Positions 1-64,000 of a DNA stretch of 64,000 nt are shown piece after piece. The notes beneath the pieces are model-generated. The model saw only the letters and a program-made list of their open reading frames with translations. It did not search any database and was not told the DNA's origin. Both the position numbers and the translations under genes were made by a program. This DNA is from Ancylobacter amanitiformis (GTDB lineage Bacteria > Pseudomonadota > Alphaproteobacteria > Rhizobiales > Xanthobacteraceae). The stretch covers positions 1 through 64,000 of the forward strand of contig NZ_JAUSVR010000001.1 in NCBI RefSeq assembly GCF_030814815.1, written 5' to 3'. Every line of letters starts with the position of its first letter. Position 1 is the stretch's first letter.

Positions 1-99
1 GATGCCGGGCAGATCATCGAGATGAACGAGCCCGAGGCGTTCTTCTCCAACCCGCAGCACGAGCGCACCAGGCTCTTCCTCAGCCAGATCCTGCATTGA
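1..99 (+). CDS. C-terminal end of an ABC transporter ATP-binding protein (partial)
   Basis: Frame 1 is open from the first base and ends with TGA at 97-99, giving the last 32 residues of a protein that starts outside the window. The tail reads GQIIEMNEPEAFFSNPQHER followed by TRLFLSQIL. This is the typical end of polar amino acid importer ATPases of the GlnQ/HisP family, where 'G.I.E...P...F..P...RT..FL..I' follows the nucleotide-binding domain. No catalytic motif remains, so the family call rests on the tail alone. The gene converges with the leftward operon that ends at 113. Confidence 0.7.
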   Translation, partial: DAGQIIEMNEPEAFFSNPQHERTRLFLSQILH

Positions 100-112
100 T
101 GGCGCGTGGACC

Positions 113-1777
113 CTACCAGGCCGGCAGGCAATCGGCGGCGGTCGCAACGTGCAGCCGCGGTTCCCCGCCGGTTTTTTCGACGATCGCGCCGTCGAATTCC
201 GGCATCAGCCGCGCGGAGAGGAGACGCCGCGTATAGGGGTCGCGAACGGCCGAAAGGTCGAGCTGCTCGGGACGGCAGCGCTCGACAATGCGCCCCTGAT
301 GCATGACCAGCACCTCGTCGGAGATCCAGCGCACCGCCTCGATGTCATGGCCGACGAACAGCATGGCGAAGCCGCGCTCCGCCTGCAGCCGCTTCAGGAG
401 GTCGAGGATCTGCACCTTCACCGTCATGTCGAGCGCCGAGATCACCTCGTCGCAGATCAGCACCTCGGGCTCGCACAGCAGCGCCCGCGCGATGCAGGCG
501 CGCTGGCGCTGGCCGCCGGAAAGCTGGTGCGGATAGCGCATGGCGTGGTCGGCATCGAGACCGACCTCGTGGAGCCCCGCGACGATGCGGGCGGCCTGCG
601 CAGATGCGGGCACGCCGGCAAGCGCCAGCGGCTCGGCCAGGGCGCGGCCGATGGTGAGGCGCGGGTTGAGCGCGCCATAGGGGTTCTGGAACACCATCTG
701 GCAGCGGCGGCGCAAGGCGCCGGGCAGCGGCCGCCCGCCCGGCTCGATCACATGGCCGAGCAGGCGGATGCGCCCGGCGGAAGGCGCGCGCAGCCCGGCA
801 AGCGTTGCCGCCAGCGTGCTCTTGCCCGAGCCCGATTCCCCGAGCAGCCCGACCGTGCGGCCCGCCAGCAGGGAGAGCGAGGCGCCGTGCACGGCGCGGA
901 ACGACGTGCCGAACAGCCGGCGCGCGGCATAGTCGACACACACGGCTTCAGCTGTCACCGCAACCGGGCGCGCCATCGTCTGCGCCGCCGGCACGTCAGC
1001 CAGACGTCGCCGCGCGCCGACGAGGCGGGCGGTGTAGGGATCGCGCGGCCGGGAGATGACCTCCGCCGCCGGCCCGGTCTCGACAATGCGGCCGTGCTGC
1101 ATCACCGCGATGGAATGGCCGAGCGCGCCCGCCACCGCCAGATCATGGGTGATGATCAGCAGGGCGAGGCGGCGATTGGCCTGCAGCCGCGCCAGCAGCG
1201 CCACGATGTCGGCCTGCACGCTGGCGTCGAGCGCGCTGGTCGGTTCGTCGGCGACGAGAAGGTCGGGCTCGCCGGCCAGCGCCATGGCGATCATCACCCG
1301 CTGCTGCTGGCCTCCGGAGAGTTGGTGAGGGTAACGCGTGGCCAGCGCCGCCGGGTCCGGCAGTTCCACCTCGGCAAGGCCGCTCACGATCCGCTGTCGC
1401 CGCTCGGCGGGCGCGGCGATGCCGGCGCGCCGCAGCGTCTCCTCGATCTGCTCGCCCACCCGCATGAACGGATTGAGGCAGGCCATCGGATCCTGAAACA
1501 CCATGGCGATGCGCCGTCCGCGCAGCGCCCGCCAGCCGCGTTCGTCGCGCGGCGCCAGCACGCGACCGTCCACCGCGATGCGGGTCGCGGGATCGACCTC
1601 CAACCCATCCGGCAGCAGGCCGAGTAGAGACAGCCCCGTGAGCGACTTGCCGGAGCCGGATTCGCCGATGACGGCCAGCGTGCGCCCGGCCTCGAGATCG
1701 AGCGAGACGCCATCGACCAGCCGGCGTCCGCCAGCGCTTATGATGAGGTTGCGCAGGGAGAGAAGCGGTGCGGTCAT
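113..1777 (-). CDS. Dipeptide/oligopeptide-type ABC transporter, fused double ATPase (DppD-DppF fusion)
   Basis: A 554-residue protein holding two complete ATPase domains in tandem, so one polypeptide can supply both nucleotide-binding sites of a peptide-type importer. Domain 1 has Walker A GESGSGKS at about 38-45, signature LSGGQQQR at 153-160 and Walker B LLVADEP near 173-179. Domain 2 has Walker A at about 313-320, LSGGQRQR at 419-426 and CDEVISALD near 442-450, where most relatives read DEPTSALD. It is the last gene of the operon that starts at phnA. Its ATG overlaps the stop of the upstream permease gene by four bases. Most Dpp/Opp systems use two separate ATPase genes; the fused form is known in GsiA-like systems. 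The substrate is not shown by sequence; the linked hydrolases suggest an organophosphonate. Confidence 0.93.
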   Translation of the reverse strand: MTAPLLSLRNLIISAGGRRLVDGVSLDLEAGRTLAVIGESGSGKSLTGLSLLGLLPDGLEVDPATRIAVDGRVLAPRDERGWRALRGRRIAMVFQDPMACLNPFMRVGEQIEETLRRAGIAAPAERRQRIVSGLAEVELPDPAALATRYPHQLSGGQQQRVMIAMALAGEPDLLVADEPTSALDASVQADIVALLARLQANRRLALLIITHDLAVAGALGHSIAVMQHGRIVETGPAAEVISRPRDPYTARLVGARRRLADVPAAQTMARPVAVTAEAVCVDYAARRLFGTSFRAVHGASLSLLAGRTVGLLGESGSGKSTLAATLAGLRAPSAGRIRLLGHVIEPGGRPLPGALRRRCQMVFQNPYGALNPRLTIGRALAEPLALAGVPASAQAARIVAGLHEVGLDADHAMRYPHQLSGGQRQRACIARALLCEPEVLICDEVISALDMTVKVQILDLLKRLQAERGFAMLFVGHDIEAVRWISDEVLVMHQGRIVERCRPEQLDLSAVRDPYTRRLLSARLMPEFDGAIVEKTGGEPRLHVATAADCLPAW

Positions 1778-2697
1778 GACGTCATCCTCGGGTCGATCAG
1801 GCGATGGAGGAGATCCGTGGCGGCGTTGATGATCACCAGTGCGATAGCGATGACGAGGATCGCGGCCTGGATCACCGGATAGTCGCGGCCGTGAATGGCG
1901 TTGAGCAGCAGGCTGCCGACGCCCGGCAGGCCGAACAGCACTTCCATGGTCAGGGTGCCGGCGACAAGGCTGGTCAGCACGAGGCCGGACAGTGCCAGCA
2001 TCACCGGAACGGCGGTTGGCAGCAGATGGCGCAGCGCGATGCGCGAGGGCGCCAGCCCCTTGGCGCGGGCGGTGCGCACATGGGCGGAGGTTGCGGCCTC
2101 GCGCAGTTCCTCGTGCAGCGGCTTGACGATGAGCCCGGCGCTGTCGATCCCGATGATGATCACCGGCAGCACCATCGACCCGAGCACCGGCAGCCAGCCG
2201 AGCCAGATGGAAAAGACCAGGATGCCGACCACCCCGACGCAGAAGGTCGGCAGGGCGATCGACCAGACGTTCAGCACATCGACCAGCCCGCGCAGGCCGC
2301 GATGGCCGGTCGTCACCGCGCTCACCGCGACGCCGAGCGCGAGGAGCAGCGCGAAGCTGAAGCTCAGCGCCGTGAACAGCAGGGTCGTCGGCAGCGCGGT
2401 CGCCAGCATGGCCGAGACCGGCCGGCCGAAGCGGATCGACGCGCCGAAATCGCCGTTGAGCAGCCGCCAGCTCCAGCCGGCGAGCTGTTCGACGACGGGA
2501 CGATCCAGCCCGAGTTGATGGCGCAGTTCCACCTGCTGGGCGGCGGTGAGATCGCCCTCAAGGCCCTTCACATCCACGGCGTCGCCCGGAATGAGCCGGG
2601 CCAGCAGGAAGACGATGACGACGATGCCGGCGGCCTGCGCCAGCATCCGGGCCAGGGTGAAGGCGAGGGGGGCGAGGCGGTGGAGGAGGTTGGTCAT
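1774..2697 (-). CDS. Peptide-type ABC transporter permease, DppB-like
   Basis: A 307-residue inner-membrane permease. The start is the ATG at 2695-2697, which overlaps the stop of the next permease gene (ATGA); the longer open frame further upstream reads through another gene. An N-terminal membrane segment (about residues 8-30) is followed by the periplasmic loop normal for DppB/GsiC ('GDAVDVKGLEG...HQLGLDRP'). The C-terminal half is a BPD_transp_1 core with the coupling-helix motif region 'REAATSAHVRTARAKGL', the EAA-type loop that contacts the ATPase. It forms the channel together with the DppC-like permease. Confidence 0.9.
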   Translation of the reverse strand: MTNLLHRLAPLAFTLARMLAQAAGIVVIVFLLARLIPGDAVDVKGLEGDLTAAQQVELRHQLGLDRPVVEQLAGWSWRLLNGDFGASIRFGRPVSAMLATALPTTLLFTALSFSFALLLALGVAVSAVTTGHRGLRGLVDVLNVWSIALPTFCVGVVGILVFSIWLGWLPVLGSMVLPVIIIGIDSAGLIVKPLHEELREAATSAHVRTARAKGLAPSRIALRHLLPTAVPVMLALSGLVLTSLVAGTLTMEVLFGLPGVGSLLLNAIHGRDYPVIQAAILVIAIALVIINAATDLLHRLIDPRMTS

Positions 2698-3560
2698 AGC
2701 GTGGCCTCGCCGGCCGCGCGCAGCGGATCGAGATGCCGACGCACCGCTTCGCCGAGGATGGACAGCGACAGGGTGAGCAGGATGATCGCGATCACCGGCG
2801 CCAGGATGACGTGCGGGGATGTCTCGATATAGCGGCTGGCATCGGCCACCATGCGGCCCCAGGTCGGCTCGTCGGGCGAGGAGCCGAGGCCGAGGAAGCT
2901 GAGCACCGATTCCGTCACCACGCAGCGCGGCAGCAGGATGGCCGCCTGGGTGACGAGCCCGCCGACAAGATTCGGCGCCAGATGCAGGCGCAGCACATGC
3001 AGCTTGCCGCCGCCGAACAGCCGCGCCGCCGTGACATAGTCCTTCACCGCCTCGCGGTGGAAGGTGGCGCGGGCGACATAGGCGAAGAACGGCGCGAAGG
3101 CCACGCCGAGGGCGATGACCACGGGCTGCGCCCCCGCGCCGAGCGCCACGATCAGCAGCAGCGCCAGCAGCACGTCCGGCATGGCGCGCACGAGGTCGAT
3201 GAGCGCGAACATCACCGTCTCCGCCACGCGCCCGAGCGACAGCGCGACAAGGCCGAAACCGGCGCCGAGGACGAAGGCGACCAGTGCCCCGCCAAAGCCC
3301 ACCATCAGCGTGGTACGGGCACCCATGGCGAGGCGGGAGAAAACATCCCGCCCCATGTGATCGGTGCCCAGCCAGTGCTCCGGCCCCGGGGGCTGGTTCA
3401 GCGCCAGAAGGTCCTGGTCGAGCGGGTCGAACGGGGCGACCAGCGGCGCGGCCAGCGCCAGTGCGACAATCGCCGCCAGCACCAGCGCGGCGATGACGGT
3501 GCGGGGGGAAAGCCCCCGCCGCACCGATTCGCCCGCCTCGGAGGGGAGCGCGAGGCTCAC
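2694..3560 (-). CDS. Peptide-type ABC transporter permease, DppC-like
   Basis: A 288-residue permease. The N-terminal segment 'TVIAALVLAAIVALALAAPL' and the following motif 'PFDPLDQDLLALNQPPGPEH' then 'WLGTDHMGRDVFSR' are hallmarks of DppC/OppC/GsiD proteins. The rest is a five-helix permease core. It overlaps the binding-protein gene at its start and DppB at its end by four bases each, so the four transporter genes are translationally coupled. Confidence 0.92.
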   Translation of the reverse strand: MSLALPSEAGESVRRGLSPRTVIAALVLAAIVALALAAPLVAPFDPLDQDLLALNQPPGPEHWLGTDHMGRDVFSRLAMGARTTLMVGFGGALVAFVLGAGFGLVALSLGRVAETVMFALIDLVRAMPDVLLALLLIVALGAGAQPVVIALGVAFAPFFAYVARATFHREAVKDYVTAARLFGGGKLHVLRLHLAPNLVGGLVTQAAILLPRCVVTESVLSFLGLGSSPDEPTWGRMVADASRYIETSPHVILAPVIAIILLTLSLSILGEAVRRHLDPLRAAGEATL

Positions 3561-5116
3561 GACCGGCCCGCGAGCCAGGTCTGGGCCACGCCGCCATCCA
3601 CCCGGTTCGGCGACCAGGTGAAGCCGGTCTCATAGCCCTCAACGCCCTTGCGGATGACGATCTGGTCGGCATCCATGCCGAGCGCGACGACATAATACTT
3701 GTCCATCACGATCTTCCAGGCGTCGAGATAAAGCTGGCGGCGGGTGACGAGGTCGGTTTCGGCCACCGCCTTCTTCACCAGCGCGTCGAACGCCTCATCC
3801 TGCAGGCCGCCCCACAGCACCGGGTTCGGCCCGTCGCTCATCAGCCGCACATAACGCAGGAAGATGTCGGCACGCGGACCCGAACTCATGCAGTTCATAT
3901 CCCAGTCATACTGGCCGAGCCGCTTCTGGGTGCCGATGTCGTCGAGCGCGACATGGTTCACGTTGAAGCCGAGCTTGCGCACCATCTGCACCACGACCTG
4001 CGGGTAGCTTTCCTGCCAGGAGACGAACTCGATGGTTTCCTTGGTGGGATCGACGCCCGCCTCCTTCAGCAACGCCTTCGCCTTGGCGAGGTCCGCCTTG
4101 GCATGCGGGTCGGCCTTGAACAGCGCCTCGTCGAAATAGAGATTGCCCGGGCCGACCATCTGGTTGGAGACAACGCCGGTGCCCGCCGAGGCGAAGTTGA
4201 TGAATGCCGCTTTGTCGATCGCGTAGGTGAGCGCCTGACGCACGCGCACATCATCGAAGGGCGGGCGGGGCTTGCGGTTGTTGAAGGCTACGAAGTACCA
4301 GCCAGCGTCCTTCAGCTGGGAAACACGCAGGTTCGGATCCTTGGCGAGCTGCTTGGCGATGTCGGCCGGCACGCTGGCAATGTCGATCTCGCCGGCGCGC
4401 AGGGCCAGCTGGCGGTCGGCGCCATCGCGCAGGTCCGCCTCGATCGCCGCGAGGTAGGGCATGCCGCCGCGCCAATAGGCGGTGTGGGCCGGGGCCGTGA
4501 GCTTCACCTTGGGCTGCCAGTCGCCGAAGGTGAAGGGGCCGGTGCCGATCGGGGTGGTGATGGTGTCGTCCCAGCCCGGAGATTTGGGCGAGAGGATCCA
4601 CAGTTCGGACATCAGGTTCAACAGCGGCGCGTAGGGCTCGCGCATGGCGATGACCACGGTGCGGTCGTCCGGCGCCGTCACCGTGTCGACCAGCTTCATG
4701 GCCGAGGCGAGCCAGCCGCCCTTCACCTTCTCCTTCACGCGGGTGATGTTGGCGACCACGTCGCCGGCATTCATCACCGCGCCATTGTGGAATTTCACAC
4801 CGTCGCGCAGCGTGAACGTGTAGGTCTTGCCGTCCGGCGAGATGCTGAAGCTCTCGGCGAGGAAGGGCTTCACCGAGCCGTCATCGCCGATCGAGGTCAG
4901 TGCCTCGACATAGATCTGCTGCACCGAGATCGAGCCGGTATGGCGATGGGGATCGGCGGTATCGAGCCCGAGCGTCGCGTAGCGCAGGACGCCCCCGCGC
5001 TGGGGATCGGCGGCGGCGCGGGCATTGTGCGGCTGGAAGCCGGTCAGCCCGCCGGCAAGGCCGACAGCGGCGGTACCGGCCAGGAATGTGCGACGGCTGA
5101 GACGTAGCGTGGTCAT
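3557..5116 (-). CDS. ABC transporter substrate-binding protein, SBP_bac_5 (peptide/nickel/organophosphonate class)
   Basis: A 519-residue periplasmic binding protein of the DppA/OppA size class. The N terminus contains a twin-arginine signal (LSRRTFLAG at about 6-14, then a small-residue hydrophobic stretch ending near ARAA), so it is probably exported folded by Tat. The body shows the SBP_bac_5 hallmarks: 'LRYATLGLDTADPHRHTGS', 'LAESFSISPDGKTYTFTLRD', 'VKFHNGAVMNAGDV' and 'GTGPFTF'. It lies between the phosphatase-superfamily gene (4-bp overlap) and the permeases. Ligand class is not readable from sequence. The neighbouring phosphonoacetate hydrolase makes a phosphonate or phosphonate conjugate the best guess, which would be unusual for this family. 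Confidence 0.92.
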   Translation of the reverse strand: MTTLRLSRRTFLAGTAAVGLAGGLTGFQPHNARAAADPQRGGVLRYATLGLDTADPHRHTGSISVQQIYVEALTSIGDDGSVKPFLAESFSISPDGKTYTFTLRDGVKFHNGAVMNAGDVVANITRVKEKVKGGWLASAMKLVDTVTAPDDRTVVIAMREPYAPLLNLMSELWILSPKSPGWDDTITTPIGTGPFTFGDWQPKVKLTAPAHTAYWRGGMPYLAAIEADLRDGADRQLALRAGEIDIASVPADIAKQLAKDPNLRVSQLKDAGWYFVAFNNRKPRPPFDDVRVRQALTYAIDKAAFINFASAGTGVVSNQMVGPGNLYFDEALFKADPHAKADLAKAKALLKEAGVDPTKETIEFVSWQESYPQVVVQMVRKLGFNVNHVALDDIGTQKRLGQYDWDMNCMSSGPRADIFLRYVRLMSDGPNPVLWGGLQDEAFDALVKKAVAETDLVTRRQLYLDAWKIVMDKYYVVALGMDADQIVIRKGVEGYETGFTWSPNRVDGGVAQTWLAGRS

Positions 5117-6432
5117 GGGCGGGTCTCCGAAACGGGAAGCTGAAGGGAGAGGGGGCGGGAGCCCGAACGCGAGGGTCCGGTCTCCTGCAGGGGCGTGCCG
5201 TCGGTTTGGTCCGCCGGCAGGCCGAGATGGGCGAGAAGGGTGGGGGCGATGTCGACCACCGCCACCGGGGCGGCGCGTTCGCCGGATGTGAAGCCGGCGC
5301 CGTCGATGACGAGCACCGGTGCCTGTTCATGGGCATTCAGGCCGCCATGCTGGCCGAAACCGAGCCGGTCGGCCTTGCCGCCCTGCGGCTTCACAGCAAG
5401 GCAGGAGCCGGGAATGCCGAAAGCATTGGGCGCCTCGTTTCCCTTCATCGACACCGCGAAGGCGAGGGCGCCGGCCGGGGCCTGCCCGACGGCGCCGAGT
5501 TCGTCCCTGCCGAATACCGCGCCGGCCCAGGCACGGCCGCGCAGGAAATCGTCGAGCCGCCCGCGCCGGCTTTCATGGTCGGGGTGCAGATAGATCAGCG
5601 CCGCGGTGCCGTTGGCGGCAACCACGACATCGTCGGAATGAAGCTCCGCCTTGAGGCCAGAAGCGACGAGTTCCTCCTCGATGTCGATAATACAGGTGAT
5701 GGTCTCGTGGCCATGATCGGAGCCGGCGACCAGCAGCACGTCCTCGCCCTCGCGGCGCAGCGCTTCCACCGCGGCGATGACGCGGCCGAGATTGGCGTCG
5801 GCTGCCCTCAGCACCGAAAGATGGGCCGGCGAGCCCAGCGGCGTCTCGTGCTGGATATGGTCCGGTTCGCCCATCCACAGCACCGCGAGAGCCGGGCCGC
5901 CGGGAACCAGCGCTTCCGCGATGAAACGCGACGTCATCGCCGTATCGCCGGCGACGTCCAGTGCGATGTCGAGCCCGTTGGGAATCGGCACCCGCCCGGG
6001 TCCGAAGGAGCCGGCGCGATGGAACACCCGGCCGTGGCCGTCCGGGTCATGGGCATAGGCGGCGCCGGGCGAGACATTGTTGAAGACCATCGCACCGCCA
6101 TGGCCGGCCATCCGCTCGGCAAGGGTCGGCGTGGCGAGGGAGCGGCCGGTGACGCGGCGCTTGTGCTGCAGGAAGTCGGGGTGGCCCACATCGTGGCGCA
6201 CCAGCCGGCCGTCCTCGACCAGCACCATGGAATTGCCCTGCAGGCCGTGCCGCGCCGGCCAGCAGCCGGTCGCCAGGGTTGAGGACACCACCCGTGTGGC
6301 AGAGGGGAAGGCGGAGCGATAGCCGGCAAAGAAGGCGCCGCGCTCGCGCAGCGCCGCCAGATGGGGAGTGCGCTCCGCGTCGACGAAGTCACGACGCAGG
6401 CCATCGAGAATGACGAGGACAGCGCGGCGCAT
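5113..6432 (-). CDS. Alkaline phosphatase superfamily hydrolase (nucleotide pyrophosphatase/phosphodiesterase-like)
   Basis: A 439-residue cytoplasmic metal-dependent hydrolase; no signal peptide. Ligands for a two-zinc site of the phosphodiesterase/phosphonate hydrolase branch are visible: D10 (ILDGLR), Thr46 nucleophile in FPSATRV, D191 and H195 in EPDHIQHE, D239-H240 in GSDHGH, and a late His (about 362) in GQHGGLNAHE. It therefore probably cleaves a phosphoryl or phosphonyl ester. It sits three bases after phnA and overlaps the binding-protein gene by four bases. Its likely job is to act before phnA, for example by freeing phosphonoacetate from an ester or by hydrolysing another phosphonate or phosphodiester brought in by the transporter. 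The exact substrate is inference. Confidence 0.82.
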   Translation of the reverse strand: MRRAVLVILDGLRRDFVDAERTPHLAALRERGAFFAGYRSAFPSATRVVSSTLATGCWPARHGLQGNSMVLVEDGRLVRHDVGHPDFLQHKRRVTGRSLATPTLAERMAGHGGAMVFNNVSPGAAYAHDPDGHGRVFHRAGSFGPGRVPIPNGLDIALDVAGDTAMTSRFIAEALVPGGPALAVLWMGEPDHIQHETPLGSPAHLSVLRAADANLGRVIAAVEALRREGEDVLLVAGSDHGHETITCIIDIEEELVASGLKAELHSDDVVVAANGTAALIYLHPDHESRRGRLDDFLRGRAWAGAVFGRDELGAVGQAPAGALAFAVSMKGNEAPNAFGIPGSCLAVKPQGGKADRLGFGQHGGLNAHEQAPVLVIDGAGFTSGERAAPVAVVDIAPTLLAHLGLPADQTDGTPLQETGPSRSGSRPLSLQLPVSETRP

Positions 6433-6435
6433 GGC

Positions 6436-7695
6436 TCAGCCCACCCGGTTCAGCACGAAGTCAAAAATGTCGAAATTGCGCAGTCGGTGGCCCGCCTCCG
6501 CCTCCAGCAGCGGATGCGAGAGAAGGAAGGGCACGCGCTGTTCCGACAGGCTGCCATGGGAGCGCAACCGCTCGCCGGCGAGCTGGGTGATATCGTGGTC
6601 TACCGCACGGGCGCCGAGCGCGAAGCCCTCGGCCCCCACCGCCACGAAATCGGCCTCGCGGTCTTCCGGCATCTCGAAACGGGCGGCGGCCTCCTCTCCC
6701 GTCAGGACGAGCGCGACGCCCGGCTGGGCGATCAGGAGATCCTGCACGGCCTGGCGGGACATGCCGTCCCCGAGCAGGTGGACGCGCACGAAGCCGCCGA
6801 GGGCGCCGTGATGCCTCACGAAGGGATCGGTGATCGGGCAGATCACCCGCGTCGCGCCCTCGCCGAAGGCGGTGTCCAGCACATCGCCGAGATAGGTCAC
6901 GCGCGGCGCGCCATCAGGCTGGGCCATGTCGGTCATGCCGTGATCCGCGGTGATGCCGACAACCGCGCCGAGTTCCAGCAGCCGCGCCACGCGCGCATCC
7001 ACCGCCGCCATGAAGGCCAGCGCCTCCGGGGCTTCCGGCGCATGCTTGTGCTGCACATAGTCGGACAGCGAGAGGTAGAGCACCTCGGCACGCCGCGCCT
7101 CGATCAGCCGGATGCCGGCATCGAGCACGAAGAGCGACAGTTCCGGCGAATACTGGTCGGGTTTCGGCAGGCCAACGAAGCTCGCCGCATCGTCTATGCC
7201 GTGTTCATCCTCCGTGGTGCCATTCGCACATTCGGCGGAGAAGGCGATGCCGTCGAGCCCGAAGGCCAGAGCCTTGCGCAGCTTGTCCTTGGCCGTGACC
7301 ACCGCCACCGCGCTGCCGATGCCGGCCAGGCCGGCCAGAATGGTGGGCGCGCGCATCAGCGCGGCATCGAGCATCATCACGGTCTCGCCGGTGGCACGGT
7401 CGAGATAGAAATTGCCGGCCACGCCATGCACCGCCGGCGGCGCGCCGCACACGATCGACACGTTGTTCGGGTTGGTGAAGGTCGGCATGGCCGCATCGGC
7501 GAGGGCGAAGTGACCGTTCATGCGCATGGCGTCGAGCGCCGGCGTGACGCCGGCCTGCGTGGCGGCCTCGATATAGGCCGGGTCGCAACCATCGAAACAG
7601 ATCACCACGGTGGCACGCCGCGGCCTGCGATAGTTTCGCCCGTTCACGTCAATGCATTCGCGCGACGCGCTGACGTCGGTCGTTATCATGTCCAT
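6436..7695 (-). CDS. phnA: Phosphonoacetate hydrolase
   Basis: Predicted to cleave the C-P bond of phosphonoacetate to acetate and phosphate (419 residues with the ATG at 7693-7695; an upstream TTG at 7725 would add ten). The family motif run is intact: VNGRNYRRP near 18-24, FDGCDP with D35, PTFTNPNN with nucleophile T74, the substrate-carboxylate lysines in TAKDKLRK (K136, K138), D212 and H216 in SDYVQHKH, D251-H252 in TADHGM, and a C-terminal SHG. These match the zinc and substrate ligands known for PhnA of Sinorhizobium meliloti and Pseudomonas fluorescens. phnA is first in an operon with a second phosphatase-superfamily enzyme and an ABC importer. A LysR gene is divergent, as in known phnA loci. 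It lacks the neighbouring phnW/phnY genes of aminoethylphosphonate pathways, so phosphonoacetate itself may be the substrate taken up. Confidence 0.9.
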   Translation of the reverse strand: MDMITTDVSASRECIDVNGRNYRRPRRATVVICFDGCDPAYIEAATQAGVTPALDAMRMNGHFALADAAMPTFTNPNNVSIVCGAPPAVHGVAGNFYLDRATGETVMMLDAALMRAPTILAGLAGIGSAVAVVTAKDKLRKALAFGLDGIAFSAECANGTTEDEHGIDDAASFVGLPKPDQYSPELSLFVLDAGIRLIEARRAEVLYLSLSDYVQHKHAPEAPEALAFMAAVDARVARLLELGAVVGITADHGMTDMAQPDGAPRVTYLGDVLDTAFGEGATRVICPITDPFVRHHGALGGFVRVHLLGDGMSRQAVQDLLIAQPGVALVLTGEEAAARFEMPEDREADFVAVGAEGFALGARAVDHDITQLAGERLRSHGSLSEQRVPFLLSHPLLEAEAGHRLRNFDIFDFVLNRVG

Positions 7696-7851
7696 TTTAT
7701 CTATTCCGTTATTAAATCGTCGCAAACGAGAGGTAAGATTTTGTTTTTGTTTGTTATTATCTCTCGTTACTGTTGTCTTTATTATTGGCTATACACTGTG
7801 TGAGTAAAGCGATATTAGTTCCGTCATAGTGTGAGTATTTGGAACAAGGGC
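7696..7851. promoter_or_regulatory. Divergent phnA / LysR control region with inverted repeat
   Basis: This AT-rich gap stands out from its GC-rich surroundings and must carry both promoters. It holds an 11-bp inverted repeat with one mismatch: ACGAGAGGTAA at 7726-7736 and TTATCTCTCGT at 7757-7767, separated by 20 bp. That geometry suits a LysR-type regulator tetramer. I infer it is the recognition site of the adjacent LysR protein for activation of phnA. No strong sigma-70 promoter could be fixed with confidence. Confidence 0.55.
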
Positions 7852-8757
7852 ATGGCGCGCAGTCTTCCGCCGCTGAAGGCGGTCGTGGCATTCGAGGCGG
7901 TGGCCCGCATCGGCAGCGTCACGGGAGCCGCCCAGGAACTCGGCGTCACCCATAGCGCGGTCAGCAAGCAGCTCGCGGTGCTGGAGGCCTGGCTCGGCGC
8001 GCCGCTTTTCGACAGCAATCGACGCCACATGACGGCGACGCCACCGGCCCTGCGGCTGGCCTCCGCGGCCGGTGCGGCGCTGGACCTGCTCGCCGCCGCC
8101 ATTGACAGCTTCATGCCGGACGACGCATCGGAGGTGCTCGATGTCATCGCCCCCGCCACGTTCGCCATGCGCTGGCTGATGCCGCGCCTGCCGGCCTTCG
8201 AGGCGGAGTTCAGCCATATCGATGTCCGCGTGCGGCCGATTCACACGGGCGAGGAGTGGAGCGGCATTCCTTTCGATGTGGTGATCCGGCGCGGCGAGGC
8301 GCTGCAGGGTGACCTGCGCAGCATCACCTTGCTGCGCGAGGAAATCGGGCTGCTGGCACGGCCGGAGGTCGCGGCGTCTCTCGCCACCTGCGCGGATCTG
8401 GCCGGCATTCGTCTGCTGGAATCGGTGACGCGGCCCGGCGAAATGGCACGCTGGCTGCTGGCGGCGAACATGCCGGCCGAGCTTGCCGCCGGCGCATCGC
8501 GCTTCGGCCATTTCTATATCGCGCTTGAAGCCTGTCTGGCCGGGCAGGGCGCCATCGCCGCACCGATCGAGGTCGTGTCGGATCTTCTCGCCCGTGGCGA
8601 TCTCGTCGAGCCTTTCCCGCTCCTGCGCGTGAGTGGACCGGAGTATCGGCTCGGCTATGCACCCGCCGGTTTGCGGGCAAACCTTGCGGCCTCTTTCGCC
8701 GAATGGGCGCTGCGGACGGCGACGATCGATGCGGGGCTGGCGGCCGGAGACCCGTGA
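7852..8757 (+). CDS. LysR-family transcriptional regulator (GcvA-like)
   Basis: A 301-residue regulator. The N-terminal helix-turn-helix spans about 5-60 (LPPLKAVVAFEAVARIGSVT, GVTHSAVSKQL), followed by a LysR substrate-binding domain with 'RPIHTGEEW' and 'VVIRRGEAL', typical of the GcvA/AmpR branch. I chose the ATG at 7852, which matches the usual GcvA-type N terminus; a GTG at 7831 would add seven residues. It is transcribed divergently from phnA, the classical arrangement for an activator of the neighbouring operon. In phosphonoacetate degraders the regulator PhnR is also of LysR type. The inducer is unknown. Confidence 0.9.
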   Translation: MARSLPPLKAVVAFEAVARIGSVTGAAQELGVTHSAVSKQLAVLEAWLGAPLFDSNRRHMTATPPALRLASAAGAALDLLAAAIDSFMPDDASEVLDVIAPATFAMRWLMPRLPAFEAEFSHIDVRVRPIHTGEEWSGIPFDVVIRRGEALQGDLRSITLLREEIGLLARPEVAASLATCADLAGIRLLESVTRPGEMARWLLAANMPAELAAGASRFGHFYIALEACLAGQGAIAAPIEVVSDLLARGDLVEPFPLLRVSGPEYRLGYAPAGLRANLAASFAEWALRTATIDAGLAAGDP

Positions 8758-8830
8758 GGGCGCGGGCCCCCGTCTATGGCGGCTCGCCCGCCGTGGAGCG
8801 GGTTCCGGGTTTGCGGCTTGTTCGCCGCTG

Positions 8831-9628
8831 TCAGATGCGGGGCACCGCGACATACCCCCCGCCATCCCCGCGGATCACATCCATGGGAATGCCGTAGATG
8901 CGCGCCAGCGTATCGGGCGTCACGATCTCCTGCGGCGCGCCGCGCGCGATCAGCCGGCCACCATGCAGCGCGATGATGTCGTCGCAGAATCGCGCAGCCA
9001 TGTTCACATCGTGCAGCACCACGATCACGCCGGTGCCGCGCTCCCGGCAGAGCCGACGGATCAGCGAGAGCGTTTCGATCTGGTGCGCGATGTCCAGCGC
9101 GGAAATCGGCTCGTCCAGCAGCAGGCAGCCCGCGTCCTGCGCCACCAGCATGGCAATCCACACACGCTGGCGTTCGCCGCCGGACAGCGTGTCGACCAGA
9201 CGGTCGGCGAAGGCGCCGGTATCGGTCAGCGTGATCGCCTCCTCCACCTTCTGTCGATCCACCGTGGTGAACCGGCCGAGCGCGCCGTGCCAGGGATAGC
9301 GGCCGAGGGCTACCAGTTCCCGCCCGGTCATGCTGCCCGTCGCGGGCGATGATTGCGGGAGATAGGCGACATGGCGGGCGAAGGCCCGCGTGCCCCATTC
9401 CGAGAGCGGCCGACCTTCGAAGCGAATCTCCCCGCCCGTGGCTGCGTGCTGCCGGGCGAGCAGCTTCAGCAGCGTCGACTTGCCCGACCCATTATGCCCG
9501 ATCAGCCCGACAACCCGCCCCTCCGGTAGCGTGAGGCTGAGCGGGTGCAGCAGCGTGCGGCCGTCAATGCGCATCTGGGCATCGAGGAGGTCAAACAGCG
9601 CGGGTGCGGGTGAGGGCGGGGCGATCAT
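8831..9628 (-). CDS. Ferric-siderophore ABC transporter ATP-binding protein (FhuC/FepC family)
   Basis: A 265-residue ATPase that powers siderophore import through the inner membrane. Motifs: Walker A GHNGSGKSTLL near 43-53, signature LSGGERQRVW, Walker B LLLDEPISALDIAHQ, and the switch histidine in VLHDVNMAARF. 'YLPQ' and 'ELVALGRYPWHG' are characteristic of the iron-siderophore/haem subgroup. It is the last gene of the siderophore operon and overlaps the esterase gene by four bases. Confidence 0.93.
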   Translation of the reverse strand: MIAPPSPAPALFDLLDAQMRIDGRTLLHPLSLTLPEGRVVGLIGHNGSGKSTLLKLLARQHAATGGEIRFEGRPLSEWGTRAFARHVAYLPQSSPATGSMTGRELVALGRYPWHGALGRFTTVDRQKVEEAITLTDTGAFADRLVDTLSGGERQRVWIAMLVAQDAGCLLLDEPISALDIAHQIETLSLIRRLCRERGTGVIVVLHDVNMAARFCDDIIALHGGRLIARGAPQEIVTPDTLARIYGIPMDVIRGDGGGYVAVPRI

Positions 9629-10497
9629 GCGCGATCCCGGCCGAAGGCAAAACGTATCGCCAGATTGAGCGTCGCCGGAAGCACCGACATATGCGTCTCG
9701 CCGGGGATGAGGGCGAATTCCGGTCGCAGGCCCGGTACCTGCGCAAGGCGCTCGGCCATCTCGCGTGTATTGTCCACGATCCGGCTCTCCTCGAAACCGG
9801 CGCGCCGCGTCTGCTCATCGGCGGCACCGATCTGGAACGGCGCGAGCTTCTGCTCATATTCGCCGGCAAGGAGCAGAACCCGCCCCTCGCTCGCGATGCC
9901 CTTCGAAACGAAGGTCTCGGCGCTATCGACGATGCCCGCGCCCTCCCACCAGATGGCCGGGCTGGCGGCGATCCACCGGGCAAAGGCGGCGGGGCGGCGA
10001 AACAGCGCGTGCAGCACGAACAGGCCGCCGAAGGAATGGCCGAGAATCGATTGCCGCGCCGGATCGACCGGAACGCGACGGGCGATTTCCGGCTTGAGCA
10101 CGTCCTCGATGAAGGCGAGGAACCCGTCCGCGCCGCCGGTGCGAACCTCCGGCCCGTCCGGCGTGTGGGGCGGATAGGATTGGCCGGGCGGCGGCCCCAT
10201 GTCCCAGGAGCGGCGCACGCTGTCATAGGCGCCCTCGACGGGATAGCCGATGCCCACCATCACGCCCCACGCGAGGCCGGTGCCCAGCGGATAGGCCGCC
10301 TGAACGCGCAGGATGTCGGCGGCGGTGCCGGCGACGGCGTTCGCGTCGAGATAATACAGCACCGGCCATCCCGCCGCCGGCGCCTCGCCCGGCGGCCGAT
10401 AGAGATAGATGCGCCAGGGCTTGTCGCCGGAGGGGTCGCCGCCCGCGGGCGCCGCGATCTCGAAGACTTCCGTGTCGGGGATGGGGGCGGCGATCAT
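9625..10497 (-). CDS. Siderophore esterase, alpha/beta hydrolase (Fes/IroE-like)
   Basis: A 290-residue serine hydrolase of the putative-esterase (Esterase_D) family. The start is the ATG at 10495-10497, overlapping the permease stop. The nucleophile elbow GHSFGG lies near 170-175; a C-terminal GETHMSV supplies the catalytic His. 'WRIYLYRPPG' and 'WPVLYYLDANA' match the opening of IroE/Fes-type enzymes. It has no signal peptide, so it most likely works in the cytoplasm, cutting the imported ferric siderophore to release iron. This suggests that the siderophore has ester bonds, as in enterobactin-like trilactones. The exact siderophore is inference. Confidence 0.82.
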   Translation of the reverse strand: MIAAPIPDTEVFEIAAPAGGDPSGDKPWRIYLYRPPGEAPAAGWPVLYYLDANAVAGTAADILRVQAAYPLGTGLAWGVMVGIGYPVEGAYDSVRRSWDMGPPPGQSYPPHTPDGPEVRTGGADGFLAFIEDVLKPEIARRVPVDPARQSILGHSFGGLFVLHALFRRPAAFARWIAASPAIWWEGAGIVDSAETFVSKGIASEGRVLLLAGEYEQKLAPFQIGAADEQTRRAGFEESRIVDNTREMAERLAQVPGLRPEFALIPGETHMSVLPATLNLAIRFAFGRDRA

Positions 10498-12536
10498 GCG
10501 AGGACCTGCTTTCGCGAAAGGAGCCAGAGAAAGGCCGGTGCGCCGATCATCGAGGCGACGAGCCCGGCCGGCATCTGCCAGGGAAAGGCGACGGTGCGGC
10601 CGAGGAAATCGGCCGTCACCAGGATGAGTGCCCCGATGAGCGCCGCGCCGTAGAGTTCGCTTAGAGGCCGGCGCAGGCCGAGGAGCCGGGCCGCATGCGG
10701 AGCCACGAGGCCCACGAAGGACAGCGGCCCGACCAGCAGCGTCGCCAGCGCCGTCGCCACCGCCGCGAGCATCAGCAGCAGCAGCCGGCCCGCGCCAAGG
10801 GGCATGCCGAGCGCGCGCGCCGTGTCCTCGCCCAGAGGCAGCAGGCCGAGCCATCGCCGCACCAGCGGCAGCAGCGCCAGCAGCGCGAGCGCGGCAAGGA
10901 GGCTCGCGCCGGCGGCCGAGGTATCGAGGCCATAGGTCGAGCCGGTCATCCAGTTGAACAGCAGGATGGCGCGGGGATCGCCGCTGGCCATCAGCACGCT
11001 GACCAGCGCGTCGAGCAGCGCACCGACCGCGATGCCCGCAAGGATGATCCGCTCCGGATTGGCCTTCGACACGCGGGCGACCAGCAGCAGCACGATCAGC
11101 GCCAGAAAGGCCCCGAGCGAGGCGGCCAGCGTCTGTTCCAGACGACTGGTCTCGGCGATCAGGAAAATCGCGACGGTGAGGCCGCCGGCGGCACCCGCGC
11201 TGACGCCCATCACTTCCGGGCTCGCCATCGGGTTGCGGGTAAGGCGCTGCAATACGCATCCCGCCACCGCCAGCAGCGTGCCCCCCGCCAACGCCGCCAC
11301 CGCGCGGGGCAGGCGAAGCGTCCAGACGGCCGAGGGATCGCCCGGCAGGGCCAAGCTCCACCCGCCCAGATTTGACCCCAGCGGATCTGGCCCCAGCAGG
11401 CTCGACACCGTGAGCGCGAGAAGCAGCAGCGCGCCCAGCAGCAGCAGGCGTCGCCCCGGTCGTCCCGCACTCTGCCCAAGCCGGACGGCGAGGCTGCCGG
11501 CGGCGGCCGGCGGCAGGCGAAGGCGCGGGATGATCCAGAGCAGCAGCGGGGCGCCGAACAGCGCGGTGACCGCGCCGGTCGGAATCATCTGCGCATAGAC
11601 GCCGGCGGCGACCTGCACCATCTGGTCGGTGGCCCAGAGCAGCGCGGCGCCGGTCGCGGCGGAGGCGAGGAGCCACGCCCCGATCCGGCGCGCGCCCGCG
11701 ATCCGCGCCAGCGCCGGCGCGGCGAGGCCGATGAAGCCGATGCAGCCCACGCTGGCGACGACGAACGCGGTCAACGCGACCGCCACCAGCAGCGCGGCGA
11801 GCCGAACCATGCCGACGGAGAGCCCGAGACTGCGCGTCTGCGCGTCCTCCATCCCCAGCAGCGCGAGCGGGCGCAGCAGCAGGGCGGCCGCGAGCGCGGC
11901 AATCGCCAGACGCGGCGCCAGGAACAGCGGTTCCTCCCACCCCTGCAGGCTCAGCGAGCCGGCACCCCACAGGAACAGGCCGGCCAGATAATGGCTCTCG
12001 AACAGGGCGAGCAGCGCGGCGAGCGAGGCGCAATACAGCCCGGCCACCATGCCGGCGAGGATGACCACCAGCGGCGCGAAGCCGCTGCGCCGCGACAGCA
12101 GCAGCACGACGGCGATAGCGAGCAGGCCACCGGTCAGCGTCACCCATTCCCGCCCGAAGTCGAGCAGGCCCGGCATCCAGATCAGGGCGGACGAGAGCGC
12201 GAGATTGGCGCCGGACTCGATGCCCAGCGTCGTCGGCGAGGCGATTGGATTGCGCAGCACCTGCTGCAGGATGGCGCCGGCAAGGCCAAGCGCCGCGCCC
12301 GCCAGCAGGCTCACCACGAGGCGCGGGGCGAAGCTGTAGGCAGCGAGCAACTGGACCGGGACGCTTGCGTCCGGCCGGACCATCGCCGCCCACCATCCGC
12401 CGGCCGGCAGCAGCATGGCGAGGTTCGCCACCGTGCCGGCAAGGCCGAGGACGCCCAGGCCGAGAACCAGCAGGGCGGGACCGACGCGAAACGGCGCCGG
12501 CGTGCGCGGTTGCGCGCGTGCCGCATCAGCCATCAT
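10494..12536 (-). CDS. Fused ferric-siderophore ABC permease (FhuB-like, two FecCD domains)
   Basis: A 680-residue polytopic membrane protein made of two FecCD-type permease halves, as in FhuB, so it forms the complete channel alone. Each half shows the family pattern: 'LAGAALGLAGAILQQVLRNP' with 'SPTTLGIESGA' in the first and 'LAGGTLLAVAGCVLQRLTRN' with 'SPEVMGVSAGA' in the second. Both halves have the coupling region 'GFIGLAAPALAR' or 'SFVGLVAPHAAR'. It overlaps the binding-protein gene by 11 bases and the esterase by four. Confidence 0.93.
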   Translation of the reverse strand: MMADAARAQPRTPAPFRVGPALLVLGLGVLGLAGTVANLAMLLPAGGWWAAMVRPDASVPVQLLAAYSFAPRLVVSLLAGAALGLAGAILQQVLRNPIASPTTLGIESGANLALSSALIWMPGLLDFGREWVTLTGGLLAIAVVLLLSRRSGFAPLVVILAGMVAGLYCASLAALLALFESHYLAGLFLWGAGSLSLQGWEEPLFLAPRLAIAALAAALLLRPLALLGMEDAQTRSLGLSVGMVRLAALLVAVALTAFVVASVGCIGFIGLAAPALARIAGARRIGAWLLASAATGAALLWATDQMVQVAAGVYAQMIPTGAVTALFGAPLLLWIIPRLRLPPAAAGSLAVRLGQSAGRPGRRLLLLGALLLLALTVSSLLGPDPLGSNLGGWSLALPGDPSAVWTLRLPRAVAALAGGTLLAVAGCVLQRLTRNPMASPEVMGVSAGAAGGLTVAIFLIAETSRLEQTLAASLGAFLALIVLLLVARVSKANPERIILAGIAVGALLDALVSVLMASGDPRAILLFNWMTGSTYGLDTSAAGASLLAALALLALLPLVRRWLGLLPLGEDTARALGMPLGAGRLLLLMLAAVATALATLLVGPLSFVGLVAPHAARLLGLRRPLSELYGAALIGALILVTADFLGRTVAFPWQMPAGLVASMIGAPAFLWLLSRKQVLA

Positions 12537-13428
12537 CCCGCTCTCCGGCGAGATGGAGCGTCAATTGCCGGGCGAAGCGCATGGCCGAGGGCAGCATGCC
12601 GAACATGAGGACGGCGGGCAGGCGGATGACCCGCCCGGCCTGCACGAAGGGAAGGCTACGCCAGAGCGGGCTGGCCTCCAGACGGCCCAGCGTGTCGGCC
12701 GCGATCGGTTCCAGATAGACCAGGCGACTGGCCGGGCTGGCCGCCAGCGCCTCGATGCCCACGGTGCTGAAGCCCCAGTAATTGCTGGGCTGGGTCCAGC
12801 CATTGACCAACCCCACACGCTCCAGGACATCGCCGAACAGGCTCCCCGCCCCATAGACGCGCACATGCCGGGCGTCGAGGAAGTTGACCGCCAGCACCGG
12901 CCGTCCCGCGAGGCCGGCCGCGGCGAGATGAAGGCGCGCCTCATCCATGCAGGCCTGCGCCCGTGCGATCAGCGCCTCGCCCGCACCCTCCCGGCCGAGG
13001 GCGGCGGCGAGCTGGTTCGTGGCCACCACGCTGCGGTCAAAGGCATGACCAACCGGCGGCGCATAGACCGAGAAGGTTCGGGTCGAGGCAAAACGTGCCA
13101 GCAGAGGCGCGATGGCGTCGAGATAGGGCGTCGTCACGATGAGGTCCGGCTTCAGCGCGGCGAGAATTTCCAGATTGGGCTCGCGGTCGGTGCCGAGATT
13201 GACGATGCCGGGCGGCAGCGCCGGCTCGACCACCCATTGCGCCCAGCTGGCGGGATCGGGCAGCGCGACCGGGGGCAGTCCCATCTCGATCAGGGTCTCG
13301 GCAAGGCCGAAATCCATCGAGACGATGCGCAGCCCCGCAATGACCTGCTCCGCCGCTGCTGAACGCGACAACGGGATCGCGGCGGCGGCGGAAAGCCCGC
13401 CGAGCATCACGGCCCGGCGGGAGGGCAT
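12526..13428 (-). CDS. Periplasmic ferric-siderophore-binding protein (FhuD-like)
   Basis: A 300-residue class III binding protein. I chose the ATG at 13426-13428: a GGTGAG Shine-Dalgarno stretch lies about ten bases upstream and the protein then opens with a Tat-like signal (MPSRRAVMLGG, then small residues to SAAAEQ). A longer frame begins inside the receptor gene. The fold is read from 'IVSMDFGLAETLIEMGLPP', 'EILAALKPDLIVTTPYL' and 'SPLWRSLPFVQAGRVIRLP', all typical of FhuD/FepB. It hands the siderophore from the TonB-dependent receptor to the FhuB-like permease. Confidence 0.9.
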   Translation of the reverse strand: MPSRRAVMLGGLSAAAAIPLSRSAAAEQVIAGLRIVSMDFGLAETLIEMGLPPVALPDPASWAQWVVEPALPPGIVNLGTDREPNLEILAALKPDLIVTTPYLDAIAPLLARFASTRTFSVYAPPVGHAFDRSVVATNQLAAALGREGAGEALIARAQACMDEARLHLAAAGLAGRPVLAVNFLDARHVRVYGAGSLFGDVLERVGLVNGWTQPSNYWGFSTVGIEALAASPASRLVYLEPIAADTLGRLEASPLWRSLPFVQAGRVIRLPAVLMFGMLPSAMRFARQLTLHLAGERDDG

Positions 13429-13439
13429 GGACGACACGC

Positions 13440-15875
13440 TCACCAGCGATACTTCAGGCCGGCGAGAACGGTGCGCGGTGCCCCGAGATAGCAATAGCCG
13501 GCATCGCAGGTGACATATTCCTCATCGAGCAGGTTCTGCGCGTTGACCTGCAGGCTCCACCCTTTCAGCTTGGGGTCGAGATGGCTGAAATCGTAGCTGA
13601 TCTTGGCATCCACGAGGGTGTAGGCGCTGTTCTGGAACGTATTGAGCGAGTCGCCCCAGGTGGCGCCGACATAGCGCACGCCGGCACCTATGCCGAGGCC
13701 CACCAGCTTCGAGCCGGGCTGGAACTGGTAGTCGGCCCAGAACGCGAACGTGTTTTCCGGCGTGCCCGACGGCACCAGGCCGATCGTCTCCGCGGCGCCC
13801 GAGACATTGACCATGTCGAGATAGCTGTAGGCGCCGCGCACCTTCAGCCCCGCGCCGAGATTGGCGACCGCCTCAAGCTCGAAGCCGCGCGCCCGGACCT
13901 CGCCGGTCTGCACCTGATAGAGCGGGTTCGCATCATCCGTCACCAGACCGTTATTCTGGTCGATCTGGAACACCGCGGCGGCGATATAGCCATCGAAGCC
14001 GGTCGGCTGGTATTTCACGCCCGCCTCGATCTGCTTCGCGGTGGTCGGCGTAAAGGCCGTGCCGGCCATGTCCACGCCGAGATTGGGCGCGAAGGAGGTC
14101 GCATAGCTCACATAGGGCGCGAGGCCGTTGTCGAAGCGGTAGGTCAGACCGGCGCGCCCGGTGAATTCGCTGTCGTCGATGGTCTCGGAGCTGTTGTCGA
14201 GCAGGTCGTCGCTCTTGGTGTCGACCCAGTCCTGCCGGCCACTCAGGGTCAGGATGAGACGATCGAAGGTCGCCTGTTCCTGCACATAGAGGCCGGTCTG
14301 GTTCTGCCGCTGGCGGTAGCGCGAGGCGTTGAGCTCGGGATCATAGGTGGGCCCGACCGGCTGGCCGGCATTCAGGTCATAGTCGGACGCCGTGCCATAA
14401 CCGATGCCGCCATCCAGCGCGAGATAGGAATAATCGAGCCCCACCAGCAGCTTGTGCTCGATTCCACCGGTCGCGAAATTCGCCTCCAGCTGATTGTCGA
14501 CGACGAAGGAGTCGAGATAATCATGCACGAAGCCGGTGTAGCGGCTGGCAATATTGGTCGCCGCGTCCACCGCGCTGGTGCCGGCATAGCGCACCGAGGT
14601 GTTGGCGCTGCCATAGCGCAGGTTCTGCCGGACGGTGAAGACCTCGTTTATGTCGTGCTCCGCGAGATAGCCGACGCGGTACTGCTCCTGGTTCTGCGCG
14701 TTGTAGTCGCCGAAATTCTTCGAGAAGGTTTCGGTTCCGCTGCCGGTCCAGCCGAAATAGGGCAGGGAGGCCGGTGTTTCCGACTTCTGGTATTCGCCGA
14801 GGAAGGTGATGCGGGTATCGTTGCTCGGCTTCCATGTCAGCGCCGGGGCGATGAAGTTCACGTCGTTGGTGCCGCCATTATAGACGTTCGGCGAGCCGGC
14901 ATCGCGCAGCACGCCGGTCAGGCGGTAGAGCCACGTGCCGTCCTTGTCGGCCGGGCCGCCAATGTCGAACTGGCCCTGCCACCAGTCATAGGTGCCGCCC
15001 TGCAGCTCGACCTCGCCGAAAGCCTCCTCGGTCGGCCGCTTCGAGGTCATGTCCACAAGCCCGCCGGGCGAGCCGAGCCCGTACAGGGCGGAACTCGGGC
15101 CGCGCAGCACCGTCACGCTCTCCACGCCATAGGGCTCGACCTTGAAGATCGACATGTTGGCGCCCGGCAACCGCAGGCCGTCGCGGTAGATGCCGTTATA
15201 GGTCACGTCGAAGCCGCGGATGGAGAACGCGTCGAAACGCGGATCGTAGCCGCTCTGCTGGGTGCGCACGCCCGGCGTGTAGGCCACGGCATCGGTCAGC
15301 GTCTGCACGTTGCGGTCGTTGAGTTCCTCGCGCGTGACGACGGAAATCGACTGCGGAATTTCGATGAGGGGCGTGTCGGTCTTGGTGCCGGCGGTGCTGG
15401 TCGAGGCGACATAGCCGACCGTGCCCTGACCCTCGACGGCGATGGTTTCAAGCTCGATGGAATCCGGATCGGCGCTCGCCGCGCCGGTACGAATGGCGGG
15501 ATCGATGACGGTGACGCGGTTCTGCGCGGTGAAGCGATAGCTCAGACCGGTGCCGCGCAGCAGCATGTCCAGCGCTTCCGGCGCGCTGAGCGTGCCCACC
15601 ACCGGGCTGGAGCGCCGACCACCGAACTTTCCCGTGTCGAAGAACACGCGCACGCCGGCCTTCTGCGCGAAGGAGAGCAGGGCGTCGTTCAGATCCTGCG
15701 CGGGGATGCTGAAGGCCATGCGCGCCGGCGTCACGCTGGCCGTGGCCTGCGCCTGCGCGGGGGCGGAGGGGGCCATCAGACTGACGCCAGCGGCCACTGC
15801 CGCGAGGGTGAGGGCGCGATGCGCCACATTCCCACGAAAATGCCGCCGCTGCCGCAAAGGAGCCGAACGCGTCAT
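13440..15875 (-). CDS. TonB-dependent siderophore receptor with STN signalling domain
   Basis: An 811-residue outer-membrane receptor. The start is the ATG at 15873-15875, preceded by AGGAAGGA; the longer open frame upstream is not needed. Domains: signal peptide (to about residue 45, ending PAQAQA), an STN domain (about 50-120, 'FSIPAQDLNDALLSFAQKAG'), a plug ('TPLIEIPQSISVVTREEL', 'FSIRGFDVTYNGIYRDGL', 'VTVLRGPSSALYGLGSPGG'), and a beta-barrel ending in the aromatic KYRW. The STN domain is the part that contacts a FecR protein, so this receptor both imports and signals. That fits the fecI/fecR pair directly upstream. 'SISVVTREEL' places it with FpvA/FhuE-like siderophore receptors. Confidence 0.94.
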   Translation of the reverse strand: MTRSAPLRQRRHFRGNVAHRALTLAAVAAGVSLMAPSAPAQAQATASVTPARMAFSIPAQDLNDALLSFAQKAGVRVFFDTGKFGGRRSSPVVGTLSAPEALDMLLRGTGLSYRFTAQNRVTVIDPAIRTGAASADPDSIELETIAVEGQGTVGYVASTSTAGTKTDTPLIEIPQSISVVTREELNDRNVQTLTDAVAYTPGVRTQQSGYDPRFDAFSIRGFDVTYNGIYRDGLRLPGANMSIFKVEPYGVESVTVLRGPSSALYGLGSPGGLVDMTSKRPTEEAFGEVELQGGTYDWWQGQFDIGGPADKDGTWLYRLTGVLRDAGSPNVYNGGTNDVNFIAPALTWKPSNDTRITFLGEYQKSETPASLPYFGWTGSGTETFSKNFGDYNAQNQEQYRVGYLAEHDINEVFTVRQNLRYGSANTSVRYAGTSAVDAATNIASRYTGFVHDYLDSFVVDNQLEANFATGGIEHKLLVGLDYSYLALDGGIGYGTASDYDLNAGQPVGPTYDPELNASRYRQRQNQTGLYVQEQATFDRLILTLSGRQDWVDTKSDDLLDNSSETIDDSEFTGRAGLTYRFDNGLAPYVSYATSFAPNLGVDMAGTAFTPTTAKQIEAGVKYQPTGFDGYIAAAVFQIDQNNGLVTDDANPLYQVQTGEVRARGFELEAVANLGAGLKVRGAYSYLDMVNVSGAAETIGLVPSGTPENTFAFWADYQFQPGSKLVGLGIGAGVRYVGATWGDSLNTFQNSAYTLVDAKISYDFSHLDPKLKGWSLQVNAQNLLDEEYVTCDAGYCYLGAPRTVLAGLKYRW

Positions 15876-16002
15876 GGGGTCTTGTTCCTTCCTGCCAGAT
15901 GGCGCGACACACGCATCGTCCGGCCTTGGCACCGGCTTGCAGTAGGGAAGACAACCGAGCGGGGGAAAGCCGTAAAAGATTCTCGAGGCTTTCCGCGAAA
16001 AT

Positions 16003-17019
16003 CTAATAAAGCACTGTGATAAAAGGATAAATAGACCTTGCGCCGATGCCGAGTTCGGTGGTGATCGTCTCGATCGCGTCGCCGAGGTCATTCGTGGCGA
16101 AAACGCCGCTGACCCGGCGCCGGGCCAGGCTGTCATCGAGAATGACGATGCGGCCGCGCCGATAGCGGTTCAGCGTCTCCACCACATGGCGCAGCGGGGT
16201 GTCGCTGAACACGAGCATGCCACGCCGCCAGGCCGTCGCCGTCTCGATGTCGCGCGTGCGGACCTCGCCGATGCCCCGCCCGGCGGCGTAGCGCACTTCC
16301 TGCCCCGGCGAGAGCACGACGCCATTGCCCGTGGCGCGGTCCTTCAGCGCGACTTCGACATCGTGCTCGACCGCCAGCACGTCGGCACCTTCGCCTGCCT
16401 GCTCGATGACGAATTGCGTGCCAAGCGCCGTGGCGGTTCCCCCGGCCGCCTCGACCACGAAGGGGCGCGTCTCCATCCCCGCTCGTGGCGCGGCTGCGAA
16501 GAAGATTTCCCCGGCGAGCAGCCGGACGCGGCGCTCCTTGTCGGTGAAGTCGAGGGCTAGGGCACTGTCGGGGCCAAGCTCCACCTCGCTGCCATCGGGG
16601 AGCGCCACGCGGCGCAATTCGCCCGGAGCGGTCCGGTAGTCCGCCGCCGCCAGCAGCCACGGATCGCCAAAATGGAAGCGGGCAGCGCCGGCGGCGACCA
16701 GCACGGCCAGCACCAGGGCGATACCGATGCCGGCCCTGCGGCGTCTGGCACGGCTGCGGCGCCAGTCGGGCAGCAGGTCCCGCAGGGGGCCCGGATCGTG
16801 ACGCAGTAGCGAAAGCTCACGCCAGGTCGACCCCGCCTCCTCGAAGGCGGCGCGGTGCTCGGGGTCGGCGGCGAGCCAGTCGCGCAGCGCGCGTGTCTCG
16901 GCCTCGCTGAGCGACGCGCCTTCGAGCCGCGCCACCCATTCGGCGGCGCGCAGGCCGATTTCATCCGGTTGCCCGTCGACCCAGCTCACCGCCGAACGTC
17001 CGCAAATCGATGCCCGCAC
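16003..17019 (-). CDS. fecR: FecR-type anti-sigma / signal transducer protein
   Basis: A 338-residue inner-membrane regulator with a GTG start at 17017-17019. The cytoplasmic N terminus has the FecR pattern 'AAEWVARLEG', 'LRDWLAADPEHRAAFEEA'. One membrane segment lies at about 97-115 ('IGIALVLAVLVAAG'). The periplasmic FecR domain follows with 'YRTAPGELRRVALPDGS' and 'VRLLAGEIFF'. The C-terminal STN-like part ('TLNRYRRGRIVILDDSLAR') receives the signal from the receptor's STN domain. It sits between the sigma factor and the receptor in transcription order, as in fecIRA. Confidence 0.93.
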   Translation of the reverse strand: MRASICGRSAVSWVDGQPDEIGLRAAEWVARLEGASLSEAETRALRDWLAADPEHRAAFEEAGSTWRELSLLRHDPGPLRDLLPDWRRSRARRRRAGIGIALVLAVLVAAGAARFHFGDPWLLAAADYRTAPGELRRVALPDGSEVELGPDSALALDFTDKERRVRLLAGEIFFAAAPRAGMETRPFVVEAAGGTATALGTQFVIEQAGEGADVLAVEHDVEVALKDRATGNGVVLSPGQEVRYAAGRGIGEVRTRDIETATAWRRGMLVFSDTPLRHVVETLNRYRRGRIVILDDSLARRRVSGVFATNDLGDAIETITTELGIGARSIYPFITVLY

Positions 17020-17110
17020 ATCGAAGCCCCCAATTCATGTCCGCGCCGCTATAGGACATTCCAACCGAGGGCGCGTCGAAAATGACCGCGGTCTCGTCGC
17101 CCCGTCCCGC

Positions 17111-17605
17111 TCATCGTCCGCGCAGGCGGCGGGTCATGTGCGCGATCGCGACGGCAAGATGCTTCTGCACCGAGCTTTCGGATATCCCGAGGCGCCGGGC
17201 CACCTCGATCTGGGTCAATCCCTCGATGCGGCTGAGCACGAAGATCTCCTGCGTGCGCACGGGCATTTCGCGAACCAGCCCGTGCAGGCGCTCCAGCTGA
17301 AGGCGGGAATCGACGATTTCCTCCGGCGAGGGGCGATCATCCACCATCTGGGCGAAGGCTTCCGGGGCCAGCGTCTGCGTGCGCCGCCGGCGCTCCTGCT
17401 TGTGATGGTTCACGAGGAGATTGCGGGCGATGGCGTAGAGATAGGCGCGAATGTCCTGGATGCAGGTTTCCGGCCGCTCCAGCACGTTCAGGAACGTGTC
17501 CTGCATGAGGTCGCTGGCCGTATGTCCGTCGCCGAGCCGGCGTTGAAGATAGGTCCGCAGCTCGCGGCTATGGCTTGAAAACACAAGCGACAGGTCTGGT
17601 TGCAT
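17111..17605 (-). CDS. fecI: FecI-type ECF sigma factor
   Basis: A 164-residue sigma-70 family ECF factor. Region 2 is 'HSRELRTYLQRRLGDGHTAS' followed by DLMQDTFLNVLERP; region 4 is 'MPVRTQEIFVLSRIEGLTQI' with the helix-turn-helix GISESSVQKHL. I prefer the ATG at 17603-17605 because the protein then opens like other FecI proteins; ATG 17626 or GTG 17629 would add seven or eight residues. It is predicted to transcribe the TonB receptor operon when FecR relays ligand binding. Its own promoter should be iron-controlled, but I could not identify a Fur, Irr or RirA site with confidence. Confidence 0.92.
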   Translation of the reverse strand: MQPDLSLVFSSHSRELRTYLQRRLGDGHTASDLMQDTFLNVLERPETCIQDIRAYLYAIARNLLVNHHKQERRRRTQTLAPEAFAQMVDDRPSPEEIVDSRLQLERLHGLVREMPVRTQEIFVLSRIEGLTQIEVARRLGISESSVQKHLAVAIAHMTRRLRGR

Positions 17606-17808
17606 GAACCGGCCCACTCTCCACATCACGAAGGCGTGCGTGGATCACTATCATGCACCAATTATCAAGGTAAGTTGCGGAGACGTCTTTTAGTATTGAT
17701 ACAATCTACTGAATTAGAACCATTCTTGACTTGCGACTACGTTTCAAGAGGGCGGCTGCGCGGGTCGTGGCCGGAACCGGGAGCCGCCGCGCCCGGCAGT
17801 GCTCGCGG
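17606..17808. promoter_or_regulatory. Promoter region of fecI and 3' end of the nicotinate-linked operon
   Basis: About 200 bp, AT-rich between 17640 and 17740, upstream of fecI (leftward) and downstream of the ribokinase (also leftward). Next to the ribokinase there is a nested GC-rich hairpin: GGCGGCT at 17751-17757 pairs with AGCCGCC at 17782-17788 and encloses CCGGAACCGG at 17771-17780. It could end transcription of the ribokinase operon before fecI. The AT-rich part presumably holds the fecI promoter; no consensus iron-regulator box is convincing. Confidence 0.4.
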
Positions 17809-18711
17809 TCAGGCTCGGCGGAGACAGGCATCGACCGCCGCGCGATCGGGGATGCTGTCCTGGGCCCCCGTCCGGGTGCAGGCCAGCGAGCCCGCCACGA
17901 CGCCGCGCCGCAGCGCTTCCGTGAACGGGCGGCTTTCGTCCATGGCGGCGGCGAAGGTGCCCACGAACGAATCCCCGGCCGCCGTCGTATCGATGGCCTC
18001 GACGCGAGGCGCGGGCTGGCGATGGATGACGCCGTCGCGGAAGGCCACCACGCCGTCGGCACCCACCGTCACCACCACGGTGAGGCCATAGCTGCGATGC
18101 AGGTCCTGCGCCGCGCCGTGCGCATCGGCGGCGGCGAGGCCGGCCTCTCGGGCAACGTGCAGTGCCTCATGCTCGTTGACGATCAACGTGTCGATCCGGC
18201 GCAGAATGTCTTCCGGCACCCGGCCAGAGGGGGCGGCGTTGAGCATCGTCCGCCAGCCCCGCTGCCCGGCCAGATGCACGGCCGCGAACAGCGCCTCGTC
18301 GCGGATCTCCCGCTGCAGCAGCAACACGCTGCCGGGGGGAGCGGCGAGGGCGGCGAGCTGGCTGGCATCCACCGCGTAATTCGCGCCGGCCGCCACGACG
18401 ATGGCGTTCTCGCCCCGCGCATCGACGCTGATGAAGGCGACGCCGGTAGGCGTGTCCACCCGCGCGACCCCGGCGAGGTCCACGCCGCTCTCGGCCAGCG
18501 AGCGCAAGGCCAGCGTGCCGAAATCATCGCGCCCCACCGCTCCGACGAACGCCACCCGCGCACCGCTGCGCGCGGCGGCAACGGCCTGATTGGCGCCCTT
18601 GCCGCCGGGAATGCTGCGAAAGCCAGGCCCGATCACCGTCTCGCCCGGCGCGGGGATATGGGGAACCTCGGTGACGAGATCGAGATTGACGGAGCCGAAG
18701 ACGATGATCAT
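17809..18711 (-). CDS. rbsK: Ribokinase-like PfkB-family sugar kinase
   Basis: A 300-residue PfkB carbohydrate kinase. The N terminus 'IIVFGSVNLDLVTEVPHIPA' and 'FRSIPGGKGANQAVAAARSG' are typical ribokinase motifs for sugar binding. The C-terminal ATP/catalytic motif reads DTTAAGDSFVGTFA, with the base in AAGD where most relatives have GAGD. It is predicted to make ribose 5-phosphate from ribose, or to act on a similar sugar. It is the last gene of the leftward run that begins with nicC, six bases after the cysteine hydrolase. That position suggests it uses a sugar freed from an imported compound, for instance a pyridine riboside; this is inference. Confidence 0.85.
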   Translation of the reverse strand: MIIVFGSVNLDLVTEVPHIPAPGETVIGPGFRSIPGGKGANQAVAAARSGARVAFVGAVGRDDFGTLALRSLAESGVDLAGVARVDTPTGVAFISVDARGENAIVVAAGANYAVDASQLAALAAPPGSVLLLQREIRDEALFAAVHLAGQRGWRTMLNAAPSGRVPEDILRRIDTLIVNEHEALHVAREAGLAAADAHGAAQDLHRSYGLTVVVTVGADGVVAFRDGVIHRQPAPRVEAIDTTAAGDSFVGTFAAAMDESRPFTEALRRGVVAGSLACTRTGAQDSIPDRAAVDACLRRA

Positions 18712-18717
18712 CGCGGG

Positions 18718-19359
18718 TCAGTCCGTCCAGAGCGCGAGCAGCGTGGCGGTGTCCATCAGCGCCACCTGTTCCGGCATGCGTGGCAGCAGGTGGGTCATCA
18801 CCGCCTCATGCGAGGCGGGTGCCGAGCTGGTGACGGCATCGGTCACGACAATGGCATGGAAGCCGCGATCGAGCGCATCGAACAGGCTCGCCAGCACACA
18901 AATGTCGGTCTCGACGCCGGTGAAGACCAGCGTGTCGACGGCATTGGCCGCCAGCCAATCGCTGAAGCCCGGATTCGCGAAGATGGAATAGCCGGCCTTG
19001 TCGAACACCCGGTCCGGCGCGGCATGCGCCGTCAGCGGCGCGACCAGTTCGTGCAGCAGCGGATCCATCTGCTCAAGAGTGAGCGTGGACCACCGGAGAT
19101 AATAGGGCTGCCAGCAGCCCGGCGCCGTCTCCGCGCTGTCGGCCACGATGAAGCGGGCAAACAGGCTGCGGCCCGGCTTGGCCTCCGCGATGCGCAGGAT
19201 GTTGGGGAGCACATCCGCCATGGCCGGTGTGTGCCACGGCGTTGTTTCCGAGAAGAGGCGCTGCATGTCGATGCACAGATGCACGGCATGCGGGCCGGGA
19301 CGGCGCGGCGCCACCGCCATGTCGCCCGCCATGTCGTCGCCCGCGATATCGAGGCTCAT
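18718..19359 (-). CDS. Isochorismatase-family cysteine hydrolase
   Basis: A 213-residue alpha/beta cysteine hydrolase with the triad D31 (LCIDMQR), K121 (VFDKAGYS) and C154 (TGVETDICVLAS). Family members hydrolyse amides, carbamoyl or vinyl-ether bonds. Next to a nicotinate pathway, nicotinamidase is tempting, but the DxHxxxH zinc motif of PncA nicotinamidases is absent: the stretch between D31 and K121 reads IVADSAETAPGCWQPYYLRW. Its substrate is therefore open; an amide of a pyridine carboxylic acid or an intermediate amide are options. It overlaps the downstream end of the ATPase gene by four bases and precedes the ribokinase. Confidence 0.8.
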   Translation of the reverse strand: MSLDIAGDDMAGDMAVAPRRPGPHAVHLCIDMQRLFSETTPWHTPAMADVLPNILRIAEAKPGRSLFARFIVADSAETAPGCWQPYYLRWSTLTLEQMDPLLHELVAPLTAHAAPDRVFDKAGYSIFANPGFSDWLAANAVDTLVFTGVETDICVLASLFDALDRGFHAIVVTDAVTSSAPASHEAVMTHLLPRMPEQVALMDTATLLALWTD

Positions 19360-20423
19360 GGCGCGTCCTCGATCGGCACGGTGTGGTCCGGCGACCAGCT
19401 CAGCGTCACCTCGTCGCCCCGTGCCAGCGGCCGCGCATCGCGGTTCTGCGCGAAGATCTTGAAGCGCTGGCCGGCGGCGTCCACCTCATAGGTGAGCGCG
19501 GTGCCGGAATAAAGCGAGGCGATGATCGCGCCCTCCACCCGGTTTGTCAGCCCATCCTCCGGCGCGGCATCGCGCGTGGCCACCGTGATTTTCTCGGGCC
19601 GCACCGCGAGCGTGACGGGCGCGCCATTGGCCGGCAGCGGCGAGGCCGTGGCGATGCGCATCCCATTGCGCAGGCTCACCCGGCCATCCGCCACCGTGCC
19701 GGTGAAGAAATTGGTGTCGCCGAGAAATTCCGCCGCGAACCGCGTCCGCGGCCGCTCATAGACCTCTGTCGGCGCGCCGATCTGCACGATGCGGCCGCGA
19801 TCGAGAATGGCGACCTTGTCGGAGAGGGTCAGCGCCTCTTCCTGGTCATGCGTGACGAAGATGGTGGTGAGGCCGCTCTCGCGCTGGATGCGCAGCAATT
19901 CCACCTGCATCTCCTGACGCAGCCGCCGGTCGAGCGCCGAGAGCGGCTCGTCGAGCAGCAGCACGCTCGGGCGGGTCACGATGGCGCGGGCCAGCGCCAC
20001 GCGCTGCTGCTGGCCGCCGGACAACTGCTTGGGCTTGCGCGTCCCGAAGCCGCCGAGATGCACCATGTCGAGCGCGCGCTGCACCTCGCGGCGGGCCGGC
20101 TCGCCCTTCACGCCGCGCTGCGCCAGCCCGAAGGCCACGTTGTCGGCGACGCTCATGTGCGGGAACAGCGCGTAGGACTGGAACACCATGCCGATATTGC
20201 GCGCCCATACCGGCACGCGCGTGACATCGCGCTCGCCGATCGTCACTCGCCCGGTATCGGGGATGACGAAGCCGGCGATGATGCGCAGCAGCGTGGTTTT
20301 CCCCGAGCCGGAAGGGCCGAGCAGGCTGGTGAACGAGCCTTCCGGAAAATGGGTCGTGATGTCGGAGAGCACCTCGACCTTGCCGTAGGACTTGGCAATG
20401 GCGGTGACGTCAACTGCGGTCAC
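19356..20423 (-). CDS. Polyamine-type ABC transporter ATP-binding protein (PotA-like), nicotinate locus
   Basis: A 355-residue ATPase. Walker A GPSGSGKTT lies at 36-44, then Q-loop FQSYALFPHM, signature LSGGQQQRVALARA, Walker B LLLDEPLSALD and switch region THDQEEAL. The C-terminal TOBE domain of PotA/FbpC-type ATPases follows (about 245-350). It is fourth in the transporter gene order SBP-permease-permease-ATPase. Close similarity to polyamine transporters does not fix the substrate, because the same subfamily imports many small cations and acids. Confidence 0.93.
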   Translation of the reverse strand: MTAVDVTAIAKSYGKVEVLSDITTHFPEGSFTSLLGPSGSGKTTLLRIIAGFVIPDTGRVTIGERDVTRVPVWARNIGMVFQSYALFPHMSVADNVAFGLAQRGVKGEPARREVQRALDMVHLGGFGTRKPKQLSGGQQQRVALARAIVTRPSVLLLDEPLSALDRRLRQEMQVELLRIQRESGLTTIFVTHDQEEALTLSDKVAILDRGRIVQIGAPTEVYERPRTRFAAEFLGDTNFFTGTVADGRVSLRNGMRIATASPLPANGAPVTLAVRPEKITVATRDAAPEDGLTNRVEGAIIASLYSGTALTYEVDAAGQRFKIFAQNRDARPLARGDEVTLSWSPDHTVPIEDAP

Positions 20424-21189
20424 GGGAGGCTCCCGGTTTGGCGAACAGAGTGAAAAGCAGGAAGATCGATACCGAGCCGAGCAGCAGAATCGTGCAGACG
20501 GCGTTGATCTCCGGCGTGAATCCCTTGCGGATGGCGGAATAGATCTCCACCGGCAGGGTGGAGGAGCCCGGCGTCGCCAGGAAATAGGACACCACGAACT
20601 GATCCAGCGACACGGCGAAGGCGAACAGCGCCGCGCCGAAGATGCTGGGTGCCAGCAAGGGCAGCGTCACCCGGAAGAAGGCCTTCACCGGCGGCGCGCC
20701 AAGGCTCATCGCCGCTTCTTCGAGATCGGCGCGGATGGTGGTGAGGCCGGTTCCGACCACCAGCACCACATAGGGAATGGCGAGCGCGACATGGCCGATG
20801 AGGATCGCGTGGAAGCCGCGCCCGATTCCGGTCCAGTAGAAGAAGACCAGCATCGCGGTGCCGGTGATCAGCCAGGGAATGGCGATCGGCGGCAGCAGCA
20901 GCAGGCGCAGCGCCTCCTTGCCGAAGAACTGGCGGCGCGACAGCGCCACCGCGGCGAGCGTGCCGAGCACCGTGGCGATCACCGCGGTGATGGCGGCGAT
21001 GAGCACACTGTTCCAGCTCGCGTTGAGCAGCTTTCGGTTGCTCATCAACTCCACATACCAGTGGGAGGAGAAGCTGAAGGGCAGCTGGTAGAGCGGCGAT
21101 TCATTGAACCCCATCGCGATCAGCACCGCGATCGGCAGATAGAGAAAGATCAGGACGGCGAGGATATAGGTGCGGGCGGCGAGCTTCAT
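20410..21189 (-). CDS. Polyamine-type ABC transporter permease (PotC-like), nicotinate locus
   Basis: A 259-residue, six-helix permease. The first helix is 'TYILAVLIFLYLPIAVLIAM', followed by the PotC-type loop 'ESPLYQLPFSFSSHWYVEL'. The coupling loop 'DLEEAAMSLGAPPVKAFFRV' is the conserved EAA motif that docks on the ATPase. It overlaps the ATPase gene by 14 bases and follows the PotB-like permease by 12 bases. Confidence 0.92.
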   Translation of the reverse strand: MKLAARTYILAVLIFLYLPIAVLIAMGFNESPLYQLPFSFSSHWYVELMSNRKLLNASWNSVLIAAITAVIATVLGTLAAVALSRRQFFGKEALRLLLLPPIAIPWLITGTAMLVFFYWTGIGRGFHAILIGHVALAIPYVVLVVGTGLTTIRADLEEAAMSLGAPPVKAFFRVTLPLLAPSIFGAALFAFAVSLDQFVVSYFLATPGSSTLPVEIYSAIRKGFTPEINAVCTILLLGSVSIFLLFTLFAKPGASRDRS

Positions 21190-21201
21190 GGCGCATCTGC
21201 C

Positions 21202-22128
21202 TCACAGGGACGAACTGCGGCGCAGCACGCCGGAGAAGGTCGCGAAGATGCCGAGCACCAGCGCCAGGATGGTGAAGGACAGCGCCGCTCCCAGCGGCCA
21301 GTTGAAGGCCTGGGTGAACTGTTCCTCGATCACCGTGCCGAGCGTCACCCCGCGCGGGCCGCCGAGAATGCGCGGTTCCATGAAGGCGCCGATGACCGGC
21401 ACGAAGATCAGCACCGAGCCGGAAATGAGCCCGGGCGCCGCCATCGGCACGATGATGCGCCACAGCACGGTCCATTTGCGCGCGCCAAGGCTTTCCGCCG
21501 CTTCCAGAATGGAATCGTCGATCGTCACCAGCGCGATGTAGCAGGTGAGCACCATGTAGGGCAGGTAGCCGTGCACGAGGCCGAGGATGATGGCGGGCAG
21601 CGAATAGAGGAAGCCGAGCGAGGGCGCATCCGGCCACACGCTGCGCGCCAGGAGATCGAGAAAGCCGCCCTCGCGGATCACCATGGTCCAGGAAAACACC
21701 CGCACCAGCCCGTTCGTCCAGAAGGGCAGGATGACCAGGATCAGCAGCGTCTCGCGCAGCCGCCCGGCGGTGGCGCGCGCCAGCGCCAGCGCCGTGAAGA
21801 AGCCGACCACGGCGCAGAGGAAGGTGGTCCACAGCCCGATGAGCAGCGAGGTCCAGGCCACGCCGATGAGATAGGGCTGGTCGATGAAGGCGCGGTAATG
21901 CTTGAAGGTGAATGCCACCTCCTTCTTGCCGAGCGGCGTCGCGGTCATGAAGCTGAAGCTCAGCATGGCGCCGAGCGGCAGCAGGATGGCGAGGGTCAGC
22001 CACGCATAGGTCGGCAGCAGCATCGTCAGCGTGACGAGCCAGCTCGGCAGACGCAGGCCGGCCGAAGGGACCGCGCCAAGGGCGCGGTCCGGGGTCGGCG
22101 GGGTCCGGGAGGCGGCGTCAGCCGGCAT
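21202..22128 (-). CDS. Polyamine-type ABC transporter permease (PotB-like), nicotinate locus
   Basis: A 308-residue permease with a cytoplasmic N-terminal extension of about 35 residues, then 'YAWLTLAILLPLGAMLSFSF' as the first helix. The EAA loop is 'DSILEAAESLGARKWTVLWR'. The start (22126-22128) overlaps the binding-protein stop by 11 bases. The first 20 codons contain a perfect 10-bp hairpin (see 22068-22090), which may reduce translation or stabilise upstream message. Confidence 0.92.
   Translation of the reverse strand: MPADAASRTPPTPDRALGAVPSAGLRLPSWLVTLTMLLPTYAWLTLAILLPLGAMLSFSFMTATPLGKKEVAFTFKHYRAFIDQPYLIGVAWTSLLIGLWTTFLCAVVGFFTALALARATAGRLRETLLILVILPFWTNGLVRVFSWTMVIREGGFLDLLARSVWPDAPSLGFLYSLPAIILGLVHGYLPYMVLTCYIALVTIDDSILEAAESLGARKWTVLWRIIVPMAAPGLISGSVLIFVPVIGAFMEPRILGGPRGVTLGTVIEEQFTQAFNWPLGAALSFTILALVLGIFATFSGVLRRSSSL
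22068..22090 (-). other. Perfect 10-bp hairpin at the binding-protein/permease junction
   Basis: GGACCGCGCC (22068-22077) and GGCGCGGTCC (22081-22090) form a perfect stem with a three-base loop. On the transcribed (minus) strand it lies just downstream of the binding-protein stop, inside the first codons of the PotB-like permease. Hairpins at this place in ABC operons are known to give more binding protein than permease, by protecting the upstream RNA. There is no U tract, so full termination is unlikely. Confidence 0.5.
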
Positions 22129-23191
22129 AATAGGCTTTCACTTCCTGCCAGAGATTGTTGAAGCCCTCGCGCCGGTCGTCGGGCAGCGGGGCCATCAGCG
22201 TCATCGTTTCGAGATAGTGGGCGGCATGGACGCGACGGTTGAGATCGTCGGCCGGCAGCCGGTCCATGGCAAGGGCATTGGCCGAGGCCGGGGCGCCGAT
22301 CTTGGTTGCCCATTCGTGGTAGAAATCGGGGCTGATCATGTAGTTGATGAACGCCTCGGCATTGGTCTTGTTGGTGCTGGAAGCGGGAATGGCCAGCGTG
22401 TCCAGCCAGCCCACGGCGCCCTCCTTCGGCACGACGAAGGTGACCGGCAACTTGAAATTGCGCTGCGAGCGCACCGAGGCGCCCGACCAATAGACCGAGA
22501 GGTCGAACTCGTTGGCCGCGAAGCCCTTGTTCCACTGGTCCTCGCTGGACCACAGCGTCTTGATGTTCGGCTTCAGGCTCTTCAGCCAGTCGCCGATCGG
22601 CTTCAGGTCCTTGGGCGCGTTCATGTCCTGGCCGGTCATGAAGGCGCCCAGCGCGATCGCGGTGACGGCATCATCATACATCGCCACCTTGTTCTTGTAG
22701 GCGGGGTCGGCGAGCGCGCCATAGCTCTCCGGCAGCGGCCGGCCGTCGCGGATGGCGAGCGAGTTCATGCCCCACAGCCACGCGACGCCGTAATGCTTGC
22801 CGTCCACGGTGAAGGCCGCGTTGTCGCGCAGCTTGGGAACGAGGCCGGCGGCATTGGGGATCTTGGCGAGGTCCACGGCGTCGAGCAGGTCGTCCGCCAT
22901 CGCCTGCTGGGTGCGCGCGCTGTTGATGAGCACGACGTCGTAGACGCCCGGATTGGTCCGCAGCTTGGTGATCATCTCGGATTCGGCGTTGAAGTAGTCA
23001 TTGACCACCTCGATGCCCGTCATCTTGCGGAAGGCTTCGAGCGCCCACTTCTCGTCGGTGCCGTATCCCTGCCAGTTCAGCACCGTGACGGTTCCCGCCG
23101 CCCGCGCGGGGCGGGAGGTGGCGCTGAGCCCGGACAGGGCGGCGGTGCCGGCACCGAGCAGGGTGAGAAACTCGCGTCGAGACTGCTTCAT
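22118..23191 (-). CDS. Polyamine-type ABC transporter substrate-binding protein (PotD-like), nicotinate locus
   Basis: A 357-residue periplasmic binding protein. The ATG at 23189-23191 is chosen because AAGGGGA lies upstream and the protein then starts with a Tat signal (MKQSRREFLTLLGAG). 'TVLNWQGYGTDEKWALEAFR' and 'YFNAESEMITKLRTNPGVYD' are hallmarks of the spermidine/putrescine-binding family. It follows nicX after a 172-bp gap on the same strand. As the locus has no NicT-type permease gene, the ligand may be nicotinate or a nicotinate conjugate rather than a polyamine; this is inference from position. Confidence 0.9.
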   Translation of the reverse strand: MKQSRREFLTLLGAGTAALSGLSATSRPARAAGTVTVLNWQGYGTDEKWALEAFRKMTGIEVVNDYFNAESEMITKLRTNPGVYDVVLINSARTQQAMADDLLDAVDLAKIPNAAGLVPKLRDNAAFTVDGKHYGVAWLWGMNSLAIRDGRPLPESYGALADPAYKNKVAMYDDAVTAIALGAFMTGQDMNAPKDLKPIGDWLKSLKPNIKTLWSSEDQWNKGFAANEFDLSVYWSGASVRSQRNFKLPVTFVVPKEGAVGWLDTLAIPASSTNKTNAEAFINYMISPDFYHEWATKIGAPASANALAMDRLPADDLNRRVHAAHYLETMTLMAPLPDDRREGFNNLWQEVKAYYAG

Positions 23192-23363
23192 TGTCGTTGT
23201 CCCCTTGGAAGCTGCGGTCTGGAAGGTGGCCTGGAAGGCGGCTGGCTGGAAGATCGGTGCCTGTTCTCGTCTCGTCATTGCCGGCGCGGGCCTGGCCCCA
23301 GCCGGATCGTCATCGGTGGAAGGCCGGCGCGATCCCGATAGGAGCGCCCCGGCCGGGGGCAGG
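23192..23363. other. nicX / binding-protein gap with GC-rich inverted repeats
   Basis: No gene is visible in these 172 bp. They contain three imperfect copies of CTGGAAG-based repeats (about 23217-23252) and, directly after the nicX stop, the 12-bp palindrome CCCCGGCCGGGG (23347-23358). The latter is flanked by a bulged stem formed by GGCCGGCGC and GCGCCCCGGCC. This could partly end nicX transcription or separate its expression from the transporter genes. A promoter for the transporter may also lie here, but none is obvious. Confidence 0.35.
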
Positions 23364-24389
23364 TCACGCGCGGCGCTGCATTTCCTTCACCGCGATGTCG
23401 CCGTCCAGAACGATCGGCTCGTCGTCGAGGAAGAGGGAGCACCCGCGCATCGGAATGTCGAGATGGCAGGGCGTGTCATTGGGCCCGCCCAGTTCGTTAT
23501 TGGGTCCGGTGGAGAACATCACGTTGCCGTAGAACGAGCGCAGCTCCATGCCCATCCCGCCCGGGAACTGGGTCAACCCGTGCCACTGGGCCCGGTGGTC
23601 GAGACCCCAGCCGACATGGCTCATGCCCATGCCGCGCGGATCGTTGAACTCGCCCATGTAGCTCTTGATCAGCTCGGCCTCGAGCCCGCCGCGGATATCG
23701 GTAACGAAGCCCTTCTCGATCGTATAGGTGACCTTCTCGCGCACATAGCTGTTGAAGGGCAGCAGCACGTCGCCGGGGGCGAGCACGATCTGGCCATCGA
23801 CGCCGTCATCGGCGCCGCCGGTGAAGACGAAGGCCGCGGGCCAGTGATCCCAGCGGCCCGGCTCGTCGGTGTAGCCATATTCGGCAATGGTGGGGTACTT
23901 GCCGATCTTGTAGGTGACGTCGGTGCCGTGCTTCGAGGTGATGCGCATCACCTTGGCCTTGGCGAGGATCTCCGCGCCGACCTCGACACGCTCGCGCAGT
24001 TCCTTGGTCGGCAGCAGGCGGGCGAGCAGCGGGGCCGGCTCCACCGCGGTCAGCACGCGGGTTCCCGCCGCCTGGATCGCCATCTGCTCGGGGCTGAACA
24101 GCAGGAAGATGAGGTCGACCACCATGTCGGCCTGCTTGAGCGCCTCAACCGCCTCGGGATTGGCGGCAAGGCCCGTCTGCCCCACGGCCCAGGAGCCGGT
24201 GGCCGGCAGCGGCGCGGGCAGGCGCATATGGTACATCTGCGCGCCGAGGCGCTGACCGGCGGCGAGGAAGGCGTCGGCATAGTCGAGTCGGTCGCTGCCC
24301 TGGCTGAGAACCACGACCTTCTCGCCTTCATGCACGCCCGACAGCGTGAGCTGGTGGAGGCAGATTTCCGTCAATACGTTGCGATCCAT
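23364..24389 (-). CDS. nicX: 2,5-dihydroxypyridine 5,6-dioxygenase
   Basis: An extradiol-like Fe(II) ring-cleavage enzyme that opens 2,5-dihydroxypyridine to N-formylmaleamate, a central step of aerobic nicotinate degradation (341 residues; family about 350). The ATG at 24387-24389 has GAGGAGAGA upstream; longer frames are unsupported. The iron ligands known for P. putida NicX (H265, H318, D320) correspond here to H258 in MSHVGWG, H309 and D311 in CHLDIPM, a consistent shift of 7-9 residues. Genes for the steps before and after it lie immediately upstream. The N-terminal half resembles M29 aminopeptidases, so automatic annotation often calls such proteins leucyl aminopeptidase. Confidence 0.93.
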   Translation of the reverse strand: MDRNVLTEICLHQLTLSGVHEGEKVVVLSQGSDRLDYADAFLAAGQRLGAQMYHMRLPAPLPATGSWAVGQTGLAANPEAVEALKQADMVVDLIFLLFSPEQMAIQAAGTRVLTAVEPAPLLARLLPTKELRERVEVGAEILAKAKVMRITSKHGTDVTYKIGKYPTIAEYGYTDEPGRWDHWPAAFVFTGGADDGVDGQIVLAPGDVLLPFNSYVREKVTYTIEKGFVTDIRGGLEAELIKSYMGEFNDPRGMGMSHVGWGLDHRAQWHGLTQFPGGMGMELRSFYGNVMFSTGPNNELGGPNDTPCHLDIPMRGCSLFLDDEPIVLDGDIAVKEMQRRA

Positions 24390-24517
24390 GGGTCTCGTCT
24401 CTCCTCGGGGCGGTTGGACGGGGGGCGATTGGGCGGGGCCGGGAGCCCCGATCGGTTCAGGCACGCAGGCGATACATCTCAGGCGACACGTCTCAGGCAG
24501 CACGTCTCAGGCGAGGC
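24390..24517. repeat. nicF-nicX gap with 14-bp tandem repeat and hairpin
   Basis: The 128-bp gap contains three tandem copies of a 14-bp unit, CAGGCGATACATCT (24466-24479), CAGGCGACACGTCT (24480-24493) and CAGGCAGCACGTCT (24494-24507), plus a broken fourth copy. A small hairpin, GGGGC-loop-GCCCC, follows at 24435-24449. No gene is seen. The unit length is not a multiple of three and the copies differ by one to three bases. Confidence 0.7.
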
Positions 24518-25150
24518 TCAGGCGGCGCGGCCGATCGCCTGCAGCGCCTCATCCAGCGTGACGACGTCGCCATATTTGGAATCGATGTCGAACAGGTTCG
24601 CCTCGTGCGGCCCTTCATGGCGGTCGCCGACGCACTCGCGCACCACGATGGTGCGGAAACCGTGCTGGCAGGCGTCGACCGCGCTGGCCCGCACGCAGCC
24701 GCTGGTCGAACAGCCCGCGAGGATCACCGTGTCGATTCCTGTCGCGTGCAGCATCGAGCCGAGGCTGGTGCCGAAAAAGGCGCTTGCATATTGCTTGGTG
24801 AAGACCGGCTCGCCCGGGCCCGGCTCCACGCCCGCGCAGAATTCCGCGAGCGGATTGCCCGGCACCATCGCGGTCATGACCGGCGCCTTCTTCACCCACA
24901 CCCCGCCATCGGCGCAGTTCGGGGCGTGGTAGAGAATATTGGTGTGGATGACCGGCACGCGTGCGGCCCGCGCCGCCTCCAGCAGCCGGGGCGCCTGCGC
25001 CACCGCCGCGACCACGCCGGGGGCGAAGAGGGCGGCGCCCTCGGTCGTGTAGGCCTTCATGAAGTCGATCATCAGCACCGCCGGCTTCGTGCCGAAGCCG
25101 ATGCGATGCCCCCACACGCCGCGATAATTGTCGGATGCGCTCTCGCTCAT
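24518..25150 (-). CDS. nicF: Maleamate amidohydrolase
   Basis: Predicted to hydrolyse maleamate to maleate and ammonia, the penultimate step of the pathway. It is a 210-residue isochorismatase-fold cysteine hydrolase with D29 (LMIDFMKAY), K119 (FTKQYASAFF) and C152 (STSGCVRASAVDA) as the triad, and the substrate loop 'FFGTSLGSML' typical of maleamate/N-carbamoylsarcosine amidases. The start is the ATG at 25148-25150. It follows nicE by ten bases on the same strand, in pathway-related order. Confidence 0.92.
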   Translation of the reverse strand: MSESASDNYRGVWGHRIGFGTKPAVLMIDFMKAYTTEGAALFAPGVVAAVAQAPRLLEAARAARVPVIHTNILYHAPNCADGGVWVKKAPVMTAMVPGNPLAEFCAGVEPGPGEPVFTKQYASAFFGTSLGSMLHATGIDTVILAGCSTSGCVRASAVDACQHGFRTIVVRECVGDRHEGPHEANLFDIDSKYGDVVTLDEALQAIGRAA

Positions 25151-25160
25151 GGTTCGCTCC

Positions 25161-25916
25161 TCAATAGGCGCCGGAGAGCAGCGCCCCGGCCCCGGGCACC
25201 ACGGGCTCCAGTTCCAGCGCCTGCAGCATGCGATAGGTGGTGGCCACCGCCGCGGTGAGGGTCGGCTTGCCGGTGAGCGCTTCCACCTTGGCGACGCTGC
25301 CGAGCGAGGGCATCTGCACGCAGGCCGACAGCACGATGGCGTCGACACCCGCCGTGTCGAGTTCCGCGACAATGCCCGGCAGGCGGGCCGGATCATGCGC
25401 CGCCACCGCCAGATTGTCGGAAATCTCCAGCGCGCGATGCGTCACCACTTCCACGCCTTCGGCCTGGATATAGTCGATCACCATGCGCGTGAGCGGCTTC
25501 ATATAGGGCGCGACAAGGGCGATGCGCCGGGCCTTGAGCACGCCGAGCGCCTCGACCAGCGCCCCCGCGCTGGTGACGACCGGGGCCGGCGCGCCATTGG
25601 CGGCGGTCACGCCTTCCAGCCGGCTCCGGCTTTCGCGGTGATAGCCGTGGCCCATGGACATGATCGCGACCAGGCAGGCATAGCCGAGCACATCCACCCG
25701 CGCATCGGACAGTTCCAGCGCGCAGCGGTCGGACTGCGCGTCCATCGCCGCCAGTTCTTCCTTCGTCACGTGCTTCATGCGCATGCGGGCGGAATGGAAG
25801 GTGAAGCGCTCGGGACGGATCAGCTGGCGAGCGGCCAGCATGGCCGGAATTTCCGTCTCCATGGTGACATTGGAGCTGGGGACGATCTGTCCGATGCGAT
25901 AGCTGCGCGCGCTCAT
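25161..25916 (-). CDS. nicE: Maleate cis-trans isomerase
   Basis: Converts maleate to fumarate, which enters the TCA cycle. The 251-residue protein belongs to the Asp/Glu racemase superfamily. The two cysteines that act in maleate isomerases are present: C81 in GYACLVA and C199 in LSACVQMPSLG. The opening 'RIGQIVPSSNVTMETEIPAM' is diagnostic for NicE-type enzymes. It overlaps nicD by four bases. Confidence 0.93.
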   Translation of the reverse strand: MSARSYRIGQIVPSSNVTMETEIPAMLAARQLIRPERFTFHSARMRMKHVTKEELAAMDAQSDRCALELSDARVDVLGYACLVAIMSMGHGYHRESRSRLEGVTAANGAPAPVVTSAGALVEALGVLKARRIALVAPYMKPLTRMVIDYIQAEGVEVVTHRALEISDNLAVAAHDPARLPGIVAELDTAGVDAIVLSACVQMPSLGSVAKVEALTGKPTLTAAVATTYRMLQALELEPVVPGAGALLSGAY

Positions 25917-26734
25917 GGGGTGTTTCCCTCGAAATCCGTGCCGAGAAGCTCATCGAGGGCGCGGAAGAAGCCGTCGAAATCGTCCCACGGGATCATGTGG
26001 CCGGCATTGGCCACGCGGGCGATGCCGATGCCGGGCGTGAGCGCGGCGATCTCCGCCTCGTCCGCCGGCTCGATGACACCGCCACGGCCGGCAACCATCA
26101 GCGCCACCGGAACGGCGAGGGCGGGCAGGTCGCGGTGAATGTCGTCGCTGTGGAAGCCCTCGAAGGCGGTGACGATGGCCGGCTCGAAACAGGTGTGCAG
26201 CCATTCGGCGCGCAAGGCGCGCTGCTCCTCGCTCCAGGTGGGGCAGAAGGCGCGCATTGCTTCCGCATCCATGCCCACGCTCGCCTGCCGGATGGAATCG
26301 ACATACCAGGGCAGCTTCGAGGGGTAGGCGCGGCGGCCGGGGCCGGAAACCGGCGGGTCGACCAGCACCAGCCGGCTCATACCGGAACCATCGCGCGCAG
26401 CGGCGCGGATGGCGACGCGTGCGCCCATCGAATGGCCGAGCACGGTGACGCCCTCAAGCTTCAGCGCCGCGATGAGGCCGATGAGGTCGTCGGCCATGGC
26501 ATCCAGGCCATAATCGAGCGTGGGCCCGGTGGAGGACAGGCCGCGCCCGCGCACGTCGACCACATAGGTGTCGAACACCGCCGCGAGCCGCCGCGCGACG
26601 AATCCCCATGTCACGGCGGGGCTGGTAATGCCCGGAACGAGAATGAGCGGCGCGCCGGGACCGCGAAAGCGCAGCACATGCTGGCGGATGCCGTTGGCGG
26701 CGATGTTGTGACCGGTGGGAAGGAAGGGCTCCAT
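25913..26734 (-). CDS. nicD: N-formylmaleamate deformylase
   Basis: An alpha/beta hydrolase (273 residues) that removes formate from N-formylmaleamate to give maleamate. The start is the ATG at 26732-26734; the longer frame runs into nicC. The triad residues S102 (LGHSMGAR), D126 (LVLVDPPVSG) and H246 (NAGHMIPWDD) each lie one residue after those of P. putida NicD (S101, D125, H245). That is strong evidence for the specific function. It starts eight bases after the nicC stop. Confidence 0.93.
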   Translation of the reverse strand: MEPFLPTGHNIAANGIRQHVLRFRGPGAPLILVPGITSPAVTWGFVARRLAAVFDTYVVDVRGRGLSSTGPTLDYGLDAMADDLIGLIAALKLEGVTVLGHSMGARVAIRAAARDGSGMSRLVLVDPPVSGPGRRAYPSKLPWYVDSIRQASVGMDAEAMRAFCPTWSEEQRALRAEWLHTCFEPAIVTAFEGFHSDDIHRDLPALAVPVALMVAGRGGVIEPADEAEIAALTPGIGIARVANAGHMIPWDDFDGFFRALDELLGTDFEGNTP

Positions 26735-26741
26735 CACATCC

Positions 26742-27973
<1,232 letters not shown>

Positions 27974-28060
27974 CTTACGCATTTTTCCTGATTGAAATTC
28001 AGTCATGACGACGTTTTTGGACAGTGTTATTGACATAACGCAGGAACTTGATGGCCGTGA

Positions 28061-28080
28061 TATCAGTGTATACGCTTATA
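28061..28080. promoter_or_regulatory. Candidate NicR operator 2 (nicRAB side)
   Basis: TATCAGTGTATACGCTTATA is a 20-bp imperfect palindrome (16 positions symmetrical) centred on GTATAC. It shares the core AGTGTATRCGCT with operator 1. It lies about 250 bp before the nicR start, on the side of the rightward operon, and could mediate autoregulation of nicR and control of nicAB. Confidence 0.55.
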
Positions 28081-28333
28081 TCTCGGGGTCGAGAGGAGGG
28101 TGCGCGGCACGCCTCGCGGGGTCAGGCCCAGCGGCTGTGAGGGGAGCGTGATATGCCGGGCGGCGGTCGGATCAAGGCGAGCGGGCATCGCAGGGGGGCA
28201 GGCTGTGATGCAGGCTCCCGTGGCGGCTCCCGTGGCGGCTCTTGCCCTGCGCCGACTTTGCCCGTACCCGCACATGGCGAGGGCCGCGGCGATGGTGCGC
28301 CGGTGCCCGCCCATGGCAGGGAAGGGGAGGCGA

Positions 28334-28801
28334 ATGCACGATCCGGACGACGCGCCCGAAGCGCCGCAGGCGGATGGATACGTCCTCGCCGAGCAGGTCG
28401 GCTATCTGCTGCGCCGCGCCTATCAGCGCCATCTCGCCATTTTTCAGGCCGAGGCCTGCGATCCGCAGCTGACCTCGGTGCAGTTCTCCACCCTGTGCGC
28501 GCTGCGCGACGGCGGGGCGCAATCGCAGGGGCAACTGGTCAAGGCCACGGGCATCGACCAGGCGACCATTCGCGGCATCGTCGACCGGCTGAAGGCCCGC
28601 CATCTCATCGCCCTGTCGAAGGATCCGGGCGACGCGCGCAAGGTGATCATCGCCATCACCCCCGCCGGCAGCGCCCTGCTGGACCGCATGATACCCTGCG
28701 CCCAGCTCATTACCGAACTCACGCTCAACGGGCTGAATCCGGCCGAGCGCATGGCGCTGCTCTACACGCTGAAGCGGATCGCGGGCACGGACGAGGACTG
28801 A
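28334..28801 (+). CDS. nicR: MarR-family regulator of nicotinate catabolism
   Basis: A 155-residue MarR protein; the ATG at 28334-28336 has GGGGAGG five bases upstream, and the longer frame upstream is not protein-like. The winged helix spans about 45-110: 'LTSVQFSTLCALRDG', recognition helix 'TGIDQATIRGIVDRLKARHL', wing 'SKDPGDARKVIIAITPAG'. In P. putida, NicR represses the nic operons and is released by 6-hydroxynicotinate. Here it heads the operon with nicA and nicB and faces nicC, so it is well placed to control both directions through the two palindromes. Confidence 0.87.
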   Translation: MHDPDDAPEAPQADGYVLAEQVGYLLRRAYQRHLAIFQAEACDPQLTSVQFSTLCALRDGGAQSQGQLVKATGIDQATIRGIVDRLKARHLIALSKDPGDARKVIIAITPAGSALLDRMIPCAQLITELTLNGLNPAERMALLYTLKRIAGTDED

Positions 28802-28841
28802 GCCACACCGGCTCCCGCTCCCGCCGAGGGAGGCCCCCGCG

Positions 28842-29354
28842 ATGACCGCCTCCACCATCCTGTGCGTCAACGGCCGGCATGTCACCGTCGAGGCCGACTC
28901 GAAGACGCCGCTGCTCTATGTGCTGCGCAACGATCTCGGCCTCAACGGACCGAAATATGGCTGCGGGCTGGGCGAATGCGGCGCCTGCGCGGTGCTCATC
29001 GGCGATCGCGCCGCGCGCTCCTGCACGGTGCCGATCGGCGCGGTGAAGACGCGCCCCATCACCACGCTGGAAGGGCTGGGCACCGAGCGGGACCCGCACC
29101 CCGTGCAGGCCGCCTTCATCGCCCATCAGGCGGCGCAGTGCGGCTATTGCCTGAACGGCATGATCATCGCCACGGTGGCGCTGCTGCGCGCCAATCTGCA
29201 CCCGGCGGAGGCCGAGATCCGCCAGGCCCTGCGCCATCATCTGTGCCGCTGCGGCACGCATATCGAGATACTCGCCGCCGTCCGGGCGGCGGCCGCGCCC
29301 GCCGATACCGGGGACAGGACACGCGGGGACAGGACATGCGGGGACAGGACATGA
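28842..29354 (+). CDS. nicA: Nicotinate dehydrogenase, [2Fe-2S] small subunit
   Basis: A 170-residue electron-transfer subunit of the two-component nicotinate dehydrogenase that makes 6-hydroxynicotinate. Ligands for two clusters are present: C41, C46, C49 and C61 (GCGLGECGACAV ... SC), and C100, C103, C135 and C137 (QCGYC ... CRC). The P. putida protein has about 157 residues; the extra length here comes from a C-terminal GDRT repeat encoded by a 15-bp tandem repeat. The stop overlaps the nicB start (ATGA), so translation is coupled. Confidence 0.95.
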   Translation: MTASTILCVNGRHVTVEADSKTPLLYVLRNDLGLNGPKYGCGLGECGACAVLIGDRAARSCTVPIGAVKTRPITTLEGLGTERDPHPVQAAFIAHQAAQCGYCLNGMIIATVALLRANLHPAEAEIRQALRHHLCRCGTHIEILAAVRAAAAPADTGDRTRGDRTCGDRT

Positions 29355-29355
29355 C
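29311..29355. repeat. 15-bp tandem repeat across the nicA-nicB junction
   Basis: Three copies of GGGACAGGACAYGCG lie at 29311-29325, 29326-29340 and 29341-29355 (the last ends ATGAC). In the nicA frame they encode a repeating GDRT tail. In the nicB frame the second and third copies each provide an ATG (29336 and 29351) preceded by an AGGA-rich stretch, so copy number would change both the NicA tail and the number of nicB start sites. Confidence 0.85.
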
Positions 29356-32300
29356 CGCGCCTCACGATCGCCCCGCAGCCGACTACCGGGCCGATGCGGA
29401 TACACTGCTTGTCGCGCGGCCCGTCGCCGGCGGCGCGCCGGAGCTTTTCCTCGCGCTGCGGGCCGATGGCGGCATCACCGCCTTCAATGGCCATGTCGAC
29501 CTTGGCACGGGCATCCGCACCGCGCTGGCGCAGATCGTCGCCGAAGAGCTGTCCGCGCCGTTCGAGCGCGTGACGATGGTGCTGGGCTCCACGGCCGCGA
29601 CGCCGAACCAGGGCCCCACCATCGCCAGCGAGACCATTCAGGTCGCGGCCGTGCCACTGCGCCAGGCGGCGGCGACGGCGCGCGCCTTCCTCGTCGATGA
29701 GGCCGCGCAGCGCCTTTCCTGCCCGCCCGGCGCACTCCACCTTGAGGACGGCGTGGTGCGCGCGGCGGAGGGGGACAACCTGTTCGTGACGGTCGGCGAA
29801 CTCATCGCCGGCCGCGCGATCCGCCTTGCCCTCGATCCGCAGGCGCCGCTGAAACCGTCCGCCGCGTACACGCTGGTCGGCCGCGCGCAGCCGCGTTCCG
29901 ATATATCGGCCAAGGCGACGGGCACTTTCCAATATGTGCATGATGTGCGCGTGCCGGGCATGGTGCATGGCCGGGTGGTGCGTCCGCCCCATGCCGGATT
30001 CGATCTCGGCCCGCATGTCGGCGCCAGTCTCATCTCGGTGGACAGGGCCTCGGTCGCGGATATTGCCGGCCTGATCGACGTGGTGGTGATCGGTGATTTC
30101 GTCGGCGTGGTCGCGACGCGCGAGGAGAACGCCGTCGCGGCGATGCGCCAGCTCAAGGTGGCGTGGCGGACGCCGCCGCGCATCCCCGATCTCAACGCGC
30201 CGGAAGCGCCGCTGCGCGACAACCCCTCCACCGCCCGCGTGCTCGCCGATCGCGGCAATGTCGGGCGGGCGCTGGACGCCGCGCCCGGGGCGATGGAGCG
30301 GACCTATGTCTGGCCCTATCAGATGCATGGCTCGATCGGGCCCTCCTGCGCCGTCGCGGAGTGGCAGGACGAGGGACTGACCGTCTGGTCCGGCACGCAG
30401 AACCCGTTCCCGATGCGCCGCGATCTGTCGCGCCTGCTCGACCTGCCGGAAGAGCGCATCGTGGTCGAGCGTCTGGAGGCCGCCGGCTGCTATGGGCGCA
30501 ACTGCGCCGATGACGTGACGGCCGATGCGGCGCTGCTGTCGCGGGCGGTTGGCCGCCCCGTGCGCGTGCAGCTGACCCGCGAGCAGGAGCACGGCTGGGA
30601 GCCCAAGGGTGCCGCGCAGGTCATCGATGTTCGCGGCGCGCTGGACGCGGAGGGCGGGCCGGCCGCCTATGATTTCGAAACGCGTTACCCCTCCAATCTC
30701 GCGCCGACGCTGGCCCTGGTGCTCACCGGCAAGGTACCGCCGGTCGCCGATGTCGCGCAGATGGGCGATCGCACCGCGATCCCGCCCTATGCCATCTCCA
30801 ACCTGCGCGTCACCGTCCATGACATGCCGCCGATCGCGCGGGCCTCATGGTTTCGCGGCGTCTCGGCGATGCCGAACAGCTTCGCGCATGAATCCTTCAT
30901 CGACGAACTGGCCAGCGCCGCAGGCGTCGACCCCATCGAGTACCGGCTGCGCTATCTCACCGATCCGCGCGCCATCGACCTCGTGCGGGCGGTGGCCGAG
31001 AGGGCGAAATGGCAGCCCCACACCGGCCCGTTCAGCCATGGGCAGGCGGGCGACATCCTCTATGGTCGCGGCTTCGCCTATGCCGTCTACATCCATGGCA
31101 CGTTTCCCGGCACGGCCGCTGCGTGGGCGGCGTGGGTGGCGGACGTCGCGGTCAACAAGGTTACCGGCGAGATCGCGCTGACGCGGGTGATCTGCGGTCA
31201 GGATACCGGCCAGGTGGTCAATCCCGACGGCGTACGCCACCAGATCCACGGCAATGTCATCCAGTCGACCAGCCGCGTCCTGAAGGAGGAAGTGCGCTTC
31301 TCGCAGACGGCGGTGGCCAGCTTGGAGTGGGGCGCCTACCCGCTGATCACCTTTCCCGAGGTGCCGGATATCGATGTGCTGATGATCCCGCGCCCGGACG
31401 AACCGCCGCTTGGCGCGGGCGAATCCGCCTCCGTGCCCAGCGCGGCGGCCATCGCCAACGCGGTGTTCGATGCGACCGGCATCCGCTTCCGCGAATTGCC
31501 GCTGACCCCCGAGAAGGTCCGCGCCGCGCTCAACCCGCTGACACCGCCCGCGTCGGCGGCGCAGGAAGAGAAGAAGCCGGCAAGGCGAGGCTGGGCGTGG
31601 CCGTTTGCCGGCGTGCTGTGCGGGGCGCTGGCGGCCGGTGCCGCCCTGCTGCCGTGGCGCGCGCCCATCGCGCCGGTCTCGGCCATGGGCGGCGACGTCT
31701 TTTCCAGCGCCGCCATCGAGCGCGGGCGCCTCGCCGCCGCGGCAGGCGCCTGCAATGTCTGCCATGTCGGCGCGGATGGCACGGCCTTCGCCGGCGGGCG
31801 GCCGCTGGAAACGCCGTTCGGCACCGTCTACGCCTCCAACATCACGCCGGACCGCGCGGCGGGAATCGGCTCCTGGAGCTACCGCGCCTTCGAGCGCGCC
31901 ATGCGGCAGGGGATCCGCCGCGACGGCCGGCATCTCTACCCCGCCCATCCCTACACCTCCTTCGCGAAGGCCGACGAGCGCGACATTCAGGGGCTCTACG
32001 CCTATCTCGCGACGCAGGCGTCGTCGCCGGTTGCCGCGCCGGAGACCCGGCTGCGCTTTCCCTTCAGCCTCCGCCCGCTGATGGCCGGCTGGAACGCGCT
32101 GTTCCTCTCCAGCGCGGCGGCGCCCGCCGACCCCGCCCGCAGCGCGGAATGGAACCGGGGCGCGGAACTGGTGGAAGGGCTCGGCCACTGCGCGGCCTGC
32201 CATTCGCCGCGCAACGCGCTGGGCGCGGAGAAGACCGGCGCGGCGCATCTGGCCGGCGGCTTCGCCGATGGCTGGCACGCGCCGGCCCTGTCCTCCGCCT

Positions 32301-32866
32301 CGCGGGCGCCCGTGGGATGGACGGAAACGGCACTGTACGACTATCTCCGGACCGGGCGATCCGCCGATCACGGCGCGGCCGCCGGGCCGATGGCGCATGT
32401 GGTGGAATCGCTCGGGCCCTTGCCCGACGCCGATATCCGCGCCATGGCGACCTATCTCGCCAGCCTCAACACCGCGACACCGGCGCGCGATGCCTCGGCG
32501 GTCATCGCCGCGTCCGAGACCGCAGCCACCCGCGCCGCCATGGCCGAACCGGTCGGCGCGCGCCTGTTCGAGGGGGCCTGCGCCGCCTGCCATGGCGCCG
32601 GCACCCGCCTGCCGTCGCTGGCGCTGAACAGCAATCTTCACGCGAACCAGCCCACCAACGTGCTGGCCGCGCTGCGCGCCGGCATCGCGGCGCCGGCGGG
32701 CGAACCCGACGAGACCATGGCGATGCCGTCCTTCGACGCCTCACTGGACCAGCGCGCGCTGGGCGATCTTCTGCGCTATCTCAGGGCGCGCTTCGCCCCC
32801 GAGCGCGCACCGTGGCAAAATCTCTCGGACGCCATCGCCTCCGCCCGTAACGCCCCCGGGCCCTGA
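29351..32866 (+). CDS. nicB: Nicotinate dehydrogenase, molybdopterin and tri-haem cytochrome c large subunit
   Basis: A 1171-residue fusion. Residues 1 to about 730 form the xanthine-dehydrogenase-like molybdenum domain ('GHVDLGTGIRTALAQIVAEE', a C-terminal 'LGAGESASVPSAAAIANAVF' with the active-site Glu). A membrane segment follows at about 745-765. Then come three cytochrome c domains with haem motifs CNVCH (about 799), CAACH (about 944) and CAACH (about 1076). This is the architecture of P. putida NicB (about 1190 residues). It passes electrons from nicotinate hydroxylation to the respiratory chain instead of NAD. The start may be ATG 29351 or the in-frame ATG 29336 in the repeat. Confidence 0.95.
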   Translation: MTAPHDRPAADYRADADTLLVARPVAGGAPELFLALRADGGITAFNGHVDLGTGIRTALAQIVAEELSAPFERVTMVLGSTAATPNQGPTIASETIQVAAVPLRQAAATARAFLVDEAAQRLSCPPGALHLEDGVVRAAEGDNLFVTVGELIAGRAIRLALDPQAPLKPSAAYTLVGRAQPRSDISAKATGTFQYVHDVRVPGMVHGRVVRPPHAGFDLGPHVGASLISVDRASVADIAGLIDVVVIGDFVGVVATREENAVAAMRQLKVAWRTPPRIPDLNAPEAPLRDNPSTARVLADRGNVGRALDAAPGAMERTYVWPYQMHGSIGPSCAVAEWQDEGLTVWSGTQNPFPMRRDLSRLLDLPEERIVVERLEAAGCYGRNCADDVTADAALLSRAVGRPVRVQLTREQEHGWEPKGAAQVIDVRGALDAEGGPAAYDFETRYPSNLAPTLALVLTGKVPPVADVAQMGDRTAIPPYAISNLRVTVHDMPPIARASWFRGVSAMPNSFAHESFIDELASAAGVDPIEYRLRYLTDPRAIDLVRAVAERAKWQPHTGPFSHGQAGDILYGRGFAYAVYIHGTFPGTAAAWAAWVADVAVNKVTGEIALTRVICGQDTGQVVNPDGVRHQIHGNVIQSTSRVLKEEVRFSQTAVASLEWGAYPLITFPEVPDIDVLMIPRPDEPPLGAGESASVPSAAAIANAVFDATGIRFRELPLTPEKVRAALNPLTPPASAAQEEKKPARRGWAWPFAGVLCGALAAGAALLPWRAPIAPVSAMGGDVFSSAAIERGRLAAAAGACNVCHVGADGTAFAGGRPLETPFGTVYASNITPDRAAGIGSWSYRAFERAMRQGIRRDGRHLYPAHPYTSFAKADERDIQGLYAYLATQASSPVAAPETRLRFPFSLRPLMAGWNALFLSSAAAPADPARSAEWNRGAELVEGLGHCAACHSPRNALGAEKTGAAHLAGGFADGWHAPALSSASRAPVGWTETALYDYLRTGRSADHGAAAGPMAHVVESLGPLPDADIRAMATYLASLNTATPARDASAVIAASETAATRAAMAEPVGARLFEGACAACHGAGTRLPSLALNSNLHANQPTNVLAALRAGIAAPAGEPDETMAMPSFDASLDQRALGDLLRYLRARFAPERAPWQNLSDAIASARNAPGP

Positions 32867-32889
32867 CCTTGAAGTGTGGAACTCTCCCG

Positions 32890-35112
32890 ATGCTTTTGGA
32901 TCCGAACATCGCCCCGGCCGAGGCCTGGAACAGCTGGTCCGAGCGGCCGGCGGAAATGGTGTTCCTGCCGCTCGGCGTGCGCATCACCCCGGTGCTCTAT
33001 TCCAGCAAGATGCGGCAGGCGACGCTGATCCGCCCGCCCGAGGAAATCCGCTTCGGCCGGCATGACCTGCGCGGCGAGCACATCTCTTTCGAGACGTTTC
33101 ACGGCGGCACCCGCCTCGCCTTCGCCTATGAAAAGGGAGACCCGTTCACCTTCAGCGGCGGCTGGGAGCGCGTGGAGGGCGGCGAATGGGGCCTGCGCTA
33201 CTGGGTTGTCCTCGCCATCAGCGCGGCCGGCCATGAAGTCCAGTTCGACGCAGCGAGCGGCAGCGCGATCGTCGAGGTGGGCGGGCGCTTCGTCGCGCTG
33301 GCCTCCAGCGAGGCGCCGGTGCTGGTGACCACCCATGACGATGCCGAGGCGCTGGCCGCCGACATGCAGGCCAATGGCTATTTCGACAAGTCGAGCCGCG
33401 GCACGCGAGGGGCCACGCTCGGCCTGCGCTTCAATCTGGAAATGATGCCCCGGCAGCGTTTCGCCGCCGCCGTGGCGGACAATCGCGACCTCGCCATCGC
33501 GACGGCGCGGCAGGCGCTCGAAGCTCCCCCCGCGCCGGGCGTGGCGTTGCAGGAGGGCCGCAATGCCGGCGCGCTCGACGCGGTGCGCGACGTGCTCGGC
33601 TGGAACACCGTGTTCGATGCCAGCCGGCGGCGGACCTATACGGCGGCGAGCCGCATCTGGGGCCTCGGCGATGCCGTGTGGTTCAACGACCAGTGCTTCG
33701 CGGCGCTGATGGGCAGCGTGCTCGACGCGCCGTTCGGCCGCGCCAATCTCGCGGTGGCGCTGTCCAATGCGACGCCGCAGGGCAACATGGCCTGCCTGGT
33801 CAACCCCAGGGATGCCTGGGTCGATCGCAGCCAGGCTCCGCACGGGGCCTTCACCGTGTGGTCGATGTATCTGCGCAGTCGCGACCGCTCGCTGCTGGAG
33901 GCCGCCTTCCCGCCGCTGGCGCGCAACCAGCTGTGGTGGCGCGCGAACCGCGATCCCGAGGGGCGCGGGTTGGTGTCCTGCGGCACCTCCGATGTGGGCG
34001 ATGCCATGTACAAGGGCACCGCCTTCGGGGCGCGCAACGAGACCGGCATGGACAATTCGTCGACCCATGACGAGGCGGTCTATGACCCGGTGACGCGCAC
34101 GCTCTCCACCTTCGACGTCGGGCTCAATTCGGCGCTGGCGCTCGATGCGCAGATGCTGGCGCGGATGGCGCGCGAACTCGGGCGCCACGACGAGGCCACC
34201 CGGTTCGAGGGGCTGGCCGCCGTTACCCGCACGCGCATTCACGATGAACTCTGGGACGCCGAACGCGGCCTGTTCGCCAATCGCCAGCGCGACGGCGGTT
34301 TCGTGCGCAGCGTCTCGCCGACCAGCTTCTTCCCGCTGCTCTGCGGCGCGGCGGATGAGGAACAGCTGCGGCGCCTGCTCTTGCATCTCGCCGACCCCGA
34401 CATGTTCGCCACCCCGTTCGGCCTGCCCAATGCCACGCGCAACGACCCTGCCTATCGCGACGATACCTATTGGCGCGGCCGGATCTGGCCGAATGTGAAC
34501 TTTCTCGTGTGGCAGGGCTTGCGCCGCTACGGCCTCGACGCGCCCGCCGATGCCCTGGCGGAGGCGAGCTTCGCGCTGTTTCTCGGGCCCTGGTCGGCGC
34601 GGCGCCTCTGCGGCGAGAATTACGGCGCCGAGACCGGCGAGATCGACGACAAGCCGGGCAACGACCCGTTCTACACGTGGGGCGCCATGCTGCCGCTCAT
34701 GGCGGTGGCGCAGGTGATGGACGTCAGCCCGTGGAACGGTTGGGAAGTGACCAATGACGGCGCGCCCGCGCGGCTCGGCCCGCTGGCGAGCCCGGCCGGC
34801 GCGGTGACGGTCGCTGTCGCGGAGGGCGCGCTGACCCTGTCCGGCCCCGAGGGCGCCCTGTTCACCACCGATCTGAAGGGGCGGCTGACCCATATCATCG
34901 TGGAGCGCGGGCTTCTCTCCGTGACGCTTCCCGCGCGCATCGCGGCCGGCGCGTGGCTGCGGCTGGGGGAGGGGCCATCCGCCCGCTTCCTCACCGCGCG
35001 CTGCGACGGGCAGGAGGTGCCCACCCATGTCGATGAGGGATGCCGCGTGATCGATCTGACCGGCCTGCCGCCGGGCACCCGTCTCGATTGCCATGTCGAG
35101 CCCCGCGCATGA
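32890..35112 (+). CDS. MGH1/GH63-like glycoside hydrolase
   Basis: A 740-residue enzyme (ATG at 32890; a TTG at 32869 would add seven residues). No signal peptide is seen, so it appears cytoplasmic. The N-terminal 240 residues look like a beta-sandwich. The central part is an (alpha/alpha)6 barrel of the mannosylglycerate hydrolase-like/GH63 group: 'GWNTVFDASRRRTYTAASRI', 'YWRGRIWPNVNFLVWQGLRR' and 'GENYGAETGEIDDKPGNDPF'. It starts 24 bases after nicB on the same strand and overlaps the next glycosidase by four bases. It is thus either part of the nic operon (freeing nicotinate from a sugar conjugate) or part of the neighbouring glycosylation block. The sugar is not predictable from sequence. 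Confidence 0.78.
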   Translation: MLLDPNIAPAEAWNSWSERPAEMVFLPLGVRITPVLYSSKMRQATLIRPPEEIRFGRHDLRGEHISFETFHGGTRLAFAYEKGDPFTFSGGWERVEGGEWGLRYWVVLAISAAGHEVQFDAASGSAIVEVGGRFVALASSEAPVLVTTHDDAEALAADMQANGYFDKSSRGTRGATLGLRFNLEMMPRQRFAAAVADNRDLAIATARQALEAPPAPGVALQEGRNAGALDAVRDVLGWNTVFDASRRRTYTAASRIWGLGDAVWFNDQCFAALMGSVLDAPFGRANLAVALSNATPQGNMACLVNPRDAWVDRSQAPHGAFTVWSMYLRSRDRSLLEAAFPPLARNQLWWRANRDPEGRGLVSCGTSDVGDAMYKGTAFGARNETGMDNSSTHDEAVYDPVTRTLSTFDVGLNSALALDAQMLARMARELGRHDEATRFEGLAAVTRTRIHDELWDAERGLFANRQRDGGFVRSVSPTSFFPLLCGAADEEQLRRLLLHLADPDMFATPFGLPNATRNDPAYRDDTYWRGRIWPNVNFLVWQGLRRYGLDAPADALAEASFALFLGPWSARRLCGENYGAETGEIDDKPGNDPFYTWGAMLPLMAVAQVMDVSPWNGWEVTNDGAPARLGPLASPAGAVTVAVAEGALTLSGPEGALFTTDLKGRLTHIIVERGLLSVTLPARIAAGAWLRLGEGPSARFLTARCDGQEVPTHVDEGCRVIDLTGLPPGTRLDCHVEPRA

Positions 35113-37775
35113 ACGAGGATCCCACCGCACAGACCGCGGCACCGGCTTGGTTCCACACCCCCGGCCGGCCGTTCGAGGTCGCCACCTTCTGGTTCTGGCA
35201 CCGCCTGCCGACCGGCGAGGAAATCCACACCCAGCTCGCCGACATGAAGGCGAAGGGCATCGGCATGGTGATGATCCAGGCGCGGCCGGCGCTGGAGCGG
35301 ACCCTCTATCTGTCGCCGCCCTATCTGGAAGCCTGCCGCGCGGCCTGCGCGCAGGCGCGGCGCCTCGGGCTCGGCATCACGCTCTATGACGAATATGGCT
35401 GGATGTCCGGCCATGGCGGCGGGCGCACGGTGGAGGGGGGCGAGCACCTGCGCGAGCGGCACCTGTTCTGGGCGACGGGCGCCGCCGAAGCTTCCGAACT
35501 CATGGTGAGCGGAATCCGCGCACCGTTCTTCGATTTCATGGGGCAGATGGGCCGCGACTGGCTCTATGAGGGCGGTGTCGCCCGCTGGGGCGACTGGCGC
35601 TCCATTCTGGTTATTGCCCATCCCGCGTCGGTCACGACGCCGGACGATATCCGCCCGCTCGACGGTGCCGTCATCGAGGAGACCGGCCCGGATTCGTGCC
35701 GCATCCGTCTGGCCCCCGGCGTGTCGATCCCGGAGGGTTGGCGCGTGACAGCCTTCGTCTCGGCGCGGTGCCTCACCTCGCGGCTGGTGAACTACCTGCT
35801 GCCGGAAACCGCGCAGCGTTTCGCGGAGGCGGTCTATGGCCCGCTGCTGGCGGCCGCCGGCGGGCAGGCGGACAGCGTGTTCTTCGATCATCCCTATGCC
35901 GGCTTCTATTTGTGGAACGAACATCACGGCCCACTCGGCAACAGTCTCCTTTCCGACGGGACATCGGCCGACCCGGCGGACGCGCGCGCGCTGCTCTCGC
36001 TCACGTGCGATGTCGGGCCGGAATCCGCCCGGCTGCGGGCCGGTTATCTGCGCCGCTATGGCCAGCGGATGCACGAAGCCTTCTTCGGCACGCTGTCGCG
36101 CTGGGCGCGCGAGCACCATATCGGCCTCACCGGCCATGAGTTGCTCACCCATGTCGGAAGCTGGAACCTGCAGGGTGATCTCAGGGGATTCGACCCGCGC
36201 TCCATGCCCGGCATCGATTATTTCGGCATCGACGCCTACCGCACCGAGACGACGGTCGACGCCGCCGATTACGCCCCGCAACTGGCCGCGCGGTTTGGCG
36301 ACAGCGTGGCGCGGGCGCATGGCCGCACGCGCTGCACGATCGAGCAATATGCGACGGGACGGGAGGTCGGCCTGCCGGCGCTGGCCGGGCAGTGGGGCCT
36401 GACGCCCGCGCGCTTCCGCGCCCAGTCGATCCGGCATCTGCTGTTCGGCGCGCGCCGCATCCTGCTGCACGCGGTCAACGTGACCGATGGCTTCGACGAC
36501 GATCCGCGACCGCTGGCCAATCCGCGCTTCGATTTTCCGCCCGCCTTCAATTTCGAGCCGTGGTGGGAGGATTGCCACCTCATTTTCCGCGAACTCGCCC
36601 GGCTTTCCGCCTTTCTGGAGGAGGGCGAGCCGGTCCGTCCGGTCGCGCTGTTCTACCCCCTGCAGACGCTCTACGCCGAAGGACCGGACCACGCGTGCGG
36701 GGCCCATTTCGGCCGCTGGGCGCAGGCCCTCGCCCGCGCCGGCATCGGCTATGACATCGTCGACGAAGCCACGCTCGCGCCCGCCCTCGGGCACGAAACA
36801 CGCTACGCAACACTGATCCTTCCCGCCGTCACCCTGTTCGGCACGGATGAGACGGCGGAGATCATCGCGGCCTTCGCCCGGCGGGGTGGACATGTCGTCC
36901 TCTCGCAGACGGCAGCGGACGCCCGCGTGAGCGAGGGCATCCTGCCCGATTTGACCGCGAGCGAGCCGGTCACGCGGCTTGTCGATCCCTCCGTCAAGAC
37001 CATAACCGCGTGGGTTGGCCAGCTGGAGCGCCCCGTGCCGGATGTGCGCTTTGCCGATGGCGGCACGACCTGGTGCACGGCGTTGCATTGCGGGGACGAG
37101 TGGCGGCTGGCCGTCTTCAACGACATGGCGCAGGCGCGCGACCTGAGCATCGCCTTCGCGGCCGAGACTCTGGAGGGCGACATCTGGTGCCCGCGCACCG
37201 GGGAGAGGAGGGCGCTGCCCGCCTCCGCCTTCGACGGCCGCCATTTTCGCGGCACGTTGGCGCCCGAGGGCATATTGTGCCTGTCCATACGCGCCGCCGC
37301 GCCGCCTGTGGCCGCGCCTCGCGAGATGACGACCAAGCCCGCGCACGCCACCGAACCGCTCGCCTCCCTCACCCTGTCGGAGGGTTGGACGCTGGAGGCC
37401 GATGGACGCCCGCCCGTCCCCATCGCGGTGGACGGCGGCTGGGAAGGGCAGGGCTTTGACACCTTCGCCGGCACCGGCATCTACCGCTGCACGGTCCGGT
37501 TGCCCCGGATGGCCATGGCGCGCTGGCAGATCCGGCTTCCCGCGGTCCATGAGAGCGCCGAATTGTGGATCGACGGCGCCTGGGTGGGAACGCATATTGC
37601 CGGCGAGGCGTGTTTTCCCCTCCCGGCAGTATCGGGAGCGGACTGCCTCATCGAACTGCGGGTGAGGAACACGGCGGCGAACCGCTATTATGCCGGCTCG
37701 GCCTTCGGCGCGCGGCCCAGCCCCTCCGGCCTCACCCAGCCACCACGGCTTGAGGCGCTGTCGTCCTCCGATTGA
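35109..37775 (+). CDS. GH106-like glycoside hydrolase (alpha-L-rhamnosidase family resemblance)
   Basis: An 888-residue protein without signal peptide; ATG at 35109 overlaps the upstream stop. 'ATFWFWHRLPTGEEIHTQLA', then 'YDEYGWMSGHGGG', 'GHELLTHVGSWNLQGD', 'IEQYATGREVG' and 'RHLLFGARRILLHAVN' follow the order of motifs in GH106-like enzymes. A C-terminal jelly-roll sugar-binding domain is suggested by 'GIYRCTVRLPRMAMARWQIR' and 'AELWIDGAWVGTH' (about 780-880). The protein is an outlier to characterised GH106 enzymes, and I cannot say whether rhamnose is the sugar. Its end faces the end of a glycosyltransferase gene 42 bp away. Confidence 0.7.
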   Translation: MNEDPTAQTAAPAWFHTPGRPFEVATFWFWHRLPTGEEIHTQLADMKAKGIGMVMIQARPALERTLYLSPPYLEACRAACAQARRLGLGITLYDEYGWMSGHGGGRTVEGGEHLRERHLFWATGAAEASELMVSGIRAPFFDFMGQMGRDWLYEGGVARWGDWRSILVIAHPASVTTPDDIRPLDGAVIEETGPDSCRIRLAPGVSIPEGWRVTAFVSARCLTSRLVNYLLPETAQRFAEAVYGPLLAAAGGQADSVFFDHPYAGFYLWNEHHGPLGNSLLSDGTSADPADARALLSLTCDVGPESARLRAGYLRRYGQRMHEAFFGTLSRWAREHHIGLTGHELLTHVGSWNLQGDLRGFDPRSMPGIDYFGIDAYRTETTVDAADYAPQLAARFGDSVARAHGRTRCTIEQYATGREVGLPALAGQWGLTPARFRAQSIRHLLFGARRILLHAVNVTDGFDDDPRPLANPRFDFPPAFNFEPWWEDCHLIFRELARLSAFLEEGEPVRPVALFYPLQTLYAEGPDHACGAHFGRWAQALARAGIGYDIVDEATLAPALGHETRYATLILPAVTLFGTDETAEIIAAFARRGGHVVLSQTAADARVSEGILPDLTASEPVTRLVDPSVKTITAWVGQLERPVPDVRFADGGTTWCTALHCGDEWRLAVFNDMAQARDLSIAFAAETLEGDIWCPRTGERRALPASAFDGRHFRGTLAPEGILCLSIRAAAPPVAAPREMTTKPAHATEPLASLTLSEGWTLEADGRPPVPIAVDGGWEGQGFDTFAGTGIYRCTVRLPRMAMARWQIRLPAVHESAELWIDGAWVGTHIAGEACFPLPAVSGADCLIELRVRNTAANRYYAGSAFGARPSPSGLTQPPRLEALSSSD

Positions 37776-37817
37776 CGGGAGCGGGCGGCCGGGATGGCAT
37801 CAGGCGGTGCCACCGGT

Positions 37818-39101
37818 TCAGCCGGCCCCCAGTCGCGACAGCACCGCGTCGGCTGCCCGCACCACGCCCGGATCGGCCTTCATCTGCGCCGAGATCGCGG
37901 CGAGGCGGCCTCGGAGCGCGTGGTCGTTCAGAAGCGCCTCGATCATGCCGCGCAACGTCTCGGGCGACCAGTCCGAGCGGTGCATGCTGCGCCCGGTGCC
38001 GGTATCCTGCGCGCGCCGGGCATTGTCGTGCCCGTCCCAGCAATAGGCCATCACCAGTGATGGCACGCCGTGGAACAGCGCCTCGCAGAAGGAATTGTTG
38101 CCGCCGTGATGGATGAACAGCGCCGACTGCGCGACGACGGAGGGCTGGGGAAACCAGCTGCCGAGAAACACATTGTCCGGCACTTCGCGATAGTCATCGA
38201 GAAACCCGCCGACATTCACGAAAAAGCGGGCCGGAATGGTCGCGAACACCGCGATCATGCGCCGGATCTGGTCGGTATCGATCGCGCCCAGGCTGCCGAA
38301 GCTCATATAGACCAGCGGCCCGTCATTGGCCGGCAGGGCCGGGGGATCGAACGGCACCTCGTCGCGCACGCAGCCTTCGAGAAAGGTGAAGCGATCCGCC
38401 GGCAGCGCCTCGGCGCGCGGATAGCGCACGGCGGAAGGCGCCAGAAGCAGGTTGAGCCAGTCGGAACATTCCAGAAACTGCCCCGGTGGCAGCGCGCGCA
38501 GCCCCCGGGCGCGACGGAAGGCGTTGTAGCGATGATGCGCGGGTCGCAGCGCGGCCGTGGCCGCCTTTTCCCAGAGGGCGCGGCCGACCGTGTCGTCGGG
38601 GCCAAGGCCCGAGAGATAGGGCGGCACGAGCGCATCCGGTATCTCGGTCTCGGCGCAGGACACCACCCGCGCCCAGGGCCGGCCGGAACGCAGGATCGCC
38701 GGAAACATGATGACGTTGTCCAGCAGGATGGCGTCCGGCTGGATCTGCCCGAGTAGCGCCTCCAGAGAATCGTCGACCGCGATGACCGTGTCGATGATCG
38801 CCTCCCAGGTCGGGGCGACATAGGCATCCAGCTGCGCCGCGGGCGTCAGGTCGAAATGGGCGAGATGCGTGTTGACGAAGTTCTGCCAGTAAGCCTCGCC
38901 ACGCGCCTGCGCCGGGCCCGCCTCGGGCTGGAGGTGATATTCCCGGAAGCCGTATTCGGCGAAGACGCCGGTAAAGCCGGGATGGCACAGGAAGACCGGC
39001 TCCGCGCCGCGCGCCGCCAGTTCCCGCGCGATGCCGACGCAGTTGAGCGCCGCGCCGAAGCTCGCCTCGGGGAAAAGGGCAATGACGGGAGGGCGCTTCA
39101 C
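37818..39101 (-). CDS. GT1-family glycosyltransferase A (UDP-sugar dependent, MGT-like)
   Basis: A 427-residue GT-B fold transferase of the kind that glycosylates small molecules. The acceptor half opens with 'VIALFPEASFGAALNCVGIA'. The donor half has 'VYMSFGSLGAIDT' and the nucleotide-sugar motif 'FIHHGGNNSFCEALFHGVPS', followed by 'YCWDGHDNARR'. It is a clear paralogue of the protein at 44151-45425, with matching motifs along the whole length and nearly equal size. It overlaps the end of the GntR gene by four bases and is transcribed with it, away from the transporter operon. It has no membrane segment, so the acceptor should be a soluble cytoplasmic small molecule; acceptor and sugar are unknown. 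Confidence 0.87.
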   Translation of the reverse strand: MKRPPVIALFPEASFGAALNCVGIARELAARGAEPVFLCHPGFTGVFAEYGFREYHLQPEAGPAQARGEAYWQNFVNTHLAHFDLTPAAQLDAYVAPTWEAIIDTVIAVDDSLEALLGQIQPDAILLDNVIMFPAILRSGRPWARVVSCAETEIPDALVPPYLSGLGPDDTVGRALWEKAATAALRPAHHRYNAFRRARGLRALPPGQFLECSDWLNLLLAPSAVRYPRAEALPADRFTFLEGCVRDEVPFDPPALPANDGPLVYMSFGSLGAIDTDQIRRMIAVFATIPARFFVNVGGFLDDYREVPDNVFLGSWFPQPSVVAQSALFIHHGGNNSFCEALFHGVPSLVMAYCWDGHDNARRAQDTGTGRSMHRSDWSPETLRGMIEALLNDHALRGRLAAISAQMKADPGVVRAADAVLSRLGAG

Positions 39102-40060
39102 GAAGCCGATCCTTTGCTGCGCGCGGGCGCCGGTTGCGCGCCCCGGAGCAGCGCCGACATGCCGCGCCCGGCGGTTTCGGGCCGGCGAATCCCGGAGCGA
39201 CGCAGATGCAGCACCATTTGATCGGCCGCAAGCTCCAACTGGTTGCGCTCCAGACTGTCGAGAATGTCGAGATGCTCCTCCATCGCCTGACGCTGGCGAA
39301 ACGGGGGCGGTGCGGCTTCCTTCTGCGCCATGCGCCGCAGCCGGTGATGCGCCAGAAGCGCGCCCTGCACGAAGCGGTTGGCCGAGCCTTCCGCGATCAT
39401 CACGTGGAAATCGATGTCGAGACGCTGGAACCCCGCCGCCGTCAGCCGCCCGTCGGGCAGCAGCTGAAAGGCGCGCATCTGCGCACGCAGGGCGCTGGCG
39501 CGGGTGGGATCGAGCCCAAATCCCGGCGTGAGAATGGCCTGCGGCTCCAGTGTCAGCCGGAAGGCGAAGCTCTCGGCGATCGCCGGCGGGGTATCGAGCA
39601 GCGGCTGAAAGGCCCAGGCGCTGCCCGGAAGCTGGGAGACGATGCCATCGCGCGACAGTATTTTTAGCGCATTCAGTACTTCAACACGGGAGGCAGAATA
39701 ACGCCGCGCCAGCGCGCTGACCGACTGCACGTCGGAAATGCGCCGCGCCGCGCGATCGGCCAGGATGCGGGTGAACAGACCCTGTTCGAGATCGGCAGCG
39801 GCAAGGCTCGCATCCGAGAGCCCGTCCTGCGCACTGCGCGCGAGAAAATAGCCCTCCTCTTCCTTCCATGTCAGAATATTGTTTTTTTCCAATATTTTAA
39901 AAGCAGACCGGATCGGCGTTCGGGACACGCCGCAGGCCTCGGCGATCGCCTGTTCCGGCATGTGCTCGCCCGCCTTCATGCCGCGATCGAGCGCCAGCGC
40001 CACGATCTGCTGCGCCAGCGACTGATGGTTGTGACGCGCGGCGCGGCGCCGTTCGGCCAT
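39098..40060 (-). CDS. GntR-family regulator with two N-terminal winged-helix domains
   Basis: A 320-residue FadR-subgroup regulator. The first winged helix (about 14-76) is standard: 'SLAQQIVALALDRGMKAGEH', 'GVSRTPIRSAFKILEKNNIL'. A second, similar segment follows at about 93-153: 'GLFTRILADRAA', 'VSALARRYSASRVEVLNALK', 'ILSRDGIVSQLPGSAWAF'. An FCD effector domain (about 160-300) ends the protein, with 'DIDFHVMIAEGSANRFV'. Usual FadR-type proteins have only one DNA-binding domain and 220-250 residues, so the extra 70 residues are explained by the duplication. It is divergent from the transporter operon it probably controls and co-transcribed with glycosyltransferase A. Confidence 0.88.
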   Translation of the reverse strand: MAERRRAARHNHQSLAQQIVALALDRGMKAGEHMPEQAIAEACGVSRTPIRSAFKILEKNNILTWKEEEGYFLARSAQDGLSDASLAAADLEQGLFTRILADRAARRISDVQSVSALARRYSASRVEVLNALKILSRDGIVSQLPGSAWAFQPLLDTPPAIAESFAFRLTLEPQAILTPGFGLDPTRASALRAQMRAFQLLPDGRLTAAGFQRLDIDFHVMIAEGSANRFVQGALLAHHRLRRMAQKEAAPPPFRQRQAMEEHLDILDSLERNQLELAADQMVLHLRRSGIRRPETAGRGMSALLRGAQPAPARSKGSAS

Positions 40061-40222
40061 GGATTTCCCCCGGAAGGCCCCTGCAGGGCGGGCAAGACAG
40101 GCAAAGAACCGTGAATACAGTTTGACGTATTTTTCCGCTTATACGTACTCTTGTCGTCAGCGGTCATCAAGAACCGCTCCTTCCGACACACCGCCTCCGG
40201 CGGGGGACAACAGGAGTTTGCA
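40061..40222. promoter_or_regulatory. Divergent GntR / transporter-operon control region with inverted repeat
   Basis: The 162-bp gap contains ACGTAT (40125-40130) and ATACGT (40141-40146), a perfect 6-bp inverted repeat with a 10-bp spacer in an AT-rich patch. TTGACG at 40122-40127 overlaps the left arm and could be the -35 of the rightward operon. The repeat is a good candidate for the double-winged-helix GntR regulator. The binding-protein gene has an excellent ribosome site (CAGGAG, seven bases before ATG). Confidence 0.5.
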
Positions 40223-41269
40223 ATGGTGGGAATTTCCTGCCGCGCGGCGGTCATTGCGGGCGTGGCGCTCAGCCTCACCGCGTTTTCCGCCGGCGCCGAT
40301 CCGCTGGTGATTTCGAACTGGGACGGCTATCTCGCCCCCGACGCGATCAAGAAGTTCAACGAGGCCAGCGGCAACAGCGCCGAACTGGTGCTGCACGCCA
40401 CCAACGAAGAGATCATGGGCAAGCTCATCGCCGCCAAGGGCAAGGGCTATGACGTGGTCTTCGTCTCCTCGCCCTTTGCCGAGGTGCTGCACAATCTGGG
40501 CCTGGCCGAGACGCTCGACCATGCCAAGATCCCCAATCTCGCCAATCTCTACCCGGAAGCGACGGTGCTCGCCCATGACAAGGGCAACAGCTTTTCCGTG
40601 CCCTATACCTGGGGCACCACGGGCCTGTGCTACCGCTCGGACCTGACCCCCGCGCCGACCTCGTGGAACGACCTGCTGAAGCCGACGGATGCGCTGAAGG
40701 GCAAGACCACGATGCTGGCGACCGACCGCTGGCTGCTGGCGGCGGGCTTCCTCGCCGAGGGCTATTCGGTCAACGAGACCGACAAGGCGAAGCTGGCGCA
40801 GACCCGCGACCTGCTGATCGCCGCCAAGAAGACGCTGCTCGCCTATGACGACACGACCTTTTATTCGAAGCTCGTCTCGGGCGAAGCCCAGCTGGTTCAG
40901 GCGTGGGATGGCTGGTGCAATTACGGCATCACCGAAAATCCGCAGATCAAGTATGTGATCCCGAAGGAAGGGTCGGATCTGTGGGTCGACACGATGGTGA
41001 TCCTCAAGTCCTCCGAGCACAAGGACGCCGCCTACGCCTTCGTCAATTCCATGCTCGACGGCGCCAACCACCGCTGGGCGGCGGAGAATATTCTCTACAA
41101 GGTGCCGAATAAGGCCGCGATGGACGGGCTCGATCCGAAGCTGCTGGAGAAATACCCGAACATGACGATGACGCCGGTCGAGCTTCTCAAGCATGAGCAG
41201 CTTCGCGATGTCGGCGCCGCGCAGCGCGATTATTCGCGCACGGTCTCCGAGATCAAGGCGTCGAACTGA
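40223..41269 (+). CDS. Polyamine-type ABC transporter substrate-binding protein (PotD/PotF-like), glycosylation locus
   Basis: A 348-residue periplasmic binding protein. ATG 40223 follows a strong CAGGAG; the longer frame from 40151 is rejected. A Sec signal peptide covers about 1-24 (ending FSAGA). 'PLVISNWDGYLAPDAIKKFN' and 'WGTTGLCYRSDL' are hallmarks of the family. It is the first gene of a rightward run that continues for 12.5 kb. The presence of an aminoaldehyde-type dehydrogenase and amine oxidase downstream makes an amine a reasonable ligand, but no residue-level assignment is possible by eye. Confidence 0.9.
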   Translation: MVGISCRAAVIAGVALSLTAFSAGADPLVISNWDGYLAPDAIKKFNEASGNSAELVLHATNEEIMGKLIAAKGKGYDVVFVSSPFAEVLHNLGLAETLDHAKIPNLANLYPEATVLAHDKGNSFSVPYTWGTTGLCYRSDLTPAPTSWNDLLKPTDALKGKTTMLATDRWLLAAGFLAEGYSVNETDKAKLAQTRDLLIAAKKTLLAYDDTTFYSKLVSGEAQLVQAWDGWCNYGITENPQIKYVIPKEGSDLWVDTMVILKSSEHKDAAYAFVNSMLDGANHRWAAENILYKVPNKAAMDGLDPKLLEKYPNMTMTPVELLKHEQLRDVGAAQRDYSRTVSEIKASN

Positions 41270-41310
41270 CCCCCGCGCCCCTCTGCCCCTCAACCATCGA
41301 GCGCCCGTGA

Positions 41311-41341
41311 GCCGATCCGATTGCGACGCGACCGGATCGGC
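41311..41341 (+). other. Hairpin between binding-protein and permease genes
   Basis: GCCGATCCG (41311-41319) and CGGATCGGC (41333-41341) form a perfect 9-bp stem with a 13-base loop, in the 113-bp gap after the binding-protein gene. There is no U tract. Its place matches the hairpin of the other polyamine-type operon (22068-22090) and suggests protection of the binding-protein message or partial attenuation. Confidence 0.5.
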
Positions 41342-41382
41342 GCGTGCTCCAGCGCCGGATCACCGAGCGGTGCCGTATCGTC

Positions 41383-42249
41383 ATGCAAGACCGTAAATCC
41401 CTGGTGCTGGTCGCGCCCGCCTTTGCGTGGCTGACCGCCTTCATGGTCGTGCCCTGCCTGCTGATCCTCGCGCTGGCCTTCTTCCGGCGCGGGATCTATG
41501 GCGGTATCGAATATGACATCACCTTCGAGAATTTCGCGATGGTGCTGGATCCGCTCTATGCGCGGATCTTCCTGAAATCCGCGTGGATTGCCGGGCTCGC
41601 CGCGCTCATCGCCGCCGTGCTCGGCTATGCCGCCGCCTATGCGATTGCGAGCATGCCGCGCCATCGCCAGCCGGCGCTGCTGTTTTTCGCCATCCTGCCG
41701 TTCTGGTCGAACTATCTCGTGCGCACCTATGCGTGGATCGTGCTGCTGAACCGTGAGGGACTGATTGTCGGCATCGCCCGTGCGCTCGGCTTTTCCGGCG
41801 AGATGCCGCAGATGCTCTATACCGAGGGCGCGGTGGTGCTGGGGCTGGTCTATAATTACCTGCCCTTCGTCATCCTCGCCGCCTACGCGCCGCTCTCACG
41901 GCTCAACCCGGAGATTTCGGAGGCCTCGCGCGATCTCGGCGCCGGGCGCTGGACGACATTCCGCCGGGTGATCCTGCCGATCACGCTGCCCGGCGTCGCC
42001 ACCGGCTTCGTCTTCGTGTTCGTGCTGTCGATCGGCAATTTCGTCACCCCGGCGCTTCTGGGCGGCGGCCAGTTCCAGATGATCGGCAACCTGGTCTACG
42101 ACCAGTTCCTCTCCGCCAATGACTGGCCGTTCGGCTCGGCGCTGTCGATGGTGCTGATCGCCGTCATGCTGGTGCTGCTCACGGCGCAGACCTTCGCCAA
42201 TGAGCGCGCCTCCACCGGCCGCCAGTCCGCGGAGCCGGCCGATGGCTGA
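41383..42249 (+). CDS. Polyamine-type ABC transporter permease (PotB/PotH-like), glycosylation locus
   Basis: A 288-residue six-helix permease. I prefer the ATG at 41383; GTG 41344 would add 13 residues next to the hairpin. The first helix is 'LVLVAPAFAWLTAFMVVPCL'. The EAA loop reads 'NPEISEASRDLGAGRWTTFR'. It overlaps the next permease gene by eight bases. Confidence 0.9.
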   Translation: MQDRKSLVLVAPAFAWLTAFMVVPCLLILALAFFRRGIYGGIEYDITFENFAMVLDPLYARIFLKSAWIAGLAALIAAVLGYAAAYAIASMPRHRQPALLFFAILPFWSNYLVRTYAWIVLLNREGLIVGIARALGFSGEMPQMLYTEGAVVLGLVYNYLPFVILAAYAPLSRLNPEISEASRDLGAGRWTTFRRVILPITLPGVATGFVFVFVLSIGNFVTPALLGGGQFQMIGNLVYDQFLSANDWPFGSALSMVLIAVMLVLLTAQTFANERASTGRQSAEPADG

Positions 42250-43033
42250 TCGCCTCAACATGCGGGTGATGCTGCTGATCCTCAGCCTCGTCTTCGCCTT
42301 TCTCTACCTGCCGATCTCCGTGCTGGTCGGGCTGTCCTTCAATGCCGGCGGCATGCCCACCGCCTGGACCGGCTTTTCGCTGAAATGGTATGGCGCGCTG
42401 TTCGCCAACCGGGACATCCTGCGCGCCGCCGGCAACACGCTGGTCGTCGGGCTGGTCTCCGCCGGCATCGCGACGATCCTGGGCACGCTGCTGGCGATCG
42501 GCATCGAAATCCGCCGGCGCAAGGGCCGCTTCCTGGAGACGCTGGTCTTCGCGCCGATGGTCATTCCCGACATCGTGCTGGCGATCGCGCTGCTGAGCTT
42601 CTTCTCGCTGCTGGACGTGCGGCTGGGGCTGCACACCGTCATCCTGGCGCATGTGGTGTTCAACCTCGCCTTCGTCTGCGCGGTGGTGCGGGCGCGGTTG
42701 AAATCCTTCGACTGGTCGATCGTCGAGGCCTCCGCCGATCTGGGCGCCTCGACGCTCACCACCCTGCGCCGCGTGGTGCTGCCGGCGCTGGCGCCCGCCA
42801 TCATCGCGGGAGGGCTGCTGGCCTTCACGTTGTCGGTGGACGAGTTCATCATCGCCTTCTTCACCGCCGGGCCCGAGCGTGCCTCGATCACCCTGCCGAT
42901 GCAGATCTACGCCATGATCCGCTTCGGCGTGACGCCCGAGATCAATGTGCTGGCGACGCTGGTGATCGGGTTTTCCCTCGTCACCCTGGCCCTGTCGCAG
43001 CGCCTCAACCGCGGAGGCCTGCCGGGCCAATGA
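42242..43033 (+). CDS. Polyamine-type ABC transporter permease (PotC/PotI-like), glycosylation locus
   Basis: A 263-residue permease; ATG 42242 lies within the end of the previous gene. First helix 'MLLILSLVFAFLYLPISVLV', then 'LSFNAGGMPTAWTGFSLKWY' as in PotI. EAA loop 'DWSIVEASADLGASTLTTLR'. Its stop overlaps the ATPase start by four bases, so the transporter genes are coupled. Confidence 0.92.
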   Translation: MADRLNMRVMLLILSLVFAFLYLPISVLVGLSFNAGGMPTAWTGFSLKWYGALFANRDILRAAGNTLVVGLVSAGIATILGTLLAIGIEIRRRKGRFLETLVFAPMVIPDIVLAIALLSFFSLLDVRLGLHTVILAHVVFNLAFVCAVVRARLKSFDWSIVEASADLGASTLTTLRRVVLPALAPAIIAGGLLAFTLSVDEFIIAFFTAGPERASITLPMQIYAMIRFGVTPEINVLATLVIGFSLVTLALSQRLNRGGLPGQ

Positions 43034-44085
43034 CCACGCTGCTTTCCATTCGCAATGTCGAGAAGCATTTCGGCCGGGTGCGCGCCGTCAATGGCGTGTC
43101 CCTCGACATTCGCGAGAACGAGTTCTTCGCCCTGCTCGGCTCCTCCGGCAGCGGCAAGACCACGCTGCTGCGCATGCTGGCGGGGTTCGAGACGCTGAGC
43201 GCCGGGCAGATCCTGCTGAACGGGCGCGACATTTCCAACGTGGCGCCCAATCACCGCCCGGTGAACCTGATGTTCCAGTCCTATGCGCTGTTTCCGCATA
43301 TGAGCGTGGCGCAGAACATCGCCTATGGGCTGGAGATGGAGAAGCTGCCCCGCGCCGAGATCCGCGCGCGCGTCGACGAGATCCTCTCCACCATCCAGCT
43401 TTCCGCGCTGGCGGCGCGCAAGCCCGAGCAATTGTCCGGCGGCCAGCGCCAGCGTGTGGCTCTGGCGCGCGCGCTGGTGAAGCGGCCGCAATTGCTGCTG
43501 CTCGACGAACCGCTCGGCGCGCTGGACAAGAAGCTGCGCAGCGAGATGCAGCTGGAGCTGAAGCGGATCCAGCACCAGTTCGGCATCACCTTCGTGATCG
43601 TCACCCATGATCAGGAGGAAGCGCTGGTCATGGCCGATCGCATCGCCATTCTCCAGCACGGCGAACTCGTGCAATGCGCCCCGCCGCGCGAGGTCTATGA
43701 ACACCCGGCCACCCGTTTCGCGGCCGAATTCATCGGGGTGATGAACTTCATCCCCGTGCAGCGCGACGGCGCAAAGCTGACGGCGGCCGATGGCAGCGCC
43801 ATCCACGCCGCGATCCCCGAGGGGCTGGGAGCGGACATCGTCGCCGCGGTGCGGCCGGAGCGGCTGCGGCTCGATGCCGAAAACTGCGACAACCGGCTCT
43901 CGGGGCGGATCCTCGCCACCGCCTATCACGGGCTCGACCTGCAGGTGCATGTCGCCATCCCCGCCATGGCCAAGCCCATGGTCTGCCGGGTGACGGCGGA
44001 TGCCGCCGAGGCGCGCGATTTCAAGGCGGACGACATCCTCACCCTCGGCTGGAACAGCGCCGACACGCGCCTGTTCGCCGCCTGA
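43030..44085 (+). CDS. Polyamine-type ABC transporter ATP-binding protein (PotA/PotG-like), glycosylation locus
   Basis: A 351-residue ATPase with Walker A GSSGSGKTTLL near 37-47, Q-loop 'MFQSYALFPHMSVAQNIAYG', signature LSGGQRQRVALARA, Walker B LLLLDEPLGALDKK and 'THDQEEALVMADR'. A TOBE domain forms the C terminus. It completes the second importer of this class in the window; the two ATPases are clearly related but belong to separate operons. Confidence 0.94.
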   Translation: MTTLLSIRNVEKHFGRVRAVNGVSLDIRENEFFALLGSSGSGKTTLLRMLAGFETLSAGQILLNGRDISNVAPNHRPVNLMFQSYALFPHMSVAQNIAYGLEMEKLPRAEIRARVDEILSTIQLSALAARKPEQLSGGQRQRVALARALVKRPQLLLLDEPLGALDKKLRSEMQLELKRIQHQFGITFVIVTHDQEEALVMADRIAILQHGELVQCAPPREVYEHPATRFAAEFIGVMNFIPVQRDGAKLTAADGSAIHAAIPEGLGADIVAAVRPERLRLDAENCDNRLSGRILATAYHGLDLQVHVAIPAMAKPMVCRVTADAAEARDFKADDILTLGWNSADTRLFAA

Positions 44086-44150
44086 CGACCATGACGACGC
44101 CCGCAAAGCCAACGCCCGCAAAGGGCGATCCCGACCAGAGGTACCAGCAC

Positions 44151-45425
44151 ATGGAACAGAAGACCTTCGCCTTCTTCCCCGAAGCGGCCTTCGGCCCCGC
44201 CCTGAACTCCGTGGGCATCGCGCAGGCGGTCACCGCGCTGGGCCACAAGGCGGTGTTCCTGTCCGATCCCGGCTTTGTCTCGGTCTATGAGGGCTATGGC
44301 TTCGAGGCGCATCCCGTCGCGCTCTCCGAGCCCATGCCGCCCGAGCAGATGGCCAAGTTCTGGGAAGACTTCATCAATGGCCACATCCCGAACTTCTCGA
44401 AGAAGCCGATCGACCAGCTCGACAACTACGTCAAGGAATGCTGGGAGGCCATCGTCTCCAGCGCCACATGGGCGCAGAAGGACCTGCCCGGCGTGCTCGC
44501 GCGCATCAAGCCGGACGTGATCGCGGTCGACAACGTGATCCTGTTCCCGGCCATCAAGCAGTTCGGCGTGCCGTGGGTGCGCATCATCTCCTGCTCGGAG
44601 AACGAGATCGAGGACGAGGCGATTCCGCCGCATCTGTCGGGCATGGGCGAGCATGACCGGGAAGGCCACGCCGCCTTTCGCGCGAAGTTCAACGAGGTCA
44701 TCCAGCCGATCCACGACGCGTTCAATGCCTTCCTCGCGGAGAATGACGAAGCGCCGTACCCGCTCGGCCAGTTCTTCGAGGCCTCGCCCTATCTCAACCT
44801 GCTGCTCTATCCCGAGCAGGCGAAATACCAGCGCGAGGTGCCGCTCGACCCCGCGCGCTTCCAGTATCTGGAAGGCTGCGTGCGCAAGGACGAGCCCTAC
44901 ACCGTGCCGAGCTTCGGCGCGAACAATGACGGCCCGCTGCTCTACATCTCCTTCGGCTCGCTGGGCTCCGGCGATACCGAGTTGCTGAAGCGGCTGATCG
45001 CGTTGGTCGGCAAGACGCGCTATCGCGCGCTGGTCAATGTCGGCGACTACATGGCGAGCTATACCGACGTGCCCGACAATGTGGTGCTCGGCAGCTGGTT
45101 CCCGCAGCCTTCGGTGATCCCGCAGGTCGATGCGGTGATCCACCATGGCGGCAACAACTCCTTCACCGAATGCCTCTATTTCGGCAAGCCGGCGATCATC
45201 ATGCCCTATGTCTGGGACGGGCATGACAACGCGATGCGCGTCGAGGAGACCGGCCATGGCTTCCGCTCCGAGCGCTACGAGTGGAGCGACGCGGAGCTGA
45301 TCGCCAAGATCGAGGCGTGCCTCGCCGATCCCGCGATCAAGGCCAAGCTCGCTACCACCTCCGCCCACATGCAGAGCTGCGAGGGGCCGAAAAAGGCCGC
45401 GCGCCTGCTCACCTCCCTGGTGTGA
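44151..45425 (+). CDS. GT1-family glycosyltransferase B (UDP-sugar dependent, MGT-like)
   Basis: A 424-residue paralogue of the transferase at 37818-39101. I chose the ATG at 44151, which has AGAGG nine bases upstream and lines up with the paralogue's N terminus (FFPEAAFGPALNSVGIA versus LFPEASFGAALNCVGIA). ATG 44091 would add a 20-residue, low-complexity extension. The donor motif is 'VIHHGGNNSFTECLYFGKPA' followed by 'YVWDGHDNAMRVEETG'. It lies directly after the transporter ATPase, in the same operon as a sugar kinase and a uridylyltransferase that could make its donor. The likely acceptor is the imported compound; this is inference from order and co-transcription. Confidence 0.88.
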   Translation: MEQKTFAFFPEAAFGPALNSVGIAQAVTALGHKAVFLSDPGFVSVYEGYGFEAHPVALSEPMPPEQMAKFWEDFINGHIPNFSKKPIDQLDNYVKECWEAIVSSATWAQKDLPGVLARIKPDVIAVDNVILFPAIKQFGVPWVRIISCSENEIEDEAIPPHLSGMGEHDREGHAAFRAKFNEVIQPIHDAFNAFLAENDEAPYPLGQFFEASPYLNLLLYPEQAKYQREVPLDPARFQYLEGCVRKDEPYTVPSFGANNDGPLLYISFGSLGSGDTELLKRLIALVGKTRYRALVNVGDYMASYTDVPDNVVLGSWFPQPSVIPQVDAVIHHGGNNSFTECLYFGKPAIIMPYVWDGHDNAMRVEETGHGFRSERYEWSDAELIAKIEACLADPAIKAKLATTSAHMQSCEGPKKAARLLTSLV

Positions 45426-45430
45426 TCGAC

Positions 45431-45790
45431 ATGACCAATCTCACGAGTTCCGCGCCGCACATCCACAACGCCACAACTTACGACGACCTCGCGGACTGGG
45501 GCGCGCAGCCCGACGCCATCGAGGGCGCTTCCCATTCCACCGGCCGGTTGCTGTTCAAGGGGCCGGGCAACTCGCCGGAGACCGGCATCTGGGTGTGCAC
45601 GCCCGGCCGCTGGAAAATCGCCGTGCCGCGCGACGAGTTCTGCCACTTCGTCTCCGGCCGCGCCCGCTACACCTCGGTGACTGGTGAGGTGACCGAGGTC
45701 GAGGCCGGCACCTGTGTCGTCTTCCCCGCCGGCTATGAGGGCGAGGCCGAGGTGATCGAGACCATCCGCAACATCTACATGCTGGCCTGA
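45431..45790 (+). CDS. Small cupin (DUF861 / EutQ-like), copy 1
   Basis: A 119-residue single-domain cupin (beta-barrel). Core: 'ETGIWVCTPGRWKIAVPRDE', 'FCHFVSGRARYTSVTGEVTE', then 'GTCVVFPAGYEGEAEVIETI'. The H of EFCH and the glutamate before it are the usual metal-site positions of cupin motif 1. It lies five bases after glycosyltransferase B. Related small cupins occur beside amine-oxidation genes, with unknown roles; isomerase, hydrolase or ligand-binding activity is possible. Confidence 0.85.
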   Translation: MTNLTSSAPHIHNATTYDDLADWGAQPDAIEGASHSTGRLLFKGPGNSPETGIWVCTPGRWKIAVPRDEFCHFVSGRARYTSVTGEVTEVEAGTCVVFPAGYEGEAEVIETIRNIYMLA

Positions 45791-45802
45791 GAGGGAAGAA
45801 CA

Positions 45803-46147
45803 ATGAAAACGCCCGTGATGAGGAATCCCCTCGACATCACCGATGTGGTCGATTGGGGCATCATCCCGACCATGATCGAAGGCCAGTCCCATGTATCGGG
45901 CCAGGTGCTGCACAAGGGGCCGAACGGCCAGTCCGAATGCGGGCTGTGGATCTGCACGCCGGGCAAGTGGGACTGCCACGTCACTTCGGACGAGTTCTGC
46001 CATTTCCTGGCGGGGCGCTGCACCTATGTGCATGAGAGCGGTGACGTGATCGAGATCACCCCCGATACCGCCGCCTTCTTCCCCAAGGACTGGAAGGGCG
46101 TCTGCACGGTCCATGAGACCATCAAGAAGGTCTACATGATCCGATGA
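45803..46147 (+). CDS. Small cupin (DUF861 / EutQ-like), copy 2
   Basis: A 114-residue cupin, paralogous to the preceding gene: 'ECGLWICTPGKWDCHVTSDE', 'FCHFLAGRCTYVHESGDVIE', 'TAAFFPKDWKGVCTVHETIK'. GAGGGAAGAACA precedes the ATG. The two copies have diverged in the N-terminal third but keep the WGxxP-IEG-H-SG motif order. Tandem duplication with retention of both copies suggests a heteromer or two related substrates. Confidence 0.85.
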   Translation: MKTPVMRNPLDITDVVDWGIIPTMIEGQSHVSGQVLHKGPNGQSECGLWICTPGKWDCHVTSDEFCHFLAGRCTYVHESGDVIEITPDTAAFFPKDWKGVCTVHETIKKVYMIR

Positions 46148-47193
46148 TGCCGGCCGTGACCTGCCGCCCCCGCCTCGATCCGCCGGGCATCACCTTTCTC
46201 ACCCGCCTCGGCCAGTCCGGCGTGCCGCTTGTGGCGCTGCCGGGCGACGCCTCGGCCCGCCGCTACCATCGGCTGGCGGGGGCCGGCCTGCTGCTGATGG
46301 AGGACCGCACCGATCCGCAGGGCTTCGCCTCCTATGTCCGCGTCGCGCGGCATCTGAACGGGCTCGGCCTGTCGGCGCCGCGCGTCGAGGCGACGGATCC
46401 GGTGCATTGCCTGGCGCTGATCGAGGATTGGGGCGACGCCACCTATGCGCGGCGCCTTGGCGAAGGCCGGTCGGAAGCGGAACTCTATGGCGTGGCGGTC
46501 GACGCATTGGCGCATCTGCACCGCGCGCCCAACGGCCCGGCGGTCGCGCAACCGCGCTACGACCACGCGACATGGCTGGATGAGTTGCGCCTGTTTGCCG
46601 ACTGGTTCGCCCCGGCCATCGCCCCGGATCTGGACCGCGAGGGTTTCCCCGCGCGCTTCCTCGCGCTGTGGGACGACGCGTTGCGCCCCGTCTGCGACCG
46701 GTTCGAGACGCTGGTGCTGCGCGATTTCCACGTCGACAACCTGATGGCGCTGGAGGATCGCGCGGGCGTGCGGCGCTGCGGCCTGCTGGATTTTCAGGAC
46801 GCGGCCCTGGGCCCGCGCGAATACGACCTCGTCTCGCTGCTGCAGGATGCCCGGCGGGATCTCGCGCCGGGGCTGGAGGAGGCCATGCTGCAACGCTACA
46901 TCGCCGCGCTCCCTTCGGGCCCGGGCGGCGAGGCGGCGATCCGCGCGCGCTATCATCTTCTCGGCGCCCAGCGGCACGCGCGCATCGCGGGCGTGTTCGT
47001 CCGCCTCTGCCTGCGCGACGGCAAGGCGCATTACCTCGCATGGCTGCCCCGCGTTCTCGGGCAGCTGGAGGCGGCACTGAAGGCCGCCGGACTCACCGCC
47101 ATTGCCGACCTGCTTGCCGTGGAACTGCCCGACTGGCGCGCCCGCGGCGTGGCGATGGCACGGCGTCTCGGCGCCGCCGGCACGCTCGCTTGA
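46144..47193 (+). CDS. Anomeric sugar kinase, AmgK-like (aminoglycoside phosphotransferase fold)
   Basis: A 349-residue APH-fold kinase. It carries the hallmarks of AmgK, the enzyme that phosphorylates N-acetylmuramate and GlcNAc at carbon 1: 'LPGDASARRYHRL' (33-45), catalytic loop RDFHVDNL (193-200) and 'GLLDFQDAALGPREYDLVSL' (213-232) with D216 as metal ligand. In Pseudomonas, AmgK works with the uridylyltransferase MurU in cell-wall recycling. Here the partner uridylyltransferase in the operon is of GlmU type instead, and no other recycling gene is present. I infer it makes a hexosamine (or hexose) 1-phosphate for the glycosyltransferases. It overlaps cupin 2 by four bases. Confidence 0.82.
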   Translation: MMPAVTCRPRLDPPGITFLTRLGQSGVPLVALPGDASARRYHRLAGAGLLLMEDRTDPQGFASYVRVARHLNGLGLSAPRVEATDPVHCLALIEDWGDATYARRLGEGRSEAELYGVAVDALAHLHRAPNGPAVAQPRYDHATWLDELRLFADWFAPAIAPDLDREGFPARFLALWDDALRPVCDRFETLVLRDFHVDNLMALEDRAGVRRCGLLDFQDAALGPREYDLVSLLQDARRDLAPGLEEAMLQRYIAALPSGPGGEAAIRARYHLLGAQRHARIAGVFVRLCLRDGKAHYLAWLPRVLGQLEAALKAAGLTAIADLLAVELPDWRARGVAMARRLGAAGTLA

Positions 47194-47204
47194 AGGAAGA
47201 CCGA

Positions 47205-48764
47205 ATGTCCAGCTCCGCGATCATCGACCCCGCCATGCCCGATCCCGCCATGCCCGATCTCGCCAGCCCGCGTTACTACCTCGCCCCCGGCCTGCGCCTG
47301 TCCGCCGGCCCCACGCATCGCGTGGTCGACCCGGCGACGCTGGAGGAGGTCGGCGCCCGCGCCGAGGTCACGCCGGACGAAGTCGTCGAGGTGCTGGCGC
47401 GGGTGAATGCGGCGCAGAAGCTGTGGAACCGTACCGACGCCAAGAGCCGGGCGCGGATGCTGCACCAGCTCGCCAACCGCATCGAGACCGCCGATTTCAC
47501 CGAGTGCGCCATCCTGATGAGCCGCGAGATGGGCAAGCCCTATCCCGAGGCCATCGGCGAACTCGCCAATGTCGCGCCGATCTTCCGCTATTACGCCGAG
47601 ATGGCGCGCGACGATGCCGGCAAGATCGCCGGCACCACGCAGATCGGCTCGACCCAGTACGCCCGCTACGAGGCGCTGGGCGTCTCGGTCCACATCATGC
47701 CGTTCAATTTCCCCATCCTCCTGATGTGCTGGACGGTCGCGGCCTCACTCGCCGCCGGCAATGGCTGCATCGTCAAGCCGGCCGAGGCGACGACGCTCTG
47801 CACGCTGGACTTCATGAAGGTATTCGACGAACTGCCGGCGGGGCTGGTCGCCTGCCTGCCGGGCGGGGCGGAGGTGGGCCGGGCGCTTGTCGACAGCGAG
47901 CGCACGCATGCCGTCGCCTTCACCGGCTCCGTAGCTGCGGGCCGTGCGGTCGCGATGGCGGCGGCCTCCCGGCTGAAACCGGCGGTGATCGAGGCCGGTG
48001 GCTCCGACCCGATGATCATCGCCGCCTCGGCGCCGCTCGATGTCGCGGCGGCGGGCGCGGTGACGGGCGCCTTCCACATGTCCGGCCAGGTCTGCACCTC
48101 CACCGAGCGGATCTATGCGGTGGACGCCATCCATGACGATTTCGTCCGCGCCTTTGTCGCCCGCACGAAACAGCTGCGCATCGGCAACGGGCTGGAGAGG
48201 AACGAGATCGGCCCGCTGGTCGCCAAGGCCGCGCGCGACAAGGTGATGCGCCTTGTCGCCGACGCCGTGGCCAAGGGCGCGCGCGTGGAGTGCGGCGGGC
48301 GCATCCCCGAGGGGCTGGAGACCGGCTGGTTCTATGCGCCCACCATTCTGACCGGCTGCACGTCCGACATGGAGATCCTGCACGAGGAGACCTTCGGCCC
48401 CGTCGTCGCGGTGTGCCGCGTGGCGGATTTCGATGCGGCGGTGGCGGCCGCCAATGACAGCCCGTTCGGCCTCGGCGCCTCCATCTTCACGACCTCGCTG
48501 GAGGAGGCCATCGAGGCCTCCGAGCGGCTGGAGGCCGGCATGGTCTGGGTGAACAACCCGATGATCGACAATGACGCCCTGCCGTTCGGCGGCTGGAAGG
48601 CCTCCGGCATGGGCCGCGAACTGGGCCGGCAGGGTCTGGATGCCTTCCGGCGCTCCAAGATGGTGGTGATGGATCACAAGCCGCAGATTCACGGCTGGTG
48701 GTATCCCTATCCCGATGACTGGTTCCTCGATCGCGCGGGAACCGGCGGTCGCAAGCATGTCTGA
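47205..48764 (+). CDS. Aldehyde dehydrogenase family protein 1
   Basis: A 519-residue NAD(P)-dependent aldehyde dehydrogenase; ATG 47205 follows AAGGAAG. The catalytic cysteine is C297 in MSGQVCTSTER and the general base E263 in VIEAGGSDP (most relatives read ELGG). The cofactor region is 'MPFNFPILLMCWTVAASLAA'. The N-terminal DPAMPDPAMPDLASP is a short internal repeat. The two tandem ALDH genes differ in type, so they probably act on different aldehydes or at different steps. It is in line with the rest of the operon, 11 bases after the kinase. Confidence 0.92.
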   Translation: MSSSAIIDPAMPDPAMPDLASPRYYLAPGLRLSAGPTHRVVDPATLEEVGARAEVTPDEVVEVLARVNAAQKLWNRTDAKSRARMLHQLANRIETADFTECAILMSREMGKPYPEAIGELANVAPIFRYYAEMARDDAGKIAGTTQIGSTQYARYEALGVSVHIMPFNFPILLMCWTVAASLAAGNGCIVKPAEATTLCTLDFMKVFDELPAGLVACLPGGAEVGRALVDSERTHAVAFTGSVAAGRAVAMAAASRLKPAVIEAGGSDPMIIAASAPLDVAAAGAVTGAFHMSGQVCTSTERIYAVDAIHDDFVRAFVARTKQLRIGNGLERNEIGPLVAKAARDKVMRLVADAVAKGARVECGGRIPEGLETGWFYAPTILTGCTSDMEILHEETFGPVVAVCRVADFDAAVAAANDSPFGLGASIFTTSLEEAIEASERLEAGMVWVNNPMIDNDALPFGGWKASGMGRELGRQGLDAFRRSKMVVMDHKPQIHGWWYPYPDDWFLDRAGTGGRKHV

Positions 48765-48777
48765 GAAGGTCCGCGCC

Positions 48778-50265
48778 ATGCACAGGACGCAGCTTTATAT
48801 CGACGGCGCCTTCGCCGATGCGGAAGCCGGCGGTACGTTCCTCGCCATCGATCCCGCCACCGAGCAGGCCTTTGCCGAGGTCGCGGCCGGGCAGGGCGCC
48901 GATATCGACCGTGCCGTGCGCGCGGCGCGGCGCGCTTTTGACAGCGGCGCGTGGTCCGGCCTCTCCGGCACGGTGCGCGCCGGCCATCTCCGCCGGATCG
49001 CGCAGGGGCTGCGCGACCGGCTGGCGGAGATCGCGGCACTGGAAGTGCGCGACAATGGCAAGCCGCTTCCCGAGGCGGAATGGGACGTGGGCGATGCCGC
49101 CTTCACCTTCGACTATTATGCCGGCCTCGCCGAGGCCGAGGACAGCCGCCCGGACGAGGAGGTCGATGTCGGCGATGCGCGCTTCCTCGCGAGCATCGCC
49201 CGCGAGCCGCTGGGCGTGGTGGGCGCCATCACACCGTGGAACTACCCGCTGCTGATGGCGGTGTGGAAGGTGGCGCCCGCGCTGGCGGCGGGCTGCACCA
49301 TCGTGCTGAAGCCTTCCGAAATCTGCTCCCTCTCCTGCGCCACGCTGGCGCAGATCATCCATGCCGCCGGCCTCCCGCCCGGTGTGTTCAACCTCGTGAC
49401 CGGCACCGGCCCGGAGGCGGGGCAGCCGCTCGCCGATCATCCGCTCTGCGACAAGATCGCCTTCACCGGATCGGTGGCCACGGGCCGCAAGGTGATGATG
49501 GCGGCGGCGGCCGGCATCCGCACCGTGGCGCTGGAACTTGGCGGCAAGTCGCCCTTCCTCGTCTTCGCCGATTGCGACATCGAGAAAGCCGTCGAGTGGA
49601 TCCTGTTCGGCATCTTCTGGAACAAGGGCGAGGTCTGCTCCGCCACCTCCCGCGTGCTGGTGGAGCGCAGCCTCTATCCGCGCCTGCTGGCACGGCTGAA
49701 AGAGGCGGCGGAGGCGATCCCCATCGGCGCGGGGCTGGAGCCGGGGGTGAAGCTCGGGCCCATCGTCTCCCGCGGGCAGTACGAGAAGATCCTCGCCGCC
49801 ATCGCCTCCGGCAAGGCGTCCGGCGCGCGGCTGGTCTCGGGTGGCGAGCGGCCGGCCGGCCGGCCGACGGGATATTTCCTGCAACCCACCATCTTCGCCG
49901 ACGTGCCTGTTGAGGCCAGCATCTGGCGGGAGGAGATCTTCGGCCCGGTCGTGTGCGTCAACCCGTTCGACACCGAGGAGGAGGCGCTCGCGCTCGCCAA
50001 TGACAGCGCGTTCGGCCTCGCCGGCGCGGTCATGTCGGACGATCTGGAGCGCTGCGAGCGGGTGGCGCGCCGGCTGCGCGCCGGCATCGTCTGGATCAAC
50101 TGCTCGCAGCCCACCTTCGTCCAGCTGCCCTGGGGTGGCACCAAGACCTCCGGCATCGGCCGCGAACTGGGTCGCGCCGGTTTTGAGGCCTATTTCGAGA
50201 CGAAGCAGATCACCCGCTTCGATCCGGCCGAGAGCTGGGGCTGGTATCTCGCGGGTGGCCAATGA
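48778..50265 (+). CDS. Aldehyde dehydrogenase 2 (betaine aldehyde / aminoaldehyde dehydrogenase type)
   Basis: A 495-residue ALDH. ATG 48778 with AGAAGGT upstream is preferred; ATG 48757 would overlap the previous stop. 'PWNYPLLMAVWKVAPALAAG', 'VALELGGKSPFLVFADCDIE' and 'FWNKGEVCSATSRVLVER' with the catalytic Cys resemble betaine aldehyde and omega-aminoaldehyde dehydrogenases of plants and bacteria. It would oxidise an amino- or trimethylammonio-aldehyde to the acid. This agrees with the polyamine-type importer and the FAD amine-oxidase-like protein of the operon. It overlaps the next gene by four bases. Confidence 0.9.
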   Translation: MHRTQLYIDGAFADAEAGGTFLAIDPATEQAFAEVAAGQGADIDRAVRAARRAFDSGAWSGLSGTVRAGHLRRIAQGLRDRLAEIAALEVRDNGKPLPEAEWDVGDAAFTFDYYAGLAEAEDSRPDEEVDVGDARFLASIAREPLGVVGAITPWNYPLLMAVWKVAPALAAGCTIVLKPSEICSLSCATLAQIIHAAGLPPGVFNLVTGTGPEAGQPLADHPLCDKIAFTGSVATGRKVMMAAAAGIRTVALELGGKSPFLVFADCDIEKAVEWILFGIFWNKGEVCSATSRVLVERSLYPRLLARLKEAAEAIPIGAGLEPGVKLGPIVSRGQYEKILAAIASGKASGARLVSGGERPAGRPTGYFLQPTIFADVPVEASIWREEIFGPVVCVNPFDTEEEALALANDSAFGLAGAVMSDDLERCERVARRLRAGIVWINCSQPTFVQLPWGGTKTSGIGRELGRAGFEAYFETKQITRFDPAESWGWYLAGGQ

Positions 50266-51005
50266 CCGCCCGCCCGACGCACGCGATCGCCGCCATCGTG
50301 CTGGCCGCCGGCAAGGGCAGCCGCATGGGATCGGAGCTGCACAAGGTGCTGCACCCGCTCCGGGGCAAGCCGATGCTCGGGCACCTGCTCGACAGTCTCG
50401 CCCATATCGATGCCGCGCGCATCGTGCTGGTGGTCGGCGCCGGGCGCGAGCAGATCGAGCGTGCCTATCCCGATACGCCGAAGGTCGTGCAACGCGAACA
50501 GCGCGGCACGGCCGATGCGGTGCGCACGGCCGAGGCGGAGCTGGGCGATTTCCCCGGCACGGTGCTCATCCTCTATGGCGACGTGCCGCTGATCGCGCCC
50601 GCCACGATGCGCACGCTCTGCGCGGCGGTGGCGGGAGATGCCGTGCTCGCCGTGCTGGGCTTCCGCCCCGGTGATACCCGCGCCTATGGCCGGCTGGTCA
50701 CCGCGCCCGATGGCGGCCTCGCCCGCATCGTCGAGCATGCGGATGCCAGCGAGGAGGAGCGCCGGATCGACCTGTGCAATTCCGGCGTCATGGCGGTGCG
50801 GGGCGAGGTTCTGTTCCCCTTGCTGGCGCGCGTGGGCTGCGCCAATGCCAAGGGGGAATACTATCTCACCGATATCGTGGCGCTGGCGCGCGGCGATGGG
50901 CATCGCGTCGCCATCGTCGAGGCGGCGGAGCTTGAGGTGAGCGGCGTCAATTCGCGTGAGGAACTCGCCGCGCTCGAAGCCCGTCTCGCGGATGCCGCCT
51001 CATGA
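50262..51005 (+). CDS. Free-standing GlmU-type N-terminal uridylyltransferase
   Basis: A 247-residue nucleotidyltransferase equal to the pyrophosphorylase half of GlmU, lacking the left-handed beta-helix acetyltransferase domain. Motifs: LAAGKGSRM (14-22) with K28, QREQRGTADAV (77-87), YGDVPL (105-110) with metal ligand D107, 'EYYLTDIVALA' (199-209) and 'VSGVNSREELA' with N230, the second metal ligand. E. coli GlmU uses D105 and N227. It should couple UTP with a hexosamine 1-phosphate such as GlcNAc-1-P to form the UDP-sugar. A dedicated copy in a catabolic operon, with an anomeric kinase and glycosyltransferases, indicates a local supply of donor sugar. Confidence 0.87.
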   Translation: MTARPTHAIAAIVLAAGKGSRMGSELHKVLHPLRGKPMLGHLLDSLAHIDAARIVLVVGAGREQIERAYPDTPKVVQREQRGTADAVRTAEAELGDFPGTVLILYGDVPLIAPATMRTLCAAVAGDAVLAVLGFRPGDTRAYGRLVTAPDGGLARIVEHADASEEERRIDLCNSGVMAVRGEVLFPLLARVGCANAKGEYYLTDIVALARGDGHRVAIVEAAELEVSGVNSREELAALEARLADAAS

Positions 51006-52393
51006 GCGAACACGGCCCCTCGCTAGCGGGCATCGCCCTGCGCCCCTACTGGTTCGACACCGTGCCGCCCGAGCCGGCCCGCCCGGCGCTGGCCGGCGAT
51101 CTGCGCGTCGATCTCGCCATTGTCGGTGGCGGCTTCACGGGCCTGTGGACGGCCCTGCAGGCGCGCAAGCGCGACCCGCAGGCACGTATCGCGCTGGTCG
51201 AGGCGGGCCGCACCGGCAATGCCGCCTCCGGGCGAAATGGCGGCTTCTGCGCGCCATCCATCTCGCACGGGGTCGGCAATGCGCTGCGCCGCTGGCCGCG
51301 GGAGGCGGAGACGCTGGTGCGGCTCGGCCGCGAAAATCTCGACGGTTTCGCGCAGGACGTCGCCGCGCACGGACTGGCCATCGAATTCGAGCGCGCGGGC
51401 AAGCTGACCCTCGCCGCGACGCCGTGGCAGGTGGAGGGGCTGAACGCCATGGCGGCCAATTATCGCCGCTTCGGCATCGCGGGCGAGCGGCTCTCGGGCG
51501 ACGCGCTGGCGGCAAAGCTCGACAGCCCGGTCTATCGGGCCGGGTTTTTCGAGCCCAATTACGCGCTGGTCAACCCGGCGAAAACCGTCGCGGAACTGCG
51601 CCGCGTGGTGCTCTCGCTCGGCGTTGACATCCACGAGCAAACCCCCGTCACGGCGCTGCGGCACACCGGTTCGGGCATCGAGCTGGTCACGCCGGGCGGG
51701 GTGATGCATGCCGCGCGGGCCGTGCTGGCGACCAATGCGGCGGTGCCGCTGCTGGCGAGGCTGAAGCCGGCGGTCATCCCCATCTACGACTACGCCATCA
51801 TGACCCGCCCGCTCGACGCCGACGAACTGGCCGCCATCGGCTGGACCGGGCGCCATTCGGTGGCCGATAGCGGCAACCAGTTCCATTACATCCGCAAGAC
51901 CGCCGATAACCGCATCCTGTGGGGCGGCTATGATGCCGTCTATCATTTCGGCTCGCGCCGCGACGCCGCCTTGCTGGACCGGGCGGAGAGCTATGACCGG
52001 CTGGCACGCCATTTCCGCCGCGCGCTGCCCCCGCTCGCTCATGTGCCGTTCACCCATGCCTGGGGCGGCATCATCGACACCTCGGCCCGCACCACGTTCT
52101 TCGCCGGGCTCGCCTTCGGGGGACGGCTCGCCTATGCCATGGGCTTCACCGGGCAGGGCGTCTCCGCCAGCCGCTTCGCCGCGCGGACGATGCTCGACCT
52201 GCTGGCCGGGGAGGAGACCGAGCGCACGCGGCTCGCCATGCTGCGCAGGCGGCCCTTTCCCTTCCCGCCCGAGCCGCTGCGCTGGCTCGGCATAAGCTGG
52301 GCGCAGGCGGGGTTGGCCAGCGAGGACCGCACCGGGCGGCGCTCGCGATTCAACCGGCTGCTCGATGCCTTCGGCGTCGGTTTCGATTCATAG
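51002..52393 (+). CDS. FAD-dependent amine/amino-acid oxidoreductase (DadA/PuuB-like)
   Basis: A 463-residue DAO-family flavoprotein. The FAD-binding motif AIVGGGFTGLWTAL lies at about 39-52; 'GNAASGRNGGFCAPSISHG' and the C-terminal 'AMGFTGQGVSASRFAARTML' are characteristic of gamma-glutamylputrescine oxidase (PuuB)-like enzymes. It would oxidise a primary or secondary amine to an imine or aldehyde, feeding the aldehyde dehydrogenases. Since PuuB acts on a gamma-glutamylated amine, this homologue may act on an amine carrying a sugar instead. Overlap with the previous gene is four bases. Confidence 0.88.
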   Translation: MSEHGPSLAGIALRPYWFDTVPPEPARPALAGDLRVDLAIVGGGFTGLWTALQARKRDPQARIALVEAGRTGNAASGRNGGFCAPSISHGVGNALRRWPREAETLVRLGRENLDGFAQDVAAHGLAIEFERAGKLTLAATPWQVEGLNAMAANYRRFGIAGERLSGDALAAKLDSPVYRAGFFEPNYALVNPAKTVAELRRVVLSLGVDIHEQTPVTALRHTGSGIELVTPGGVMHAARAVLATNAAVPLLARLKPAVIPIYDYAIMTRPLDADELAAIGWTGRHSVADSGNQFHYIRKTADNRILWGGYDAVYHFGSRRDAALLDRAESYDRLARHFRRALPPLAHVPFTHAWGGIIDTSARTTFFAGLAFGGRLAYAMGFTGQGVSASRFAARTMLDLLAGEETERTRLAMLRRRPFPFPPEPLRWLGISWAQAGLASEDRTGRRSRFNRLLDAFGVGFDS

Positions 52394-52405
52394 GAGGTGC
52401 CCGCC

Positions 52406-52774
52406 ATGGGAGAGCTCACAATGTCCCCCCGCCATGTCATCGCCTTCGACCCCGACACCGTGCCCGCGCGCGAAATCCTGACCGATGACCCGGCCGTGGT
52501 CGACACGCCGTTCCGCGCGGAAAGCTGGCGCCATTTCACCCATGCCGAGAAGGGCGCGCTGGCCGGCATCTGGCAGGCGGGGCCGCATCTGGAGCGCGTC
52601 GACTGCGATTATGACGAGATGTGCCACCTGCTGGAAGGCGAGGTGCGCCTGACCGATGCCGAGGGCCATGCCCGCATCTTCGGGCCGGGCGACAGCTTCA
52701 TAGTGGCGCGCGGCTTCAAGGGCACGTGGGAGAACCTGTCCCATGTGCGCAAGGTGTATTTCATCCTGACCTGA
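52406..52774 (+). CDS. Small cupin (DUF861 / EutQ-like), copy 3
   Basis: A 122-residue cupin; the ATG at 52406 follows a perfect AGGAGG seven bases upstream. 'LAGIWQAGPHLERVDCDYDE', 'MCHLLEGEVRLTDAEGHARI' and 'GDSFIVARGFKGTWENLSHV' place it with copies 1 and 2 but as a more distant member. It is the last gene of the operon, followed 20 bp later by a strong hairpin. Confidence 0.85.
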   Translation: MGELTMSPRHVIAFDPDTVPAREILTDDPAVVDTPFRAESWRHFTHAEKGALAGIWQAGPHLERVDCDYDEMCHLLEGEVRLTDAEGHARIFGPGDSFIVARGFKGTWENLSHVRKVYFILT

Positions 52775-52794
52775 CCCATCCCGGCCGAACAGGG

Positions 52795-52832
52795 GCCGCC
52801 ATCGCCCGCGCCACTGGCGGGGCGATGGCGGC
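52795..52832. terminator. Hairpin terminator between converging genes
   Basis: GCCGCCATCGCCC (52795-52807) pairs perfectly with GGGCGATGGCGGC (52820-52832); the 12-base loop can pair further (CGCC with GGCG). The stem sits between the cupin 3 stop and the TetR stop. It can end transcription from both sides. No U tract follows on either strand, as is common in very GC-rich genomes. Confidence 0.75.
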
Positions 52833-53525
52833 TCACGCATCGCGTGAGGGCTCGATCGACGTGGAAACCGCCTCAGGCGGGCGCGGCTGCTCGCCCTTGA
52901 GGAACATGTCCCACGCATAGTCGAAGAATGTGGCGCGGGCAGTGGCGTCCGCCAGCCCGTCAAAGCCCAGCAGCGCCTCCTTGAGGGACCAGCCGGTCAG
53001 CATGCCGCTCAGGGCGCGCATCGCGGTATCCGTGTCGAGATCGCTCCGCAGCTGGCCGGCACGGGACGCGTCGATGAGCAGCTGGCGCGTCAGGTCCTCG
53101 ATCGGCCGCATCACATTGTCATGCACCCAGACGGCGAGTTCGGGAAAGCGCGACGCCTCGATCAGCAGAATGCGGTAGATGGCGACGACGGACGGCTGCG
53201 TCACCACGTCCAGCGTGGCGCGACACGACAGTTTCAGCTGCACCAGCGGATCCGGAGACAGTTTCTGCGCGTCGACATGGGACTGGGTGAGCACGTCGCC
53301 CAGGCTTTTGACGACCGCGAAAAACAGCGCGTCCTTCGAGGGATAGCGCCGATAGATCGTGAGCTTGCCGATGCCGGCGACCGCCGCGATCCGCTCGATC
53401 GATGTCCCGGCAAATCCATGCGTGACGAACATCTCGGCCGCGACTTCGAGCACGCGTCGATCCAGCTCCATCGCGCGCTGCGGATCGGGGCGGCCGGTTT
53501 TTCTCACAATGTCCGCCTCTCGCAT
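52833..53525 (-). CDS. TetR/AcrR-family repressor of the RND efflux operon
   Basis: A 230-residue TetR regulator; ATG 53523-53525 with GAGGA upstream is preferred over a start 16 codons further out. The DNA-binding domain is at about 22-70: 'RVLEVAAEMFVTHGFAGTSI', 'IAAVAGIGKLTIYRRYPSKD'. The C-terminal domain is of the AcrR-like ligand-binding type. It is divergent from the efflux genes, and a palindrome lies between them, the normal layout for a drug-responsive repressor. Confidence 0.9.
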   Translation of the reverse strand: MREADIVRKTGRPDPQRAMELDRRVLEVAAEMFVTHGFAGTSIERIAAVAGIGKLTIYRRYPSKDALFFAVVKSLGDVLTQSHVDAQKLSPDPLVQLKLSCRATLDVVTQPSVVAIYRILLIEASRFPELAVWVHDNVMRPIEDLTRQLLIDASRAGQLRSDLDTDTAMRALSGMLTGWSLKEALLGFDGLADATARATFFDYAWDMFLKGEQPRPPEAVSTSIEPSRDA

Positions 53526-53584
53526 TCGGTCCTCGCCTTGTTTCAGGTTGCCCGCCGGTTGACCCGGCTTCAAGGAAATATTAA

Positions 53585-53610
53585 TAGAACGATACGGTAC
53601 CGTTCAATAA
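53585..53610. promoter_or_regulatory. Candidate TetR operator in the efflux promoter region
   Basis: ACGGTACCGT (53594-53603) is a perfect 10-bp palindrome. Overlapping it, GAACG (53587-53591) and CGTTC (53601-53605) form an inverted repeat with a 9-bp spacer. The two symmetry centres, a few bases apart, are compatible with two TetR dimers or one extended site. It lies in the 143-bp AT-rich gap between the TetR gene and the first adaptor gene. Confidence 0.6.
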
Positions 53611-53668
53611 CACATATCTTCCGTTCGCGAACGAATCCGGTGGTTTTTCCCAACGCGCCCGAAACCCG

Positions 53669-54796
53669 ATGAGAATGCAGATGGCAGTCTGGCAGACTGG
53701 ACGATGGCCCACGAGAGGAGGGGCCGCCTGCGCGATCGCGCTTCTGGCCGCCTCGCTCGCGGCCTGTGGCGACGACAAGGCACCCGCCGCCACGGCGACG
53801 CTGCCGGTGGAGACCGAAACGGCGGTGCTGGCCCCCGTCACCAATACGGTGTCGCTGACCGGCGAGGTCCGCGCCCGCGTCGAGAGCGACCTGTCCTTCC
53901 GGGTCGCCGGCCGCATCGCGACGCGCCTTGTCGATGTCGGCGACACCGTCGCGGCCGGTCAGGTTCTGGCCACGCTGGAGACCACCGAGCAGGCCGCCGA
54001 GGTCGCCTCCGCCACCGCCGGCGTGCAATCGGCCGAAGCCACGCTGCGGCAGGCGACCAGCGCCTTCGAGCGGCAGAAAGAACTCATGAAGAGCGGGTTC
54101 ACCACCCAGTCCAGCTACGACAATGCCAGCCAGGCGCTCACGGCGGCCGACTCGGCGCTGAAGACGGCGCAGGCCAACCTCTCCACGGCGCAGCAGCAGC
54201 TCGGCTACACCTCGCTGCGCGCGGATTCGGCGGGCACCATCACCACCCGCGATGCCGAAGCCGGACAGGTCGTCGAGGCCGCGCAGGCTGTCTTCACCCT
54301 CGCCCATGACGGGGCGCGCGACGCGGTGTTCGACATCGATGAAGCCCTGCTGACCGACGAGCTGAAGGACAAGACGCTGACCATCACCCTCTTGTCCAAT
54401 CCGGCGATCCGGGCCCTGGGCAAGGTCCGCGAGGTCGCGCCGACCATCGATTCCACCACGGGCACGCTGCGCATCAAGCTCGCCATACAGGACCCGCCGC
54501 CGGAGATGGGGCTCGGCACGTCGGTGGTCGGGGTCGGCCGCTTCCAGTCACGCGAAGTCGTGACCTTTCCCTGGCAGGCCTTCTTCTCGCAGGGCGACAG
54601 CCCGGCCGTCTGGGTGGTCGATCCGGCCAGCCGGACGGTGTCGCTACGCCCGGTTGTCATCGATAGCTATCGCAGCGGCAAGTTCGTTCTGCGCAGCGGC
54701 GTCGCGCCCGGCGAGAGCGTGGTCACAGCCGGCGCGCAATTGCTGCGCCCCGGGCAGGTCGTCGTCCCCCGGCCGGCGGAAGGGCAGGCGCTATGA
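53669..54796 (+). CDS. RND efflux periplasmic adaptor lipoprotein 1 (TriA/MexC-like)
   Basis: A 375-residue membrane fusion protein with a lipobox LAAC (C33), so it is anchored in the inner membrane by lipid. 'FRVAGRIATRLVDVGDTVAA' is the lipoyl half-motif; a coiled-coil hairpin covers about 105-180, with 'AEVASATAGVQSAEATLRQA'. The beta-barrel and membrane-proximal domains follow. ATG 53669, 53675 or 53681 are all possible starts. It overlaps the second adaptor gene by four bases. Confidence 0.92.
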   Translation: MRMQMAVWQTGRWPTRGGAACAIALLAASLAACGDDKAPAATATLPVETETAVLAPVTNTVSLTGEVRARVESDLSFRVAGRIATRLVDVGDTVAAGQVLATLETTEQAAEVASATAGVQSAEATLRQATSAFERQKELMKSGFTTQSSYDNASQALTAADSALKTAQANLSTAQQQLGYTSLRADSAGTITTRDAEAGQVVEAAQAVFTLAHDGARDAVFDIDEALLTDELKDKTLTITLLSNPAIRALGKVREVAPTIDSTTGTLRIKLAIQDPPPEMGLGTSVVGVGRFQSREVVTFPWQAFFSQGDSPAVWVVDPASRTVSLRPVVIDSYRSGKFVLRSGVAPGESVVTAGAQLLRPGQVVVPRPAEGQAL

Positions 54797-55878
54797 AACA
54801 CTCCCCCATTGTTTTCCTCATCCTGGGCAGCCTCGCGCTTGCCGGCTGCAAGGCCGAGGGCGAACAGGCCGATGCCGCGCCGCCCCCGCGCCCGGTGCTC
54901 AGCGTGCTCGCCGAGCCGGCCTCCGAGCGCACGACCGGCTTCGCCGGCACGGTACAGCCGCGCTACCAGACCGAACTCGGCTTCCGCGTGCTCGGCCGCG
55001 TCATCACCCGCAATGTCGATGTCGGCGATCGCGTCAAACCGGGGCAGGTGCTGATGCAGCTCGATCCGATGGTGCTCGATCTCGTCGTGCGGACCCGCGA
55101 GGCCGATCTCGCCACCGCGCTCGCCCAGCTGTCGAACACCACGGCGGCCGAGACGCGTAGCGAGACGCTGCGCGACAAGAAGGTGGTCAGCCAGGCCGAA
55201 TTCGAGAACACGCTGCAGGCCCGCGAGGCCGCAGCCGCCTCGGTGGAGCAGGCCAAGGCGGCTCTCGCGAAAGCCCGCGAGCAGCGCAGCTATGCCACGC
55301 TGAGCGCGGATGTCGACGGCATCGTCGTCTCCATCGACGCCGAGGTTGGCCAGATCCTCGCGCCGGGCCAAAAGGCCGTCACCGTCGCCCGCACCGATGA
55401 GCGCGAAGCGGTGGTCGATCTTCCCGAGGAGGTGGCACGCACGCTGTCGAGCGACACCCGCTTCACCGTGGCGCTCCAGTCGGCGCCATCGGTCGCAGCC
55501 ATCGGCACGGTGCGGGAGATCGCCCCGCAGGCCGACGCGACCACGCGCATGCGGCGGGTCAAGATCACCCTCGACAATCCGCCCGAGGCCTTCCGGCTGG
55601 GCGCGACGATCTCGGCGACGCCTGTCGATGCGGGGGGTGATCGTTCCATCGAATTGCCGCTCTCGGCCGTGCTGGAGCGCGATGGGGCGCCGCGCGTGTG
55701 GGTGGTGGATTCCGCCACGCGGACGGTGAAGACCGTGCCCGTGGTCATTGCCCGCCGGGATGACGCCAGCGTGCGCATCGCCGAGGGGCTGGACGTGGGC
55801 GCCCGCGTGGTGATCGCCGGCGTGCACAGCCTGACCGAAGGCCAGCCCATACAGATAGACGAAAAGGCCAGCCAGTGA
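54793..55878 (+). CDS. RND efflux periplasmic adaptor lipoprotein 2 (TriB-like)
   Basis: A 361-residue second adaptor with lipobox LAGC (C19). The lipoyl motif is 'LGFRVLGRVITRNVDVGDRV' and the coiled coil covers about 95-165. It differs clearly from adaptor 1, so this is not a recent duplication. Two adaptors with one pump is the arrangement of TriABC in Pseudomonas aeruginosa, where both are needed. It overlaps the pump gene by four bases. Confidence 0.92.
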   Translation: MKHSPIVFLILGSLALAGCKAEGEQADAAPPPRPVLSVLAEPASERTTGFAGTVQPRYQTELGFRVLGRVITRNVDVGDRVKPGQVLMQLDPMVLDLVVRTREADLATALAQLSNTTAAETRSETLRDKKVVSQAEFENTLQAREAAAASVEQAKAALAKAREQRSYATLSADVDGIVVSIDAEVGQILAPGQKAVTVARTDEREAVVDLPEEVARTLSSDTRFTVALQSAPSVAAIGTVREIAPQADATTRMRRVKITLDNPPEAFRLGATISATPVDAGGDRSIELPLSAVLERDGAPRVWVVDSATRTVKTVPVVIARRDDASVRIAEGLDVGARVVIAGVHSLTEGQPIQIDEKASQ

Positions 55879-58800
55879 AGACGTTCAACCTTTCCGACTG
55901 GGCGCTGCGGCACCGTTCGCTGGTCTGGTATTTCATGCTCGTCTTCTCGCTGGCGGGCCTGTTCTCCTTCTTCAATCTCGGCCGCGCCGAGGATCCCGAC
56001 TTCACCATCAAGACGATGATCATCCAGGCCAGCTGGCCCGGCGCGTCGGTGGAGGACACGGTCAGCCAGATCACCAACCGGATCGAGAAGAAGCTCGAGG
56101 AGCTCCCCTCCTTCGACTACGCCCGCAGCCTGAACACTCCGGGTGCGACGACGATCTTCGTCAATCTGCGCGACACGACCAAGGCCAAGGATATTCCCGA
56201 TATCTGGGTCAAGATCCGCAACATGATCGGCGATATCCGCAGCCAGTTCCCCGAAGGCGTGGTCGGGCCGTTCTACAATGACAGCTTCGGCGACGTGTTC
56301 GGCAATATCTACGGCTTCACCGCCGATGGCCTGAGCCAGCGCCAACTGCGGGACTATGTCGAGGAGATCCGCACCAAGATCCTCACCGTGCCCGATGTCG
56401 GCAAGGTCGATCTGATCGGCGCGCAGGACGAGGTGATCTATCTCGAATTCTCGACCCGGCAGATCGCCGCGCTCGGCATCACGCAGAAGATGATCATCGA
56501 CACGCTGCAGGCGCAGAATGCCATCTCGCCATCCGGCGTCATCGAGGCCGAGGGCGAGCGCATCAGCATGCGCGTCGGCGGCCAGTTCGCCTCGGAGGAC
56601 AGCCTCCGGGCGATCAACCTGCGCATCAATGATCGCTTCTTCCGGCTGGGAGACGTCGCCACCATCCGCCGCGGCTATGTCGACCCGCCGTCCGCCTTGT
56701 TCCGCGTCAATGGCGAGCCGGCGATCGGCGTCGCCATCGGCATGAAGCCGAACGGCAATCTGATGGCGTTCGGCGAGGCGCTCAAGGCCGAGATGGCGCG
56801 GATCGAGCAGGAACTGCCGATTGGCATCGGTGTGCACCTCGTGTCGGATCAGCCGGAAATCGTGCGCGACGCGATCGGCGGCTTCATCCAGGCGCTGGTC
56901 GAGGCGGTGGCCATCGTGCTGCTCGTCAGCTTCGTCAGCCTTGGCATGCGCGCGGGCCTCGTGGTGGCGGTGTCCATCCCGCTGGTGCTGGCCATCACCT
57001 TCGTGGTGATGGAGTTTTCCGGCATTTCCCTGCAGCGCATCTCGCTCGGCGCGCTCATCATCGCGCTGGGACTGCTGGTCGACGACGCGATGATCGCGGT
57101 GGAAATGATGGTGGCGCGGCTGGAGATGGGCGACCCCATCGAGAAGGCCGCCACCTATGTCTACAGCCACACCGCCTTTCCCATGCTCACCGGCACGCTC
57201 GTGACCGTGGTCAGCTTCTTTCCGGTGGCGCTGAACAACAGCAATGCCGGCGAGTTCACGTTCACGCTGTTCGTCGTCATCGCGGTCTCGCTGATCGTGT
57301 CGTGGCTGGTGGCGGTGCTGTTCGTGCCGCTGCTCGGCGTGACCATGCTGCCGAAGACGATGAAGGGCCATCACGACCAGCCCGGTCGGCTGACGCGGGG
57401 GTTCGGCGCGCTGCTGCGCCTGTGCGTGCGCTGGAAATGGATGACCATCGCCGCCACCGTGATGATGTTCGGCCTGTCCATCTTCGGCATGGGCTTCGTG
57501 CAGCAGCAGTTCTTCCCGTCCTCCGACCGCACCGAAGTCATCATCGACTGGACGGCGCGGCAGAACACCGCGATCACCGAGACGCTGGCGCAGATCGAGC
57601 GCTTCGAGACGACCGCGCTGGCCGGCGATCCCGATATCGACCACTGGTCCTCGCATATCGGCGAGGGCGCGCCGCGCTTCCTGCTCTCGCTCGACGTGCA
57701 GCCGGCCAGTCCCAATTTCGGCCAGATCATCATCGTCACCAAGGACATCGCGGCGCGCGAGCGGCTGCGGGCCAAGCTGCGGCCGATCCTCGACCGTGAC
57801 TTCGTCGGCATCGATGCCTTCGTGCACCTGCTCGATATCGGACCGCCGGTCGGCCGCCCGGTGCAGTATCGCGTCAGCGGGCCCGATATCGCCACGGTGC
57901 GCGAACAGGCGCAGAAACTGGCCAGCGCCATCGGCCAGAATGCCGGCCTCGCCGATATCGTCTATGACTGGAACGAACCTGCCCGTGTGCTGAAGATCGA
58001 CGTCCTGCAGGACAAGGCGGCCCAGCTCGGCGTCACCTCCGAGACGGTCGCCACCACGCTGAACGGCCTTGTCGGCGGCTCCGCCATCACGCAGGTGCGC
58101 GACGACATCTATCTCGTCGACGTCGTCGGCCGCGCGCAGGAGAATGAACGCTCCTCGCTCGATACCCTGCAGAACCTGCAGATCCAGACCAGCAGCGGCA
58201 AATCGGTGCCGCTCGCGGCCATCGCCAACATCCGCTACGAGTTCGAGCAGCCCATCGTCTGGCGGCGGAACCGGCTGCCGACCTTGACCATCAAGGCGGC
58301 GATCAACGGCAATGCCCAGCCGGCAACCGTGGTCGCCGCGCTGGAGCCGGCGGTGAAGGCGGTGCAGGCGCAACTGCCGGCCGGCTACCACATCGCCGTT
58401 GGCGGCGCGGTGGAGGAAAGCGCCAAGAGCCAGGGGCCGATCCTCGCCGTCGTGCCGCTGATGCTGCTCACCATGGCGACCATCCTGATGATCCAGCTGC
58501 AGAGCTTCCAGCGCCTGTTCATGGTCTTCATCGTCGCGCCGCTGGCGTTGATCGGCGTTGTCGCGGCCCTGCTGCCGAGCGGGGCGCCGCTGGGCTTCGT
58601 CGCCATTCTCGGCGTGCTGGCGCTGATCGGCATCCTCATCCGCAACTCGGTCATCCTGGTGGTGCAGATCGAGGAATTGCGACACGAAGGGATGGATGGC
58701 TGGTCCGCCGTGGTGAAGGCGACCGAACACCGCATGCGCCCCATCCTGCTCACCGCCGCCGCCGCCAGCCTCGCGCTGATCCCCATCGCGCGCGAGATCT

Positions 58801-58922
58801 TCTGGGGCCCGATGGCCTACGCCATGATGGGCGGCATCATCGTCGGCACCGTGCTGACGCTGCTCTTCCTGCCGGCGCTCTATGTGGCGTGGTTCCGGCT
58901 GAAGGAGCCCGCACCGGAATAA
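55875..58922 (+). CDS. RND-family efflux pump inner-membrane transporter (TriC/AcrB-like)
   Basis: A 1015-residue RND transporter with 12 predicted membrane helices and two large periplasmic loops. 'FNLSDWALRHRSLVWYFMLV' and 'LGRAEDPDFTIKTMIIQASW' match the TriC branch of the HAE1 family. The proton-relay aspartates are in 'IALGLLVDDAMIAVEMMVAR' (helix 4). C-terminal 'LIGILIRNSVILVVQIEELR' and 'ILLTAAAASLALIPIAREIF' complete the repeat. No outer-membrane channel gene is present, so a TolC-like protein must be supplied from elsewhere. Likely substrates are hydrophobic toxic compounds, but this cannot be read from sequence. Confidence 0.95.
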   Translation: MKTFNLSDWALRHRSLVWYFMLVFSLAGLFSFFNLGRAEDPDFTIKTMIIQASWPGASVEDTVSQITNRIEKKLEELPSFDYARSLNTPGATTIFVNLRDTTKAKDIPDIWVKIRNMIGDIRSQFPEGVVGPFYNDSFGDVFGNIYGFTADGLSQRQLRDYVEEIRTKILTVPDVGKVDLIGAQDEVIYLEFSTRQIAALGITQKMIIDTLQAQNAISPSGVIEAEGERISMRVGGQFASEDSLRAINLRINDRFFRLGDVATIRRGYVDPPSALFRVNGEPAIGVAIGMKPNGNLMAFGEALKAEMARIEQELPIGIGVHLVSDQPEIVRDAIGGFIQALVEAVAIVLLVSFVSLGMRAGLVVAVSIPLVLAITFVVMEFSGISLQRISLGALIIALGLLVDDAMIAVEMMVARLEMGDPIEKAATYVYSHTAFPMLTGTLVTVVSFFPVALNNSNAGEFTFTLFVVIAVSLIVSWLVAVLFVPLLGVTMLPKTMKGHHDQPGRLTRGFGALLRLCVRWKWMTIAATVMMFGLSIFGMGFVQQQFFPSSDRTEVIIDWTARQNTAITETLAQIERFETTALAGDPDIDHWSSHIGEGAPRFLLSLDVQPASPNFGQIIIVTKDIAARERLRAKLRPILDRDFVGIDAFVHLLDIGPPVGRPVQYRVSGPDIATVREQAQKLASAIGQNAGLADIVYDWNEPARVLKIDVLQDKAAQLGVTSETVATTLNGLVGGSAITQVRDDIYLVDVVGRAQENERSSLDTLQNLQIQTSSGKSVPLAAIANIRYEFEQPIVWRRNRLPTLTIKAAINGNAQPATVVAALEPAVKAVQAQLPAGYHIAVGGAVEESAKSQGPILAVVPLMLLTMATILMIQLQSFQRLFMVFIVAPLALIGVVAALLPSGAPLGFVAILGVLALIGILIRNSVILVVQIEELRHEGMDGWSAVVKATEHRMRPILLTAAAASLALIPIAREIFWGPMAYAMMGGIIVGTVLTLLFLPALYVAWFRLKEPAPE

Positions 58923-58928
58923 GCGACC

Positions 58929-58969
58929 ACGCCGGGCGGGAGGCGGCGCGCCATCCCCGCCCGGCGTGT
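58929..58969 (+). terminator. Hairpin terminator of the RND operon
   Basis: CACGCCGGGCGGG (58929-58941) pairs perfectly over 13 bp with CCCGCCCGGCGTG (58957-58969) around a 15-base loop, starting six bases after the pump stop codon. No U tract follows. Confidence 0.75.
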
Positions 58970-59842
58970 CGACGAAGACAGCGCCGAGCGCGGTGTGGCC
59001 GCAGATGAACAGCCGCTCGCGCATGGCGCCGCCGGACACCGGGTTGCCCGCCCGCTCCGGCGCCCGCTCCACGCTCGACCACTGGCCTTCTCACCGGGCG
59101 AGAGCCGGCTCTACATCCCCGATTTCGCCGGCATCGGATGCCGGCACGGCCCAGCCACGGCGACGCGGAATCGAAGCTGGGGCCGATCTGTATGGCGGAT
59201 CGGCACTTCCCGCGAAGCGACGCCCTGGGAACGGCCTGAACTCGAACCCGTTACCCGCGACGTTTGGCAAAAGGTTCGGCACCGACATGGGCCGAGATGT
59301 CGAGCGGCCACGCGAGGGTACGCACGCGCGCCGCATGCACCTCGGATGCACGTCGGGCGGCTGCGCCATTGCCCATCAAGCGGTTCCGACAGCCGGCTCA
59401 CCATGCCGCCACGCATCATCCCGCCTCTCTGCTTCGCAGGTGAAGCACAGATCCTTCAAGCGCGGCAGCGGACCGTATCCACCGGAACGCCGCCATTCAG
59501 TCGGCACGCCAGCTCGAAGCTGTATTTTATGGGATATAAAAAGGCTGGTATCGCCAATTTTTGGACCATTTCCAGGGAAGTCATACCGAAAATCCCGTAT
59601 ACATGTTTCACGCACGGATATATGTTATATGCCTGATGGCGCGCACATTTTGTGCCATGCAGCAAATACAGTTTTTCGAACTGACAATAATATACGCCAG
59701 CTAAATTCAACTCAAATACCTCTCGCGATCCTCGAAACAACGCACATAACTTTCGGATCCCTCCGACGGTATTCGGATATGGGCGTGCATTTCATGGAAT
59801 CCGTCGCCATCTTTCCTGTAAAGCCATTGGGATTGCGTATTT
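58970..59842. other. Long gap without a recognisable gene; upstream region of the molybdenum hydroxylase operon
   Basis: These 873 bp hold several open frames, but none has a recognisable family, a good ribosome site or clear coding character. The first half (58970-59500) is GC-rich and may be decayed coding sequence. The second half (59510-59840) is markedly AT-rich, for instance 59520-59640 and 59680-59720, unlike the rest of the window. It probably holds the promoter of the operon that starts at 59843. No clear palindrome or sigma-70 pair was identified. Confidence 0.5.
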
Positions 59843-62626
59843 ATGCAGCCGTCGCGGCGGGAATTTCTGAAATGGGGCACGGTCAGCGGCATCCTGCTGA
59901 GCATGACGCCGCTCAATGGCGCCCATGCTGCCGATTTTCAGGCCACTGATTTCAACACGCTGGAAACCCTTCCCGGCCGTGGTGTCCGCTCCGGTGGCGC
60001 ACCGCGCGGCCGCGTCGACGGGCGGGCGAAGGTGACGGGCGCCAAGCTCTACGTCTCCGATTTCCGCGCCGCCGACATGCCGGGCTGGCCGCCCGAGACC
60101 TCGCATGCGCTGCTGGTGCGGGCGCCTGATGCGACGCATGTCTATCAGGGGCTGGACCTCGCGGCGCTCGAGCCCGGCGCGCAGCCGAGCGTGGTCGTCA
60201 CCGCGCAGGATATCGCCACGTCCGGTCTGCGCGTGCCGCCCTTCTATGCCGGCGACCTGTTCTGTCCGGTCGGGCAGACGCCGCTCTATCTCGGCCAGCC
60301 GGTGGCGCTGCTGCTGTTCGAGCGCTTCGACGCCTATGATCGTGCGCGTACCGCCTTCCGCAACAACGACCTGCTGCGTTTCGGCGCCGAGACCGGCCCG
60401 CTCACGCGGCCCAACTATGCCGCGCTGCGCTTCACCCGCATCGCCGGGCCGACACCGGGCGCGCCCGATATCTATTCGCCGCTGCAGGAAGGCTGGATCA
60501 GCCCCGGCTTCCAGGAAAGCAGCGGCCGCCCGGTGTGGAAGCCGCTGCCGGTAGCCGAGGGCGGCACCTATGCCAGGGGCGCCACCTATGGCGAGGAGAT
60601 CCGGGCGGCGCTCAAGGCGCCCGGCCCCGATCTGGTGGTGCTCGACCGCATGTTCGAAACCCAGTCGATCGACCCGATGTTCCTCGAACCGGAATGCGGG
60701 CTCGCCTGGTTCGAGCCGGGCGCCAAAACGCTGGATATCGTGATGGGCGTGCAGTCGCCCTTCGAGGCGGCGGAAGCGGTGGCGTTTCTGCTGGGGGAGG
60801 CGAGGGCCGATATCCGGCCCGCGCGCATCGAGGCCCGCTTCGCCTATATTGGCGGCGGCTTCGGCGGGCGCGACCACACGCCGTTTCCGCTCTATTCCGC
60901 GCTCGCCGCGCTGTTCCTGCCCGGCCGGCCGGTGCGGCTCGCCCATGACCGGTTCCAGCAGTTCCAGGGCGGCGTCAAGCGCCACGCCTTCGAGATGCGC
61001 TCGCAGATCGCCTTTGATCGAGCCAGCGGACGGATGGTCGCCTTCGCCGGCGACCACGTGCTCAATGGTGGCGGCCTCGCCAATTATTCGCCCAGCGTCG
61101 CCGTGGTCGGGGCCACCGCCGCCATCGGCATCTACGATATCCCCAGGGTCGACGTCACCACGCTTGCCGAGCACACGCGCGGCGTCACCGCCGGCTCGAT
61201 GCGCGGCTATGGCACGCTGCAGACCCTGACGGCGCTGGAGACGCTGGTCGACGAGGCCGCCACGGAACTGAAGCTCGACCCGATCGAGCTGCGCCGCCGC
61301 AACCTGCTGAAGACCGGCGGGCGGACCATGACGGGCAATCCATGGACCGTCTCCGTGCGCACGCCCGAGATCCTCGACAAGCTGGCCGCGCATCCGATCT
61401 GGCGCGAGCGGGCGGCGCGCAAGGCGGCGGGGCAGGGGGTGCTGGTCGGCACCGGCGTCGCCTGCTGCACCAAGGACTACGGCACCGGCGCCGATTGCTC
61501 GCTGGGCCGGATCGAACTCGCCCCGGACGGCGCCATCTCCATCCATGCCGACGCGGTGGAGATGGGCAACGGCATCGGCACCTCCATCGCCCGGCGCGTC
61601 GCCGCGATCCTCGGCCGCACCTCCGACGCGGTGAGCGTGGCGCGGATCGACATGTTCGACGCGCTTGGCCTCGTCACCACGGGCGATCCCTATTCGATGA
61701 CGCAGGCCGAGCAGGACGCCGCGGCGAAGAACCCGCGCTGGGTGCCGGAGATCAGCTCGGCGACCAGCGCCTCCATCGGCGCGCATGTCGGCACCCAGGC
61801 GGCGGCGCAGGCGGCGCGCATCGTGTTCCGCTTCGGCCTCTGGCCGGCGGCGCTCGCCTTGTGGGGCATACCGCCCGGCGACCCGCGCGAATTCCTGTTC
61901 GAGGAGGCGTTCTGGCAGGACAGCGAGTTGATCCTCTCCGGCCTGCCGCCGCTCGCCCAGGCGGACGTGGCGGCCAAGGCGCATGAACAGGGCGGCGTGA
62001 CGGGCGCGATGGCGCATGCCTTCTCGCGCTGGGCGTGGGCGCAGGCGGCCTTCCCGCTCGGCGGCATGGACTGGGCGGCCGATATCGACGCGCTCGCCAT
62101 TCGCCGCGGGGAAGGCGCCTTCACGGTGCTGGACCGCAGCTTCGTCTTCTTCCCGCCGACCGACTATAACCGCATCGGCACGTCGTTCACCTCCTCCTGC
62201 GGCACCGCCGTGCGGGTGGAAATCACGCCCGCGACCGGCGCCATACGCATCGCCGATGCCTATAGCGTGTTCGAGTGCGGCGAGGTGCTGGTGCCCGAGC
62301 TGGTCGAGGGGCAGGCGCAGGGCGGCTTCGCCATGGGCGTGGGCTACGCCCTGCTGGAGACCCTGCCGCCCTTCGAGGACGGGCCCGGCAATGGCCGGTG
62401 GAACCTCGGCGACTATGTCGTCGCGCGCGCCTCGGACCTGCCGCTGCATCAGTTGCAGATCGAGGTCCTGCCACCGGTCTCGCCGAAGGAGCCGCCCAAG
62501 GGCATGGCCGAGGTGGTGATGATCCCCGTCGTGCCGGCCTTGCTCAATGCCATATTCGACGCCACCGGCCACCGCTTCCGTTCGCTGCCGGTCACGCCCG
62601 CCATGCTGAAGGAAGTCCTGCCGTGA
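59843..62626 (+). CDS. Molybdenum hydroxylase large subunit (isoquinoline 1-oxidoreductase beta-like)
   Basis: A 927-residue xanthine-dehydrogenase-family subunit that binds the molybdenum cofactor. It starts with a Tat signal (PSRREFLKWG near 3-12, then ILLSM and a cut near AHAA), so it is exported folded, cofactor included. Motifs: 'IGGGFGGRDHTPFPLYSALA', 'GSMRGYGTLQTLTALETLVD', 'RRRNLLKTGGRTM', 'DYGTGADCSLGRIELAPDG', and a C-terminal 'KGMAEVVMIPVVPALLNAIF' where the Glu matches the active-site base. Related enzymes include isoquinoline 1-oxidoreductase and membrane-bound aldehyde dehydrogenases, so an N-heterocycle or an aldehyde are both possible substrates. It overlaps the iron-sulfur subunit by four bases. 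Confidence 0.9.
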   Translation: MQPSRREFLKWGTVSGILLSMTPLNGAHAADFQATDFNTLETLPGRGVRSGGAPRGRVDGRAKVTGAKLYVSDFRAADMPGWPPETSHALLVRAPDATHVYQGLDLAALEPGAQPSVVVTAQDIATSGLRVPPFYAGDLFCPVGQTPLYLGQPVALLLFERFDAYDRARTAFRNNDLLRFGAETGPLTRPNYAALRFTRIAGPTPGAPDIYSPLQEGWISPGFQESSGRPVWKPLPVAEGGTYARGATYGEEIRAALKAPGPDLVVLDRMFETQSIDPMFLEPECGLAWFEPGAKTLDIVMGVQSPFEAAEAVAFLLGEARADIRPARIEARFAYIGGGFGGRDHTPFPLYSALAALFLPGRPVRLAHDRFQQFQGGVKRHAFEMRSQIAFDRASGRMVAFAGDHVLNGGGLANYSPSVAVVGATAAIGIYDIPRVDVTTLAEHTRGVTAGSMRGYGTLQTLTALETLVDEAATELKLDPIELRRRNLLKTGGRTMTGNPWTVSVRTPEILDKLAAHPIWRERAARKAAGQGVLVGTGVACCTKDYGTGADCSLGRIELAPDGAISIHADAVEMGNGIGTSIARRVAAILGRTSDAVSVARIDMFDALGLVTTGDPYSMTQAEQDAAAKNPRWVPEISSATSASIGAHVGTQAAAQAARIVFRFGLWPAALALWGIPPGDPREFLFEEAFWQDSELILSGLPPLAQADVAAKAHEQGGVTGAMAHAFSRWAWAQAAFPLGGMDWAADIDALAIRRGEGAFTVLDRSFVFFPPTDYNRIGTSFTSSCGTAVRVEITPATGAIRIADAYSVFECGEVLVPELVEGQAQGGFAMGVGYALLETLPPFEDGPGNGRWNLGDYVVARASDLPLHQLQIEVLPPVSPKEPPKGMAEVVMIPVVPALLNAIFDATGHRFRSLPVTPAMLKEVLP

Positions 62627-63153
62627 GCGCCATCTCCCTCACCATAAACGGCCGCGCGCATGGTCCGATCGAGGTGCGCGACGACCTGTCGATGAACGAC
62701 TTCCTGCGGGAGGTGCTGGGCATGACGGGCACCAAGTTCGGCTGCGGCGCCGCGCAGTGCCTCAGCTGCGTGGTGATCGTCGACGAGCCCGATGGCACCA
62801 GCGCCACCAACCCGACCTGCGTCGTGCCGGCGCTGAATTTCGACGGCAAGAGCATCCGCACCATCGAAGGTCATGCCAAAGACGGCGAACTGACCGCTTT
62901 GCAGAAGGCGTTCATCGCGCATTTCGCCTTCCAGTGCGGCTATTGCACCGCCGGTTTTCTCAACGAGGCGCAGGTGCTGCTGGAACGGCTGGCGGCGGAG
63001 CCGGTGGCGCGCGCGCAGCTGGAACAGACCATCCTCGAGGCGCTCGACGGGCATCTGTGCCGCTGCACCGGCTATGTGCGCTATCACGAGGCGGTCCGTG
63101 AGGTCGTGCTGGCCGATCCCGCTCGCTATCTCAAAGCGGGGAGCGCGCCATGA
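62623..63153 (+). CDS. Molybdenum hydroxylase [2Fe-2S] small subunit (isoquinoline 1-oxidoreductase alpha-like)
   Basis: A 176-residue iron-sulfur subunit with a GTG start at 62623 (GTGA overlap). It has ligands for two clusters: 'FGCGAAQCLSCVVIV' with a downstream Cys, and 'QCGYCTAGFLNEAQVLLER' with 'HLCRCTGYVRY'. The protein has no signal of its own and is probably carried across by the Tat-bearing large subunit. It passes electrons to the cytochrome encoded next. Confidence 0.93.
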   Translation: MSAISLTINGRAHGPIEVRDDLSMNDFLREVLGMTGTKFGCGAAQCLSCVVIVDEPDGTSATNPTCVVPALNFDGKSIRTIEGHAKDGELTALQKAFIAHFAFQCGYCTAGFLNEAQVLLERLAAEPVARAQLEQTILEALDGHLCRCTGYVRYHEAVREVVLADPARYLKAGSAP

Positions 63154-63770
63154 CGCGCCCGCTCGCCCGCCTTGCCGTGCCGCTGCTGGTCACTGCCGTG
63201 AGCCTGGCGACGGGTCTGCTCGCCGCCCGGGCGGTCGAGAACACGACCCCCGGCACGCTGGCGCCGCCGGAAAGCTTCGCCACCATCGCCAACACGCGCG
63301 AGCGCTCGCTGGCGCTGTTCGGCGAGATCGGCAAGGTGCTCACCAGCCCGCGCTGCATGAACTGCCATTCGGCCAATGACCGCCCGCGCCAGGGCGATAG
63401 CGGGCGCCTGCACCAGCCGCCGGTATTTCGCGGTGTGGACGGCATGGGACTGCCGGCGATGCGCTGTTCGGTCTGCCACCAGAAGGGCAATTTCGATCCC
63501 GCCCGCATGCCCGGCCACGATCCATGGGCGATGGCGCCGCGCGAAATGGTGTGGGAGGGCCGGACGCTCGGGCAGATCTGCGTGCAGATGAGCGATCCCG
63601 CCCGCAATGGCGGCAAGTCGCTGGCCGATCTCGTCGTCCATATCGGCGACGACACGCTCGTCGGCTGGGGCTGGTCGCCGGGCGTCGGCCGCACCCCCGT
63701 GCCGGGCACGCAGAAAGAGGCGAAGGCGCTCGTGCAGGCCTGGGTCGATACCGGCGCGGCCTGCCCGTAG
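63150..63770 (+). CDS. Dihaem cytochrome c partner of the molybdenum hydroxylase
   Basis: A 206-residue exported cytochrome. A hydrophobic signal or anchor covers about 8-27. Two haem-binding motifs, CMNCH (69-73) and CSVCH (106-110), are seen. Such proteins follow isoquinoline 1-oxidoreductase genes and are often labelled a third subunit; they are expected to take electrons from the [2Fe-2S] subunit in the periplasm. It overlaps the preceding gene by four bases. Confidence 0.88.
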   Translation: MTRPLARLAVPLLVTAVSLATGLLAARAVENTTPGTLAPPESFATIANTRERSLALFGEIGKVLTSPRCMNCHSANDRPRQGDSGRLHQPPVFRGVDGMGLPAMRCSVCHQKGNFDPARMPGHDPWAMAPREMVWEGRTLGQICVQMSDPARNGGKSLADLVVHIGDDTLVGWGWSPGVGRTPVPGTQKEAKALVQAWVDTGAACP

Positions 63771-63869
63771 TCGAACACCGCCGCATAATGACCGGTAGCC
63801 GCCACGCGAGTGGCCGCCGCAAGCGCGGGCGACATCAGGATCGCTCGCTTCACAAATGGGGGGAACGTG

Positions 63870-64000
63870 ATGATCCACGCGAAGACGTGCCGTCGGGCGG
63901 GGCTATCGGCGGGCCTGTCGTCGGGGTTATCGGCGCTGCTGTGCAGCCTCGCCCTGGGATGCGCGACCCTGGGTTCCGCGGCGGCCCAGACACCGCCGGG
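63870..64000 (+). CDS. N terminus of an unidentified secreted protein (partial)
   Basis: An ATG at 63870 follows GGGGGGA with a spacing of about four bases. The frame stays open to the window end (43 codons). It encodes a signal peptide: positive MIHAKTCRRAG, a hydrophobic Leu/Ala stretch, and a probable cut after GSAAA. A Cys at about 35 (LALGCATL) could also be a lipobox. The mature part is outside the window, so the function is unknown. It may continue the molybdenum hydroxylase operon, 99 bp downstream. Confidence 0.6.
   Translation, partial: MIHAKTCRRAGLSAGLSSGLSALLCSLALGCATLGSAAAQTPP

Follow-up and report, generated by a model that had tools for sequence, protein, structure and literature searches.

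A conserved glycosyltransferase-cupin operon of Ancylobacter amanitiformis as a candidate sugar-carrier pathway for amine catabolism

Carrier-dependent catabolism of amines is known with glutamate. In the Puu (gamma-glutamyl putrescine) pathway, import, masking of the amine, an FAD oxidase, and an aldehyde dehydrogenase are brought together in one operon, and in the N-methylglutamate pathway of methylamine use, the carrier, glutamate, is attached to the amine, the amine is oxidised, and the carrier is returned. In cell-wall sugar salvage by AmgK/MurU of Caulobacter (PMC13046382), a kinase and a uridylyltransferase return free sugar to UDP-sugar. Here we describe a locus of Ancylobacter amanitiformis that resembles the Puu pathway, at the family level only, in having an FAD oxidase (PF01266) and aldehyde dehydrogenases (PF00171), and differs from it in having two glycosyltransferases, a sugar kinase, and a uridylyltransferase, with no PuuA-type (glutamine-synthetase-like) ligase among its 15 genes. 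Whereas the carrier of the N-methylglutamate pathway is glutamate, the carrier proposed here is a sugar. No described pathway with this gene set was found in the open-licence literature, among the matches listed (titles and abstract starts).

The window, the whole stretch of 64,000 nucleotides that was analysed, starts at position 1 of the forward strand of contig NZ_JAUSVR010000001.1 (assembly GCF_030814815.1). The divergent locus occupies 37818-52774. Its minus-strand arm (37818-40060) encodes the GT1-like glycosyltransferase GTA and a GntR/FCD regulator, and its plus-strand arm (40223-52774) encodes a Pot-like importer, a second glycosyltransferase (GTB), two cupins (CUP1 and CUP2), a kinase (KIN), two aldehyde dehydrogenases (ALD1 and ALD2), a GlmU-N protein (NTP), a DAO oxidase (OX), and a third cupin (CUP3). 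The coordinates of the first-pass annotation were checked, and the genes that it named are present where it placed them, as judged from family scans and ORF positions, PotB and PotC being recognised by position and by their conserved place in relatives. With the earliest starts, the plus-strand genes are separated by −8 to 12 bases, except for 113 bases between the binding protein gene and PotB, and because of this close spacing they are likely to form a single transcript. Before GTB the gap becomes 65 bases if the gene starts at 44151 (424 aa), which is more likely than 44091, since many relatives have a longest GTB ORF of 425 to 430 aa. Composition is even across the window (G+C of 0.64 to 0.71 in 4-kb steps), with no signature of a recent island in these steps; we read the operon as accessory and probably horizontally moving. 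Upstream, outside the divergon and on the strand opposite to GTA, lie a glycoside-hydrolase gene (32869-35112) and an unclassified gene (35040-37775), which were considered as candidate release enzymes and, given this location, set aside.

The regulator gene (39098..40060, minus strand; PF00392 and PF07729) is separated from the importer by a conserved operator/promoter-like site, AATACAGTTTGACGTA (40114..40129, plus strand), which overlaps a TTGACG −35-like hexamer and has its only exact copy in the genome at this position. The importer comprises, all on the plus strand, a PotD-like substrate-binding protein, SBP (40223..41269), PotB-like (41383..42249) and PotC-like (42242..43033) permeases, and a PotA-like ATPase (43030..44085) that passes its subfamily model (TIGR01187, 389.7 bits; cutoff, 355.6). 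SBP, a family and profile match, does not reach the PotD equivalog (118.4 versus a cutoff of 582). When its ligand site is aligned to PotD, the Asp257 equivalent and several aromatic residues are kept, while the equivalents of the polyamine-binding residues Glu171 and Gln327 are altered (numbering which we take to be that of PotD). The importer family suggests that the imported compound is an amine.

GTA (37818..39101, minus strand) and GTB (44151..45425, plus strand) share ~45% identity, and both contain the C-terminal donor-binding domain of UDPGT (PF00201, 47.5 and 42.8 bits; cutoff, 19.5). In GT1 enzymes, an N-terminal His has a catalytic role. This His, its position set by alignment to UGT203A2, is absent from 102 of 102 distinct GTB sequences (one further sequence has a gap) and from 54 of 54 distinct GTA sequences, 156/156 together. 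The D/E-Q pair that closes the donor motif is likewise not found, being DG in all 103 distinct GTB and all 54 GTA sequences. By sequence, the closest solved structures to GTB are UGT203A2 and UGT202A2 (1.2e-52 and 1.1e-26), presumably spider mite enzymes; UGT203A2 retains both His and DQ (FGHVNA, GDQHDN), in contrast to FGPALN and WDGHDN in GTB. A Streptomyces relative also lacks the His but keeps the DQ pair, and its annotated 21 kb holds no module genes. Loss of the His is therefore not specific to the module, and His-less glycosyltransferases would fit an amine acceptor.

Likeness of the glycosyltransferases to macrolide-inactivating enzymes and spider-mite UGTs raises the question of detoxification, in which glycosylation by these enzymes would render a toxic compound (an amine, aminoaldehyde, or alkaloid) inactive, the oxidative genes would clear it, and the sugar would be a conjugate that is not recycled. 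We regard this as unlikely. The macrolide-family models score far under cutoff (124 and 93.6 bits versus 260), by which macrolide or rifamycin inactivation was ruled out as the role of these enzymes, and GTB is 68-96% identical across the best 80 of 188 relatives, which would be unlike a promiscuous enzyme of detoxification.

The three cupins, all on the plus strand, are of the DUF861 family: CUP1 (45431..45790; PF05899, EutQ-like), CUP2 (45803..46147), and CUP3 (52421..52774; a start at 52397 is possible). Cys51, Cys58, Cys101, and Glu64 of CUP2 are invariant in 50 aligned sequences. In a fold search with the predicted structure of CUP2 (mean pLDDT, 96.8), DUF861 and EutQ structures head the list, the best solved match being 3bcw, a DUF861 protein of unknown function, and for this reason any chemistry given to CUP2 is a guess. 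The nucleoside phosphorylase PpnP, a small cupin, cleaves N-glycosidic bonds; it appears at rank 7 (E of 1.1e-5), a weak similarity.

To place the locus among its relatives, loci were collected with GTB as the query (the best 80 of 188 kept), and 100 distinct GTB loci from Alpha- and Gammaproteobacteria and two haloarchaea were compared. Gene order and content are repeated in dozens of genomes, far beyond what chance would give. CUP2 adjoins GTB in 93/100 loci, and this pair of one glycosyltransferase and one cupin is the heart of the module. Many of the hosts are soil and marine bacteria, and in the haloarchaea the module is partial. Among the 70 loci with enough flank for gene-content counts, an aldehyde dehydrogenase is present in 60 and the importer in 57, whereas KIN (34/70), OX (26/70), and NTP (11/70) are optional extras. 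KIN tracks OX, being found in 24 of 26 loci with OX versus 10 of 44 others, in a Fisher test that ignores kinship among loci, and all 11 NTP loci carry both. When four independent pairs differing in OX were drawn from the GTB tree, KIN differed in the same direction in 3.2 and in the opposite direction in 0.0 on average, with pairs too few (4-6) to reach significance. The co-conservation of the gene set to which the first-pass annotation had looked was thus found in part: importer, glycosyltransferase, cupin, and aldehyde dehydrogenase recur across distant lineages, but the sugar-reactivating and oxidase genes do so in a subset.

These counts bear on detoxification, as KIN is missing from 36/70 loci, and GTB-CUP2 pairs without an importer or ALD1 orthologue exist (L078, L080, L083, L092, and L144), both of which would suit it; against it, the importer lies upstream of GTB in 57/70 loci, and KIN and NTP track OX. 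The same five pairs would also suit the capture, by an otherwise ordinary operon for amine catabolism, of a GT-cupin pair with another role, such as synthesis of a glycosylated osmolyte or signal. However, in the 56 core loci, defined by the presence of the importer and ALD1, PotA is followed by GTB and then the cupins, GTA sits with the regulator, and CUP2 is present in 56/56, and we find such a capture rather improbable. Sixteen of the 56 core loci lack KIN, OX, and a saccharopine-dehydrogenase-like gene, and two of these (L146 and L147) contain another DAO oxidase. The saccharopine-dehydrogenase-like gene, which may stand in for KIN or OX, is found in 8/100 loci, all core, two of which also have KIN. 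Among diverged loci, the glycosyltransferase has other amine-related neighbours, which speaks for a role in amine catabolism: a Pot-type binding protein (L070), an AEP-type binding protein (L087), OYE/ETF/GcvT-like genes (L145), or a GcvT-like gene with a trimethylamine monooxygenase 6 kb away (L097).

KIN (46144..47193, plus strand), an AmgK-like sugar kinase of the APH family, is nearest to AmgK models but does not reach the equivalog score (204.8 bits versus a cutoff of 500). It is an extra copy beside a housekeeping AmgK-like gene: elsewhere, the A. amanitiformis genome has another AmgK-like gene as well as a GlmU, 10 of 24 GT-bearing genomes searched carry both the locus kinase and a second AmgK-like gene, and 16/16 GT-less Ancylobacter genomes searched have an AmgK-like gene. 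In a first tree, locus (22 rows) and housekeeping (21 rows) kinases split at one branch with an SH-aLRT of 98, and a fuller tree without the long-branch row L061 gives the same split (47 versus 40 rows; SH-aLRT, 98), while two changes rather than one are needed when L061 is included; these are quick trees with several long branches. In them, KIN does not group with the housekeeping AmgK-like genes, L061 being the exception. By the extra copy and the separate branch (L061 left out), cell-wall salvage was ruled out as the role of KIN, and the possibility, named in the first-pass annotation, that the enzymes act on the cell wall is answered in part. In contrast to the AmgK/MurU pair, the locus combines this separate kinase with a GlmU-like uridylyltransferase. 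NTP (50262..51005, plus strand) is a stand-alone domain of 247 aa that lacks the left-handed helix acetyltransferase domain of GlmU, its match stopping at profile position 242 of 453. The GlmU uridylyltransferase site, 12 positions that we take to be the active-site residues for uridine and sugar, is kept at 12/12 positions in 12/12 NTP sequences.

In the haloarchaeon Natrialba magadii, a ROK gene (best model, ATP-dependent glucokinase, under cutoff) and a phosphohexomutase gene sit beside the glycosyltransferase, cupin, and aldehyde dehydrogenase in place of KIN, and in N. aibiense, glucokinase-like and hexomutase genes do likewise. APH-family kinases and NTP transferases include enzymes of the choline kinase/phosphocholine cytidylyltransferase type, so KIN and NTP might instead act on an amino alcohol and be unrelated to the glycosyltransferase. 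With KIN nearest to AmgK, the GlmU uridine and sugar residues retained in NTP, and ROK and hexomutase genes taking their place in haloarchaea, this appears very unlikely. A glutamine-synthetase-family gene lies ~7 kb from the N. magadii glycosyltransferase, and because of this the earlier claim that a sugar replaces glutamate is not simply so in that organism. Relatives of this protein (blastp, 1e-10, 60% coverage) occur in 4/100 loci, N. magadii itself and others at 29-35% identity.

ALD1 (47205..48764) and ALD2 (48757..50265), both on the plus strand, have as best model the betaine-aldehyde dehydrogenase, under cutoff, which corrects the first-pass annotation, where one of the two was called aminoaldehyde-type. 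OX (51002..52393, plus strand), called PuuB-like at first, does belong to the DAO family, yet the NCBIfam model that it matches best, at 243.9 bits against a cutoff of 632.8, is TIGR03329 (putative aminophosphonate oxidoreductase). PuuB is not among the ten NCBIfam models listed as matches. Its predicted structure is nearest to glycine and sarcosine oxidases in a fold search, and the neighbours include oxidases of N-substituted amines (sarcosine and iminodiacetate oxidase). Such neighbours would agree with import of a ready-made sugar-amine conjugate (a glycosylamine, or an Amadori- or opine-like compound), from which the glycosyltransferase or a cupin would remove the sugar for capture by KIN while the amine is oxidised, and importer, kinase, and oxidase would be accounted for together. 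The uridylyltransferase in the operon (11 loci) points to addition of sugar rather than removal, however, and SBP belongs to the polyamine family; we think this route improbable.

The best single reading of the operon, to which we give about an even chance on the sequence data, is catabolism of an imported amine with a sugar as a recyclable carrier or mask, a scheme in which we infer each chemical step. The Pot-type ABC importer would bring in a small amine, diamine, or amino alcohol, and GTB would move a sugar, perhaps GlcNAc or glucose, from UDP-sugar onto the nitrogen of the amine, which would thereby become secondary, with GTA serving a second site or second substrate. The DAO oxidase, or a different amine-oxidising system at other loci, would oxidise the secondary amine, and ALD1 and ALD2 would convert the aldehyde to the acid. 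The N-glycosidic bond would then be opened by CUP2 or spontaneously, KIN would phosphorylate the anomeric carbon of the released sugar, and NTP, as an enzyme of the GlmU type, would rebuild UDP-sugar. The conserved module, the co-occurrence of KIN, OX, and NTP, the separate kinase, the glucokinase-like and hexomutase genes of the two haloarchaea, and the nearness of the OX model to glycine and sarcosine oxidases speak for the sugar-carrier idea of the first-pass annotation, while the optional nature of KIN, OX, and NTP, the GTB-CUP2 pairs that lack an importer, and the lack of a recognised glycosidase for the release step among the 15 divergon genes speak against it. More tentatively, and with doubt outweighing confidence, a general strategy in bacteria and haloarchaea is possible, in which a His-less GT1 loads and a Cys-containing DUF861 cupin unloads the sugar as a recyclable amine carrier, with interchangeable modules for reactivation (anomeric kinase and uridylyltransferase, or glucokinase and mutase) and oxidation (DAO oxidase, saccharopine-dehydrogenase-like, or OYE/ETF/GcvT).

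If the sugar-carrier reading is true, a sugar would be a second currency for carrier-dependent amine catabolism, and the GT/cupin pair of marine and soil bacteria would gain a function. It would also provide a testable reaction for two unusual active sites, a His-less GT1 and a DUF861 cupin with invariant cysteines, and would place in a bacterial context a family for which spider-mite UGTs are the closest relatives with solved structures.

Open reading frames and family matches bear out the gene list of the first-pass annotation, which had read the locus as a candidate sugar-carrier pathway: an imported amine would be glycosylated and oxidised, and the sugar released and remade to UDP-sugar. 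The genes form a divergon, with a GT1-like glycosyltransferase (GTA) and a GntR/FCD regulator (REG) on the minus strand. On the plus strand the order is SBP-PotB-PotC-PotA (polyamine-type importer), GTB (second GT1-like glycosyltransferase), CUP1-CUP2 (DUF861 cupins), KIN (AmgK-like kinase), ALD1-ALD2 (aldehyde dehydrogenases), NTP (GlmU-type uridylyltransferase domain), OX (DAO-family FAD oxidase) and CUP3 (DUF861 cupin). Most plus-strand neighbours overlap or lie at most 12 bases apart, the wider gaps being 113 bases 3' of SBP and, assuming a GTB start at 44151, 65 bases 5' of GTB. An ORF of 911 aa at 35040-37775, which matches no Pfam family at E 1e-5, adjoins an MGH1-like glycoside hydrolase gene (32869-35112). 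Immediately downstream of the operon (52833-58922) are a TetR regulator, HlyD-type adaptor gene(s) and an RND efflux pump.

Scanning one genome per species with GTB gave 188 relatives, and the 80 best were retained; six of 15 annotated plasmid records and 18 stretches from sampled genomes were added. GTB matches above thresholds were found in 104 loci, or 100 once identical GTBs were removed (79 from the best 80 of 188, six from annotated plasmids, 15 from sampled genomes), and CUP2 is present in 93 of these 100. Orthologues were called by identity and coverage thresholds within 12.5 kb. In the 70 loci whose flanks reach 5 kb or more upstream and 7 kb or more downstream, CUP2 is found in 67, ALD1 in 60, each of the four importer genes in 57, REG in 54, CUP1 in 53 and GTA in 49, followed by KIN (34), OX (26), ALD2 (24), CUP3 (14) and NTP (11). 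Conservation of the genes together, on which the sugar-carrier proposal depends, stands in part: the gene set holds, but KIN, OX and NTP are optional members of it. KIN occurs in 24 of 26 loci with OX versus 10 of 44 others (Fisher 9e-9, kinship ignored), and all 11 loci with NTP have both KIN and OX. On a quick GTB tree of 71 rows with some long branches, KIN requires nine changes, OX seven and NTP eight. Four independent pairs on this tree differ in OX; KIN differs the same way in an average of 3.2, the opposite way in 0.0 and not at all in 0.8, four pairs being too few for significance.

KIN scores 204.8 against AmgK models, below the curated cutoff of 500. AmgK-like genes were searched for in 40 genomes, comprising 24 of the 29 found with the glycosyltransferase and 16 Ancylobacter genomes lacking it. 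All 16 of the latter have one such gene, while 10 of the 24 carry a second inside the glycosyltransferase locus. In a first tree, built without Pseudomonas housekeeping copies, one branch divides 22 locus kinases from 21 other ("housekeeping") kinases (SH-aLRT 98). A fuller tree of all 40 housekeeping and 48 locus rows needs two changes; once the MAG-derived row L061, which has a long branch, is left out, a single branch divides 47 from 40 rows (support 98). In the fuller tree Pseudomonas locus kinases group with other locus kinases, far from Pseudomonas housekeeping ones. NTP is a GlmU N-domain in which 12 positions of the GlmU uridine and sugar sites are conserved in 12 of 12 sequences; a GlmU encoded elsewhere in the genome is 46% identical over this domain. 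The gene families point to GlcNAc as the candidate sugar in bacteria.

On the amine side, PotA scores above the cutoff of the polyamine subfamily model and SBP is related to PotD. As SBP retains the equivalents of Trp34, Tyr37, Trp229, Trp255, Tyr293 and Asp257 while those of Glu171 and Gln327 are changed (PotD numbering), its ligand is probably an amine other than classical spermidine. The predicted OX model (mean pLDDT 82.4, some stretches being weak) is closest to glycine and sarcosine oxidases; the fold-search list also includes L-amino acid deaminase, L-proline dehydrogenase, NikD and iminodiacetate oxidase, the last at rank 49. Elsewhere, parts are replaced or added: two loci (L146, L147) have another DAO oxidase, L087 has an AEP-type binding protein alongside Pot-like genes, and a saccharopine-dehydrogenase-like gene occurs in 8 of 100 loci. 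N-demethylation-type genes replace the Pot importer next to three diverged GT-cupin loci: OYE/ETF/GcvT-like genes in L145, OYE-like genes in L144, and in L097 a GcvT-like gene, with a trimethylamine monooxygenase (834.3 bits, cutoff 675) about 6 kb off. However, five GT-cupin pairs (L078, L080, L083, L092, L144) have no importer or ALD1 orthologue nearby, which counts against the amine-side reading. L078 and L092 have a different aldehyde dehydrogenase within 5 kb and L083 an aldehyde ferredoxin oxidoreductase; no amine gene was recognised at L088, where the locus ends short downstream.

At the GT1 catalytic His position, distinct GTBs have Pro (101), Ala (1) or a gap (1) and distinct GTAs Ala (44) or Ser (10). 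The donor motif DQ is DG in all 103 GTBs and 54 GTAs. UGT203A2, the nearest solved structure to GTB, keeps both His and Gln, and a Streptomyces relative (38%) lacks His and keeps Gln. Absence of the catalytic base would fit an acceptor that is itself nucleophilic, for instance an amine, and the Gln-to-Gly change might give space for an N-acetyl group. The closest solved structures to GTB (44151-45425), UGT203A2 and UGT202A2, are spider-mite enzymes of a family said to be of bacterial origin, and the GTB lineage may lie near its bacterial donor.

No recognised glycosidase is present among the 15 divergon genes. CUP2 has invariant Cys51, Cys58, Cys101 and Glu64 in 50 aligned sequences, and its confident predicted cupin model best matches 3bcw, a DUF861 protein; EutQ and PpnP, a nucleoside phosphorylase, come lower in the list. 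As PpnP is a small cupin able to cleave an N-glycosidic bond, CUP2 is proposed as a candidate enzyme for sugar release.

Upstream of SBP, a putative site, AATACA-NN-TTGACGTA, overlaps a -35-like hexamer and recurs with at most two mismatches in 36 of 59 loci having REG and SBP; L033 has it slightly beyond the counted range. Its sole exact copy in the genome is at this locus, and two mismatches give six hits versus seven for a control. No second target is apparent in this genome, which suggests a self-contained system.

Counting the own genome each time, GTB occurs in 11 of 151 relatives (E 1e-20); for the class the figure is 13 of 385 genomes and for the phylum 8 of 398 (E 1e-60). As the module is patchily distributed and some copies are on plasmids, horizontal transfer is the likely reason. 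Two further plasmid loci inspected, L157 and L158, lack any counted gene; L157 (Pseudomonas frederiksbergensis) has a glycosyltransferase relative in three pieces amid type VI secretion genes. Two plasmid copies (58% identity) are haloarchaeal. In Natrialba magadii the GT-cupin-ALDH set adjoins genes for a ROK protein, whose best match is the ATP-dependent glucokinase model (158.9 bits, under the cutoff of 500), and a phosphohexomutase, whose best match is the archaeal GlmM model (287.7 bits, under the cutoff of 439); Natronorubrum aibiense has the same (74 and 82% identical). This pair would be an alternative way of remaking sugar 1-phosphate, with glucose perhaps the sugar. The N. magadii module (L106, pNMAG01) lies between a histidine-utilisation cluster and a set with glutamine-synthetase-family, amidotransferase, aminotransferase and FAD-oxidoreductase genes.

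Literature searches of open-licence papers, at the level of listings, found no description of such a pathway. A putative sugar-carrier pathway, with its candidate substrate, sugar and release step, is the most economical reading of the locus.
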